Assembly: GCA_963971425.1 (NCBI GenBank)
Contig: OZ020514.1
Coordinates: forward strand, 14,079,218-14,143,217
Length of the DNA stretch: 64,000 bases
Source of the DNA: Bryoerythrophyllum caledonicum
Lineage: Eukaryota > Streptophyta > Bryopsida > Pottiales > Pottiaceae
Direction: 5' to 3'
The notes beneath the pieces are model-generated. The model was not told the origin of the DNA, ran no database searches, and worked only from the letters and a program-made list of their open reading frames with translations. Below, piece by piece: positions 1-64,000 of this stretch; within the stretch, counting starts at the first letter, position 1, and each line of letters begins with the position of its first letter. The position numbers and the translations under genes are program-made.

Positions 1-141
1 TAGAGACTCGTCACCTCCACCCGTGACGCAACGAAGGGCCTTCATCTTATCCGCCCTCTGTCCTAGATAGTCTCCATGGAGTTGCACAAAGAATGCCACA
101 GTGGGATTGATTGGAGGTGGGTGATTTACTAGTCTTTCTGG

Positions 142-1417
142 CTACATCATATCTTCCATCATGCTCGTGTCTTCCTCCATCTTCCTCTTGGACAAGAGTG
201 GTGATGTCACCCTCGGTGCTCTACCGAACACGTCCACGTAGTTCGGTGCATAGAAATCTCTCCAGGCCATAATTTCTATGAAATGAGCCTCTTCAAATTC
301 TCTATAGTCCGCCAGCGGAGTTCCCTTCAAACACCCAAACAATGACCTCCACACCATGTACGATTGAAATTGGGATTACGGGACTTCTGAAGTTCATACC
401 ACATGGTGAACTCCCTCTTGAAGTCATCGACTTTGATGGTGCCCGTGGCAGCCGAAAATCTCCATACCTATCGTTCTCCACCTCCATATGGTAAAGCCAT
501 CTCCTCCCAGTCAAAGTATGATTGGTGAGGCTTTGTGGGTAAAACTAGGACCTGAACACTCACCTTCAGGTTTTCAAGAAATTCCTCTTCTTCTACCAGT
601 GGCAAAGTATTGTCTTTTGTCTCTTCTGGTTGACGTTGAATTTCTGTCAACACCCTCACACTAGCATCTACTAAGAAGGGGTTGTTTCTACGTGTAAAAC
701 CGGGACATTTTTTGTTATTCAGATTGGTACTTGGGTGCTCTACTCAAACAATTGCCAGACATCATGGGTTCCTCTCATCTCTAGAGCATAGATTGTAGAT
801 GTCACTTCCCAATCCAACAACTCTGAGGTAAGGGTATCCCACACACTAGTAGCACGCTCTTGCCACGTGTTAACCTTCCACTGCCATGTAGTGTGGAATA
901 AGGATCCTTCGCTATCAAACTCGGTGAAAATAAAGGAGAAGGTGGGTAGTTGGATGCCTGAAGAGAAATCCTTTACCTCTATACCATACCTTGAGCCAGA
1001 ATTTTGCAGAACCACAGCCATACCTTCAATCACCAAATCCTCGACCCTAATTTGCCCACCAGCGCGGCACAAAGGTGCTAGAATTCCCTCCTTCACCCGA
1101 AGTGAGCGGATCTTCTGCACCCCACCAAGCGAAGTCCAATACTTCACCAATTTTGTGCTCAACACTTTCGTGCCTGGTTTACGCAAATTCTGGGGCCTTG
1201 TGCGTGATCTGGCTATGGGAGAGAGCTCAAAGTCCTGGTGGCTACCACTTCCTGTGGAGGGGGAGCCTTTCACTTGTAGGCTCTGCAAGCACGTAATCAA
1301 GGTGTCCAACACCTTCTCATCAATTTCCACCTTTGGCCTATTAGTCTTCTCAGGTTTCTTAGACTTACCTCTACTCTCTATGGTCAATAATTTCAGTCCC
1401 AAATACCCTTGAAACAC
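142..1417 (-). pseudogene. Degraded unidentified coding region, possibly retroelement-derived
   Basis: The longest open stretch runs from 1417 down to 740 (225 codons). Two shorter stretches in other frames follow (659-468 and 357-142), so the region reads as one broken gene on the minus strand with at least one frameshift and several stops. The first part is basic and Ser/Lys-rich near its start and contains a Trp-rich segment near its end (TTWQWKVNTW). The last part contains a run of the kind ADYREFEEAHFIEIMAWRDF, whose spaced aromatic and acidic residues resemble a retrotransposon Gag helix bundle, but I cannot assign a family. The complementary strand carries a 181-codon open frame over 867-1412 that I regard as a shadow. 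Function unknown. The Gag-like reading is inference only. Confidence 0.3.
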
Positions 1418-1566
1418 CTTTAAACGATGAATGAATCCTTATTGGATGATATTTTCAATATTCATTGATTTTTGGATGAAAGTAGAATGGATGAAAGTAT
1501 CATGGATGCACATAAGATATCATCCTTCCCGGATAAAAGACATTCATCCTTTATCAAACCTCACCA

Positions 1567-1830
1567 GCAGTGTGAAAAGATTTGAAAAATACCTAGTTCT
1601 GTGCATTCGAAGAAACTTCAGTGTGAACGGGACTACAAAATAACTGGTTCTCAAAAGCCCAAACCCATAGTGTGAATAGGGTCGCGCAATAGCTGGTTCT
1701 AATATATCTCACAGCCACAGTGTGAACATAAATATTCAGTAACCAGTTCACAAAATAACTCGATCCCGATCTTCGTAGTGTAAACAGGTGTCACAAATGA
1801 CCGGTTCCGCGAATCCCACAAAACTGCCGT
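1567..1830. repeat. Diverged tandem repeat, unit about 50 bp
   Basis: Five successive units begin with a cAGTGTGAA-type block at about 1568, 1619, 1668, 1718 and 1776. Each is followed some 20-25 bases later by an AACTGGTTC-type block. Spacing is 49-58 bp. The units are strongly diverged, so this is an old array. It abuts the 19-20 bp array that follows. Confidence 0.6.
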
Positions 1831-1844
1831 GTGTCAATTCTTAC

Positions 1845-2425
1845 AGTAGGTATCAACTTCTAAACCGGGTACCAATCAAGCAGCAGGTTATTAGGTATAC
1901 CGTAGGGTATCAGTCTATAGCCGGGTACCAGAAAGTCAGACGGGTATCAAAGGCGGAACCGGGTATTAGGGAGCCAATCGGATATCAGACTCTATCGGGT
2001 ATCGGCAACCAGGCGGGTATCAGCAACACAAACAGGGTATCAGCTCTCACAGTCGGGTACCACTCTCAGTGCCCGGATGTACACCCACTGCCCGGGTGTA
2101 CACCCACTGCCCGGGTATAAATCCACTACCATGGTATAAATATCATAACATGGTGTCACCATAAGAACAGGGTATAAGTAGAAGAAACCGGGTATTTGGG
2201 ATGCAACCGGGTATCAACAAGAAGACCGTGTTATAGCAGCAGTCGGGTATAAAGACGCAAGCGGATAAAGCTATCACAAGACCGTAGCAGGGAATCGCAG
2301 TCAAACCGGGTCTCAATCAATAATTCGGGTACCAATCAGTAGTCCGGGTTTCGACAAGTAGACCGGGGATAATGTCACCAGGCGGGTATAGTTCAAGAGG
2401 CTGGGTACGGGTTTAAAGCAGGCCA
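1845..2425. repeat. GGGTATC minisatellite, unit 19-20 bp, about 29 units
   Basis: The block CGGGTATCA, or variants such as CGGGTACCA and AGGGTATCA, recurs every 17-22 bases across the stretch, roughly 29 times by eye. The core is kept while the remaining 10-11 bases of each unit drift. Two adjacent units near 2075-2110 are almost identical, which indicates local recent duplication. No open frame of note uses it. It could be a degenerate minisatellite or a subterminal array of protein-binding sites in a transposon. Confidence 0.75.
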
Positions 2426-5400
2426 CCGCGTCCGCTCACGTTTGTCTGCACACACGGTTCGTGTCTGTATTCACTCAAACCACCAACCCAAATGCCACAA
2501 CCAAACCCATTTCTACCTCAAGAGATACCTCTGCTCACCTATACACCCCATCTCAAACGTGCGTTGGCTGTGGCACCCCGTTGGTCAGACTCCAAAGCAG
2601 GTCCCTACCAACACCCCATCATCATCGATCGGATAGCGGAAGGAAACGTCACACATCAAACTCGCACCAAGGACTTAGCACCTCGGAGTAGAGACAAACT
2701 TCGAAGACCGTACGGAGAAAGAAAAACAAAAATCAAGAAGGCACTGTTTGCAGTCGTCGCTGCCCCACACTATCCTGTTCTAGAAGTTGTATGCTCTCCC
2801 TTACCTATCCTTTCCGCTCAATCACAGTCTAGAAACTAGCGTCCTCCTCCCCCATCGCCGAAAATGAAACTCTCCTCTCTCGCAGACTCCAGCTCTCGAC
2901 CTCGCCTCACCTTTCCTCGATTGCTGCGAGCTCCCCCGAAAACTCAAATCAACCTCTCTGCACGACAACGATGCCACCATGGACGCGCTCACCGGCACCG
3001 TGTGTAGCTCCTGTAACAACCTAACACCACCATTGCACAGACGCCGCGGCTCCCAAAACCAAAAGCGCGCAACAACCAAGGAACGTGAGACGTGAGACCA
3101 CCGAACGTGAGACGCCCTGCTCCGCCTACAAAAGTGGAACTAGATACTGTGGATGAACTAGCAAAGTCAACACGGTTTCATCCATGTTCGTTGGCTTAGA
3201 GCCGCCTCCCACCACAAGTTGTTCTTGATCTTATCTACAAGTTTCATCCATTCTAGCTAAGCATGCTCAAGGTCTTGCAACAACGGTTCAGCACTACAAC
3301 AATGCTTCAAAAACACCCCAAATACAAGATTTTGAGGTTCTAAGTGTCACTAAACCACTAGGATACACTCATGTTGAAGTGGTGATCTTTTTCAAGTAAT
3401 AAACAAGTAGAACATACTCATAAACTCCACATAGTCAAGTCAATGCCATTCTTAAAGAATGATCGCATAATAACAATGAAGCTAAAGAAGTGCACGCATG
3501 CACGCACTCTCTCACTCCATCACATAGAAGACTCAACTTGAGAAAGATGAGTCTCCTCACACTACACGTGGAGGTCATTTGGACTCCAAGTCCCAAATGA
3601 GGTGTCAAAAGACACCACCAATGCCCTAAAAGTCAAAAGACTCTAATACTAACTCTAATTAATAACTAGAGCTAGAATCTAGAACTTCCTTGGGCCGCTT
3701 AACTTCCTAGTTGGTTTATAACGCATATACCAACCTCCACAAACCCTACAACCGACCAACGCACCAAACCTGACAACTACAGAAGTCTTCTATAAGTAAA
3801 ACATGTCAAATTGAACAATCTTCTCAATTTAAGTCGAATGCCTTGATTAGGTGTACATAGGCACTAATAACCCTACAACTGAGCAACTTTACTTCAACAA
3901 TACATATACTCAATCAAATCACTTGTTTAAATAATCCTTGAAATCTTAAGAAATGATCAATAAAGAAAAAGATTGAAACCAAAGGTAGCAACTTACTCCA
4001 AGTTGGCATATTTGATCCAGCTGCCACCAATCAATCGTACACCTTAGAATTTCCTTAATTTTTGAAAATTCATTACTTCTTGCACACTTCTCCAAATCAC
4101 AAATTAACAAAAGCAACGGAAAGCTAGAAGGATAATCTAATAGAGTAAAATACTAAACCTTGCATTTAAAATTGGAAAAAGCCCTTCAACCAACCACTGC
4201 CAATGAGGGTTCACTCTTCAATTCTAAGACACACAAAAACTAATCATCTACATTCTGATAGGATAAAGGGAAGGGAAAACACATACACTCTGTGAGGGGG
4301 AGTGAGAGAGCTCTTAGAGGAGGAGAGATAGAATGAGATGAAAGAGGGGCAACCAAACCAAGCCGCCCCCCTGCAACCCTAGACGCCAAGCCGTAAAGCC
4401 ACTAAGGCAACAACTTCAATGGCCTAACTAACTTTTTACTCCACCAAGCCCCATCTTTTCTACACAAAGGGCTGGTCCTTCAAGCTCATTTTCACCCCAA
4501 AAACTTAATCCACACCCAACTAATCATCCACTAATTGTCCCCAATTGCCGTTTGATGAATCATTGTCTCCGTTGCATTCATCTTTATTTTTTTAAAATCT
4601 TCTTCATCTTCAACTTGATCTCAGAGCCATATTCACTTCTGACTTGTCTTCACTTAAACTTTAAAATTGCAACTAGCTTCTTCATTTAAGAAATTCAAAT
4701 AAATTACCGCTACAATAAATTTCTTATCAAGTGGTTAAAAAACCTTATTATGCAAATTTTTTTTTGGATATTTTCTTCAATATTAATAGTTGAATCTCAA
4801 CTAAGTCACTAGCGACCATGCTCTAGCGCATGTTGCACTCCTGTACTCTTGCCAGAATCCTGCTCTCACATATTCATACAAACTTGGCCACTTCCGCTTG
4901 TCCCCGTCCGTCCTTTGCTGAGCTTGTGCGAATTCCTAAGAATGCCTCATGGCTCGTTGAAAAACCTTAACTTAAAAATAATGATGCCTAGATGTTATCG
5001 GGTCCTATTGATATGCCCTCGCTTTTCCTACCTTTAATTGACAATTCATATCCTAATGGCAGGTTGAGAACTAGTCTTTGAGTGATCATATTCTTTTTCT
5101 CTTTTATCTTTTCTTACACTACATCTTTCCCTCTTCTACTTTCTCTTCTTCCATTCTTCCTTTCTACTATCTCTTTCTCTATTTTTTTTTCTACATTTCC
5201 TACTTCTTTCCTTTTCTATCCCTTTCACTATTTTCTTCCACATTTTACACTACTTCTACCAGTCGAGATTGTAGGGGTCGGGACAGTGGGGTCGGGACAA
5301 TAGGGAGAGGGACAATACCAATCCTTCATTTATTCTTCTACTACTAAATCCTACTACTAATAACTTTTTGTACGTCCAATTTCCTCCGTAAACCTAATTT

Positions 5401-5640
5401 TTCTACTTCTACTTTATACAAATTTGTCGAATACTTCCGCTACTAACTAATAACTTTTTTTGCTTCCCCCACTTGCACCACAAATTTTTCCATTGCCTCT
5501 TTTGCTTCTCTCCAAACTATTTTTCTTATAAACATCCCAATTTTGTGCCTACTATTAATTCAATGATTTTTCTTGAAGCTCCACTACTAACTATCACACA
5601 TATTGCTAACTGCTAATACCTTCTAATAAATCGGCCTCAA
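2426..5640. other. No confident gene; AT-rich sequence with a pyrimidine tract
   Basis: I find no recognisable gene here. A 115-codon open stretch on the + strand (2492-2839) has no family resemblance and is probably chance. The segment 3170-5080 is AT-rich with frequent stops. Positions 5086-5257 are almost pure C/T on the + strand (long runs of TTTCT and TTCCT), followed by a short G-rich stretch with GGGGTCGGGACA repeated near 5272-5300. The pyrimidine tract could be a decayed simple repeat. Confidence 0.5.
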
Positions 5641-5689
5641 ACCAAATGTGAGCCAACTTTTAGGCTCACACATCCACGTTAGCAATAGC

Positions 5690-5873
5690 CAGTTGGGGCT
5701 CCAAAATGAGCAAACAATTCATCAAAGATTGTTATGGCTGCCAACTCTGAAGAGTTTTGCAAGAGTGGGACAAGCTCAATTCTGTTGCTAAAGTGCTCCA
5801 CCATCACCAACACATATTAATCTCCATGTGGGTTGACAACAAGTGGCCCAACAAAAATTCCAATCACACACTT
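5690..5873 (-). pseudogene. Gypsy G2 integrase core fragment (downstream part)
   Basis: Reading the minus strand from 5873 gives a frame containing VLVMVEHFSNRIELVPLLQN and ending in HFGAPTG. This is nearly the same wording as the integrase of the Gypsy element at the right end of this window (VLVMVEHFSKWIEL, RFGAPTE). It is the start of the DDE integrase catalytic core of a Ty3/Gypsy polyprotein. It is interrupted at 5873 by element B1. Its upstream continuation lies on the other side of B1 at 13266-13790. An in-frame stop follows VNPHGD, and similarity is lost below about 5690, before the second catalytic Asp, so the copy is dead and truncated. I call it G2 to separate it from G1. Confidence 0.75.
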
Positions 5874-6116
5874 TGCTGGAACTTGGTTTTGCAATAGCTG
5901 CTAATCTTATATAGTTTCCATGCTTAAAAGATGTTTTTTTTGGAAAATTAGAATACATCCTTCTTATGTTGGTAGTTTTATAAAAACTACCGAAATTCCT
6001 TATTAACCAAAGCCGAAAACCATAAAGCTGTTATGAAAGGATCTGGATATGAGGAATCAGAACAAGGTCCTAACGGTCATAACCGAAACTGGATCAGGAT
6101 AATGTTTATCGGATGG

Positions 6117-6128
6117 CTAATAAATAGT
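6117..6128 (+). promoter_or_regulatory. Possible TATA-like element of B1
   Basis: The string CTAATAAATAGTTA lies about 290 bp upstream of the B1 start codon. The same string context (AATAAATAGTTA) occurs at the equivalent place in B2, near 62576-62585 on the minus strand, within otherwise diverged DNA. Conservation between two independent copies suggests a core promoter. The assignment is inference. Confidence 0.4.
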
Positions 6129-6408
6129 TAGCCCGAGAAAGTCTTCCCTCGTCTTTTCTTAGTGTAGGTTTGTGTGGGTAGTGGTGAGGGGAGCGAGTAG
6201 TAGAGATCAGGGATTGTGTGTAAAGAATTTGTAGATAGGGTTCTAGAGCCGATCGATTGAGGGAGCCGATTGAGGGATAGGGTTCTAGAGCCGATAGAGG
6301 GATCGGCTCTAGGTTAGGATTGGGATTGGGGTTTGGTTGTAGTGTTTTGGATGTGAGTGAGGGTTTGGCTATGGATCTAGGGGAGTGTTTCCATTGGCAA
6401 GTGCAGCC

Positions 6409-7745
6409 ATGGGGTAGGCGACCAACAACAAAGCAATTGTGGAGATTGTCATCAACCGTAGGGCAGTGATTCCGATGGTGCCTGAATCCGAGAAGGATCA
6501 GAAAGTGGTAGATGCAGATTTGAAGAGAATGGATTGCCTGAGATTGAGGGAGCAACCATGGAGTTTATGCAATGATGTCATGGAGCAAGAGTTGATGGTA
6601 GGGCGCTCCAACGAATGGGACCACACTCTACAAGCAAATGTAGAGAAGTGGACGGCAGCGGTTTGGAGCACTGTTTATGGATTCCCGTCAAAAGAAGAAG
6701 GTCTGTGTTTGCACCGTGAGTTGTTCATAGAGGGAAAATTCACACGGACAAGTGATCCCAAGGATAGGCTGATCATGGCGGATTATAAGGATCTCGGAGT
6801 GAGGAGAGTGATGGAGTTTATACTTCCAATCTTGTATTGGGATTGCCCCTCTAAGAGTACCACTACTTTAGCAAACACAATCTATGGATCCTACACGGAT
6901 AAGCGATTGGTAGCGTGGGAAGAGATAGTTGGAGAATTAGTGGAAAGTTGCTTACCAGATTGGAGAAGGTGCGACCTACCCCAATCTCTCCTTTTCTATA
7001 CCATCTCTACCACCGTTACGATGTGTTGCACGACAATGAAGAAACCACCTACAAGACTACTAGGATGTTGGCAAGCCAAGACTGGGTTGATGACGAGGAA
7101 CCAAATAAGGATCACGATCAAGAATCACATTCTTCCAAAGATGATGTCAGACTCACGGGGGCCAACGCAAGGAAGAGGAGAAAGTAGACAAAGCGTTTTG
7201 ACACTACACCCCTAACCTAAAGGAGAAAAAACAACAAGGAGGCGGACGAAGGAAATCTATTCATCACCATTGCCGTTGAATATGACAGGGCGATAGAGAA
7301 CTATGAGCACATGGAGGCCATTCTCGCCCAGGCATGCCAGATTGCTAGAGATGTAAGTCCCGAGGAGCTTTGCGGCTAGCGGGAGAGAAATCTCCAAACC
7401 TTGGAACGTATAAGAAATAGAAGCTTGGCTGACTTCTCTTGAGGACTGGAACTAGAAATCCAAGGCAATGGTGGAGAAGAAAGGAGAGGAGGTTGTCGCG
7501 TCGGCCGCAAAAGCTAACGAATCCGCTTTAGCCCTAGCCCAAGTCACCAAATTAGTGCAACATCCGGGCGACGTGTTGATGAAGGCAAGGCTTTTCGATG
7601 AGTGATTCGACAAAGCTTAGAAGCGGTCCGGACCGGTGGCCAAGAACTTTGTTGAGGTATAAGTGAAATACCCCTTGAAGATGGTGAAAGTGCTAGAGGA
7701 GTGTTGAAAGATCAATGCAGAGATCTTTTGGGATATTGAGAAAGG
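6409..7745 (+). pseudogene. B1 element protein, part 1 (N-terminal domain and coiled coil)
   Basis: This is the B1 copy of the gene seen almost uninterrupted in B2. The start codon at 6409 is followed two codons later by TAG. The long open stretch begins after it and contains VPESEKDQKVVDADLKRMDC and LANTIYGSYTDKRLVAWEEI, both closely matched in B2. A frameshift near 6920-6950 moves the frame to a segment reading HLYHRYDVLHDNEETTY. A TAG follows RKRRK at 7185-7187, at the same place as a TAG in B2. Beyond it come several stops (TAA, TAG, TGA) and further frame changes through a coiled-coil-like region, up to the A1 insertion site at DIEKG. The protein is not a recognised enzyme. Like its A and C relatives it carries the DPK..Y..D and TLANTI..S..G motifs, then a coiled coil. 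The copy is dead. Confidence 0.75.
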
Positions 7746-8080
7746 TGTGGGAATCCGTTCCCACAAGGTTCCGGAAGTTAACCTGAAAATCCGGCAAAAA
7801 CAAAAAAAATTTAGTGTTAGAATGTTAGAATGATAGGTTTGAACCATAGAATAGATAAATAAGAAATAAGACAACCTAGGGGTACCCAAGATCTTAAAAG
7901 CGCTTAGGAATTACCATAAATCCAAGGGATCCGGAACCGAAGAAAACACTCACATCCGGAACGTGCCGGAAGCATCCGGAACCGGAAGTAAACCGGAGCC
8001 GAAAGGCACCCGGATCCGGAACCGGTCACGAGCCGGAACCGCCATCATGACCATAACGGCCCTCCGTACACCGCCGAAAG

Positions 8081-8088
8081 TATAAAAG
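8081..8088 (+). promoter_or_regulatory. TATA box of A1
   Basis: A TATAAAAG octamer lies 335 bp inside the element and 163 bp before the chosen start codon, in a CG-rich context. It is a good match to a plant RNA polymerase II core promoter, so A1 probably carries its own promoter. A2 and A3 have ACTTAAGG or ACTTAAAG at the corresponding place. Confidence 0.6.
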
Positions 8089-8250
8089 CAAGAAGCTAAA
8101 TTTGGCTTCCCTCACTTCTTGGGTTGCTCTTCTCCCTTGCTCTCTACTTTCGTGATCGCATTAGAACGAAAGTATTTCCACTTGTGAGGGTGTGTGGTAA
8201 GGACAGTGCCTGCAGGTGAAACCGGAGAGACTGTGAGAGTTTTTGTAGAC

Positions 8251-10239
8251 ATGGCGGAAGGCGAACTTTCCTGGACTACCCGAGGTACGACGACCCAGCC
8301 AACAGTACATCGGGTGGTACCGATCATACCGACAGATCCGGAGGAGAAGGCCGTCCTCGAACATTACCTCACCAACATGGGCTGCCACGGGCTGCTTGAC
8401 GTTGGGTGGAGAGCGAAGGAGGCAAAGCTGGTGGTGGAGCTACTCGGTGCACCGGACAACCAGTACGACGGCACCATACGAGCTCACCCCGAGACATGGG
8501 GTATTTCGGAGTGGCAGCGTACCTACTCTTTCAATAGCGGAACCGTCAAGACAGCAGAGCGGAACGACGACATCCTCGGGGACGAGTTCACGAAGCAAGC
8601 TGACCCCAAGGAAGGCTACAGTACCGACGACCTCCGGCATCAGGACGTCCAAATTGTGGTAAGGTTCTTGAACCCAATCTTTCACCCGGAAAAACCCAAA
8701 CGGGTGGTGTCTAATTGGGCCACCACAATTCTAGGTTCGATGAGGGAGAAGTTTAGTCTAGATTGGGCCTTGCTTATGAGCGAGATGGTCAACCGGATGG
8801 TGAGAGGGCTCCAGAAGTCGAAGAGGGCCGGCACCCCTCTTCCCTTGTACCTCACTCACCTCTACGCGCAACACGATGTACTTACCCCGGACGAGCAAGA
8901 TGCATACGCGCTGCTGCTGGAGATCGAGGACTATGGTGGTCCGAAACCAGTAGACGACAACGAGACCATGGAAGATGCGGAAGCTTCCTTGCCCAAGGCT
9001 GTTCCCCAACCCCGGAAGCGGAGCCGATCCATACCAAGAGAGTCAACACCGGGACCATCTACATCGATTCAGCCAACGGGTGGGCAACCTCCGCAAGACC
9101 CCAAGCAAGCTCCACGTGATGGTCGCATTCCTCCGGCGGAGCCCCCGCACCTCGTTGGGCTCGACGGGCCCGACCTACTAGGGCTCATTCAACATGCAGG
9201 TTGGCGTGCGGTGATCGTGTGCCAATCCGAAGCACGATTACGAGAAGTCTTCGACGGCATCCGGCGGGAGCTGGAGGTGGAGAGGGTCGTGGAGATATCG
9301 ACATCGATCCAAGAACTACAGAAGAACACGCTCCGACTCCAAGCCCTGGAGATCCAACAGGCTGCTATCATCCGGAGTCGAGATCAATTCGTGGTCCAGT
9401 GCGACGAGGCGTATACGGCATTGACAGAGTCCCGGAAGAAGTTGAAGGAGGCCGAAGATCGAGCAAACGCGTCTGTCGAAGCCTTGAGCGAGGTACGTGA
9501 AGCATTGGCATTTTCGGTTGACACGGTCAACCGGAGTCTGCTTTTTACAGGTCAGCTGGAGCAGGAGGGCAAGCTGAACCGGGTGCAGATTATACGCTTC
9601 CTGCACGATCACGGCAAGAAGATGGAGAAGACATGGATTTGCATGCAGGAGTTGGTAGCTAACATAACCCCGGAAGGACGAGAGGACCGGAGCACCCAAG
9701 CACCAGAGGACCTAGCATTTCCGGTCCGGATCCGGACGTCCCCAGACAAAGCCAGACCTTCAAGCATACACCCGGAGGCTTCCGAGAAGCAGAAGGAGAT
9801 CTTAACTCAGCCGGAGCCTACTACGCACGGGAGCAGCAGTCCTACCGGCAATCCGAACACCGGTACCGGAAAGCACTGGACGGGTTTACTTCCAGAGGTA
9901 AGTCAGAACGAAACCCCTTCTCCCCTAAGACCGCAACCGACTCCTCTTTCATCAAGCCGCCGGAAGTCCACTCTCCCGCTTGCGAGGCGTTTGGCAACCG
10001 ATCCCCCCAGTTCCAGAGCCCAGTTTCAAGGCTTCGTTGAAGCTCCGGAGACCATTGTGGTAGATTCCGTTTCCGAGCCAGCTCCACCGGCAGCATCACA
10101 TGTTCCAACATCTGGAGCCGGATCACAGGACATTCCGGCAGTTACTACCCCACTACGTAGGAGGGCCGGCAAGTCCAGGGCAGAGACTTCCACAAGGCGT
10201 ACCAGTCCTCCATTCAAGAGCGTTGGATCACCTCCTTAG
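8251..10239 (+). CDS. Element A protein, intact copy, coiled-coil protein of unknown function
   Basis: This is a continuous frame of 662 codons from ATG at 8251 to TAG. The frame is open further upstream, but only from a GTG, which is not a plausible eukaryotic start. Residues 20-210 form the conserved domain shared with A2, A3, B and C. They include FTKQADPKEGY (about 113), FLNPIFHPEKPKRV (about 139) and TPLPLYLTHLYAQHDVLT (about 195). Residues 245-310 are a Pro/Ser/Arg linker with a KRSRS cluster that may be a nuclear signal. Residues 320-415 are heptad-like and probably coiled coil, followed by FSVDTVNRSLLFTGQLEQEG. From about 477 onward the tail is Pro/Ser/Thr-rich and ends in a basic segment. 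The N-terminal part resembles in layout the 'putative plant transposon protein' domains found in plant retroelements; this is inference. No transposase, RT or nuclease motif is visible. It may be a Gag-like structural or DNA-binding protein. It lies in A1 with no companion gene. Confidence 0.85.
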   Translation: MAEGELSWTTRGTTTQPTVHRVVPIIPTDPEEKAVLEHYLTNMGCHGLLDVGWRAKEAKLVVELLGAPDNQYDGTIRAHPETWGISEWQRTYSFNSGTVKTAERNDDILGDEFTKQADPKEGYSTDDLRHQDVQIVVRFLNPIFHPEKPKRVVSNWATTILGSMREKFSLDWALLMSEMVNRMVRGLQKSKRAGTPLPLYLTHLYAQHDVLTPDEQDAYALLLEIEDYGGPKPVDDNETMEDAEASLPKAVPQPRKRSRSIPRESTPGPSTSIQPTGGQPPQDPKQAPRDGRIPPAEPPHLVGLDGPDLLGLIQHAGWRAVIVCQSEARLREVFDGIRRELEVERVVEISTSIQELQKNTLRLQALEIQQAAIIRSRDQFVVQCDEAYTALTESRKKLKEAEDRANASVEALSEVREALAFSVDTVNRSLLFTGQLEQEGKLNRVQIIRFLHDHGKKMEKTWICMQELVANITPEGREDRSTQAPEDLAFPVRIRTSPDKARPSSIHPEASEKQKEILTQPEPTTHGSSSPTGNPNTGTGKHWTGLLPEVSQNETPSPLRPQPTPLSSSRRKSTLPLARRLATDPPSSRAQFQGFVEAPETIVVDSVSEPAPPAASHVPTSGAGSQDIPAVTTPLRRRAGKSRAETSTRRTSPPFKSVGSPP

Positions 10240-10279
10240 GTAGATTAAATTTAGTAGTATTAGTAGCTTAGTGATTGGA

Positions 10280-10329
10280 ATTAAGTAGCGATTAACGATG
10301 GGGCCCAAAGTTGCACCCAGCTACTTAAT
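10280..10329 (+). other. Conserved hairpin just after the A1 gene
   Basis: A perfect 10-bp stem, ATTAAGTAGC (10280-10289) with GCTACTTAAT (10320-10329), encloses a 30-base loop containing TAACGATGGGGCCC. The loop core is conserved in A2 and A3. In A3 the arms read CAGCAGC and GCTGCTG, so two base pairs change on both sides together. It lies 41 bases after the stop codon and could be an RNA structure in the 3' UTR. Confidence 0.65.
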
Positions 10330-10749
10330 CCGGAAACTAAGGCTTCCGGAAACTTGTAAACACTTCCGGAATTTTGCGTACTTTTTGGATGTCCGGAATC
10401 CGGACCCGGGGAAATAGGATCTGAGATTCTCTTTTCCGGATTTTTAGGGATAAGATCCTACGGATTTCTTATAGATAGGATAAGCCTTAAATTAGGAATA
10501 GTTCTAGTACTTAGTAGACGGGTTTTGGAAAACTCATCACCTTGTTTCTTTTCCTTTACGTTGAATATATTTCAGAGCTTTCACTGGATTTTCTACCTAG
10601 TACTTGTGAGGAGAGTTGTTTTACGTGTAAGGTTCAAGGTCCGTTACTGTAGTATGTATTTGTGCAAGTTTCTTCGAAGAGAAGGCTGTTTTGTTGAGCT
10701 AAGGAGTGAACCGGCTTGGATCTTCAGCAGGGGAGTGTCCGGAATAACT

Positions 10750-10850
10750 GGAGGAGGTTGTAGAGGTGTTCATGGTCACCTTCAGAAGACCGGAAGAACC
10801 AGGAGGGGAAGAGATCTATTGCAGAGGTGTTCCTGGTAGTCTCTAGGGCA
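10750..10850 (+). repeat. Paired GAGGTGTTC-TGGT motif in the A1 3' region
   Basis: The motif GTAGAGGTGTTCATGGTCAC at about 10759 is repeated as GCAGAGGTGTTCCTGGTAGT at about 10821. The second copy is followed by CTCTAGG, which can pair with CCTGG-type sequence. The same two-copy arrangement is present in A3 (56419 and 56482) and A2 (46318 and 46377), so it is a conserved feature of the family rather than chance. Confidence 0.55.
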
Positions 10851-11140
10851 CGGACTAGTCCTATGAACCCGGATTCCGGTCCAAAATCGGAGTTTACCCC
10901 CACGATAGGAAAAACCTGCTATGTGAGTCTAGAAGGAGTCCTCCCCAGTGAAACTACATCACTATCTTGGTAGGGCTACAAAAGTGCTACCGGAATGTCG
11001 TTGTAGTCAGGGCGTACCTTTGTGTGACTGCATCCGGAAGGCCTTCCGGATGTCGTGAGAGTTACGTCTAGGATCAACACCATATCACCGGTTAGTAGAT
11101 TAGGGGGAAAGTGATTGTCCGGTCACTATAAACACCGGAG

Positions 11141-11226
11141 CAGTGAGTGTCTAGCCACTTAAAGTCACAAGGCAGTGGGGAATCTGGCCACTTACACAAA
11201 ATAGGATCAGTGGCCTTCCGGTCACT
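11141..11226 (+). other. Triple AGTGG/CCACT hairpin array of A1
   Basis: Three short inverted repeats follow one another: AGTGagtgtctagCCACT, AGTGGggaatctggCCACT and AGTGGccttccggtCACT. Stems are 4-5 bp and loops 8-10 bases. Order and spacing are the same in A2 and A3, where the loop sequences differ. A CACT upstream at 11124 can pair with the first AGTG. Conservation of the arms with changing loops argues for a structural or multi-site binding role near the 3' end. Confidence 0.65.
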
Positions 11227-11555
11227 CGTTTAAACCTTCCGGAAGCCGCTCTGAGGAGGAATAGAGGTAAATCAAACTACCCTCCTGGTTTCCGGAAACC
11301 ATTTCCGGGAACAACTGTATATACCTTCCGGAAACTAGTTCCGGAAAGTTTTGCTTGGGTTTCGGAATCCGGAAGGATCCGGAACTATTACTGAATAGAT
11401 TAACTAACCTAGGTGATGAATAGAGTAGTGGTTTTGGGATAATTTGAAAGGATAAATAGATCTCTGTGGGAACGAAACCGGAGTGGTTTACTTTGGAAGC
11501 ACTTAGTGACGATTGAGCGCATTCCGGAGGAATACTGACTCTGCAAACTACGACA

Positions 11556-11992
11556 AAAGGTAACAGGAAGGTCTCTCCCGACAGGATGCAAGTTGATGCA
11601 CTTCCGGAATTAGTCAAGGAACCGGAATCCGAAATTGGATTCCAAACCCCAGGTTTGGTACTAAAGAAGCGAGAGGATGAGCAGCTCCCAAATGCTAAAC
11701 TGAGGAACAAAGGCAAGAAGAGAGAGGTGAGTAAAGATGAGAACGCCACACCGGATTCCAGGGTTTCTAAGAGGCAAACCACGATAGGACAAGAGAAGGC
11801 AACGCCTTTGATACGTCAAACCTGGTCAATGTCACGCACAGTGACTCACGATTGTAAAAAAGACATATGCAAGTAAGAGAGTCAAAGTGCAGCAGGTCGT
11901 GAGCAAGGAAGATGAAGAAGAGGCGAGGTTGCCACAAGTAGGGACTTTGACGGACAAAGAACTAGATTCATTGGAGGAAGAAGAAAACTAGG
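11556..11992 (+). pseudogene. B1 element protein, part 2 (C-terminal part)
   Basis: After the A1 duplication aaagg the B1 frame resumes as KGNRKVSPDRMQVDALPELV and then TPDSRVSKRQTTIGQEKATP, matching the C-terminal part of the B2 protein (TPDSRVSKRRTLSVSENSTP). The segment is Lys/Arg/Glu-rich and probably disordered. The frame shifts near 11855 around TVTHDCKK. An acidic tail (LDSLEEEENXEHEGDD by eye) runs to about 11990, again like the acidic end of B2 (SSEEDEGQDQEDK). Restored continuity across A1 is the evidence that A1 inserted after B1. Confidence 0.7.
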
Positions 11993-12388
11993 AGCATGAG
12001 GGCGATGATTAGGTGAAGACGTGCTAATTTAGAGTCCAAGAAAATTAGCCGTAGAAGTTAGGGTTAAATGTAGAATTAAGCAATCAATGTGATAATCTGG
12101 TAAGTTAGGGTTTGCAATTGGAACTGGCTCCATGATTTGTGGATTTGATCCATGATTTTCATATATGGTCGGTAGTCGTTGGAAAGGTGGATGAACAGCT
12201 ATTAAAAGTCGTTTTGGACTATTTGTAGGCATCGTAGGAAGGCAGACCCACGATGCACATTGTAGGTTTCGCGGGTTTTTTCTCCCACGGAGGGATACTT
12301 AGTGGTAGGTTGCAAGGTTGTTAGGGTCTTGTGAGCTTGTCTAATCCTAAGGGTATTGGAGGACTACAGACCCGATTTCTACTTGGAT

Positions 12389-12835
12389 TTCCGCAAATGG
12401 GTTGAAAGCCTTAATTGGCCGCAATCTTATCTAGAATTCAGATTCTGTGATCTTAGTATTAGGGAGGGTTTAGCAAGCACCAACTGTCCGGCGGCGTTCC
12501 CTATAGCTGTAAGAGATGCGCTATCCTATTTTGTATCAAGTTTGTACCCTTGATCTTGATACCTTCCAACTTCAGTTTGTGTGTGCACCAAAGTAACCCT
12601 AACATGGTACCACTCCATTAGCTAATGGATGAGTTGCCTTTGGATGCCCAAATTGATGTGGAACGGAGAGGTTATAGATTTGGGTTTTCTTAGGGATCCG
12701 CAAATGGGTTGAAGGCCTTGATAAGCCGTAACCGGATCCAGATTCTTAAGGAAAGTTGTCGTTGTAGTAAGCAAAGGGTTGGAATACATTTTGCGTGACC
12801 GTCTATTTGGCGGAGTTCCTACAATTGTGAGGAAG
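12389..12835 (+). repeat. Internal duplication in the B1 3' region
   Basis: A segment starting CCGCAAATGGGTTGAAAGCC (12390) and ending GGCGGCGTTCCCTATAGCTG recurs from 12697 as CCGCAAATGGGTTGAAGGCC, ending GGCGGAGTTCCTACAATTGT near 12830. The two copies are about 305 bp apart. B2 has two corresponding blocks (about 60.1-60.25 kb and 59.8-59.95 kb, minus strand), so the duplication is older than both insertions. Confidence 0.5.
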
Positions 12836-13265
12836 TAGACACCACCCTAGTGCATGTGTATGTGTTGTGTTTGGAAGTGGTTAGGATTGATGGTGGAGTC
12901 TTTTGCTACTCTAATCTACGAGAGAAGAGTATTGAACACCGTCCCTCCCCAAATAAGACGTGTTTTCCAATAGCTAACATCACAAGGGTAAACTAGAGTT
13001 GGATTACCGTGGTTCAATATTCTTGGATCCGGAATCATAACCGGAAACAGGAAGAGAGGAAGGGCAATCCGGATAACCAGAAGAGTGAGGTAACGAGATT
13101 GAATCTAATTTGAAAGACAAAAAGAAAGAAGCATAGATAGGAGTGGCTGACCGGATTAGCCAAACTTCACCTGAATCCCTAGAATGATACACGAGTCACT
13201 GCTTGGAGTGTTTCTGGCACTCAAAACACTCAAGAGAATGCACTCACAATAACCGTGTTCCGACA

Positions 13266-13790
13266 CACTTCACACTAAGAAACATACATGGCAATCTGCT
13301 TATACATGTTGGTCCACCAATATTGGTTGAGAAATATGAAATGTATCTATCGTACACCAAAATGTAGGTCTTTGTGTATTTGCCGTACCAACAAAGTCCT
13401 TTGATCTTGACTGGAAAATATGCACCTAATCATTTATGGCCACACTTAAAATAGAAGGCCATTTTTCCAAAGGAACCCTGCTATTCGATGTCCAATTCAA
13501 TCGTGCTCCATGGCAGAAAGAGCTCGGGCAAGTGTCTTATGTTGTAGCTTCTGCAAGACTAGAACCTCTTCTCATACATTGCTAACAACTTGTGCCTTTC
13601 CCGGTTCCTCATCCGCAATTAAATTAGACAACATACATAGGGAACTAGACATCAAAGTAAGGTAGGCCGCTGCATGCCATCCCAGGACTAACTCTCCGTC
13701 ACAGTTACCATGCCATGTGACACTAGTCAAATCTTCCTCCAATGGACTTGGATTGTGAGAAACAAGAAGATCGTGTTAGTGATTGGAGAG
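13266..13790 (-). pseudogene. Gypsy G2 fragment: RNase H-integrase linker and integrase zinc-binding region
   Basis: Read on the minus strand from 13790, this stretch gives VSHNPSPLEEDLTSVTWHG, then WHAAAYLTLMS, DEEPGKAQVVSNV, AMEHD and LLVRQIHKD. Each matches the same order in G1 (LSRNPNPLKEDLSGARWHG, WHAAAYISLMS, DEEPNRAQVISGV, AREHD, LLIRQVHKD). It ends at the B1 insertion site and continues at 5873. Several stops and small shifts are present. The upstream RNase H and RT of this copy are missing above about 13790, where the region containing gene F begins. G2 and G1 belong to the same Gypsy family. Confidence 0.8.
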
Positions 13791-13849
13791 TGCTTGTAGC
13801 TAGGTTGTCACATTCCTCTAAAATCTGAGCTCCCAGACCTCCCGGATGT

Positions 13850-13975
13850 CTCTGACGTCCCGTCTGTCTAGACATGGGTAAATAGGCAGTCGCCAATTTA
13901 CCCTAGGTCGCTACTTGGTAGTGGCCCGATGGCTCGCCGACCGGGCCGGTCGCCGCTCAATTGCCCTAATATTAT
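13850..13975. other. GC-rich island flanking gene F
   Basis: Unlike the AT-rich DNA around it, this stretch is rich in CGACCGGG, CCGGTCGCC and GTCTCTGACGTCCCGTCTG. A similar island lies on the far side of gene F at 18175-18265. Such CG-rich subterminal blocks are known from CACTA-type and some other transposons. No terminal motif or target duplication could be fixed. Confidence 0.35.
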
Positions 13976-15050
13976 AGTGTTTGAAGTGACACAGAAGAGA
14001 TTAAATTTTAAACGCCAAAGCAGCCAAAAAGTGACTGCTTGAATGACATTTTGAGGATGATTATTGTTGTAAACGGTCGTTTTTCATCTAATCCTTTGAG
14101 GAGACTTCCTTGTGTATTAGATGTTCATGAAACTTGTCGTACTACAATAATTATGTTATATCTAAAGAAGAAAATGTTTAACATGGATATCAATGTAGAC
14201 TATTTTAGAATCTTCTTACTCTAGCTCTAAATTTGAATTCGAGTCATTAACATGATATTTTTTATTCTTCATCAAAGCTTAGGAACACTTTGCACAATTA
14301 CATAGTATGCATTCACCGGATTTATTTTTATAGAAAATAAGGTAGTCCAAAATTCATGTGAATTCATAAATGTACCACGGATACATTTTAAGTTTTTGTT
14401 GTCTCAATCGATTTATGGATTTATACAAGCCATGAATAAAAAAACTGCATTTATGATCTAGGTTTACTATTCTATTCTTTTACTACTCTCTTGTAGATTC
14501 TTGTGCAATATTGGATTACTTCATCCTCTATTATATAGCTCAAATATCAAATATTTCCGGGTAGTGAACATACTTCGAGTTCACAAACTTCTATTTATTT
14601 CACACCTTAGCGTTCACTTGATGCACCATAATATTTTTAGCATCCGCACACAATTGATGAATTAACAAGTGGACATTACATTTTGCAAAACCGTACACGT
14701 GACTCCTTCATTTCAAAGTTGTAAATTGTGGATTTTATATTTAGAAAATCCAAATTAAACATCTTCACTTCCATGTTTAAAAGACACACCCTACATAAAA
14801 CAATGACCTCAACCATCTCCCATATTTATGCTCGACCACGCAATGGTTCTAACTTTTTGCCACGCTATTCCTTCTACAACTACTACTCTAATCTTCACCT
14901 TCATCTACTCTGTTCTTTTGCCTTTAGGAAGAAGCCTCGTTCGTATGTTGTGTTCCAGTCCTACTTCGCATCTACGGACTTTGGCTTGGCTTGGAAATTC
15001 TACCCCCGTCTTTGTACTCTCGATCAACGACCGCAATTTCCCTACACATC
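13976..15050. other. AT-rich stretch, no confident gene
   Basis: The DNA downstream of gene F is AT-rich and holds only short open stretches. A 126-codon + strand frame at 14728-15108 overlaps the end of the minus-strand gene and is probably a shadow. I see nothing else I can support. Confidence 0.5.
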
Positions 15051-15058
15051 TCCAATTC

Positions 15059-15840
15059 CTAGCTGTCATCGCTATCATTGCCATCATCCCTCATATGCTT
15101 CCTACTAGGGTCCACCTTCTTCATTGCAAAGATTTCTATGGCCTTTTCAATACGTTCCACCACCTTGTTCACAAATGCGTCATTTTCTTGGAATGACATG
15201 AATAATTTCCCATGAGGCTTTTGTAGCACGTTCCTCCAATAGTCTATGACATCCCCAATCCTCCTATCAAATGCATGCACCACATCCCAATAACAACATT
15301 CTACGTCTTTGAAAGAAGCCTCTTCCGTTGAATATCGTAGTTTTGCAGCTTCTTCCAACTTTGCAAGAAACAAGGCTCTTCCAACTAGAGTACGGTTGTA
15401 CTTTTTGTACTCTTCTTCCAACTCAATGTCATCTTCTACATCATGCAACAAGCCATCTTTTCTCTTCTCAGCTCTATTCGGAGGAAACCAAAATAAGTGC
15501 TTGTGGTATGTGCTCTATTGCCCTCCAAAGTTGCGGCAAAACAATTTTTGATGCTTGCCATCTTCAAGCTCTTGCGCCGTTACCTCCATTTCATAGTCTT
15601 GTGTCATCCAAATGAATAGATCACATTCCTTCTCATACTCCTCGTATAGTTGGTGATTAGAAAACTCATTATTCCAAATAAGTGGTTTTCTCAATTCACG
15701 ATAGTTTAGAAATTTCTTCAGAAGCTGATCCAAGAGAAGATTCCAACGGTTGAGCTTGTACCCTAGTGACATGACATCTCATATCTCTATCACTTCGTAG
15801 AATCTTCTGCTAATCGGAGATCGATACATTGGATACACTA
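15059..15840 (-). pseudogene. Gene F, 3' part (charged helical protein fragment)
   Basis: One frame runs from about 15832 to 15059 with only two stops: a TGA before DVMSLGYKLNRWNLLL and a TAG after FCRNFGGQ. The text includes MYRSPISRRFYEVIE, LYEEYEKECDLFIWMTQDYE and DVVHAFDRRIGDVIDYWRN, and ends in an acidic tail, MRDDGNDSDDS. It is rich in charged residues with several aromatic positions and looks like a real protein family, although I cannot name it. It follows the coiled-coil part of F on the same strand and is probably its C-terminal domain or a second gene of the same element. Confidence 0.55.
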
Positions 15841-15950
15841 ATTGTCTCATAGAACATTAAAAAATGCACGTAATATGAAAGTTATGGCCACATTTGCTCA
15901 ACGTACATGCTCCCTCGAGACCAAAATGTTCTTGGCACAAGCAGGATTTA

Positions 15951-17201
15951 TTATTGAGATGCCGGTATATGGTCGCAAGTAAGGATTGTAATTTGCTTTG
16001 ATTCTACAAAATGTGATGGAAAGATATTGAAAGGGACCCATCCTTCCTCCACTTTCAAAGCCCAGTCAATACTATTGTTCTTTCCTTTAAGATAATTGTT
16101 TGAGCAATCCATCATATTTGCTACATCACCCCAAATAGTGACCTTTGTAGGCTCATGTCCATGTTGTCCTATATTATTCTTGAATCTCTCCAATGAGATT
16201 TCCACAAGTTTAGATAATACATTTGATTCACCAACATATTTTTTGAGATCATGTTGTGCTTTAGAGACCATGGTCTTTCTGTCCTGAAGGCAATGAATCC
16301 AACTGGACATTGTGTTCTTGTGGCATGGTGTGGAATCCAGCGTTGTCAATGTCCTCCGTAATGTCTCTAGTTGTGCTCGTGCCTCGTCTCTCTCTTTAGT
16401 TGCCACCTCCAACTTGTATAACACTGATTTCGTATCTTCCGTCCATTGCACTATTGCCTTCCCTTTTCCTTGCGCTTCTAAATATACTTGGCTACAACCA
16501 ACTTTCCCGGCCACTTCTACTAAAGAAGGATCGGATGTTTCTTTGCCACTCTTGAGTATGACATCCTCTCGATCATTTTGTTGATACTTGAAAAGTAAAA
16601 GGTTGTCCGAGGTTTGAGTGCCACTCGCAATGGCTACCACATCTACCTCACATACCATTGCATCCGTTGATTCCATCCTCGTACCTTTGATATCTCTAAG
16701 TTGATTGGATGTCATTAACGCCTCCTTCCTGTAGTACTCTTGCGAGTGTCACTACTCTTGCAAAGCAACTTTGAGTACTTCTTGTCTCTTTCTGATGTTT
16801 CCATCAACTCTTGGCGTCAGCTCCTCTTTAATTTCTCGCGCAACACCACCTTCATTTTTATCCGCATACAATTGAGCCCACTTAACACTAAAGTCGACCA
16901 ACTCTTTGAACTCATCCTTGTTTGGCATTGTTTGAAGCATTTCTTCAATGCCAACAATTATATCCACAGTAGTTATTGAGTCATTGCAATTTGATTCCAA
17001 TGTTGTTGGCGTTGAAGTGTTTGACCCTACATCCTTTGTTTTTGGTATGATGCCTTTCAAAGTTTGAACTTTTAGAACAATGGTTTTTACACACTCTATA
17101 TTTTTCCCCCTTTGTTGAGAAGTAACATTGTCTTCACCTCCTTCCGTTATAGTATTCTGAATATCCAATTGTACAGGGTCCTTTGTTGTCTTCTCATCCA
17201 A
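15951..17201 (-). pseudogene. Gene F, central part (coiled coil)
   Basis: A single frame covers about 417 codons, broken only by the tandem stops TAG TGA at 16752-16747. The first 150 residues are mixed and include IEEMLQTMPNKDEFKELVDF. The second part contains a typical coiled coil (KLEVATKERDEARAQLETLR, about 16440-16380) and then LSKLVEISLERFKNNIGQHG and a C-terminal segment ending NIFPSHFVESKQI. There is no enzyme motif. The two-part layout, head then coiled coil, recalls the A, B, C and E proteins, but I see no direct sequence match. Function unknown. Confidence 0.55.
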
Positions 17202-17992
17202 ATAATCTCATGGGAATATAGTTGACAATAAATATTGTCCATGACATTGTCAAAATTTTGTTCAGACTCCGGCTCTACTATGATATTTTCCACAAAAAAT
17301 TTTGAACATTCAATGACACCAAGAATACAGGCAAGAAGTTGCCCTATTGATATACTCCTTTTGGTACCAAGGTTGCCACCATACGCCGTACATGTAATTT
17401 CAAGTAGCTCTTGTATTCGATGCATGGTATGTACCGCCGTCATCCGACGAGGTCTTCTCTTCAACTACTCCAAAGTATTATTTATCAAGGTCGATTCCAA
17501 ATTATATAAACTAGGAATATAATCCTAAACAAAAATTGTGCAGTAGTCGGAAAGGTGATCCAATCCCCCTATTGTTTGAATATTAGCTCGTTGTATACCA
17601 TTGACACTAGGCTGTAATTGAAGAATCCTTTGATTCTTGGACGATCTCCAAACAAAGTCTGCCATACCTCCTGTGCACAATAAATGATATGTTCGTCCTT
17701 GCACATCCACAACCCACAAGCAAAAGACTTTGTATGACTCTCGTGGCAATCTCTAGGCCAGAGTATATCTATGTGATATATCTTCAAGTATTTCTTGCAT
17801 GTTTTAGATGTCAAAATTCCTCCGTTTCAGCTTCCCAACCTTCTTCTGCTTTAATGTCTTCATTGTTCAGAATCTCCCACTATAAAGCATGAGAAGCTTC
17901 TTTCTATTTAATCCTCTTATTTGTCTCTCCGGTTCCAATTTCATCCACATCCTCTTCCACGGTCACTTTTCCCGTCAACATAGTAGCCATTG
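17202..17992 (-). pseudogene. Gene F, 5' part
   Basis: Minus-strand reading from an ATG at 17992 gives MATMLTGKVTVEEDVDEIG, followed by several frame changes. Pieces that look genuinely coding are NNEDIKAEEGWEAETEEF, then CAQEVWQTLFGDRPRIKGFF (17814-17569), then RMTAVHTMHRIQELLEITCT and SISIGQLLACILGVIECSKF (17464-17147). They follow one another without long gaps, so I read them as the degraded N-terminal half of gene F. Several frameshifts would have to be explained as decay or as small introns. I cannot name the family. Confidence 0.45.
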
Positions 17993-18174
17993 TTTAAAAA
18001 AAACAAGGGCACCGACTTCCTTATTTCTCTAAGGTTTAGGAAATTAAAAAAAAATGATTTAATGTCGAGATATTATGACCCCCGTCTCCTCACCTAGTAG
18101 AAGTAGCATGTACAAATATAATTGCAGCAATTCGACTAGGAAAGAAAGGAGAAGAAGTAAGGTAGTAAGTAGTG

Positions 18175-18265
18175 GTCGTCGATTGTCATACGCGGACAAC
18201 CGCCAAATCTAAGCCGGCGGCCGTCCGTATCGGCGGTCCGCTAGTCCGGGGCGACCGTTGGACCT
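18175..18265. other. GC-rich island upstream of gene F
   Basis: A block containing CGCGGACAACCGCC, GCCGGCGGCCGTCCG and GGCGGTCCGC lies about 190 bp upstream of the F start codon on the minus strand. It may be the promoter-proximal or subterminal region of the element that carries F. The partner block is at 13850-13975. Confidence 0.35.
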
Positions 18266-18349
18266 GGTTGATCTCGGCATGTGAAGCCAAATTTAACCTC
18301 ACTTTTAAACTAAAGTTGCCCACGACCTAAATTAGACTTGATACGCCAC

Positions 18350-18475
18350 TAAAAGGGCAGTAGGTAAAATCTTCACCATTGAGACCTATTGTGGCCTAGA
18401 TTCAGGACAAGTAGAAAGGCAATAAGTGAAATCTTCACTTGATGAAACCTCTTATCAAGTTCCAATTCGGTGAAG
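18350..18475. repeat. Short tandem duplication of about 60 bp
   Basis: The text GGGCAGTAGGTAAAATCTTC at 18354 recurs as AGGCAATAAGTGAAATCTTC at about 18418. Both are followed by a CACTTGATGAAACCT-like block. Two diverged copies. Confidence 0.45.
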
Positions 18476-18756
18476 CCAATTTAAGCTTAATATCATCTTA
18501 TATCCTAATTCAATTATTCCTAATCCTAAAAGATAAATCTTAATCCTAAGTCAAGGTCAAACTTCATTCATCCTATAATATTCATTCATTGAAAGTTTAT
18601 TCATCTAAAATCTTCATCCATCATTTTATTTTATCCATCCATCATAAGCCAACTTATCTTCCAAATAAAACATCCATCCAATTCACTTAATTCATCCAAG
18701 GTTCATCCTTAGAAGAAAGGAGAATTAGAAGTCGCCGCCTTCCAAGTACGGCAGCG

Positions 18757-19210
18757 ACTCCTTGTCACTAAAACAACCGTTACTTCATTGTCTTGGCTTG
18801 GAATTGAGTGTGCTTAGAATCCTTTTCAAGTTGACTTTAGGTTCTATACGCCTTCCAAATGACAACCCCAACCAAGTAGGGGTCTGCTTGCTATTGCCCG
18901 TCGAAATTGGCAATCCGAATTCGCATGGCAGTAGACCCCTTGCTACTAAAATGCTTGTAACTCCGTTGTCTAGGCCTGGAATTAAGCGTGCTTAGAGTTC
19001 CTTCAAAGCTTATTTCAAATTTTAGACGTTCTTTTAATTAAAATCTCAATAAAGAGGTGGTCCGCCTGCAATTGCTCGTCAAAGTTGGCGCTCCAAATCT
19101 GCTAGGTAGCAGACCCTTTGCCACTAAAAACTCCACATATCTATTTTAAACCTAGTGTGTCTAATATTCTTAGAACGCTAACTACTAGATCTAACCACTT
19201 TTAAGAACTC
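18757..19210. repeat. Satellite-like tandem repeat, period about 178 bp
   Basis: CTTGTCACTAAAAC at 18761, CTTGCTACTAAAAT at 18939 and TTTGCCACTAAAAA at 19117 mark unit starts exactly 178 bp apart. Between them GTTGTCT.GGC.TGGAATT, GTGCTTAGA and a GGCA.TAGACCC block also recur in order. The left edge (TCCAAGTACGGCAGCGACTCC) looks like the end of an earlier unit. About 2.5 units are present. The period is close to a nucleosome repeat, typical of plant satellite monomers. Confidence 0.65.
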
Positions 19211-22200
19211 ACATTCTATCTCCGAGTATCTAACTTGCAACACAGAGATAATCGTAGCTGAAAGGAAGGGTAAGGAAAAAATGAGCATGGCATTGTCCAT
19301 TCGAAAAGGAAGAGAGTCAGAGAAAAGGGCCCCCAAGGACGCTTTATCCTCTTACAAAAAGGCGCAAGAGCTGCGGCCACATCTCCACCATCCAAGTAAA
19401 AGAACCCTATATTGGATCAAGGGTCCAAATTAACCCTATGTCTTAAATCCAATTTTAGGGCTAGACGTTCTAATATCTTCCAAACTAATACAATTTTGAC
19501 CAAATCAACTTCACTAATGTCTTCAAAGAATTTTTTTACCTCATGATTGACTATTCATTGGGTCAAATATATGTTGGTAAACCAAAAATTTGTCAACCAA
19601 TTGCCAGTCTTACGATAATTCTAATTCTAACTTATTTAAGAAGCAAAGTAGCAATGGTTCTTCCCCTAGAAGCCTTCTTGATTTTTTTTCATCCTCACTT
19701 CCTTCTTCTCTTTTTTATGTATACATATATTTATTTTTTTAATTTTTTTTAATTTTTTTAATTTTTTTAATTTTTTTAAATTTTTTAAATTTTTTTTCTT
19801 TATAAACAAGTGTCTACATTTTTTCCTCTAACTATAGCTAAAATTTACTAATTTGTCTTCAACCAAACTAATCACTAATCTAATTGGTCTCTTTAAGCAC
19901 TTTTAAGTCTAATTTTACCCTCCATGCTAATTCATAGTCACGTGGAGTCGAGTTAACTAATAGATACTAATTAGCACTAGGTGGCGCTACAAACCACTAA
20001 TCTAACTGTTTATTGCAGCTAACAAGGCCGGTTCCTAGTAACTAATCACTAACTAAAATTGTCGCGCTTTTAGACGCTTACAAGGCCGCAAGGCGTCAGC
20101 CCACCAGCGCTCGTCATCTGTTCGCCCGCCAACTGGCCGTCCGCCGGCCGAGCCCATGCATGTCTATGCGTGTGCTAGCGTGCCTTCCGCCGGCCTGGCC
20201 CATGCCCGTCCGGCCAACCATTCATGTTGATATTGATTATCCAAACTAAGAGTCCACTAGAGAATTTATCAAGTTAGAAATAATTAGTGTAGTCCACACC
20301 AATTTAATTTTAATATAATTAATGCGGTTACAGGGATAGTGTACACCACACTAATGTTTCTTCATGCACAGAAAATGTGATTATTATAAATTGTGTGGAC
20401 CATACAATTTGTGATAAGCAATGTGAATTTGAAATATGATAACCTCTTTAGACCACTAAATATAGGACAAATTTATTTACAAGTCCAGCAACATTCGGGA
20501 CCCAATAACTCTTGTCTACCCAAAAAATGGTCCCTTTTCATATTGTAGACTACACTAAATGTAATGCAGAGTGTACTATCATTTGAAGTATATTCATTTC
20601 ATCATCTTACAAGACCATTGCATTTTTAAAATCCTATAAATATCATTTTTGCTTAAATCAAAAGATTTCTTGACTCGTTCCAACAACCGCACATAGTATT
20701 TGTTTAAACCACATATAGGATATGTTAAAATTCAAGCAATTGTGAATTTAATTTTTTTATTTGAATTTGAGCCAATCTTTACTTTTTATTTTCATTTCAG
20801 TAAGTGAACTTATAGAAATGTAAGTTTTGACCCCCTCTTTTGGCTTTAAATAATTAAATATATCCCCAAACAACTATAAATTTGTATAATTACCTCAGAA
20901 AGGAAATTATAAAGCTGACATATACGGTATAAATTGAACTCCTATTATTTTTCAAAAGTGGCAAATATAACTTCATGGTAAGAGTTCAAAGGCCACTAGC
21001 CTTTGTGCATCTAATCTAATAGATTATTAAAGAATTAATAGATAGTAGTAGTATCATGCGAAGAATAGATAACTCAATAAAATTTTGGATGACTTTGCTA
21101 AAGAACCATAACATTTGGCAAAAGAAAGCAATACAACATTTACAATCCTTTATACATATGTAAGATTCATATTGATTTAGAAAATTCATATTCAAATTTG
21201 ACACCATTGATAGCCTACACATCAATCCCCCTCCAAAAACAAACACTGTTCATGACAAAGCTCTCTCTACAAGGGCACCAAGTCCAACTAACATAGGAAC
21301 AACCATCCCGTAACCCCTAAAATTCATTGTCTATTATTTATCAAAAACATCTTGATGAGAAATTTTTCTGTGCAAAAAGAAAAGAAGGGAATAAAAGCTT
21401 CAGTCTCTACCTTCAACGGCGAGATCTCCAACAATACATCTATAATAACACGCTCTTTGAGTGGCAATGAAAGTTGACTATACAGGTTGAAAGATTATAA
21501 AGTTTGAAGTAAAAAACAAGGTTTTTTTTTCTTCCGTGCATTTTGACAGTCAACTGACTCTGACTTTTTATAATGTCATTTTTTTACATTGCTATAGAAT
21601 CAAATGTTCTACAATTTTAGTCGATACATTGTCAATTCGTTGCAAGAAAGTTTTTAGAGAAAAATAATGGATGTAGCATATTCAAAATAATTTTGGAAGG
21701 GAAAGGGGTTCTAATATTGACAATAAACATGTATATTTTTTGTGAACCTACTTTGTCATGAAATGAGAATCTCAGCAATAAAAAAAAAGAGATATATTAT
21801 ATCGTACATAAAAAAAGTAAAAAAAAAAATTCCACAAATGCAATAAGCTGAGTCTAATTTTAATGTTGTTTTTTTGTACATTGTCCAAAAATGTGTGAAA
21901 ATTTTGACTTTGCATGAAAATTGGATCTTTCACAAATGACAAGAAATATTTCCTGACGTTTTCAAGTAAATTATTATTATGTACCAGTATAAAAAATTCC
22001 AAAATTAAAGGAAGCTTCTAAATTTTTTTGGAGTTGCATGGAGTCCAACCATTTGCGTTTAGAATAGCATAACTTTTTTTTAGCGGTGCAATTGAGTAAA
22101 AAAAATGTTTCCAAAAAGCCTGCACTATGGCGCATCTATGTTTAACATTTCATAAAATTTCAATTAAAATCAAAATCATGGGAACATGCCAAACAAGGAA

Positions 22201-23100
22201 AAATCCTCTCAAGGGTGATTTGGTCTTTTAGGGATTAATGTAAAACTAAAATATCGCAAAGAGTAGTATTACTTATAAGAATAAAAAAATCACACAACCA
22301 ATCCTAGGAAGAGGACAATCTACACCACTACGTATCACAAGTTTTCAACTACTGTAATAATGAGAAATAGTCTAGGGTTATACTAGTCATATACAATAAA
22401 AGTGTGAAAATCAGTGATAAGTGGTTTTATACCAGTAAAAATCAACCTTCACAATGATCATCAATTTCTATGAATTTGATAAAACCAAACATTTAGATGT
22501 TAGAATTTAGTGTTACAATGAACACCACAATAATAGTTGGCAAGGTGTGGGTGGCTTCAACAAACTCTAGCGGAAACTCTAACACTGATAATGTTGTTAG
22601 ACAAGTTATGTAAACAATAATTTTTTTGAAAAAATAAAAAATAAAAAACAAAGTTATTATGAAACAATTCATCAATTATACTCCTTTGACGCAATGTCAT
22701 TTTAGATTGATGGAGTCAAAAACTTTGATTCTCTTTGTAGAGTTTAAAAAACAAAGACAACTATTAAATGGATAGTGTTTTAAAATTTGCCATATACAAA
22801 GTGACCGTCTATCCTTTGGGCAATGTACCCTTGGAACATTGTACGCGTCGGCCATTGCAATTTGCTTGTGGTTAACTAAAGAAAAAAAACCACCATCTCT
22901 TATGTAACATATTTTCAGTGGAAGCATCCTTCCCTAGTTCTATTCTTCATATGTTTCCACGAGCATAGGATGTTTGGAATGGAATATCTACATGCATGCG
23001 CTTCAAATCTTCTAGACATTCTTCTGGCTAAAAATGCACGTGACTCCATCTTCCAATTTAGACTGCTCTTACAATGTCAAACTACCCAAAAAAGGAAAGT
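19211..23100. other. AT-rich stretch, no gene recognised
   Basis: There is no recognisable gene. A simple repeat of TTTTTTTAA units occupies 19730-19797. A GC-rich island with CCGTCCGCCGGCC and a repeated GCCCATGC lies at 20085-20220. The stretch 21400-22260 is a strongly diverged relative of the AT-rich repeat near 24.7-25.9 kb, sharing AATGTGTGAAAATTTTGACTT and the order of neighbouring blocks. Short runs of A and T are common. I see no promoter or RNA gene. Confidence 0.5.
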
Positions 23101-23149
23101 GTTAAAATGCTTTGGCACTACACAAAAGAGTGGAGTGAAGTGGAGGAGA

Positions 23150-24650
23150 CGGGAGGGAGTTGGTGGAACTTTGAGGGTTGGTGGCTTGGTGGCCGTCCGC
23201 AAGGCTCGAGGGGCTAATGGCATGGCGCTGGACCGCAAAGTGCTAACAATCCGATAGCGAGTTGGTTGATTGAGGACGTCTGATCGGTAGGCGGTGGATC
23301 TAAACCGTCCGATAGGGGAGACGCGGTTGAGGGCATCCGGTATCGGGCAACCGGGGACAACCGATCAGACGGCCGCGGCAGATTGTACGGTCAAGGCTAT
23401 TTGTGCCGACTGACCCTCGTTGTCTAAACGGGGCTATCGGCCGTGGGTGCCGTAATCGGACGACATTGGGGAATCTCCGCTGAGCGAGGCATGGTGTCCG
23501 CAATGGCCGAACGCCATAAAAGGCGGACGGCCCACCATTCTCCCTCACTTAAGTGGGCAAGTTGGATGCTTTGGCCTTTGTGCCTTATTGCTTGCGCCCC
23601 TTGAGTGCACTAATTAAATTTTAATCAATTCATTTTATTTGTTTTTAAAGCTTTGTATTAATTAACAAAAATGCCAAAGCATGAGCGGGCCATTGCTCCA
23701 AAAGGAAAAGCCTCCAAGATGGATTGGGAAGCAATGAACGATCCAGATTGTGTCGCCAAAGAAGGATGGCAAGATGAGAAATAAACGCCATGGACTTGCA
23801 CCACGCGCAAGAAGTATGTCAAGATGAAGCACCTCATGAAGTCGTGGCTAAGGGCACAAGCAAGAATATCGGGGCCGTGGCGAGAAGGTCTAGCAAGCAA
23901 TTGTTAAAGCACCCAACGACTATAATCATAAAAATTAGATGGGTTCCGCCCCGGTTACTTTTGGTGGAGGAAGTGGCGGCTATTACTACAGAGGCGGCCA
24001 ATACAGTACTACGACCAACACTCCTCAAAGCTTTACGGCGACACATCCAAGGGATAGCTACGAGTTGTATCCTAATTCCCCCAATTAGAGCAAGAACAAA
24101 CACACCAAACGATGCACGTGTCTTGTCGCATGGATATGGCCGAAGCACTATGGGAGCTACAACACACCTTCACCAACGTTTCAAACTCTTGACAAAGAAG
24201 ATGCCGAGTTGAGAGGCAAATGCGTGAAGCCATGACGCATCCACTCAAAACTTGAGACGGAAGAAAAGAAGTGAGGGAAATGAGGAGGCGGACGGCATTT
24301 TATAGGGAAGTGGTCGACTATGCGGCCATACGCCAACGCGGGCGGACGTGATTGGACGGCCAAAATCCTAGGGCCGCTCGATAGGACGTTCGGCTAGCTA
24401 TCCACCCGATTGAATGAGCGGCTGGCTATCTACGTGATTCAACGGCGGGCAAGCCGACCGTGCGATCAGGTGGCCGGCTGGTCGTCTGGGCGATCGGGCG
24501 GCGAGCTGGCCGACCGTCCAAGTCTAAGATCGATCGTCCCTTGGGAGGATCTGACCTCCCAAGATCGCCCTTCGGCAACTAGTCCAAGGTGCGACCTGCC
24601 ACGTCACTTGTCAATTGCTCCGGGAGGGTTGCCAATGGAGATCTAAAGTT
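23150..24650 (+). mobile_element. Probable small transposon remnant bounded by GC-rich blocks
   Basis: CG-rich blocks full of CCGTCCG, CGGTCGG and CGACCG occupy 23190-23540 and 24290-24640. Inside them the sequence is near-symmetrical: a CCATAAAAGGCGGACGGC block points inward on the left, and the reverse complement of the right side reads CTATAAAATGCCGTCCGCC. Both are followed by CCCTCACTT. Between them lies a short broken gene. Subterminal arrays of CG-rich hexamers plus inverted promoter-like blocks suggest a TIR-type element, but the outer ends and target duplication could not be found. Confidence 0.4.
23671..24236 (+). pseudogene. Broken small gene inside the 23-24.6 kb remnant
   Basis: An ATG at 23671 starts MPKHERAIAPKGKASKMDWE, which stays open for 37 codons to a TAA after KEGWQDEK. 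The same frame continues with CTTRKKYVKMKHLMKSWLRA. A different frame then gives FGGGSGGYYYRGGQYSTTTN, a Gly/Tyr-rich segment, and later MDMAEALWELQHTFTNVSN. The basic N-terminus and central basic helix would suit a DNA-binding protein of a transposon. No family is recognised, and several shifts and stops make it non-functional. Confidence 0.35.
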
Positions 24651-24656
24651 AACCTC

Positions 24657-25960
24657 TAAAGTACCGTGACAATTTTACACCAAAATCACTTCAAAATTGT
24701 TGGATTCTTATGCAATGAAAAAAGAAAGAAACAAAAACTTTCATTTCTAGTTTTGATTGTAGGGTCTCAAATATGACTTAATATACTCACAAAAATTCAT
24801 AAATTTGTATCGCACGGGTTGAAAAATTATAGTGTTTGAAGGCAAGCAAGTGATTCATTTCTTTCCCTGCATTTTGTGGATCAACAAACTTTGACTTCAC
24901 TTGGTGTCAAATTTTTGCACCACACAAGGTCTAAATCCATTACGATTGTATTGAGCATGATGTTAGTTCCTTATACACCAAATTGTAGAAGTAGAGGAAG
25001 AATGTTGCATATTCAAAACAACTGTGCAAAGAGTGGAGGTTCAAAAATTGCCAATTTGCGTTTTAATTTTTTGTGAGATTAGTATGTTTTAGATTGATAA
25101 TCCGAATGGCCAATAAGAAGGTTTACACTACATATTGTTGTGAAAAAAAGAAAAGCCTTAAAATATGAAGATCTCTAAGTTTTATGTAGAAAAGAAGAAG
25201 GTTTTTTGGTACCTTGCCCGAGAATGTGTGACAATGTGTGAAAATGTTTGACTTGGGTTTATGTGCTATTTTTCACTAAAGGCAACTTTTATTTGGAAAA
25301 TATGAATGGAGAAAATATTACTTGCTAGTACTGAAAATCTCACATTCATTAGAGTGTCTTAGCAAAAGTTTTTGGAGGTGACCAAAGTGCCCGCTCTCCC
25401 CAATTGAAATTTGAAACCCTATAACTTTTTCATTAGATGTCGGATTTAGGAAAAAATTGTTCTCTCACTTAGGTCTTAGTAATTTCCTCTACAATAAAAG
25501 TTTTAAAGTGGATTGTTGGAGATTGACAACATAAGAATCTGACCGAACTTTCAAAAAGCCCATTTTTGACACTTGGTCCTTTAGGGGGTAATATGTTTTT
25601 GACTGATAATTCTATCCGGCCACTAAGAAGATTTACACTACATATTGTTGTGGAGAGAATTTTTTTCAAAAATATGAAGATCTCTAAGTTTTGTAAGAAA
25701 AATAAGACGTCTTCTTGATACCTTGCCCGACAATGTGTGACAATGTGTGAAAATGTTTGATTTGAGTTAATGTACTATTTCTCACTAAAGAAAAGAATTA
25801 TTTCTTACAAAATGAAGGAAGAAAATATTATTTACTAGTATTGAAAATCTCACATTCTGTAGAGTGTTATATGACTTTTTCATTATATGTCAGATTAGAT
25901 TAAAGAAAAATTAGTTCTCCCACTGAGGTCTTAGTAATGTCCTTCGACAAGAAAAATTTG
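24657..25960 (+). repeat. AT-rich dispersed repeat L, two head-to-tail units
   Basis: Unit one (24657-25480) starts at TACCGTGACAATTTTACACC. It includes CTTTGACTTCACTTGGTGTC, TTTACACTACATATTGTTGT and GAAAATGTTTGACTTGGGTT. A partial second unit (25560-25960) repeats TTTACACTACATATTGTTGT, GAAGATCTCTAAGTTTT and CCTTGCCCGACAATGTGTGA. The same sequence occurs in reverse orientation at 40340-42480. No coding capacity. It may be a large satellite unit or a non-coding transposon. Confidence 0.65.
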
Positions 25961-26920
25961 TTTTGAATATAGAAGTTTTAGTTATAATATAAGCAAACGT
26001 TAATATCTCTTACATAAAACATATATCACATTGATGAGTTTTGCATTATAATGAAAAATTTGTTGTATAATAATTTACAATAGTAGATGAATATTAAAAA
26101 GGGCGTACTTACTAAACAAATTTCATCTTTTGAATTTTGGATTACTTCAAATTGTATGTTGAATAATTATATGTGTAACAGTACGTTCAATTATAATTCA
26201 TGAAACTAAATTTAGGTATAAATCATGAATCATGAAACTATGTGTATTCATGAATCATGAACACATGAATTACATCATAATTCATGTGAACAAAAATGAA
26301 TTAGTATATATTAAAGTAAGCGTCACTTATAATATTCTCCCTCTCTTTCTTACTCTCCCTCCCTTACTCTCCCTCTAAATTGTTTTTTTTAACAATTTAC
26401 TTTATTCTCCCTTCCCTCTCCTTTATAATCTGTTTTAATTTTAGTTTTAAAAATTTAGATTGCCTATAATTTCAATAATAGCATACTCTCAAAATAATGA
26501 TCTACTCTAAAAATAAATCCCTTACTCTCTTTCTCTTCTTTATTCTCTCCTTACTTTATTTTTATTTTTATTTTACTCTCTCTCAACCTCTCAATCTTCC
26601 CCTCAATTTCTTTTATCTTATTTCTCTAAATCATTATTTTACTCTTCCATTGTTCTTCCTTTTTTCAATTTTTATAAAAAATTTTGATTTAGTTTTGTGG
26701 ATTAACCTTGATTTCAATGAATAGTATACTATTTGTTTAGTGGCCAAAATAATATCAATAGATATCTTGTTGTTTAGTTGCAAATTAAAATGTTGCACGG
26801 AGCAAAAAATTCTAGTCATATATATGTGAAGATGCAAGGTAAAATTAATTATTAGAAATCTGATGCTACAGTTAGGAAAATGGCCTTTATGACTACTTGG
26901 CCAATTCTACCCTATCAAAA
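25961..26920. other. AT-rich stretch, no gene
   Basis: The stretch holds short AT-rich repeats of the string ATGAATCATGAA at 26195-26260 and a pyrimidine-rich tract (TTACTCTCCCTCCC and similar) at 26335-26660. There is no credible gene. Confidence 0.5.
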
Positions 26921-26929
26921 AAATAAGGC

Positions 26930-28740
26930 ATCTATCAAAAACTCCCGCCATCGCCATACGGATGCAATGTTTCCTCCGAAATGGGCCAATTGAACGAAGG
27001 CAACACAAAGCAATTTACAACTTTTGTCAGTGTAGTACATCACTCCGGATCATGCCTTTTTTTTTTGGCGACCTGAAGCCAAATAGCGAATTTTTATTTT
27101 CAGAAATAGAATATTCTCAAAAAATTGGGAAATTTTAAGATTTTACATCGCCAAAACTTCCTTGATGGTGATTGCATATCGCCATATTGCTACTAATGAA
27201 TCCAACTTGTCGCCAAAAAGGATGTACAAATCTAGTTTATAGAGATGAATTCTTCAAAATGGATATTTACGGAGAAAATTTGGTTTTGTATAGTTTCAAG
27301 AGAAACTTTGTGTCGCCAAACTTGTGGTCGTCAAAAAGTTTGTGTCGCCACTCTGGCCAAATCTGGCTAAAACACTGAAACAAAAAAAAAAGCCTTGCTC
27401 CGGATATTCATTTGCTAGTTGGTTAAGACTTGCTTTAAAGGCTAATCCCATCATCATCCGATCGTAAGTACGACCGGCATCAAAGTCCGGATCTTCAATT
27501 TGGCGTTGATAGAAGTCATCTGCGACATGCCCGCCAAAAATCCCTCGCGCTATTTTCTCCACAGCATACTTATCGCTCCACAAAACCATATTTGGTCGAA
27601 TCTCGAACTATTGCTCGGCCGACGGTGGAGGCAGCACGTACGCGGTTTTCGAAGCCAACCACCAACGACCACCGCGGTCCTTGTCTCTCGCCATGGCGGT
27701 TTCGTAGATGTAGAGCGTGGCCTTCAAATCGAATATTTTGCAAGACAGCCCCCGATCACACACTTTAATGTACACCTTTCCGGGAAGAGCTTGTAGAAAG
27801 TGAAAGAGTATGTTGTCCAATGACAAGTCATTCTGCAGATAATGGGTCTTTTGAACCTGGTGCATGATGCGGAGAAAGGTCCATACAAAATCAGTGCGTT
27901 GTCCTCTGAAGACCTCAACGTGATGCCCCTCTTCAATCATGTCATTGCGGAATCCGTGCCCCAACATTGCGGCTTGGATCATTTCGTTGACATTCAATCG
28001 AAAAAGAAGCTTCCAGGTTGAGCATCTGCCACAACGTACCGCCGTTCCACCACAAGCTAAGGCCCTCAAAGCGCTCGTTGTGGACAGCTAGCCACTTAAT
28101 GCAATCGCGGTGCACAAACCATATGGCAAGGGCCTTTGCCTGGAATTGACAGACCCTAATGGCCATGGTGGTGTGATTAGGCCTCTTGCTTGCCAAGGCC
28201 CAGTGCAGGGGAATCCTCTCATTTCCTTGAATATAGCACTTTTGGACCTCATCGTATGCCCCTCAACGTCTGCCTCCAACGTAGTCCACCCGAACATCGT
28301 GTTGTAGAAACACGAGGAGTCCTCCGCAAAGATGATACGTATTTTCATCCCCGTTGTTATCTTAATAGCACTACTTGATGGTCTGGCTGGCGTGCCATGT
28401 AACCAGCGCCTCCTTCTAGTTGACCAATCTGGCCTTGTACTCTATGTACTCGACGGAGCCTTTTGTTCCATTGAGGAGTGAGTACTTCTTAAAGAGCTGC
28501 ACTGGATTCCACAGAGAATCCTCCAACCGGTGCTCCATCCATTTCTCGAAGCCGCTCTTGCGCTTGCCCTCGGACCACTTGTCATCCTCGAGCGCCGGCA
28601 TGAACCTCACTCTTATGGCGGCCAAAAATGTATTCTCCTGTTCTTTGGACCGTGCATGAGATAGCGGAGATTTAATCTCGTCAACAAGGTCTGCTTGTAA
28701 TAATTGTAAGTAGACCTTGTGATGATGATCTTGCATTTGT
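26930..28740 (-). pseudogene. Protein-kinase-like pseudogene
   Basis: On the minus strand from 28736, one frame (MQDHHHKVYLQLLQADLVDE, then stops, then YIQGNERIPLHWALASKRPN down to about 27942) passes into a second frame at about 28000. That frame contains LQNDLSLDNILFHF (Asp near 27829, matching the HxDLxxxN catalytic loop with His replaced by Gln), then IKVCDRGLSCKI (Asp near 27757 in the DFG position) and WWLASKTAYVLPPPS. After a stop near 27608 a third piece reads LWSDKYAVEKIARGIFGG, like the SDVYSxG helix of kinases. The order of these motifs supports a protein-kinase-like fold, although the ATP-binding Gly loop and catalytic Lys were not found. The gene is split near 27400 by a MITE and its 5' end abuts the C element. 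It has at least three frame disruptions, so it is dead. Confidence 0.55.
27051..27397. mobile_element. hAT-like MITE of 347 bp
   Basis: The insert starts CATGCCTTTTTTTTTTGG and ends with the approximate inverse, CAAAAAAAAAAGCCTTG. It is flanked by the exact 8-bp duplication ctccggat (27043-27050 and 27398-27405). An 8-bp duplication with short CA-starting inverted repeats is the hallmark of the hAT superfamily. The interior contains at least five TCGCCA-type motifs near both ends, a usual layout for transposase-binding subterminal repeats. It has no coding capacity and lies in the kinase-like pseudogene. Confidence 0.8.
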
Positions 28741-28796
28741 CACTCGGCATGTTGAGCTGATCAACATCACTAGCGGTAGCCCTTCAGTTCAACCCC

Positions 28797-29435
28797 TGTA
28801 GAGCCAAAATGTTAAAAATATTTTTTTCAAATTTTATAATGTAAAAAGGGTTGTAGATATATTAAAAATTAGATAATTAGTGGTAATGTTTAAACAAAGT
28901 AGCTAACTAATCAAAAAGTACCTATTCATATCTAAAGGTAAAAGGTTAATGAGAAAATAGTTTAATTCACAACCTTTTATAGGACACAAGAATTAAACTA
29001 GAAGAAGCCTACTAGTTAGGAAATGGAAAAAATCTCTTGGTAAGAGGTACACCTTTTAGAAAATAGGTAGAATATATAACTACTTTGTTGCCATCACTAT
29101 TGCCATCACCATTGCCATTACCACAAGGAAGATTAGAGCAAGCCCTAGCTTTAGGAGAAAAAGCTAGTTGATGACTCTTAATGTTGTAAGAGTATTTATA
29201 TATTAATACATATTTATTTATTATTGATTGCGCATGTGTTAAAGTCTTGTGTGTGACTTGAGTCATATGTATAATTGCAATAATATTAAATCTTCATAGA
29301 ATAATTTAGAAATTGTGTGTTGTAAATTTAATTGCATGCATTAGGATTTTGTTGTGGATAAAAATCCTAGGCGCAAATGCATTACATATTTATACTTCAT
29401 AGATTAAGTTAGGAAAAGACCCTAACAAGATTGAA
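28797..29435 (+). repeat. Left inverted repeat of element C
   Basis: This arm is non-coding and AT-rich, and pairs with 35285-35930 in reverse orientation. Diverged by small indels. The text AAGGAAGATTAGAGCAAGCC corresponds to AGGAAGATTGGAGTGAGCC in the other arm. Confidence 0.7.
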
Positions 29436-29774
29436 GCGACCTTATGTGTATTTATAAATTAATCATAATTGTATGCAAGACATAATTAATGTGTGATTAA
29501 TTGATAAAGACATGAGAGAGAGGGATGCATGAGTAAATAAGCAACTTGAGACCATTTTGAGTAATAACTCAAAATATGCAAGTATAAAAGTGTTGGTTAT
29601 TTCTTACTGTTGTACCACAAATTTCCAAAAAAAATTTAGATAGTCAATTAGAAATGTTAAAACTAAACAAACAGTGAGGTTTGGGAGTTGGTATTAAAGT
29701 AGTATTAGCATTTAGGTAGGATTAGGGTAAGAAAGATACTAGACTACTTAAAAAGCCTTAAAGCATATAAGGAA
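29436..29774. other. AT-rich interior of element C, no gene
   Basis: The sequence between the left arm and the first minisatellite is AT-rich and holds nothing recognisable. Confidence 0.5.
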
Positions 29775-29860
29775 GGGCCTAACATCCGAACCTAGCACCC
29801 GACCCTACACCCAAACCTAACACCCAAGCCTAGTACCTGAACCTAGCATCCAAGCCAAGG
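29775..29860. repeat. Short CCTAACACCCAA-type repeat
   Basis: About seven imperfect units of 10-13 bp occur, such as CCTAGCACCCGA, CCTACACCCAAA and CCTAACACCCAAG. It directly precedes the GAGCTC minisatellite. Confidence 0.55.
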
Positions 29861-29865
29861 ATCCA

Positions 29866-30780
29866 AGCAAGTAGGCGGGAGCTCAAAAGCTCACCAGTTT
29901 GGGAGCTCGGATGCTCACCAGCGGAAGATCGGAGGCTCACTAGACTAGGAGCTCGGAAGCTCACCTGCTCGGGAGCTTGGATGCTCCCTAGCCCGGGAGC
30001 TCGGACGCTCACCATTCTGAGAGCTCGGAAGCTCACCAGCCCGGAAGCTCGAAAGCTCACCAAACCGGGAGCACGGTAGACTCACCAGCCCAAGAGCTCA
30101 AAGGCTCACTAGCCGGGGAGCTCGGAAGCTCACGTGCTTGGGAGCTCAGATGCTCACCAGTCCGGGAGCATGGAAGACTCACCAGAGCGGAAGCTCGGAA
30201 GCTCACGTGCCCGGGAGCTCGGGAGGTCACAGCCTAGAGCTCGGAGACTGTTGCAGAAAGTACGGAAGTGGGCCAGCCCGGAGTCGGAGCATGAGCGCGT
30301 GAGAAGAACGTTTGAGCAGCAAGGTTGGAGAGCTCAGAGACCGGAGCTCGGAGAGCAGCAGGAAAGAGGAGCAGGGAGACTGCTGTAGTAAGCGCGGAGA
30401 GCACACCAGCCTGGAGTCGGAACTAGGAAGCCGGGGGAATAACGTCCGAGCGGCTAGCGGCCGGAGCTCGGAACTAAGAGGCCGGTAGAAGAATGTCCGA
30501 GCAGCGAGAGCAAGAGCTCGGAGATTGCTGAAGGAGCTCGAGAGCTCACAGCCCGCAGCTCGGAGAGTGCTGCAGGAAGCACGGAGAGCTCACCTGCTCG
30601 GAGTAGGAGCAAGAGGCAGGTGGAAGGACGTTTGAGCAACAAGAAGGAGAACTGGGAACTAGCAGTGCAGGAAGCTCGGAAGCTCACAGCCTGTAACTTG
30701 GAACGAGCAGTGCAGAGAGCTCGGAAGCTCTCAGCCCGGAGCTTGGAACCAGCTGTACGGGGACTCATCCGAGGAGGAGA
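29866..30780. repeat. GAGCTC minisatellite, unit about 30 bp
   Basis: A unit of the form CGGGAGCTCGGAAGCTCACCAG recurs about twelve times between 29870 and 30240 with a period near 30 bp. A longer, more irregular arrangement with GAGCTCGGA and GAGCAGCAAGG blocks follows to about 30780. The GAGCTC palindrome and the facing GAGC/GCTC halves could form hairpins. The array runs almost to the start codon of the C gene, so it would lie in its promoter or 5' leader. Confidence 0.75.
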
Positions 30781-30946
30781 CCGGTGGAAGATCATCCATC
30801 TAGTAGGCCGGTGGAGGCTCGTCCGAGCAGCGAGCTCGTGCGGGCTCATCCAAGCAGTGGGCAAACATCAGAGCACGCAAGGAGCAAGGACTTTCACCAG
30901 CTCGGACCAAGAAGTGAGTGTCTGAAGCAACACCTAGGCAAGAAGC

Positions 30947-32985
30947 ATGACTTCGTTCAACCTAACAACTTCCATGGCAAATGGCATCTCCCCCATCATC
31001 CCAAGGGATCCTCTTGAACTTATCAAATTGAAGGAGGACCTTCTTCGAATGAGTTGTCTCTCTCTCCTCGACTTTTGTTGGAGTTTTTGTGTCGATTCAA
31101 TCGTGCAAAAGCTACGGCAAGATCTGTTACCAAAACCGGAGGGGAATGACATCCGAGCTTGTCCGGATTGGTGGACCATAGGAGGGTGGCAGGAGGTGTA
31201 CGGTTTTCCACGAGAGGGAGCGGGATGGACAAGTTTAAAGAAGGATGAGTACACCAAGGGATGTTTTGGCACCAAGGATGCCAAGAACGGTTATGCATTG
31301 CAAGATTGCCTGGATCCCCGAGCCAAGCGGGTCTTTTTGTTCCTCGTACCAATCCTACACCCGAGGAAACCCACTCAAGTCACTATCACTCTTGCTAATA
31401 CCTTGTGTGGTTCCTATCTTGGAGAGAAGATGGTGAGTTGGGCCTTTATTGTGAAGGATGTAGTGATTAGGTTGCTAAAGAGCGTCAACAACACTAAGCG
31501 CTCACCCTTTTGTCCCTTCTTGATCCACCTCTATCACGACTTCAAAGAAACCATTCCGGAGGAGGCCATGGCGTATGAGACTCAACTTATGATGAATAAC
31601 TTCAAGAGGACGGAGTCGGAGCCTGAGCCTAGATTTGAAGGAGGAAGCAGCTCATCGCAGTCAGAGGAGGAAGCTCTACCACCTCCCAAACTTCAAAGAC
31701 AGAGGCAGGGAAGAGCACCTTCTATCCGACTCGAGCTGCAGCTCGTGCAGCCGCTACAAGACTAGCTCAGCTCCGAGGTAAGACTTATCGTGCATCCAAG
31801 TTGATAGAAGCTCTTTGTTTGTATGTGGACGACGTAGATAAGATTCTAGGATACGTGGGCAACTTGGTAGGTAATCCACCTTACCAAGGACTGGTTGCCA
31901 CGGCCAAGGAGAAGATTGGAGGAGCTGGTGACCTCCGCATCATGGAGCAGAAGGTCCATGGGCTCACTCTTGATATGACAAAGATGAAGAGTCGTACATT
32001 GGAAGTAGAGAAGAGTTGCAAGGAGGCTCTTCTCCAAGCCAACGATTTGGCAGCAACATTACAACAGGTGGAGGAGGTGCTGCACTTACCGGCAGTTGTG
32101 GTGATGAAGGCCAAGATATTTGATGCTAGATTGGAGAGGGGTGACCATATTTCGAGCAAAAGGGTGATTGCCTTCATGATGGAGCAAACCGTTGAGGTTG
32201 AGGCGGCGTATGCTAACATGAGGTTGTTGATGGGCAACCTTATCCACATCCTACCCAAGGTTGTAGAGGATTCGGATAATTCGGGCAAGGATGCAAATTC
32301 TGGCTTGGAAATTGATTTGGAGAGGCAAGGCTCGAGTGACTAGGACCTTCCAGCGGAGAAGGACACGATTGATCTTGATAGCCCGGACCTTCCCTCACAG
32401 ACTCCCCCTTTGGAAGTTGCTGCTTGTCATTTTCCTATGGAGATCACCACGCAGCTCTAGAGCGGAAGTAAGGAGAACTTGGGTGTCACAATGGAACCTC
32501 CACGCACGACCCTCCCTTGCGAGTTTTCCCTTATAGGCATTGTTCACTCCACATTGGCCATTGTCCCTTTGCAGAGTGTGTCTCGTTTTGAGAAGATCAC
32601 GAGTGAGAGTTTCGCTTACTTACGCCTCCCGGTGCGGCTTGAAGACAAGTCCGGACACACGTCCGGGCAAGAGGTCTTTATTGGGACCCCAAGCCAGGTA
32701 CCGGTCCTTCCAGTCCGGTCCGAGCTCCATACAAGCACAACTTCCGTGCCACTCACTCCGGGCGGCCCGAATACCTCTTTGACTTTGAAGGAGACCTTAC
32801 TTTGGTCATCCATGACCCGGCTCGCATCCTCTTTGTCTGCAGATTTGTTATCACCACTTGTGACTCTTGCAAAGGCCACGTCCAACTTGACCTTAAGCCG
32901 GAGCCCTAAAAAATGGAAGAGGAGAGAAGAGAAGAGAAGATTTAAGGAGTTGGTTTGGAAGTATGCCTGGAATCTTGTTTCGTAG
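30947..32985 (+). pseudogene. Element C protein, relative of the A and B proteins
   Basis: The frame opens with ATG at 30947 and reads MANGISPIIPRDPLELIKLK after a few residues. It contains KDAKNGYALQDCLDPRAKRV, ILHPRKPTQVTITLANTLCG and FCPFLIHLYHDFKETIPEEA. These align in order with DPKEGYSTDDL, IFHPEKPKRV and LYLTHLYAQHDVLTPDEQ in A1 and with LANTIWG in B2. A single frameshift near 31630-31700 moves the frame. After it the text runs through TSKTEAGKSTFYPTRAAARA and a coiled coil (EQKVHGLTLDMTKMKSRTLE) to a TAG at 32341-32343, and then in the same frame through another TAG (32458-32460) to TAA or TAG near 32985. The C-terminal third (RFEKITSESFAYLRLPVRL onward) has no match in A or B. Function unknown. 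The copy is inactive unless the shift is a programmed or intron event. Confidence 0.7.
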
Positions 32986-35284
32986 GTCACTGTTCAATCG
33001 CGGATTAGGCTCCGGTTTGAACTTGGGTTTAATTTGGTTTTGCCTTGGAATTTGTGTGATTAGATGCCTTTTGACTTGGCACGTTGAGTTGGTGGGACGG
33101 TGGCCACTGCCGTCAAAGGTAGTTTATGTCGCCGTTTTTAGTTAGAAGACATCGTTTACTTTTGGCGTTTGTGTGTGTTTCCAAGCAGTACAAGTGGGGA
33201 GTCTCTTGGCTCCTCTCTTCACTGCTTCATGTGTGTATTTGCTTTCAATTTAATTCTGAATCTACGCTCTCAAAGCCTCTCATGGTTGGGGAGCTCGAAT
33301 TCTATACATGATTGTGAGTACCATTTCAAATAGTCCGCTCCTTAGTTCGTTCTAACCTTCTTGTTGTTGTTTCTTTGCTCCATCATTTAGAGTAGTTAGA
33401 TAGGGTGGGAATAACTAGTGAGACAAAGGGAGGGTAGGGAGGCGTGAATCCAAAATTGAACGTTTGTTGTTGTTTCCTTGTGCCATCACATAGAACTAGT
33501 TCAGGTAGGATGGGAATAACAGGTGAGACAACAAATGTTTAAAGGAGGAAGAGGGGGGAGTGACGGGTGAGGAAGGAGTCTTGGTATGTCTTGTGTTTCC
33601 TATTGGTGGCAATATGTAGCCGGTTGTGAGGGCGTATTTCAGATCCCGGATGCATCAACCTTTGGTCAGATGGTTGATTCATAGAAGCACTACATTACCT
33701 TAGCGTCAAGTCTAATTTCCTTTCCTTTGAGCAAATGTCTATTGGAGTTGGCTGAACCCAAACCTATGTGTTAAGGACAGAGTAGGACCTGATTTGATCC
33801 CTTGTGCAAATGTCTATGAGGTTATAACTAGGAAATACTCTAACAGCTCGGATTACCTTGAGAGGAGGAAAGATATCTAACTACTCCCTTTGTGCAAATG
33901 TCTATTGGGTGCGGAAGGAAAAACTTTGTTCTCTATAGGAAAGGAGTAGAGTCCGTGGTCCCTTGTGCATGTCTATGTGGACTAGTTAGATAATACTCTT
34001 TTAGTCATCCCGAGGTAAAAGAAGGATTAACAGATCGGATGGAAGGTAGGTAAGCGACGTGCTTACCAGGAGAGTTGCGCTAGTTCTAAAGGCCTAAGTC
34101 CTTATCGCCCTTACGGGAAAATTGCAATAAAACCACCATCATCCAAGTGAGTGAGTAGTAGTAGGAGGAGAGAATGTGAGGAAGAATTGTCGTCACCCAT
34201 GCAAACACTAAAATCTCTTTGAGTCCATGAACCATTGTTTGTGGTGATATATACTCCCGGAATATTATGTACTCCGGATGTCTATATTGTTCATATGTCT
34301 AAAGCTATTCCGATAAGACTAGATTAATTATAACCGGTACTACCGTGTGGAACGACTACAACTAGGGTAGTTAGCTGGGGAAATTAGGGTTCTTGTCTTA
34401 AGAACATGATCACGTGGACCGAGTAGACGGACGTGAAAAATGGAGCGATTTTGCATGAGGTAAGACTTTGAATTCTTAAAGGCTGTAATTAAGGAACGAA
34501 TGCAATGAGACTTAATGTAATCTTCCATTAGCCCAATGTGGCAAGTGTTTAAGAATTAGTGGCATAAGCATAATCTTAAAAGGACTATTGTTCCTTTTTG
34601 AGGCACGAGAGATCCTTTGGGGTTAAACTTTGTTTGTGGATCCCTTAACTTGCACTGTCTAGACCAATTCAACCCTACAGTGTTCTTAAGTTTCTGTCTT
34701 AAGACTTCCAAAACCGGGAGTGCATCTCACTGAATGCAAATGTTGTCCCGTATTCTCACTCATACGAACCTTTAAGCCCAAGCCCTTAAACTTAAGGGTC
34801 TCCTGGTACTTAAGGTCTCAACCTTCATAAGCTTATATTATCCAAACTTGGACTTAAGATTCTTAAGTTTCTATGTTCTTATCTTAAGTCTTTCTTTGGA
34901 ATTTGTTCCTTATTTTCTCTCTTATGATAGATTCTTAAATACTTACAACTTAGCCTACCTTAGAGAATTTCTTCTATTAAGGTTAGACTTAATGCTAATT
35001 TTTTGTATGCATAATATGACACTCTTGCCATGCATCAAGGTATGCCACTCTTGATGTTTATTGCATAAATTGCATTAACATGAATAAGAACTCCACTTTT
35101 ATTCTTATGATACTCAAGTTATGCTCACTCACACTTGAGATCTTACTAAGTACTTATGCACCACACACCTCATGCACTAAGTCACTTAATTTCACATTAT
35201 CTTCATTAATCTTTACACTTATGATTAATGCTCCAACACACACACAAGGTCACACACACAACCTTAGTAGTTAAGGTATTTTCC
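32986..35284. other. 3' interior of element C with short repeats, no gene
   Basis: There is no gene. Two tandem copies of a 103-bp unit start TTGTTGTTGTTTCTTTG (33361) and TTGTTGTTGTTTCCTTG (33464). The string CCTTTGTGCAAATGTCTATTGG or variants occurs at about 33726, 33799, 33887 and 33960, spaced 73-88 bp. Between 34640 and 34920 the palindrome CTTAAG and the half-site TTAAG are unusually frequent. Both may be subterminal motifs of the element. Confidence 0.55.
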
Positions 35285-35930
35285 TAACTTATTCCATGGA
35301 GAATAAATATACAATGCATTCATGCATAGGAATTTTATCCACATTTAATACCTAATGCATGCACTTGCATTTATACAACACAATGTCAAATTTATTCAAT
35401 GAAGTTCACATATTATTGCAATTATACATGTGACTCAAGTCACACACAAGACTCTACATATGCAAATTTAATAGTAATTATATATTCATATATAAAATTA
35501 AATACTCTTACAACATTAAGAGTCATCAACTAGCTTTTTCACCTAAAGCTAGGGCTCACTCCAATCTTCCTCCAAGGAATTTCTATGGTAATGTCCAAGA
35601 ATGCTAAAAATTCAAGCTAGTCATTCTAATCAACATCCAAGAGGTACACCTCTTGGCAAGAGATTTTCCCTAATATTAACCATTAAGATTAATTCCACTA
35701 AATCTTCACATCTCTTCATATTTATTCATGAAAAGGTGCACCCTATCCAAAGGGTGCGAGTTCAACCCTTTTCCCATTATTTCCTTATTCTTGGATATGA
35801 ATAGGTATTTTCCAATTAATTAACTACTTAGTGTAAAGTTAATCATTAATTTTTTAATTCTCCATATATCTACAACCTTTTTTACACTTAATTTTTGGAA
35901 AAAATCTATTTTTGTCATTTTGGCTCTACA
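35285..35930 (-). repeat. Right inverted repeat of element C
   Basis: This arm is the inverse partner of 28797-29435. It contains GAGTCATCAACTAGCTTTTT (35519 onward), the reverse complement of a left-arm block. It ends CATTTTGGCTCTACA at 35930. Confidence 0.7.
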
Positions 35931-36990
35931 GCATATTATGACACTTACATTCAAAGTGTTGAAGATTAATTGGTTAAATTAGGCTCTTAGACATAAGTTA
36001 ATTTTAACTTGATCTAACTTGTGTGGTGTTTGAGACTAATTTTTGTGACAAGTATGTGAAGAGTGGAGCAAATTGCACGAGGTAAATGTTTGAGTTCTAA
36101 AAAGAATTAATGAAGGAACAAGCAATGAGTGCAATGGGTAGAATCCACTAGCTAAAGATGGCTAGGTCTAAAAGTCTAACCACGCACATTCACATCAATT
36201 AAAAGCAAGGCTCTTTCTAGGCACTAAAATCCCTAAAATTAAGTGCAAAACCTTACGTATTTTAATAGAAGTCATCTTTTAATGGATAATTAGAGCAAAA
36301 CTATTTAACATTAGACACCAGACCATCTTGAGAGCAAATTTAGAATTGAGAGTAAATCTTGGGTGTTTTTCAAGTGTGGATTTTACAATTTACAACCCCG
36401 CATTTCTTCGAGGCTCGATTTTTCCTTTTAAATTTACAGTTGTTTTTCTTTCGTTTTTCCTAGGACTTTTTGGAATGTTGAAAGTGCCGTCCATGGTTTA
36501 TCTCTTAAGTTCTATAAAAGAAAAAAACAAAAACAAAAATCCTCCTTGGTCATGCTAGAATGACCCTCAACGTTAAGCACATGATTCAGTCTTTTGACGA
36601 TCAGAGTCTTTCCCAATTTGTCAACCATGGTGAATTTGAGAATGAAAAGTGAGGGGGGTGGAAGAGATACTTGTAGGTGGCCTCCCCAGTCGCCCTGAGC
36701 TGCGTAGGCTGTCCCCACGCGCAGACGGCCGGACAACAGTCCCGGTAGCTTGCGACCGTGCACGGGTGACCGCCCGGGTTGCTTGCAGTCGTGTATGAGC
36801 AACTATCCCGGTTGACTACAATCGCCAAACCTTGGGACTATTGCATCGACTAACCTTCAAAAGACCTATTCGGTGTATTTTTTGATCACTTCCACTCTTG
36901 TCATTTGGATTGAGAATTCAAGGTGTGCCTCTTGGGACGCCTTGGCACAATTGTGATTGAGGAATTTGGAGGTCATAAGCATTCGGCGGG
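35931..36990. other. AT-rich DNA with a GC-rich island upstream of gene E
   Basis: The DNA is mostly AT-rich. From 36660 to 36800 it turns GC-rich with short repeated strings (GGACAACAGTCCCGG, GACCGCCCGGGTTGC, ACTATCCCGGTTGAC, all with a CCGG core). This resembles the islands near genes F and the 23.7-kb remnant, so it may be the promoter or subterminal region of an element carrying gene E. Confidence 0.4.
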
Positions 36991-36999
36991 GTTGATTTT

Positions 37000-39642
37000 T
37001 TGCGCCCTCTCTTCTTAGAGCGGTGGAAAGGAGGGCTTCTCAACACATGCTTGCACCATTTTGCTAATACACCTTGCTACTTGCAGGGAGCATCAAACAT
37101 TGGGTGCTTAGAGAGTGAAAGGACTATAAGCGTCTCGTTTACCATGGCTTTGTGTGTTGCACAAGTTTCCAACAATAAAGAGGAAGAAAATGAGGAAAGG
37201 CTGACTCATATAGACATTGAAGGTCCCAAGATCTCTAGGAGAAAGTTGAAAGGAAAGCCTCAACCTTTTTGCCGGAAATTACACTCGACAACCCTATGAA
37301 GGCACAATTGGATTAGGAGGAGGCGAGGGAGCCGTGGAACTTAACTGCCGCAAGGAACTTCGTGAGGATGTGCCACATTGATAAGGTGTTCAATGAGGAT
37401 CAATGGCTGCTCAATCACAAGCAAAATGAGATAAACGTTCACCATTCAATTGATCCTCACTTTATTCACCGTGCTCATGAGGTTTTAAAAACGTTGTTTC
37501 TTGGGCGGGCATTTACAAAGGGTAAGATGAGCTACGAATATTCCACGATGCTCTATGTAGAGTTGATGTTGGGTAGGAAGGTGGACTGGAAGACCTTATC
37601 TTGTACAAAAGACTTCACTCATGAGGGAAGTGACATCCCCTATCTGTACGTACCAAAAACGAAGGCAGTGCCTACACAAGAAGGAAAATTTGGAACACGT
37701 TGTATGGGAGAGGCAAGCATCGTTGGCCCCATGCTCCATACCAAGAGTAGTGTAGAACCAACATTAGAGGAGATCTTGGTACATGGAATTGGAAGGCACC
37801 GCGCTTGAACGTTGAGCCCAAGTTCAGAGAACAATGTAGACTTTTTTGGCCCTTTTCCTACAATTGCCGCCCCAAGACGCCGCTCTCCGCTTCCGAAGGG
37901 CACCTTATATTGATCCAATTTGACTTTGAATACAAGGATTGTCTCTGAGCTGGATGCGTTGACAGTAGAGACTCGGGACAAGATCAAGGCATTCATTGCC
38001 AGAGTAGAGGAGCAATTGACACAATGTATAAAAGATTACGACATAGTGGAACGGACCTTAGATGAGGCTGTGAGCTACAAGTTATGCATCCTTAAGGAAC
38101 AACGCAAGAAACTCCAGCAAGAGATAGAGCAAGTATTGGAGGATAAATAGGCAATAGAGGAACCATGGAGGACTTAAAGAAGCACATGGCTGATGTGGAG
38201 AATGTAGTAGCATTAAAGTGTGTAGAAATCATGAAATTGAGGGGGGAGCTGCGAGAGTCTAATGGGAGAAGGGCTATCTTGGAGGAGAACATCAATGCGA
38301 GCAAGAGCAAACGCACGGACGCCCTCGTACGCAAGATTTGTGATCTACATGAGGAGTTGAATTTGAAAGAAGTAGACACCATGGTCTCGGAGATCACTAA
38401 AGACATTGTTGTCGATGACGATGACCTTCTGATGCGCCAGGCCGAGCGCCCAACAACAAAGCGCAAAAGTCATGCATGCCTTCCATCAATGTATGAATCA
38501 TCAAGCCCTTCGACGGAGGATTTTTTATCATTGCCCATAGATTGTGACGGCAACCTCAACACTTGTCAGCTTCAACCGGAAGCAAGCCATGTATCGGCAG
38601 CTAAGGGCGTACATGCATAGTTGTCAGATAGTTTAGCTAAAGAACGGGTATGCTTGGAGGCCGAATTTGATTCAAAGGTGCAATAGACGATGACAAAGAT
38701 TGTCGCTTAAAAGAGAAGTGAGGGCAAGAGAAGGTGTGATGTATATCTGAAGGAGGAGGTCTAATTACTTTGCATAGACAGCATCTTGTTTGACCACCCC
38801 TTTTGTAGGAAGGAAGTAGTGGCATATGCCTTGGAGAAGGCTGAGTCCATTATCATTTCGGAGACGGAAAAATCATCGGCATAAATGGGGAGAGAAGAGG
38901 CCGTGAACGAGCTAGTTGCACAGGAAGTCGAGAAACGTGTAAATGAGCTGGACGCACTAATGGCAAGCGTTGATTCAGCTTCAACCTTGTCGGCTGTATT
39001 CGCCACCGTGTTGAATTGGGCGCTGGTTATAGACTTGAAGGCAAATAGAGGAACCAACAAGCTTGTCGTAGGCTTGCCCTTCAAGCATTGTTATACAACA
39101 CAAGCGCCAAGGATATGCAACGCTCCTTGGACGCCGTGATTCAGTCCAAAGTAAACAACTTGACAACCCATGTAACGTATTGGGCAGACTTCAACACCAT
39201 GTTTGAGAGGCTGTGTCATTCAAATGAAGCCTTGACCAACAATGGCTCAATTGATTGGTTGAATAAGCCAGAATAGGAGAGGGTGCCATATGTCGTGAGA
39301 AATTGTGCTATTGATCTCACGAAGGCAACCATGAGGGCGCCCGGAAGCTTTCTTGAGTGGCTTATAGATGGAACAACGTGCTCGTTGTGTTTGGAGAGAT
39401 TTGGTCCGGAGGGAACGTACACGCTCGGATCTTGTATGCATGTCTTTCACCCAATATGCCTTGATAGCATGGCACGCATGAATAGGTTTGTCCTACTTGT
39501 CAAATGCCATTTCCGCAGCGGTATTACAAGCTCTTGGGCATTATGGAAGACATGCCAACAGGATACGAATACAATCAATGAAATCTTCCACTCGATCAAG
39601 AGCCTCACAGATTTCTTGATTGCAAGTTTTAGGGTGATTTGA
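37000..39642 (+). pseudogene. Gene E: coiled-coil protein with a C-terminal RING-H2-like motif
   Basis: A broken gene reads in order on the + strand. 37000-37299 is basic. 37362-38150 is one frame with two internal TGA stops, holding a globular part (IDPHFIHRAHEVLKTLFLGR and YSTMLYVELMLGRKVDWKTL) and then a coiled coil (KLQQEIEQVLEDK). 38165-39139 is another frame with more coiled coil (ALKCVEIMKLRGELRESNGR) and acidic stretches. From 39088 to 39642 the frame ends in TTCSLCLERF, SCMHVFHPICLDSM and VKCHF. This fits RING-H2 spacing C-x2-C-x14-C-x-H-x2-H-x2-C, then a seventh Cys, with the eighth ligand replaced by Arg. A RING-H2 would imply E3 ubiquitin ligase activity in an intact relative. Here stops and frameshifts make it a pseudogene. 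The family is unknown to me; it may be a transposon gene like F. Confidence 0.55.
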
Positions 39643-40339
39643 TGAATTGGGACTCAACCCTCTAAAGGCACGGGTTGTATCAATCTGAGCACGTGGATCC
39701 GCAATTTTAGATGAACAATGACTTTGAGGTTGAGACTCGAGCACGAGCATTGAACAATCCAACACAATAGAAATTATTCTGCAAAAACTTTGGTGGCCAT
39801 TGGTGCGAGGAGCGTAACCGGTTCTTCACATTTCCAGCACCGAATCACCTATGCCAGAAGACAATAATATCACAGGCGACCAACAGACAAGGCATGAGAA
39901 CACTTCCATTGGATGAGCTAAGATCTTCTTGAAGCTGTAGGAAGCGGCAATACTTTTGAATTGCCTTCTTTAAAAAAAAGCGAGATTCGGCGTAAGTTCC
40001 GTTCTAGAGCTCCCATAGGATAAACGATAACATTCCCACGTACGTCATACCTACTTGCATCTTCACAAATAATTTGAAGACTTCAAATTAAATATCCGCT
40101 TTCTAAAATTGTGCCCTAGATTTACAAAAGCCCACCTCGGGACTTTGCCTCTTTATGGATTAATATTTATAGCTTCTTTGACAATATTAAAACGTCTTTG
40201 CAATTCATTTATATAATGTATCGTATGAATTTGAAGGAATCCCATTTCATCATTTGTTCACGTCCTATATGTATTTTGGAATAAAACATTTTTAACCGAT
40301 AAAGGCCCAATAGTCATCTTGGGGGACTCTTGAAGGTTT
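39643..40339. other. No gene recognised
   Basis: The stretch between gene E and the AT-rich repeat L holds only short open stretches and nothing I can name. Confidence 0.45.
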
Positions 40340-42480
40340 GGGCAAGTTCCTATGGTGTGAATATGTAACATTTTTCTTTGAAATTTTTACGATAGATGGA
40401 AGTTTCTAAGAGCTTTGCATAAGTCCAATTTTTTCCTAAATCCAACATTCTATTAAAAAGTTATAGGGTTTTGAATTTCAAACGGGGAGAGCGGGCACGT
40501 CGGACACCTCCAAAAACTTTTACTAGGACACTCTATTGAATGTGAGATTTTCGATACCAACAAGTAATATTTTTTCCCTTCATAGTGTCTAAAGAAAGTT
40601 CTTGTCTTTAGTGAAAAATAGCATAGAAACCCAAGTCAAAAATTTTCACACATTTTCGGGCAAGGTACGCAAAAAACTTCTTCTTTTTCCACATAAAACT
40701 AAGAGATTTTCATATTTTTTACTTTTTTTTTTCAACAACAATATGTAGTGTCAGTCTTCTTACAGACCATTTGGATAATTAATCTAAAACATATTAATTT
40801 CACAAAAAGTTAAAACACAAATTGGCAATTTTTGAACCTCCACTCCTTGCACAGTTGTATTGGATATGCTACTCCCCCCCTCTACCTCTAAAATTTGGTG
40901 TGTAAGGAACTAACATCATACTTAACACAATGGTAATGGATTTAGACCTTGTGTAGTGTAAAAATTTGACACCAAGTGAAGTCAAAGTCTGCTGATCCAC
41001 TAAATCCAGGGAGGAAAATGAACCTTTTGTTTGACTTGAAACACGTAGATCTTTCAATCTGTGTGGTCACAATTTATGAATTTTTTTGAAAATATTACTG
41101 AATAAGTTGTATTTGAGATCCTACAATCAATATTAGAAATCGAAGTTTTTGTTTTCTTCTTTATTCATTGCACTTGAATCCAACTATTTTGAAGTATTTT
41201 TGGTGTGAAATTGTCACGGTACCCTAAGTGGAAAATAACATAATAACCTAAGTCAAACATTTTCACTCATTGTCACACCTCGTCAAACAAGGTACCACAA
41301 ACACTTCTTCTTTTTCACATAAAACTATGATATCATCATATTCTTACATTTTATTTTTTCTACTACAAGATGTGGTCTAATCCATTATATCGACCATTTG
41401 GATTATCATTCTAATATGTATTTAGTTCACAAATAAATATAATGTTCATTGGCAATTTTTGAACCTTACTCCATGCACATTTGTTCTAAATACGCTACAC
41501 CCCTTTTCTACCTCTAAAAATTGGTGTTCCAGGAAAGAACATCATGATTAACATGATTGTAATGTTTTCAGGCCTTATGTAGTGCAAAAAATTGATACCA
41601 AGTGAAGTCAAAGTCTGCTGATCCACTCTACACAAGGAAGGAAAAGGACGATTTTCTCAACTTCAAACACTACAATCTTTCAATCCATGTGGTCAAAGTT
41701 CATGAATTATTTTTATAGACGTTAATCAACAAGTCTTATTTTAGATCTTATGGTTAGATGTTCAAATAGAAGGTTTTGATTACCTCATTACTTATTGCAT
41801 TGTAACGAGCAATTTCGAAGTGTTTTTGATGTGAAAATGCCTTGGGCCTTTAGGGGTTAATAGTATAGAGTTATTAACCCGTATGTGCCCATCCAACCCA
41901 ATGGGATTGTTATTGATTGTAGATATGTTCCTAAAGTTTGAGAAGATATTTTTTTCCTTTTCAAAATTTAATACTACATTGTCCTTAAGAAGAGCTTTGT
42001 GGAAGTCTTTTTGATAGTTTCTATAGGTTCATGGTTTGATAGTTAGTACCCAAAAAATAGAAACATGAGGACTTTGAGCATTCACATTAAATTATCTAAA
42101 AGTTTGTATATTCACATTAAGAGTTTTCATACATATACAAGGTATTACCTTTCTTTAATATATCAAAAATAATTATTGTGTGTCGAGAAAAATAACACAT
42201 CAATCAAAGTCATACCTTTTTAAGCATTGTAATTCAAGGATCCCAGAAAAACTTCTTCTTCTACATGTAGGACTTAGAGATCTTCCTATTTTTTACATTT
42301 TCTTTTTTCTACTACAACATATGGTGTGTCCCTTCTTCTTGACCGTCTGGATTGTCATCCTAAAACATACTCATACAATCTACGCGGTCAAACTTTGTGA
42401 AAATTTGTGACAACATTACTAAATAAGTCTTAGTTAAGATCCTACGGCTAATAATATGAAACCAAACTTTAAGTTTCCCT
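40340..42480 (-). repeat. AT-rich dispersed repeat L, reverse orientation, head-to-tail units
   Basis: Read on the minus strand, 41222-40340 matches 24657-25480 block for block: GGTACCGTGACAATTTCACA, then GACTTTGACTTCACTTGGTG, then GGAGTGGAGGTTCAAAAATT. A second unit in the same orientation occupies about 41860-41225 and a third partial one 42480-42170. So L is arranged head to tail at this locus and inverted relative to the locus 15 kb to the left. It is non-coding. Confidence 0.65.
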
Positions 42481-42748
42481 CTTACTCATGCCACTAGATC
42501 GAACGGTTATGCTTGGTAAAAAATGTGCAAATTGAATTTTTTTTCCTATCAAACTCTATTATATACAATCTGAAAGGAATATTTCTTACGTCATTGATGG
42601 CTATATTGAAATTGGAACTTGGAGAAGAGTGCTAGTCTTAGAGGCCAATTCCCTAAAAAATGGTGTTGAAAAAGTTTTACATGAGCAATTGTTTTGAGGA
42701 CAAACATGATTTATAATTCGTGAGAGCTTAAGGCAATTTCACGCCAAA

Positions 42749-42979
42749 GGATGAGGGTCTGGTATGGGTACCCCTTCAAGAAATAGTGTGAATTTTGAGA
42801 AATATTTTATTGGTAAGAAAAAAAATTGGAAAATTACAAAAAATAGGAGTTATAGATGCTAGAGCTGTAACTAAATATATGGTGTTAAAATCAAAAAAAT
42901 TAACACAAATAAAATCAATTCCACATAAGTCACACATAGTGAGACATGTCTTACTAGTACCCATATCAGACCCTCATCC
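42749..42979. mobile_element. MITE of about 230 bp with 23-bp inverted repeats
   Basis: The left end reads GGATGAGGGTCTGGTATGGG and the right end is its inverse, CCCATATCAGACCCTCATCC, with one mismatch in about 23 bases. The interior is AT-rich and non-coding. Depending on where the right end is placed, the flanks share ccaaa (42744-42748 and 42979-42983). Superfamily not assigned. A transcript across it would fold into a stem. Confidence 0.65.
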
Positions 42980-44998
42980 CAAACACACTTCATGGACACT
43001 TTTAACATCTCATATAATATTCATGATAATTCAAAACATTTAAATTCTAACAAGGTAATATACATTCCTTGTATATATTGTCTTGGCCGCAATATTGATA
43101 TATATCCTACTGGAAAAAACATTAAAATATTTCTAATGATGTCAAAAATTGTGACCAACCACTACGACATCACTTATGTAGACTATATCTACACCACGCT
43201 AATGCATACTCAATCTTCACAAGAGCCGCTATCATATCTACGACTTGGCCTTGCACCACTTGAGTGTGGCCCACTTGAATACTTGTCACGCAATGAATTA
43301 TATTGCATTTCCATGAAGCGGAAATTGTCTTCAAGTTTGCAAAAATATTCTTCTTGGCTTTGGATAATGGCTTCACGCATTTACCATTCAAAATCATCTT
43401 CTTCTTGGTCACAAGAGCTTTGAAAGGATGGTGGTGGGATATGATAATTTCCATGCGTGCTTCTTTCATATTCATGAAAGGTAACATGAATATTATGTAT
43501 TATGATTTGTGGCGGCTCCTCCCTCCGGAGATTCTGGTACGTCTTACAAGTATTCTTCCTATGTACATTTTGTCACGGGACGTGGCGTCAAGGGCCTCTC
43601 TATATCGTAGTTTTAGCGTAGATTAGTTTGTTACTAATCTACGGGTGTTTAGGGACGAACGGCGGCGCACCGCATTCATTCGTGGATGAATTTCATCCTC
43701 CTAGGGTTGTATGCGTGTGCGTATAGCGCTCCACACGTCCTTGACTTGACGTCTTTGTCAAGTCAAGCTTTGTCAGTGAATTAGAGAGTGTTAGTGATTA
43801 ACTCTGCTTATAAGTGATTGATTGTCATTAGTAAAGGCTCCGCATTCTTTTATGCTACTAGTACTTGTTGATTCTCCCTTTGTGGAGTGCAAGACGCTTG
43901 ACTTCGTGAGTGATTTCATACTTGTTTACTTGACAAAGACCTCCTCACATATCCTTCTTTAGCTATGAAATTAGAGCTTAGAAAGATGGAAATTTTTTGT
44001 GGGAACTTAAATTCATGTTGTAGTGCGCATTTAGTCAACTCCAACGCCACAAACATCGCGTGATTTGGACAATTTTTGAAGAAATTATTGGCGGTGAAAG
44101 TTTGGAGTGAAGAAAGACAACTTCTGGACTTGCTGCCGATAGTTTCATCCATTGCACAATTTTTCATCCACCGCCGTAGTTTTCATCCACTACGGATGAA
44201 GGTGTGAGTTAATATCTCCCAAAATAATTACTATTTTTGGATTTTAACTTTGGATTTGAGTTTCCTAGGGGGGTTTCTAACTAGACTGAATGAGAAACGT
44301 TTCATTAATTTTTTTTTCAAATACCACATTTTTGCGGGTGTTATAAATAAAAAGATTAGTCTAATCTTTGAAGTTCATTTGTGGAGGCAATTTAGCTCGG
44401 ATTTGAGCAAAATTAGTGCTCACTTTATGTGAAATTTGCAAAGGAATCCATTAGAATCATTTGATTGGCATTTAGAGTTGATCTTCAGCCCTAAATGATG
44501 ATTTTAAAGGTCTGAATTGTGTTTTTAAACACCAACTTCCATAAATTTCCATAGAACTTCAAGTTTTGAGACTTGGGGAAACACTTTCGAGTGTTTCTCT
44601 TTGAATTGTAAGTTTGCGACTCGGGCCATCCACTACAGGCGTGTGCTAGTGGCTCTGATCCTTTGTTTTTCCTACTCCTTTGTTGTTCAGGGAGAGGATT
44701 CGGTTTTGATTTCTGGATTCTTGTGCGGTAAGTCCCCCGTGTTGGGGGCTTGTTGCGCGTGTTTTTTGGTGGCCCCATTTTCTGTTGTATCTAAATTGTG
44801 ATAGCGTATTGTAGGGGTGAAGTCGGTTTTATGGCCGGCAAGACCTTTCCATGTGGGCGGTTGTGGTTGGACATGTGTTAGCTAGAAGTGATGACTGGTA
44901 AACCACAAAGTTTGGTGGTTTTGCAGGTGCGGGTTGCCCGATCATACCCTTATCCTTTAGATAATACTCGTAGATAGAACCTGAGGTGGTTGTTATTT
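42980..44998. other. Leader region of Gypsy G1, possible LTR, no gene
   Basis: A minus-strand open stretch at 43487-43170 and an overlapping + strand one are not recognisable. From about 43508 (TGTGGCGGCTCCTCCCTCCG) to the gag start at 44999 the sequence is less AT-rich and non-coding. It could include the 5' LTR and leader of G1, because gag follows directly. No primer-binding site for an initiator tRNA is clear, and the partner LTR lies outside the window, so the LTR limits cannot be set. Confidence 0.35.
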
Positions 44999-45612
44999 AT
45001 GGTGAGTACACGGAGTCGGAATTATCGCTTCCCCGTACCAGACCACTCGGAGAGTACTTCTATGATAGTCTTTGGACCAGGGTCGAATACCAACGAGGCT
45101 TTTGAGCCTATTTTGGCGTTGTATACCGACCATAGGCTTTGGGTTTGGGGTGTAGGCACGTTTGATGACATGGAGGACAATCTCCGTCATATCGTGCGAG
45201 ACAAGTTCTCGAGACTGGCTAAGGGTATCTCTTTGCCCGATTGGTGGCTCCGATTCGAGATGTCGATGAAGGAGAAGCGCTAGCGGACACCGTCGTTTAA
45301 CGGCAAGTATGCGTTCGAGCACTTGCCTCAGCATTTGGAGCTGGAGGCCTTTCAAGCATACGGGCGATGGCCACACAATACGACGTATAGTTGCGCCCTG
45401 TTCAGGAGTACTGGTGCCAACGTGTGGAGTTGGTAACTACGCTCAAGGAGAGTGCGGTTGCCCAACTCTCGACTTCCACCAAGGAGCCCAACGTGGAAGA
45501 TAGTTTCTTCAATGAGGACCCAAAGGGCAACGGCGTTGCCCTTTGTGGCCAAGCAATCTGGCATGGGGGCCATGTCACATTTGGCCGTGGCAACACATGC
45601 TCCATTCATGGC
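44999..45612 (+). pseudogene. gag: Gypsy G1 gag, part 1
   Basis: An ATG at 44999 opens MVSTRSRNYRFPVPDHSEST, a start typical of plant Ty3/Gypsy Gag proteins. The frame continues with LPDWWLRFEMSMKEKR to a TAG at 45281, then in the same frame with SFNGKYAFEHLPQHLELEAF. A frameshift near 45420-45540 moves it to a frame ending THAPFMA. At that point element A2 is inserted, and the frame resumes beyond it as VGDQPAFHPLP. Gag would form the virus-like particle core in the cytoplasm. Stops and shifts show the copy is dead. Confidence 0.7.
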
Positions 45613-45922
45613 TGTTGCAATTTGTAGAGACAATATCCCTCCGGAATGCACCCAATTGTCACTAAGTGCTTCCCAGAGTAACCGCTCCGGTTTCGTTCCC
45701 ACAGAGACCTAATATTCTTTCTTCAATACTCCGGATTACTTAAACTTTATCCCAACAATCCTTTTATGAGTAAGCTATATTCTTCACTTACGTAGAGTAG
45801 ATCCGGATCCTTCCGGGGTCCGGATTATGTACAATGGTTTCCGGAAGGTAATTTCCGGAAATCTGGAGGGTAGTATAATTTGCCTCTGTTCCTCCTCAAA
45901 GAGTCTCCTGGAGTTTTTAAAC

Positions 45923-46010
45923 GAGTGGCCGGAGTCCACTGATCCTATTTTGTGTAAGTGGCTGGATTTCCAACTGCCCTGTGACTTAAAGTGGCTAGGC
46001 ACCCACTGTC
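45923..46010 (-). other. Triple AGTGG/CCACT hairpin array of A2
   Basis: Minus-strand text gives AGTGGgtgcctagCCACT, AGTTGgaaatccagCCACT and AGTGGactccggCCACT, in the same order as in A1 and A3. Here the middle arm carries one change. Confidence 0.6.
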
Positions 46011-46828
46011 CGGAACTTATAGTGACCGAACACCACTCTCCCTACAAAGCTAACCGATGATATGATTGCTGATGCTAGACTCAGACTCTCACGACATCCA
46101 GAAGGCCTTCCGGACGCGGTCACACAGAGCTAAGTCCGGACTACAACGATATTCTGGGGAGTACAGTTGCAATTCTCCGGAACAGAGGCTTACCGTTCGC
46201 TATGGGTACTCCGTCTAGATCTTTGTATCAGGCTTTTTCCTATCTTAGGAAGAACTCTGGTCGCTGACCAAAATCTAGTTTAACACGGATTGTTCCGTGA
46301 ACTAGAGATTACCAGGAACACCTCTGCAGTTCATCTCCTCCCCTCCTGGCCACTTCCGAACCCTGGAGACTACCAGGAACACCTCTGCAATAGCTCTCTC
46401 CAGCTTTCCCAGGCGATCTCCTGACACTGACCTAGATAATTTTCCCCTCCGGCTAAACACTCGAGTTACACTATTCCGGACGAACCGTTCATACAACAGT
46501 ACTCACAAAAATGGATCAGGCCCTCATAAGTCATAAACACCACACCAAAAGTATCAGAGAGCAAGTCTGAGTAGAAGGGAGCGAAGTTTATTTTGACCTG
46601 AGAAAAACAAGAACAACAGTTTTTGCCAAAACCTCACCGCTAAGTACTAACTACATTCCTTCTAAACTAAGCCTTCCGCCTAGCCATTTACAGGAAGTCT
46701 GCTAGATCTTATCTAAAAGATCCGAGAAATCCGGAAAAGTTCCAGATCGGATCTCAGATCCACAAATCTCGGAACACTTTCGTCTTTGGATTTCCTATTC
46801 TAACTACAAAATTGGGCAGTCGATTCTG

Positions 46829-46878
46829 TTAGCAGCCGGATGCACTTGGAGCCCCATCGTTAATCGCTGATGATCCGG
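46829..46878 (-). other. Hairpin after the A2 gene
   Basis: Minus-strand ATCAGCGATTAACGATGGGG leads through a GC-rich loop to CCGGCTGCTAACAG. The arms pair AGC with GCT plus one further G-C pair and then have a mismatch, so the stem is weaker than in A1 and A3, while the TAACGATGGGG core is unchanged. Confidence 0.45.
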
Positions 46879-46926
46879 AATCTAAGCCCAAGAAAACAAG
46901 AAAAGGAAATCCAAAGCCTAACTAAC

Positions 46927-48752
46927 CTAAATCGGAGCACCTCAGCCCCGATTTCTCCCACTCGGGCGGGAGGGGGAGATCTCCACCGGAACGCGTTGCT
47001 TGCCCTTTGCCTTCTTTGACGTTGCAGGCAAAAGGGTGGTCTTCCGAGTCGATGGTTTGGCTGTTGGAGGAACAACAACCACCAAAGTCCTTGCGTCCGG
47101 CGATGGAGGGGGCTGTTCCGGTGATCCTTCCGGGACCGGAGGTGCTGGTGTTTCCGTCGTGGAAGCTGACTTAGTCTCCTAGACCAAGTCCCTATAGCTT
47201 CCGGACGGACTCCTTGGTCCGGGCGCCAATCTCCGGGACACGGACCTTGGTGGATTCGGGAGGTCACCTTCCGCCAGAGTATGTAGCAGTCGCATGTTGG
47301 GTGGCAACATAAGGTCCGGAAGCTTCTTCAGGATCTTGCTCATGCTCGGATTGGGGAGCACGATACCCTCCGCCGGTGTTCGAGGCGACGGAGTGTCTAG
47401 AGACTCCGGATTCGTTGAGGTGCCCGGAGCTCGAGTGGTCTTGGCCGGTGGTTCCGGAGGGACTACGATTCGTGTTGTGGTCGGGGTGCCTTCCGGTCAA
47501 GGTACTGCTGGTTCTTCCGGAAACTCCACGACGATGTTGTCGACCAGCAACTTCATCTGCTCTTAGGTCCGTCCCATCTTATCCGCCTGATCAAGGAGGA
47601 ACCGGATGATGTTGGCCCGGGTGACCTTCTCCTTCTTCTCCACTAGTTCGGTGAAGAGCCGGCTCTAGTTGATCACGTCAACCGGAAACTCCAGGGCTAC
47701 CCTCCGGAACATTGGCGCACCGCGACCACATCTTGTGATTCGTGTTGTGGTCGGGGTCCAGCCAATGTTGGGGATGAGCTCATCCATTAGCTTGAGCTGA
47801 CCCTTGGAGTCGTCCCGGTCCACCTTCCTCTTCTTCCGGTCGTTCCTTCCGAGGGTCCGGACTCATCTTCTCCGGATGACGCGGATGAGCTGCAGATGCC
47901 CGGACTCTCCGCCTCGGGCTCCTTCCCCCGAGGTCTCTTCGAAGCCTTCCGGCCTTCCAGAGTGCTTGTGGTGGCTGCTTCTGGCGCTGGCTCCTCCTCT
48001 CCGGATTCTTCCTCTTCAGACTCGTCCCCTCCGTACTTCTGGAAGTTGAGAACTTCGTCGTATTTCCGGATTTCCGCCAGAGTAAGTTGCTGGTGGTGAG
48101 CATAGACATGCACCACATAGGATGCCAAAGGTGTTGCCGTCTTCTTCACCTTTTGGAGGTTGGCTACAAGACGGTTGATCATTTCCGTCATGAGCGTCCC
48201 CCAGTCTACCACTATCTTCTCCTAGAGTGCCCCAAGGATAGTGCAGGCCCACTTCGCCACCAACCGCTTCGGCTTTTCCGGATGGAAGATAGGGTTTAAA
48301 AATCCTAGCACGAGCTGGGCGTCCAAGTGCTTAAGGTCCTGCAAGTTGTAGCCGTCCTTTGGATCCGCCGATCCGGCAAACTCGTCTGTCAGGAACTCGT
48401 CCCGCCGTTCTACCACCTTGGTGCGGCCGCCTTGGAAGTTGTACGCCTGAGACCATTCCGGAACTCCCCAGTTTTTCGGATGGGCTCTTAGCAACCCCTT
48501 GTACTTCTCGTCCGGGGTGCCTATGAGTTTCCACACGTAGACCTCCTCCCGCATGCCCCAGGGGACTTCGAGCAAACCCTCGCAGCCCATCGTCTTCACG
48601 CTCGACTGCAATAGGTTAAACTCGTCAAGGTCTTCTGAAATGTCCGGAAGGACGCGGGCCAAGGGTGGGAGCACCACTGCAGGTTCTTCGTCTCTCCGGC
48701 CGCGCCCATCTCTGTCTGTTTGCTTCTTCTTGGCCATCGGTACAGACTTCAT
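46927..48752 (-). pseudogene. Element A protein, A2 copy (broken)
   Basis: The start codon homologous to that of A3 is at 48752 (MKSVPMAKKKQTDRD). The N-terminal domain is well kept (ADPKDGYNLQDLKHLDAQLV, FLNPIFHPEKPKRLVAKWA) up to a TAG near 48223, where A3 has an Arg codon. The same frame then continues to about 47787 (ATPLASYVVHVYAHHQQLTL, KRPRGKEPEAESPG). About 280 bp of the coiled coil present in A3 is missing between roughly 47790 and 47720. A 21-base string, GATTCGTGTTGTGGTCGGGGT, occurs twice nearby (47466 and 47738). The remainder has TAG, TAA and TGA stops and ends in the frame PVEISPSRPSGRNRG. The protein is as described for A1. The copy is dead. Confidence 0.75.
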
Positions 48753-49261
48753 GGGAATTCCTCTCACCTCACAGTCTCTCAAGGTAGTCCTTGCACGCAT
48801 TGTCCTCACAAAAGCTCTCCCTAATGGACGCACGTCCGTTCTAAAGGTCTAAGCTTCAAACCCTAACGACCAGCAGTTAGAAAACTGTAAGAGAGAGAGA
48901 GAGAGAAGGAGAAAACCCTAATGCGGAACCCCAGTACGCGAGGAAGAAATGGAGAAGAAAGAGTTTTCCCCCCCAAACCCCAGCCTTAAGTAGTCGGGCC
49001 GTTAGTACGGCATCATGATGACAGTTGATGGCGACGGTTCCGGATAACTGACTGCCCCGGAATTCCGGTAACTACTCTGGCTCCGCTTTTAACAGTTTTA
49101 GGCTTATTAAGTGTTTACAGTCCGGCCCACTTGACTTTATTATTGCATCAAGAATATAGGTTGTATTCTAGCACGAACTAACATAAATATTTAACTAATT
49201 TTTTTGTTTTGGCCGAAATTTAAGGTTACTTCCGGCACCATGTGGAAAACGGAGTCCCACA

Positions 49262-49932
49262 ATGGCAGTTGGCGATCAACCAGCCTTTCATCCTTTGCCG
49301 CAATTTGAGGTGAAATACGAGGGGTTCAAGTGTGATCATATGCAACGCATCAAGGATTTCCGGCGGGATAATGATGAAGTATATCCGTTATACCCCCTGT
49401 ACTATGTATACCCGGTTTATCCCTCGCACTATGTATACCCGGTTGGCACAATTGTCAGCGGAGGTTGGTGATATGTTTACAAAGCACTAGGTAATGAAGA
49501 TCTTCATTTCAAAGCTAGATAAGCAAATGGTGGAATTGATTAGTCCACATCTTCTTTTCCAGTATCACGGCAATGTCGCTATCACGCAAGTGTTTGCCAA
49601 GGTGGAAGCGCTTGATAGAGCGTTGGGCCTGAGCGAGGCCACGGATTTGGTCACGGCGTTGATGGAATTAAGCTCATCAAGCTTGCCACCGCGACCGGTT
49701 GTTTGGGGGAGGCACAACCTGAAAAGGTTGTCCATTATTGGGCTTGTAGAGAGGCGGGTCACACCAAGGAGAACTCCAATGGCTTGAAGAAGGAGGCAAG
49801 CACTGTAAAGGCCAAGCCTAAGATCGAGGCGGCCCAGACTGCAAAGAAGGTTAAGGGCAAGGGATTGAAGGCTGTGACATGCTGTCACTGTGACAAGTCC
49901 GGTCACAGTGATGAAGTTATGTTCTTCACCTA
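49262..49932 (+). pseudogene. gag: Gypsy G1 gag, part 2, with degenerate zinc knuckles
   Basis: The frame picks up after A2 as VGDQPAFHPLPQFEVKYEGF. A Tyr/Pro-rich stretch (YYVYPVYPSHYVYPV) comes from a 27-base tandem duplication at 49398-49445. Beyond a TAG the frame shifts to FISKLDKQMVELISPHLLFQ and VFAKVEALDRALGLSEATDL, wording typical of Gypsy Gag. It then shifts again to two zinc-knuckle-like motifs, YWACREAGHTKENSN and TCCHCDKSGHSDEVMF. Each keeps part of C-x2-C-x4-H-x4-C but lacks the last Cys, so nucleic-acid binding would be impaired. A TAG ends this part. Confidence 0.7.
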
Positions 49933-50012
49933 GAAAACGTCTAGGGTCTTTGGCTATTGAATTAGATGTTGTGAAGAAACTTCACACTGAAATGGTGGAG
50001 TTAAAGAAGTAG

Positions 50013-50872
50013 ATGAGCGCGATGGCTTTTTTGAGGCAAGTGGCCGACACACAGTCTCCGGTGAGGGGCCATGGCTCATTGTCAGCCCTAGATCACTATT
50101 TGTATGACACTTTAGAGAAGGTGGTGGCAGTAGTTGCCACTCGTGCTCAAACTACCGTAGAGGCGGTGTCACCTTCTACCTCTGTGCGAGGGGGTAGTGG
50201 CCGTACACGCCACATGGATTTGCCGGACCACATTGGTCAGTCCCGGTTACCTCTTTCGTTCAACATCGCGGATGCGGTGACTTCTACTACCCCAGTCCCA
50301 CCGAATTCTTCTAGTTGTCAAGATGCCGCACACATCTTGGCGTATAAGGTGTTGCAGCTGCCGGTGTGGACTTTCTGACACAAGATTATCAATTATCCGG
50401 TGTATTCCACATGGCGGGTAGTATGTTGTAGGGAAAGGTGCCCATGCCATCGTTAGAGGTGTTGCAGGTAGAAATGGCTCCATCCACCGATGAGGATTTT
50501 GTGGCAATGCGAGCGATGTTGGTAGCGGAGGCCATTTTCGTGTTTGAGGCAAATGCGACTTCTACACTTATAGAGCAGTCCTCCAAGGATCAACCCTTGA
50601 TTACTAGGGTGGCTTATTTGTTTGATGTTGCGGCCCAATCGGCACGGGAGCGACGCATTGTGTGTCCAAGGGTGGTACGCTTGGTATACAATTACAGAGT
50701 TATGGTCGTTAGTCATACTGACGGCAATCCCACCCAAGCTACCCTCCTTTGTGTTATGTTAGACCCTAGAGCTTAGGAGGTGATGATTGGCAAGTAGCTA
50801 GCCCAAGATTTGGGTCTAGGTGCTTCAGACCTTGAGCCTTGCCCATTTATGATTGTTACATCGATAAAAGGC
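50013..50872 (+). pseudogene. Gypsy G1 linker and aspartic protease remnant
   Basis: After a TAG at 50010 the frame reads FLRQVADTQSPVRGHGSLSA and later SARERRIVCPRVVRLVYNY. Near 50756 it becomes LDPRA-stop-EVMIGK-stop-LAQDLGLGASDLE, which corresponds to the retropepsin segment around the active-site DTGA, followed by CPFMIVTSI. The catalytic Asp-Thr/Ser-Gly is altered to DPRA and two TAG codons fall inside the domain, so the protease is dead. At about 50872 the sequence jumps directly into the methyltransferase motif IV region, so a deletion has probably removed the end of the protease and the start of the methyltransferase. Confidence 0.65.
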
Positions 50873-50874
50873 AA

Positions 50875-52212
50875 GGCTCAAGTGAAAATGATCTACGCCG
50901 TTTGGGTCATGTGGACTTGGTGATTGCCGGATGGCCTTGCCAAGGCCATTCACGGGCGGGCAATGGGCGTGGCTTGGATGATCCACGGTCGGGTCTCTTT
51001 ACAGATTTGCTTAGGCTCATCCGTTGGTGGATTATCCACCAATTGACGCCAGGATAAAAGCAAGCTACACCGGTATAAAAAACGTATCACAAGTTGTTTT
51101 TGTAGGAGTAACAAACATTCTTTTGTTTACCAAACAAGATGTACCTTTGTTTTTCAGATTTTTGATGATGGAATGTTGTTCCCAACTTGAATGGCATTAA
51201 ACAAACGCTAAAAACTTGGTAAGCCAATCAATGGTTTCATCTGTATGGCTGAATTTGTAGGAGAAATATACTTGTCACAAAATACTAGATTTGTACAAAT
51301 ATATTGTTTTTGAGTGATTTGTGATACGTATGATGATGAAAATTTGCATGCACATTTGTAGGGTGTTGTGAATGGACTATGCAATAAAAAAAACAAATTT
51401 TCAAATCCAATTGGTAGAAAACATGCCGACCGTACATGGTTCAAAATGACTAAGGATTGGGTCATTTCTTTAATGGATTTTTGTCAAAAACAGTGCTTCA
51501 TATATAACCCTAGGTTGGCATATGGTGGCTTTTTAAAAAAAGTTTTTTTATATCCTTTTTTTGAAAGTTAAGTTTGAAATATACTAAAATACACCAAAAT
51601 ATACTAAAAACATACCATGGTCTTTGCCCAAAATGGGGTGGGTGAACCATGCTTTCACTCGCCACCGGGGTACATTTTTGAGAATGCATTGCCATTGAAG
51701 GATAGAGGGACAAAGATGCGTAAAGATGGCGCATACATCCATCACCTTCTTGGTCCTCCAACGTGTATTGATGCCGCGGCATTGGGCTCTTACGCCCATC
51801 GGCCACGTTGGATTTGGACTAACATGGCATCATCAGCAATGCTCACCTTTGCACTTGCTCAAGTCCAACGGCCCGTGCACCGTGAGTTCGATGACATCTT
51901 GGATGACCACCGTGTTTCCACGGAGGTTACCAAGGATGACGAACCACCATTGGCTGTGGTGAACCGTGTTGGTTTAATTTGAGGGGACATTTTCCGTATT
52001 GATGTGCTATCCATGGTCATTTGCCTTTAGGACACGTGGTCCGGACATGGTTTGGGATTTTTCTTCCTAAACTTATGAGGAGCCTTCCGCGGATGAGAAG
52101 GAGCGGGCGATGGGCTTTTTGACACGCACCACGGCCGCACCGGATCTCTTAGAGGGCCTACGTTGTAATTTGTTGGGTCAAGCCATTGATCTCAACACCC
52201 TTGTAAAGTAGT
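50875..52212 (+). pseudogene. DNMT3-like cytosine-5 DNA methyltransferase inside Gypsy G1
   Basis: The first part (50875-51045) reads LRRLGHVDLVIAGWPCQGHS and GLDDPRSGLFTDLLRLIRWW. PCQ at 50935-50943 is motif IV of cytosine-5 methyltransferases with the catalytic Cys. After an AT-rich insert the second part reads PPGYIFENALPL (motif VI, Glu-Asn kept), LGSYAHRPRWIWTNM (motif VIII; AHRxR as in DNMT3) and PPLAVVNRVG. After a TGA and a shift it reads PSADEKERAMGFLTRTTAAP and LLGQAIDLNTL (motifs IX-X). Motif I (SAM binding) is missing. The motif order without a bulky target domain is DNMT3-like. Methyltransferases captured by Gypsy elements are known in charophytes, as I recall, so this is probably that group. 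Stops and the missing N-terminus make it inactive. Confidence 0.8.
51060..51665. mobile_element. AT-rich insertion in the methyltransferase, unresolved
   Basis: The AT-rich stretch separates motif IV from motif VI. One end reads CCGGTATAAAAAACGTATCA near 51070 and the other, inverted, CCATGGTATGTTTTTAGTAT near 51616, which gives weak inverted repeats around GGTAT. Alternatively CACCGG at 51067-51072 and 51664-51669 could be a 6-bp duplication restoring an ATPGYIFEN reading. An intron is less likely because no AG acceptor precedes the motif VI text. Confidence 0.4.
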
Positions 52213-52435
52213 ATTTTTGACCAATTGAAAATTAATCTAGTGTGGTCTGATTCGTTCACTGGGGAGGTATGTAATTAAAGAGTTGGGATTATGACTTCAA
52301 CACCCATGGGATGGCTCAATCCAGACTTAACCTAAGTACCCATGCTTCCATAACACCTCATTGGTGATAGTACCAATCTCTCAATTTTCATATGTAAAAC
52401 CAAAAGCTAACCTCTTATTGGTGCAAGATGTATCT

Positions 52436-52792
52436 TCAATAATCTTCTACTCCATCGTCTTCATAATATTCTCCAAGTTGCCAGAACATCATTGCTTCAA
52501 TGCTGCAAGGCTCTCGTATGGTTCCTATCCACTGGTACTCAGGTTCAAATTTGATCAACCATTGGTAATCTTCTTCCCTTAGCACCGCTCCAATCGGTGT
52601 GTCTTTGTTGGTCTTCAACAAGATGTGAATCTCTTCACAGATCTTCTTCTTGGTCTTCAAACTTACCGATTTCACAATTCCTCCCAGATAATGCGCTCTT
52701 CCATATTTTTGTTTTAACAATTCTCTCAACTTGTCTATTAATTCCCTATTGGTTAATTTCACACCCGGCATAGGTGTTAAAAACCACCTCAC
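52436..52792 (-). CDS. Small protein of element H, 118 residues, unknown
   Basis: An uninterrupted minus-strand frame starts at ATG 52792 with MRWFLTPMPGVKLTNRELID and ends acidic (YYEDDGVEDY). Composition looks coding: basic helix KLRELLKQKYGRAHYLGG, then KTKKKICEEIHILLKTNKD, then several aromatic residues. I recognise no domain. A DNA-binding or accessory role in element H is a guess from its position only. It could be a chance frame or an exon of a longer broken gene, since the flanks are AT-rich and closed. Confidence 0.35.
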   Translation of the reverse strand: MRWFLTPMPGVKLTNRELIDKLRELLKQKYGRAHYLGGIVKSVSLKTKKKICEEIHILLKTNKDTPIGAVLREEDYQWLIKFEPEYQWIGTIREPCSIEAMMFWQLGEYYEDDGVEDY

Positions 52793-53976
52793 GACATTGC
52801 TCCCATCTCGGCAATCAATGCTTCATTCATTTAATGACATCTTTTTCTCCATTTTCCAATTATTCTTTTTCTTTAATTTTCTTCATTTCCTTTTCCACTT
52901 CTTCTTATTTTTTTAATCCACACTTCTCTTTTTATTTATTTTTCTATTTATTATATTTATTATTTTATTTATTTTATTTTTCTCTTATCAGACGCAGGTC
53001 TGATTACTCTCCAATTGTTAACTTTTTTTCAATGGTTTTAAGAGCCAATGCGGTAACACTTCCCAATCTGGCCTCAATCAACTCTAGCATACATCGTACC
53101 AATTGGTAACATGGCCATGGCATGCACCCATGCCTGTTCAACTTCTCCAATTGGTTTCAGTCTACTCTTCAAACACAGTCAACTCCGGTCAGTTCAATTA
53201 CCAATGGGTGACACAACTTCCCATTGATAATTACTCACTCACAATTACACACACTCAGCGTGGCTTCCTCGTTGGTTTCTCCAATTTGTCTACAACGACA
53301 CTCCCTCAACCGTCCTCCAATCACTATTGTCTAATAGTCTCAATCACATTCTCTTCACTCACCCTTTTTATTGATTTTCATAATTTTATAAATCAGACAC
53401 AAGTCTAATTATGCTCCAACCAACTTATCCCTCAGTCAATTCTTCCTCCCATAGGTGTGGGACTCCGTTCCCACGTGGTGCCGAAAGTTACCCTTATATT
53501 CCGGCCAAAACAAAAAAAATTAGTAAATAGTTACGCTAGTTCGGTCTAGGGAACAACATATAGTCTTGATGAAAGAATAAAGTCGGAGGAGACAATCTGC
53601 AAACCCTAATTAAGCCTAAAACTGTCAAATACGGAACCGGAGCAGTTACCGGGATTCCGGTTCAGGTGGTTATTCGGAACTGTCGATCGGAACTCTCACC
53701 GTCAACCGTCATCATGATACCGTACTAACGGTCCGACTACTTAAAGTTGGGTTTGGAGGGATACTCTTTCTTCTCACTTTGTCTTCCCGAGCCTCGGCTT
53801 GTTCTTTCTTTTGCTCTTGCTTTCTCTCTCGCTCTTACGGTTTTTCGAACCGCTTGCCATTAGGGTTTGGAGAATCGGACAGTTAGAACGGATGTGTGTC
53901 TGTTAGGGAGGGCTTTTGGTGAGGACGGTGCGTGCAGGGACAACCTCGAGAGATAGTAAGGTGATAGTCTGATTCC

Positions 53977-55885
53977 ATGAAGTCTGTGCCGATGGCAAAG
54001 AAGAAGAGAACGGACAGAGACGGGCGCGGCCGGAGAGACGAGGAGCCGGCAGTTGCACTGCCCCCCTTAACCCGCGTTCTTCCAGAAATTCCAGAAGACC
54101 CGGAGGAACTCGGTATGCTGAAGAACAGCCTGAAGTATATGGGTTGTGAGGGTTTACTCGAGGTCCCGTGGGGCATCCGGGAGGAGGTCTACGTCTGGGA
54201 GCTTGTTGGGTCGCCGGACAAGAAATACAAGGGGCTGATGAGAGCCCATCCGGAGGTCTGGGGTGTCCCGGAGTGGTCTCAGGCCTACGATTTCCGGGCT
54301 GGCCGCACCAAGGTGGTGGAACGGCGGGACAAGTTTCTAGCGGAAGAGTTCGGAACACTTGCAGACCCGAAGGATGGCTACAACCTCCAAGACCTTCGGC
54401 ACCAGGATGCCTTGCTCGTGCTAGGGTTTTTAAACCCTATCTTCCATCCGGAAAAGCCGAAACGGGTGGTGGCGAAGTGGGCCTGCACTTTCCTCGGAGC
54501 ACTCCGGGGAAAGATTGTCGTCGACTGGGGAACGTTGATGGCTGACCTAATCAACCGGTTGGTCGCCAATCTCCAGAAGGTGAAGAAATCGGCAACACCG
54601 CTGGCCTTGTATGTGGTGCACCTTTATGCGCACCACCAGCAACTGACTCAGGCGGAAGTCCGGCACTACGACGAAGTGCTTAACTTCCAGAGGTATGGAG
54701 CGGACGAGTCGAAAGAAGAGGAGTCCGGAGAAAAGGAGACTACGCCGGGAGCAGCAACCACGAGCACTCCGGAAGTCCGGAAGACTTCTAAGAGACCTCG
54801 GGGGAAGGAGCCCGAGGCGGAGAGTCCGGGCATCGACAGCTCCTCCGCATCTTCTGGAGAAGATGAGTCCGGACCATCAGAAGGAACCAACCAGAAGAGG
54901 AGGAAGGTGGACAAGGATGACTCCAAGGGACAGCTCAAGCAAATGGACGAGCTCACCCGAGAGATCGGCTGGAGGGTTGGTCTCCTTAAGGAGACCAACT
55001 TTGTCATCACCACCAGCGTTGAGCAGATCTTCCGGAGCCTGGACGTCGACCGGCTGGAGGACGCCATCAACCGGGTGGAGGAACTCCGGAACCGGGAGAC
55101 GGACTCGAAGGCACTGCATACGCAAATCTCCACCATGTACAAAGCTAGCAATGACATGGAGAAGAAGATGAAGCGGTACCTCGCGGAGGCCGCCCTGGCA
55201 GTGACGGCCCGGAAACTGGCCGAGGAAAAGGCTAACGCTTCCGCCGCCGCCTTGATGGAGGTCCGAGCAGCCCTGGAATTCCCGGTGGATACGATCAACT
55301 GGAGCCGACTCTTCACCGAACAGGTGGAGAAGAAGGAGATGGTCAGCAGGGCCAACATCATCCGGTTCCTGCAGGACCAGGCGGAGAAGATGGGCCGGAC
55401 ATGGGAGCAGATGCGACTGCTCGTTGACAACGTTACCTAGGGTCTTCCGGAGGACCACGAAGCACCGACACTAGGGGGGTCCCCAACCCCAGGACGGACT
55501 ACCGCCCCTCCGGAACCCCCGCCGCCTGCGACCACTCCTGCTCCGAGGACCTCCGCGACTCTGGAGACCTTGGACACTCTGTCGCCACGGACACCAACAA
55601 AAGGTATCGTACTCCCCAATCCGAGTACGAGTGAGATTCCGAAGAAGCTTCCGGAGCGGGAATGCCATCTCCCCCGATTTCGGAAGGATCACCGCAACAG
55701 CCCCCTCCACCGCCGGACGCCAGTACTCCGGTGGCCGTTGTCCCTCCAATAGCCGGACCATCGACCCGGAGGACCACCCTTTCGCCGGCAACGTCAAAGA
55801 AGGCGAAGGGCAAGGCGCGCGTTCCAGTAGAGATCTCCCCCTCCCGCCAGAGTGGGAGAAACCGGGGCCCAGGAGCTCCAACTTA
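53977..55885 (+). pseudogene. Element A protein, A3 copy (one TAG and one frameshift)
   Basis: ATG at 53977 opens MKSVPMAKKKRTDRD and stays open for 487 codons to a TAG at 55438-55440. The protein shows the conserved N-terminal domain (FGTLADPKDGYNLQDLRHQD, IFHPEKPKRVVAKWACTFLG, TPLALYVVHLYAHHQQLTQA), a basic cluster (KRPRGKEPE) and Ser-rich linker, a coiled coil (RVEELRNRETDSKALHTQIS and KMKRYLAEAALAVTARKLAE), and then FPVDTINWSRLFTEQVEKKE, matching A1. Beyond the TAG the same frame continues Pro-rich, and a shift near 55660 leads to PVEISPSRQSGRNRG at 55885, the same C-terminal end as A2. The TAG and shift probably inactivate the tail only; a 487-residue product could still be made. Confidence 0.8.
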
Positions 55886-55941
55886 GGATTAGATAGGTTT
55901 TGAATTTCTTTGTCTTCTTTTCTCAGGGTTAGAGTCCGGAT

Positions 55942-55984
55942 CAGCAGCGACTAACGATGGGGCCCCAAGCGCACCCGGCTGCTG
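55942..55984 (+). other. Conserved hairpin after the A3 gene
   Basis: CAGCAGC (55942-55948) pairs with GCTGCTG (55978-55984) around a loop with CTAACGATGGGGCCCC. A further CCGG on each side can extend the stem after a two-base bulge. Two pairs differ from A1 on both arms. Confidence 0.65.
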
Positions 55985-56409
55985 CCGGAATCAATAGCCA
56001 ATTTTGTAGATTAAGTAGGAATTCCGGAGACGGAACTGTTCCATGATTTATGGATCTGAGTTCGGATCTGGAACTTTCCGGATTTTTCGGATCTATTAGA
56101 TAAGATCTAGCGGTCTTCCCGTGGATAGGTAGGAGGAAAGACTAAGTTTAGTCAGGACTTAGTTAGTACTTGGTAGTAGGGTTTTGGGCAAAACCCTTTT
56201 ATCTTGTTCTTCTTTCTCGGAAATATACGCTACCATTTACACTAGATTTGCTACCTTGTGTTGATTGTGGTGTATGGAACTTGTGAGTGACGGATCCATT
56301 CTTGAGGGTAGAATTGTGTGAGTAATTCTTTCCGGAGTAGGGAAGTCCACTGTTTCGCCAGAGGGGGAAGTTGTCAAGATCGGTATCAGGAGATTGCCTG
56401 GGAGAGCTG

Positions 56410-56515
56410 GAGAGAACTATTGCAGAGGTGTCCTGGTAGTCTCCAGGGTCCGGAAGTAGCCAGGAGGGGAGGAGATGAACTGCAGAGGTGTTCCTGGTAA
56501 TCTCTAGTTCACGGA
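56410..56515 (+). repeat. Paired GCAGAGGTGT motif in the A3 3' region
   Basis: TTGCAGAGGTGTCCTGGTAG at 56418 is repeated as CTGCAGAGGTGTTCCTGGTA at 56481, 63 bp apart. Each is followed by TCTCCAGG or TCTCTAG, which can fold back on CCTGG. Same arrangement in A1 and A2. Confidence 0.55.
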
Positions 56516-56799
56516 AGTAACCGTGCTAAACTGAATTCCGGCCCCGGCCGGAGTTCTTCTCTAAGATAGGAAAAAAGCCTGGTACCCATATCTAGACGGA
56601 ATAACCATAGTGAATAGTGAATCTCTGTACCGGAAAATTGCAACCATAGCCGCCGGAATGACGTTGTAGTCCGGATTAGTCTTTGTGTGACCGCATTCGG
56701 AAGGCCTTCCGGATGTCTTGAGAGCCGACGTCCGGCAGCAGCAATCAAATTACCAGTTAGCGTAGTAGGGAGAGTGGTGTTCGGTCACTATAAGTTCCG

Positions 56800-56887
56800 G
56801 ACAGTGGGTCCCTAGCCACTTTAAGTCACAGGGCAGTGGGAAACCAAGCCACTTACACAAAACAGGGTCAGTGGACTTCGGCCACTT
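56800..56887 (+). other. Triple AGTGG/CCACT hairpin array of A3
   Basis: AGTGGgtccctagCCACT, AGTGGgaaaccaagCCACT and AGTGGacttcggCCACT follow one another within 85 bp. All six 5-bp arms are exact here, with loops of 8, 9 and 7 bases. Confidence 0.7.
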
Positions 56888-57714
56888 GCTTAAAAACTCC
56901 AGGAGACTCTCTGAGGAGGAACAGAGACAAATCAAATTACCCTCCCGATGTTTGGAACCTACTCTCCGGAAACCATTGTAGTAATCCGGATTCCGGAAGA
57001 ATCCGGATCTAACCTAAGTAAGAAAAGACTATAGCTAACTTGTAACCGAATCGCTTTGTTAAACTTAGTAATCCGGAGTATTGAAAAGAAGATATTTAGG
57101 TCTCTGTGGGAACAAAACCGGAGCGGTTACTTTGGGAAGCTCTTAGTGACGATTGGGAGCATTCTGGAGGAATACTATCTCTACGAACTGCAACAATAGG
57201 CAATTCAGATTCCCATGGATATTACTCACATTCACCACAATTCACCAATTGGAAACCAACCCATGGCATGCACTCATGCTGGTTCGTAAATTCCAATTAG
57301 CTTTAGATCTTCTCCATTCACAATTTACTCCACATCAACATCAAACTCCAATTACACAGATTTCCAGAATCATATTTCCATTTCTCCAATAGTTCCACAC
57401 ATCACAGTCACAGTCACACAAAAGAAAGCTAAAAACTCAACTAATACTTCCCTATCTCCAGGAAGGAGCTCCTGCACTACACACAAAGAGATTGTTTTTC
57501 CAATCGGGTTTGTCTTGACTTATACTATCCGATTGGTTTGGTTGGTTACCACCAACCACCTAGCTGCACTATTACTAACCTATTGGGAAATTAACTGCTA
57601 CTAGCCGCCGGTTACACTACCAGAATCCTACCTATTGGTAACACCACCACTCTAACCACAAAAAGTCACCAATAGAGGAAAAAAAGAAATTAATCTAACT
57701 ATCACAACCCTCGT

Positions 57715-59039
57715 TTAGGTTTGTGGCCCTTGTTTTGCCGTTGAATGTTGTTTGAGTGACCATCTACACGTGTTGAGGGCAGACTATGATGGTCAGGGAG
57801 CAGTGGTGCCACATCTCAAAGAGATTGAGGAAGCGGAGCTTCTTTTTTGATTGAAGAGGCATGTTGCTCAGGAGCTTTGTGTTCATCGTGTCTTTGCACT
57901 CTTGGTCGAGGACTTTGGTTGAGAGGATGCCAAGGATATCTTTGCCTAGTTTTTCATCAAAACAAGTGATTTTCTGTGGATCCTGTGAGTGAGTAGTCAG
58001 GGGGCATCAATGCCCTCTCTGCTACCAAGTAGCAATCATCCTCCGTGCCGGTACGCGGTGAGTCTCCTATGGTGGAGAAGGAGACCACGAAGTTTGATGA
58101 TTGGCCTTTGGATTTGGGGCCACATCTTACTGGTGCCAAGGTACAAAAGATACGAGCGTTTATATGTTCGTATCGTAGTTGTTTTGTCTTTAGCCTTTAT
58201 GATTTAGAGAGCTACAAAGGCAAATCACATCGAGTTGGAATACGACTGGACTCGATTTTCTGACGACCGTACAAGCTTAGTTTCTCAGAGAAAGTTGGGG
58301 TTCAGACTCGATGTCAGGAGTTGTTGACAGCCAGCTTGATTGAGCTCTCCAAGAGCAAGTATGCTTGTACTAGGGTAATGCCATCGAATAAGGATATCTT
58401 TGACAAGTGGGCGGAAAAGCGGATGTGTAAGGACTATAGGCCGGTGAATCGCAAGACCAAGTCAGACCGGTATCCCATTCCCACGCCGGAGGAGTTGTTT
58501 GATGCGGTGGGCCACGCTAGAGTATTTAGTACTCTAGATTTGTGATTCGGTTACCTCCAAGTACCATTGATGGTTTGGACCGGGTGAAGACTGCATTCGG
58601 AAGAGTTCATCAAGATGGAAAAGATTAACTCTATCATTGGAAGTTTCTTCCATTTGGCCTCAAGAACGCACCCGCTGAGTTTCAGAGGGTGATGGACCGA
58701 ATGCTGATCGATTTACCGTTTGCCGGATGCTACATTGATGATGTTATCATTTTTAGTGGCAACCCACAGGTGCATGTGAGGCATCTTCAAGCAGTCTTTG
58801 AGGGGTTCTGGCAATGGGGACTGCGTTTGCACCATGGCAAGTGCAATTTCATCCACAACCGGTTGCTTCATATGGGACAAATCATTGTTGTTGGGGAAAA
58901 ACGCTTGCTGCTGCTCCCGACCTTAAGTTTATGGTTGATCCTTTCCTGTGAAAATAGTCAATGGCATAGCAATCAAGCTAAAGTTCTTGACAAACCGGCC
59001 ATAGTAATGCGCGAAGCCAAGAAAAGCTCAAAGCCATGA
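57715..59039 (+). pseudogene. Gypsy G1 reverse transcriptase
   Basis: After element H, frames containing DHLHVLRADYDGQGAVVPHL and then WPLDLGPHLTGAKVQKIRAF lead into the RT palm. Landmarks are CKDYRPVNRKTKSDRYPIPT, ELFDAVGHARVFSTLDL, VKTAFGRVHQDGKD, LYHWKFLPFGLKNAPAEFQR and the catalytic YIDD at 58731-58742 (GCYIDDVIIF). This is the normal RT order of Ty3/Gypsy elements (copies RNA to DNA). A TGA follows STLDL, a TAA follows QDGKD, and several shifts occur. After GQIIVVGEKR similarity becomes weak. The YIDD is intact, but the enzyme is not expressible. Confidence 0.85.
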
Positions 59040-59079
59040 CACATTAATTGAGATAGGAATCTTTTGCAACGCATGCTCC

Positions 59080-59346
59080 TTGGCCTTCTGCACGCCAAGT
59101 CTAAATGCTACACGATTTGTTCGGTTGTACACAGATCGGAGTGTTGTGGGATTGGGGGTTGTGTTGATTCAGAAGGATGATGAGTGATGGGAGTACGTTG
59201 TGGCATTTGCTTCTTGAAGCAACAACAATGCGGAGTCCAACTATTCATCCTATGAGGGGGAGGCCTTGGCTACGGTTTGGGCCATAGCTAATTTTAGGCC
59301 CTATTTGTATGGGCAACATTTTACGTTGGTGACCGACCATGAGCCT
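59080..59346 (+). pseudogene. Gypsy G1 RNase H
   Basis: The frame reads RFVRLYTDRSVVGLGVVLIQ, then YVVAFAS-stop-SNNNAE, then [20 protein letters not shown] and FTLVTDHEP. The Asp of TDRS, the Glu of YEGEALA and the Asp of VTDHEP are the expected RNase H metal ligands, all kept. TGA codons interrupt it twice. It is cut at TDHEP by B2, and the next residues (LKWHLESNKLTGKLALWTLL) lie at 62895 onward. Confidence 0.85.
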
Positions 59347-62300
59347 TGTCCAAACATGGTTGTTGCAAGTGCATCCCCTTGAGTGTTTTAAGTGATCAAA
59401 ACACCCCAAGTGGTGAGTCATGTATCGTTCAAAGGATTCAAGTGAAGTTTGCTAGATTGGGATAATCCGGTTATGACTCCTTCCTAAACTTCCTCTTATT
59501 ATTCTTATCCAATGAGGCTTAATCCGGTTATTTAACCTTCTCGGTTAGCCGGACTGTCCTTCCTTAGTTTCCTGTTTCCGGTTTTGAATCGGGATCTTGT
59601 AATAACCAACCACACATACACACCAGTAATCAGCTCTAGCTTTCCCTCATGGCATTAGCTATGGGAGGACACGTCCTATTTGGAGAGGACGATGTGCAAA
59701 ATTCTCTCCTCGTAGATTAGAGTGGCGAAAGACTCCTTATCAATCCTAATCTCCTCTACACATGACAAACACACGCACCAGGGTGGTGTCTACCTCCTCA
59801 CAACTACCGGAACGTTATTCGAGAGCCGGTCATACAAAAGGTATTCCAACCCTCCGCTTACTACAACGACGGAAATCCCAGAATATCCGGATCCGGTTGT
59901 GACCAGTTACGGTTTCTAACCCTTTCGCGGAATCTCATAGAAACCCGGATCCCTCACCTTTTCCTCTCCACCTAGTTCAGGCTTCACAAAGGTTACACAA
60001 CCATTCGGAATGGGGTACGTCCGTGACAAGGACCACTTCGGAGCTCACACAAACAGGGATAGATAGGTGTCAAGATAGAAAGACACAAACTTAACATTAA
60101 AAGTGGGCAGCGCATCTCATACAACCTTAGGAAACAATGCCCCGTAGTTGGGTGCTTGCAAACCCCCTTCCAAACACTAAGATAACGGGAACCGGATTCT
60201 AGCTACAGCGGCGGCCTCGCAAGGCGTTCGACCTTCATACCAAAACCCTAAGTTGCCCGGGTCCGTAATCTTTCCCGCTCTTACGATTAGGTCAACTAGC
60301 AAGACCCTAACCGCCTTGAAACTAACAACTAAATACCCTGCCATTGGGAGTCAAAACACAAAATCCAAGAACCCACGATTGAAACAGGTCCTGACAACTA
60401 CCCGACCAGATCCGAAAGTTACGGATCCGATCCACCTTTCCCATAATAGGTTCTGGATCCGGGTAAAACCCTATTAACTGGGTCACTGCTGTGACTGTTT
60501 AATCCTCCTACTAGACTCCTAACCTCCTACGGCCAGTTTCTTGTGCACAAGGCATGGGAGCCATCCTACGCCTTGTCTTCTTGGTCTTGACCTTCGTCTT
60601 CCTCTGAAGAATCCGAGAGTCTCACCGTTGATGTCCTAACTTGTAGTGAAGCCGGTTCCTCCTCTTCGATCTTGTCCTGTGGCTTCTATACCTCCATCTG
60701 CTGGCTTGCAGGGGTCCTCTCCTCCGCCTCACGAGTGATAGTCCGCGAAGCCGACCGGGTCTGCCGCATGGGGGTTGAGTTCTCGGAGACGGACAAGGTC
60801 CGCCTCTTGGAGACTCGCGAATCGGGAGTGTCGATCTCCACCTTACTCGTCTTACCCTGCCAAACCTTTGTCTTCAGATGGGACAGTGGTGGAAGCACGT
60901 CCTTCCGCTTCTTGGGTTCCGGACCTGGGGTTCGGAATCCGGCTTCCGGATCCGAAACCGCCAACACTACTAGAAGTGCCTTTGTTGGCTCGGAATCCGG
61001 AGACACCTTCTGCTTACCTTTCCCAATATCCCGGAAGATCCCTATGTGAATCTTCCGGCACTCCTCTAGCACCTTCTCCATTTTGGAGTGGTACTCCACC
61101 AATACTCCGACGAGCTTTTTCGACATCGGGCCGTCCATCTTCCGGGCCTCATCAAATCTAGCGTCGAACAACTTCGCCTTCAGCAACACGTCTCTTTGCT
61201 GCTGCACAAACTCCGTCACCCGGGAAAGAGCAAGCGCAAAATCATTGGCATTATCCATCACTGCGGTTAGCTCCATCTCCTTCTCGCTTAGGGTCGTCTT
61301 CATCTTCCAATTCCGGTTTTCCATGGAGACGAGTCGAGCCTTCAGCTCGTGCATGTTCCGGGGTTGCAGGCTCTGCTGCAGGTGTCCACAAAGCTCGTCA
61401 GCTCCCACGTCTCCCGCAACCCGGCACGCCTCAGCCAAGATGACCTCGATTTGCTCGTAAGTCTCCTTTGCCTTCTCGTATCCTTCCGCAATCATGTCGA
61501 AAGGATCCTCCTCTTCCTTCTCCTTGCTGACCTTCTTCCGGCGGATGGGAGGTGTCGTGTTGCTCCTTTCTGTCTACTTCCTCTTCTTCCTCGGACTGAC
61601 TGTCGCTGGCGGGTCGTCGTCGTCTTTGGAATCCGCATCCAAATCCGGTGTATGCTCGGATTTTGCATCCGATTTTGTGTCTTCCTAGCCGTGGCTTGCC
61701 AACACCTTGGCCGTCTCGTAGGCGGTCTTCTCGTTGTCGTGCAACAAATCCTCGTGCTCATATAGATCGTATTGGAATGGAGAGATTAAGATTGGTCACA
61801 CCTTCCCCAATCTGGTCAAGAACTTGCTTACTAGTTCCCGCACGATGGTTCCCTACGCCACCTTCTGCACGCCAGTGTAAGCTCCCCAGATCGTGTTGGC
61901 GAGGGTCGTGGTTGTCTTTGATGGCCGATCCGGATACAGGATCTGGAGCAAGAACTCGTACATCCTTCTCGCCCTTGGGTCCTTGCAGTCCGCTAGCGTC
62001 AAGCCATCCTTCGGATCCGCCTTCTGCGCAAACTTCCCATCGACAAAGCATTCCCGGCATGAGCACATACCTTCTCCGCGGGTTGAGAATCCGCAGACTT
62101 CACTCCACATTGTCGAAGTCGACTTCTCCGGCTTCGCGCGGATTGTGCCGTCGAATTCGTTGAAGATCCCATTTAGCAGCTCTCGGATGAGGGCGTCGTC
62201 CCTAAAACCCCGTGGCTGCTCCCGAAACCCGAAGCATTCCATCCTCTTCAAGTCCGCATCCAACGCCTTTCGGTCACTCTCGGATTCGGGAACCACCGGA

Positions 62301-62888
62301 ACCACATTCTGGAGGTTCACGATCGATTCGGTTGGCGCCTTGCTGCAGGTCGCCTTCTTCAACGTCATTGCAACTACCTTCTCCTTGGATACGAATGCGG
62401 ACTCTTCCTAAGGGATCCGCAGAGAAATCCGCACTCAAACCCCAACCTGCAAAGGTGGCACTACCGACTCACCAAGCTCACTCTCACCACCCTCAGCTGC
62501 ACACAATCGCTCACATGCTGCTAAACAACCCTGGAGATCACTAAGAAAGATGAGAGGAAGAACCCTGGGATTAACTATTTATTCCCGGTCCGGTAATCAT
62601 TACCTGAATCCGAACCCGCGGCCAGTTATGGCCGTTAAACCCGGGGACGGTTCTGACCGTTAGATCGTGATCCTGGTTCCATCCAGCCAAGATCGGAATA
62701 GGGCCAAAGATGCGCGGATTCTTTCTTAGTGATTTTAGGGTTTTTAGTTTTAGGCTACGAGTGCTTGTGATAGTTTTCAGTAAAACTATCTATTTATAAT
62801 GGGGATGTTTCCTATTTCTAAAAAATCACCGCCCATTTGCCCTTTACTTACACCAAGACCTTAATTCCATAAGAACTAGGTTCCGACA
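59347..62888 (-). mobile_element. Element B2 (LTR-less, TG...CA, 5-bp TSD)
   Basis: On the minus strand the element starts TGTCGGAACCTAGTT (at 62888) and ends AACCATGTTTGGACA (at 59347). It is flanked by agcct at 59342-59346 and 62889-62893. Length is 3542 bp. First 15 bases and the inverse of the last 15 agree at 11 positions. It splits the RNase H of G1 between TDHEP and LKWHLE. The interior matches B1 end to end: leader, gene, duplicated 3' block and final 80 bp. No long terminal repeats. Confidence 0.9.
60566..62368 (-). pseudogene. Element B protein, B2 copy: 600-codon frame with four TAG stops
   Basis: From ATG at 62368 (MTLKKATCSKAPTESIVNLQ) to a final TAG at 60568-60566 one frame of 600 codons contains only four internal stops, all TAG (61855, near 61687, 61576, 60688), and no frameshift. 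Order: conserved domain with CFVDGKFAQKADPKDGLTLA, ILYPDRPSKTTTTLANTIWG and ISPFQYDLYEHEDLLHDNEK; acidic/basic linker ending SPRKKRK; coiled coil (ARLVSMENRNWKMKTTLSEK); then GVLVEYHSKMEKVLEECRKI, a Lys/Arg-rich segment TPDSRVSKRRTLSVSENSTP and an acidic end. The length compares with 662 in A1. At two TAGs B1 has Trp codons, consistent with G-to-A change. The TAG after RKKRK is shared with B1. Function unknown. Confidence 0.8.
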
Positions 62889-63290
62889 AGCCTTTGAAGT
62901 GGCACTTGGAGTCTAATAAGCTCACTGGCAAGCTTGCCTTGTGGACTTTGTTGCTTTAGGAGTGTGACTTTGAGGTTATACATTGGGCCAACATTATGAA
63001 CTTGGATGTAAAATTGGAAGGTCTATCTCGCAATCCAAATCCTTTGAAGGAGGATTTGTCTGGTGCCAGGTGGCATGGGGACTTTGACAGGGAGTCGGTC
63101 TCGAGGTGGCATGCAGCGGCTTACATCTCGTTGATGTCTGTCTCCGCATCAACGTTGCGTGATTTGGCAACGGATGAGGAACCAAATAGGGCCCAAGTTA
63201 TTAGCGGTGTGTGGGAAGACGGTCCAGTCTTGCACAAGCTACAACTTGGGACACTTCCCTTAACTCTTTGTGCTAGGGAGCATGATTGAA
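62889..63290 (+). pseudogene. Gypsy G1 RNase H end and linker to integrase
   Basis: After B2 the frame continues LKWHLESNKLTGKLALWTLL, then a TAG, then ECDFEVIHWANIMNLDVKLE, LSRNPNPLKEDLSGARWHGD and RWHAAAYISLMSVSAS, ending AREHD with TGA. This is the normal RNase H C-terminus and linker of this Gypsy family. The G2 fragment at 13266-13790 has the same text. Confidence 0.8.
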
Positions 63291-64000
63291 TTGGGCACCA
63301 AATAGCAAGGTAACATAGGGAGAACGGGCTTCTATTTTGGGTGTAGCCAGATGGAACTAGGCGCATAGTTCCAAGGCTTGATCAGAGAGCTTTGTTGATA
63401 CGACAAGTACACAAAGACATAGGACATTTTGGTGTGCGATGGACTCATTCAATATTGCTTAGCGAGTACTGTTGGACCGTCATGCATCAACAGATTGCCA
63501 CGCATGTTTCTCGATTTAAGTATCTAATTGGGTTATATCCAGCTTCAATACCTTATCACCCGAATTGCGCCTTTGTCTATTAGGGGGCTAAGATACCGGT
63601 GATCTTTGGACTTTGCTGGTCCACTTGTCGTGACTCCAAGCGGAGCGAAGTATGTCTTGGTGATGGTGGAGCATTTCAGCAAGTGGATTGAGCTCTTGGC
63701 TCTCCTGCAGAACTCTTCAGAATAGGCAACCATGGCATTCCTCGATCGGGTGTTGGCTCGTTTCGGAGCTCCAACTGAGGTTTTGACAAACGAAGGGCGT
63801 AAATTCCTTGGGGCTTTCAAAGCTTTGTGTACCAAGGCTTTGATTAACCATCGTACGACTTCTCCAAATCACCTGGAAGCGGACGGTTTGGCGGAGCGTG
63901 TAGTTCAAACCGTGAAGCGGGGCCTACGGAAGTATGGATTACTTTGGGGTAGCCCCTGTGATTGGGATCTAATGATACCATGGATTGCCATGGGGTACCC
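63291..64000 (+). pseudogene. Gypsy G1 integrase, runs off the window
   Basis: The N-terminal zinc-binding region reads LLIRQVHKDIGHFGVRWTHS, with the two His kept, but the expected Cys pair is replaced in THVSRFKYLI. The catalytic core follows: LDFAGPLVVTPSGAKYVLVM (first Asp), then a TAG after LLQNSSE, then RFGAPTEVLTNEGRKFLG, where the second catalytic Asp of the usual TDxGR is Asn, then LEADGLAERVVQTVKRGLRK with the catalytic Glu. Integrase would insert the cDNA; with TNEGR and the stop it is dead. The chromodomain region and LTR would lie past 64000. Confidence 0.85.

Follow-up and report, generated by a model that had tools for sequence, protein, structure and literature searches.

The window, the whole stretch of 64,000 nucleotides of Bryoerythrophyllum caledonicum DNA analysed here, contains five insertions belonging to two families, A and B. 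Direct reading showed that all five window copies start with TG, end with CA and lie within an exact 5-bp duplication. The three A copies, considered below as solo LTRs, are A1 (7746-11555, 3810 bp, + strand, with AAAGG at 7741-7745 and again at 11556-11560), A2 (45613-49261, 3649 bp, - strand, duplication ATGGC) and A3 (53456-57195, 3740 bp, + strand, duplication ATAGG). A1 is nested within the LTR-like unit B1 (5874-13265, + strand, net length 3577 bp, duplication CACTT), so that B1 has a left part at 5874-7745, with gene remains at 6466-7055, and a right part at 11561-13265. A second LTR-like unit, B2, occupies 59347-62888 (3542 bp, - strand, duplication AGCCT). A2 and A3 are 75-81% identical over three long stretches, A1 gives partial matches to both at 68-91% identity, and B1 and B2 match at 63-69% identity. 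A previous sequence-only reading had described five TG...CA insertions with exact 5-bp duplications and net lengths of 3.5-3.8 kb, and both points were confirmed (3542-3810 bp for A1-A3, B1 and B2). The imperfect inverted repeats of 13-17 bp that it also reported were not recovered: compared by eye, the two ends of A1 share about 7 of their first 13 bases, those of TG/CA included. The real feature is a 5′ hairpin, perfect over 8 bp, at the LTR start (7746-7765, + strand; TGTGGGAA-TCCG-TTCCCACA).

A1 carries an intact gene of 662 codons ending with TAG (8251-10239, + strand). A TATA-like box at 8081-8087 (+ strand), about 165 bp upstream of the start codon as judged by eye, marks a putative promoter. 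One gene of 600-660 residues had been described for each insertion. Homologues are indeed present in A1, A2, A3, B1 and B2, but the gene is whole in A1 only. A2 retains broken remains at 47524-48665 (- strand), and the longest open part of the broken A3 gene covers 490 codons, stop to stop, at 53968-55440 (+ strand). In B2, remains of the N-domain are found at 61715-62308 and an open stretch of 295 codons at 60686-61573, both on the - strand. A third relative of the gene, C, absent from the earlier list, was identified at 30938-32343 (+ strand) in two overlapping open frames, with an N-domain relative at 30986-31579; 29594-34543 is among the candidate limits of the C element but does no better than expected by chance.

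The A1 protein has three parts, in this order: a conserved N-domain, a coiled coil and a disordered basic tail. Its most conserved part corresponds to N-terminal residues 40-250 approximately and contains FLNPIFHPEKPKR. The N-domain relatives aligned from A, B and C elements are 24-52% identical to that of A1. Ten proteins of 471-675 amino acids from other sources match the A1 protein at 36-46% identity; a profile search returned nine proteins, all of them among these ten. Pfam-A gave no match up to E = 10 for four N-domains and the B and C frames of the window, the filters of this search dropping weak matches. No transposase match to the single gene of A1 was found in Pfam, and no relative of the protein in the PDB by sequence. 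Fold matches to the whole protein were rejected since the coiled coil alone was aligned. Viral structures considered as relatives led nowhere, and 130 pattern matches in viral contigs yielded 0 confirmed cases.

The genome (437,360,962 bases in 894 contigs) was then searched for further A copies. A 1.5-kb A1 query gave 564 candidates, and the 40 best, which were scored, are 86-100% identical to it. The first 32 bases of A1 have 360 matches with at most 2 mismatches, the places of 100 of these 360 being known, while the same pattern read backwards has 0. Twenty further A copies were fetched. Leaving aside the five that lack an end (L016, L019, L020, L026 and L028), exact 5-bp duplications flank 11 of the 15 copies having both ends; one of the others has 4 of 5 bases duplicated and three have none. 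Among the 20 copies, no flank was found to be common to two of them in register with the LTR border, showing that they are separate insertions. Including A1, an open frame of more than 600 codons is present in 2 of 21 A copies, the second being L028 with 642 codons stop to stop.

One of the 20 fetched copies, L020, gave access to the interior of an element. Directly 3′ to its LTR lies a primer binding site, TGGCGCCGCTGCCGGGGA, which we take to be of tRNA type, presumably of the kind found in Athila/Tat, and gag follows. In Pfam, the L020 interior matches Ty3_capsid (1.8e-9), Retrotrans_gag (2.1e-9) and a zinc knuckle (1.3e-6). The junction made of CTACGACA, 2-12 bases and the primer binding site occurs 42 times in the genome, against 0 for the control. 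Ten junction loci were fetched and represent several families: gag matches that of L020 in nine and no match is seen in L045. The other families with an L020-type primer binding site are L036-L039 and L041-L045. With the 2.2-kb start of the L020 interior as query, 40 of 1286 candidates were scored, and ten of these, L020 not counted, reach an identity of 85% or more. At three of the 42 junctions, on C1, C8 and C876, the adjoining interior has an identity of 87% or more, the junction of L020 itself being one of the three. Behind another L020-like interior (89%, C11), RT, RNase H and the integrase zinc domain were identified. The order, gag and then RT, RNase H and integrase, is that of Ty3/gypsy elements. 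In the gag-pol piece that was read, neither a protease nor the integrase core was detected, and no Pfam match to the archaeal-type RNase H of the Tat clade was obtained with two pol frames reaching as far as the integrase zinc domain.

The other border of the interior was examined in the same way. Purines directly precede the LTR start at 44 sites, with A(A/G)GG(G/A)GTAA in 17 of the 44. A pattern with the purine-rich tract before the LTR start has 88 sites in the genome, 18 of them exact, and 0 in the control; the sequence was seen for 37 of the 88. By coordinates, combining the 40 scored interiors with the 88 sites gave 11 pairs in which a 3′ LTR follows within 25 kb downstream on the same strand, and 0 on the opposite strand. 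Five pairs have an estimated spacing of 5.87-5.90 kb and three of 9.71-9.79 kb, the other three being at 6.39, 8.62 and 21.8 kb; the two pairs whose interiors are at least 82% identical have a spacing of 9.7-9.8 kb. The earlier proposal was to look for two A copies in direct orientation around a gag-pol interior. These same-strand pairs would fit such an arrangement, but a complete element predicted from one of the five 5.9-kb pairs (C3, near 1,073 kb) lacks an A LTR where its 5′ copy should be. Two observations on L020 also count against the LTR reading: the first 390 bases are missing from its LTR, and the 30 kb that follow contain no second A LTR. Overall, the 42 junctions, the tract sites, the gag-pol interiors and the same-strand pairs are the anatomy of LTR elements.

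We therefore consider, with a probability of about 0.85, that A1-A3 and B1-B2 are solo LTRs of Ty3/gypsy elements having a protein gene in the LTR. This had been one of two options in the sequence-only reading. It is supported for A by the primer site, the tract, gag-pol and the 11 pairs by coordinates; by the ends, duplications and gene homology, B1 and B2 are probably LTRs as well. Among B elements, none was seen to have a primer binding site, and the single B-like copy found outside the window lacks one beyond its end. A complete A element would read LTR (about 3.8 kb, with the gene), primer binding site, gag, pol, purine-rich tract and LTR, for a computed length of about 13.5 or 17 kb. It is established for LTR elements in general that recombination between the two LTRs leaves solo LTRs; in the present case, it would delete the interior and leave the 3.8-kb unit within the original 5-bp duplication. 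Because the gene is in the LTR, each insertion makes two gene copies and each solo LTR keeps one. Lone LTRs may therefore go on making a trans-acting protein.

The other option of that reading, Ginger-like elements that have terminal inverted repeats and are mobilised by a Gypsy-like integrase, would fit TG...CA ends and 5-bp duplications taken alone. It is hardly credible, however, because the A ends adjoin the primer binding site, the purine tract and gag-pol, hence bound retrotransposon interiors, and because no real terminal inverted repeat was seen, the A1 ends agreeing by eye as poorly as described above. A further explanation is that A is itself the mobile unit, an interior-less LTR plus gene copied in trans by the gypsy machinery, most copies never having had an interior. 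The scarcity of neighbouring element parts would suit it: among the 40 best A1 relatives of 564, a single one, L020, adjoins a primer binding site and a single one, C6:32,221,0xx, the tract, and the 20 fetched copies share no flank in register. However, reverse transcription requires a primer binding site and a tract, both missing from the solo A units, whereas interiors bounded by the A ends exist. LTR recombination, which long LTRs favour, accounts for solo units with duplications. We thus regard a self-standing mobile unit as improbable, and retain solo LTRs of gypsy elements.

In order to look for selection on the gene, variants were called with A1 as reference at positions covered by at least 12 copies, and those present in exactly two copies were counted neither as shared nor as singletons. 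Among variants shared by at least three A copies, 92 of 208 are synonymous, as compared to 199 of 646 singletons (p 0.0005), with the caveats that A1 serves as the reference and that the sharing of variants reflects how the copies are related. The effect is found in the N-domain and coiled coil (57 of 118 shared vs 105 of 341 singletons, p 0.0008), whereas the difference is not significant in the tail (p 0.12). A deficit of stops in shared variants is not significant either (p 0.12). Singletons fit neutrality, with 31% synonymous changes and 3.9% stops against 29% and 3.4% expected. The gene was therefore selected during replication and decays afterwards: statistically, the LTR protein was under purifying selection during replication. 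This bears on the idea that the open frame is a mere passenger, host DNA picked up by the element and of no use to it. The lack of an open frame above 600 codons in 19 of 21 A copies would agree with a passenger, but decay of single copies is expected after insertion. Moreover, neither the enrichment of synonymous changes among shared variants nor the existence of relatives, both in A, B and C elements (N-domain identities given above) and as proteins of 471-675 amino acids from other sources, is expected of a passenger, which makes this idea very improbable.

The A copies also share an excess of a short motif. In A1, A2 and A3, the excess of CCGGAA is such that the best hexamer was reached by 0 of 300 shuffles. 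No such excess is seen in B1 and B2 (38 and 19 of 300 shuffles, respectively). CCGGAA is dispersed through the A LTR and also gag-pol, and arrays of GAGCTCGGA are found near the C gene. The best structural alignment of the N-domain is with a VANC protein, whose fold is a candidate for it, and no sequence relation of the LTR protein to VANC was found. According to PMC5735166, VANC proteins such as VANC21 are likewise encoded by a transposon and associated with a short motif packed into the element. VANDALs are however Mutator-like DNA transposons, whereas the A element is a gypsy LTR retrotransposon; in PMC5735166, the VANC21 motif is YAGTATTAY, in tandem repeats in non-coding regions, whereas CCGGAA is dispersed over LTR and gag-pol and its binding is a prediction. 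Modelled on VANC proteins acting for VANDAL transposons, the most likely role of the LTR protein, at somewhat less than even odds, would be that of a nuclear DNA-binding factor recognising its own TCCGGAA and countering silencing or activating transcription. The gene would thus possibly help the element to escape host silencing. More tentatively, and we hold this to be doubtful, the 3.8-kb unit may combine gene, promoter and dense target motifs into a VANC-type, sequence-specific anti-silencing system in a gypsy LTR.

It is about equally likely that the protein acts as the known internal extra ORFs do. The LTR gene could be a relocated extra ORF of Athila/Tat type (Transposase_32, Athila ORF-1, Transposase_28) having a particle, transport or replication role rather than an anti-silencing one, the CCGGAA saturation being a separate matter. 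This is a serious possibility, though short of an even chance. The order of N-domain, coiled coil and tail presumably recalls Transposase_28, and the motif spacing of the N-domain Transposase_32. According to PMC6317226, Ogre/Tat/Athila gypsy elements commonly have extra ORFs, with LTRs of up to about 5 kb; in PMC11728184, the sunflower Athila aORF resembles Transposase_32, itself related to Athila ORF1. However, Pfam gave no match to Transposase_32, Transposase_28 or Athila ORFs up to E = 10 with filters that drop weak matches, and relocation leaves the motif excess without explanation.

Whatever its role, a conserved protein gene is here, unusually, carried by the end repeat itself. Large solo LTRs of plants likewise have TG...CA ends, 5-bp duplications and a length of several kb; to our knowledge they ordinarily contain no conserved gene. 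Solo LTRs are normally taken for gene-free relics, whereas those of A start as promoter-plus-gene units, the promoter being putative. Therefore, the gene outlasts the loss of the interior, and the number of copies of a trans-acting factor no longer depends on how many complete elements there are. A protein gene inside a retroviral LTR is known from MMTV, sag; this is an animal retrovirus with an unrelated protein, whereas the present gene has about 660 codons, belongs to a gypsy element and is found mostly in solo LTRs. The A element resembles Ogre/Tat/Athila in being a gag-pol gypsy element with 5-bp duplications, very long LTRs and an extra protein gene. The extra ORFs described there are however internal according to both PMC7264820, which places most of them between pol and the 3′ LTR, and PMC6317226, whereas the A gene forms part of the LTR and is retained in solo LTRs. 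No conserved gene inside a plant gypsy LTR is described in open-access titles and abstract beginnings, which is weak evidence of absence because the coverage is open-access only; no literature linking a "putative plant transposon protein" with an LTR was found, and the Retand paper PMC11963269 has no wording such as "in the LTR" or "solo".

Whether LTR retrotransposons encode VANC-like factors shaping their own methylation was raised as an open question by a sunflower group in 2026, in PMC12844716. If the LTR protein does counter silencing, it would bear on that question, with many related proteins and motifs offered for testing. In that case, hundreds of solo LTRs would each serve as an independent anti-silencing gene that could wake the few remaining complete elements in trans. 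Protein and motif would also diversify together between families, as TCCGGAA in A and the GAGCTCGGA arrays near the C gene may illustrate.

A genome search was performed with A1, the solo long terminal repeat (LTR) of a Ty3/gypsy element located at positions 7746-11555 (plus strand) of the window. Counting the window's own copy, 12 of the 13 best matches were found on C1, the contig that includes the window, and the remaining one on contig C9. C1 accounts for only 65.2 of the 437.4 Mb of the host genome (15%). The young A1 subfamily seems to cluster on this outsized contig, and one reason would be that it is a sex chromosome or some other non-recombining region. Three A copies from the genome (L014, L018 and L022) had both ends present without a matching 5-bp duplication; they may have arisen when different elements recombined with each other.

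The surroundings of the B-type LTR-like units B1 and B2 were compared within the window. The flanks of B1 (5690-5873 and 13271-13760) match the flank of B2 (62889-63777): both units are inserted in older, related sequence, which looks like a retroelement pol. The region of the C gene, a third relative of the A/B LTR gene (30938-32343, plus strand), is enclosed by two nested inverted-repeat pairs with 72-80% identity, 24649-25960 with 40283-42498 and 28796-29535 with 35151-35931. Upstream of the gene, a 24-bp tandem array rich in GAGCTCGGA is visible at 29876-30245.

Other gypsy families, represented by L036-L039, L041 and L043 and by L042 and L044, have the same LTR end (CTACGACA) and primer binding site as the A type, and their gag is related. 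ATCCGG is abundant in the LTR part of L043 (11 in 1.5 kb). On contig C10, two LTR-end/primer-binding-site junctions, both on the minus strand, lie 8.3 kb apart (528306 and 536614), as would be seen in a tandem LTR-interior-LTR-interior array. Finally, locus L031 (C1, about 61,298,130-61,299,770) contains an open frame of 549 codons, which we take to resemble a pogo/Tigger-type transposase.
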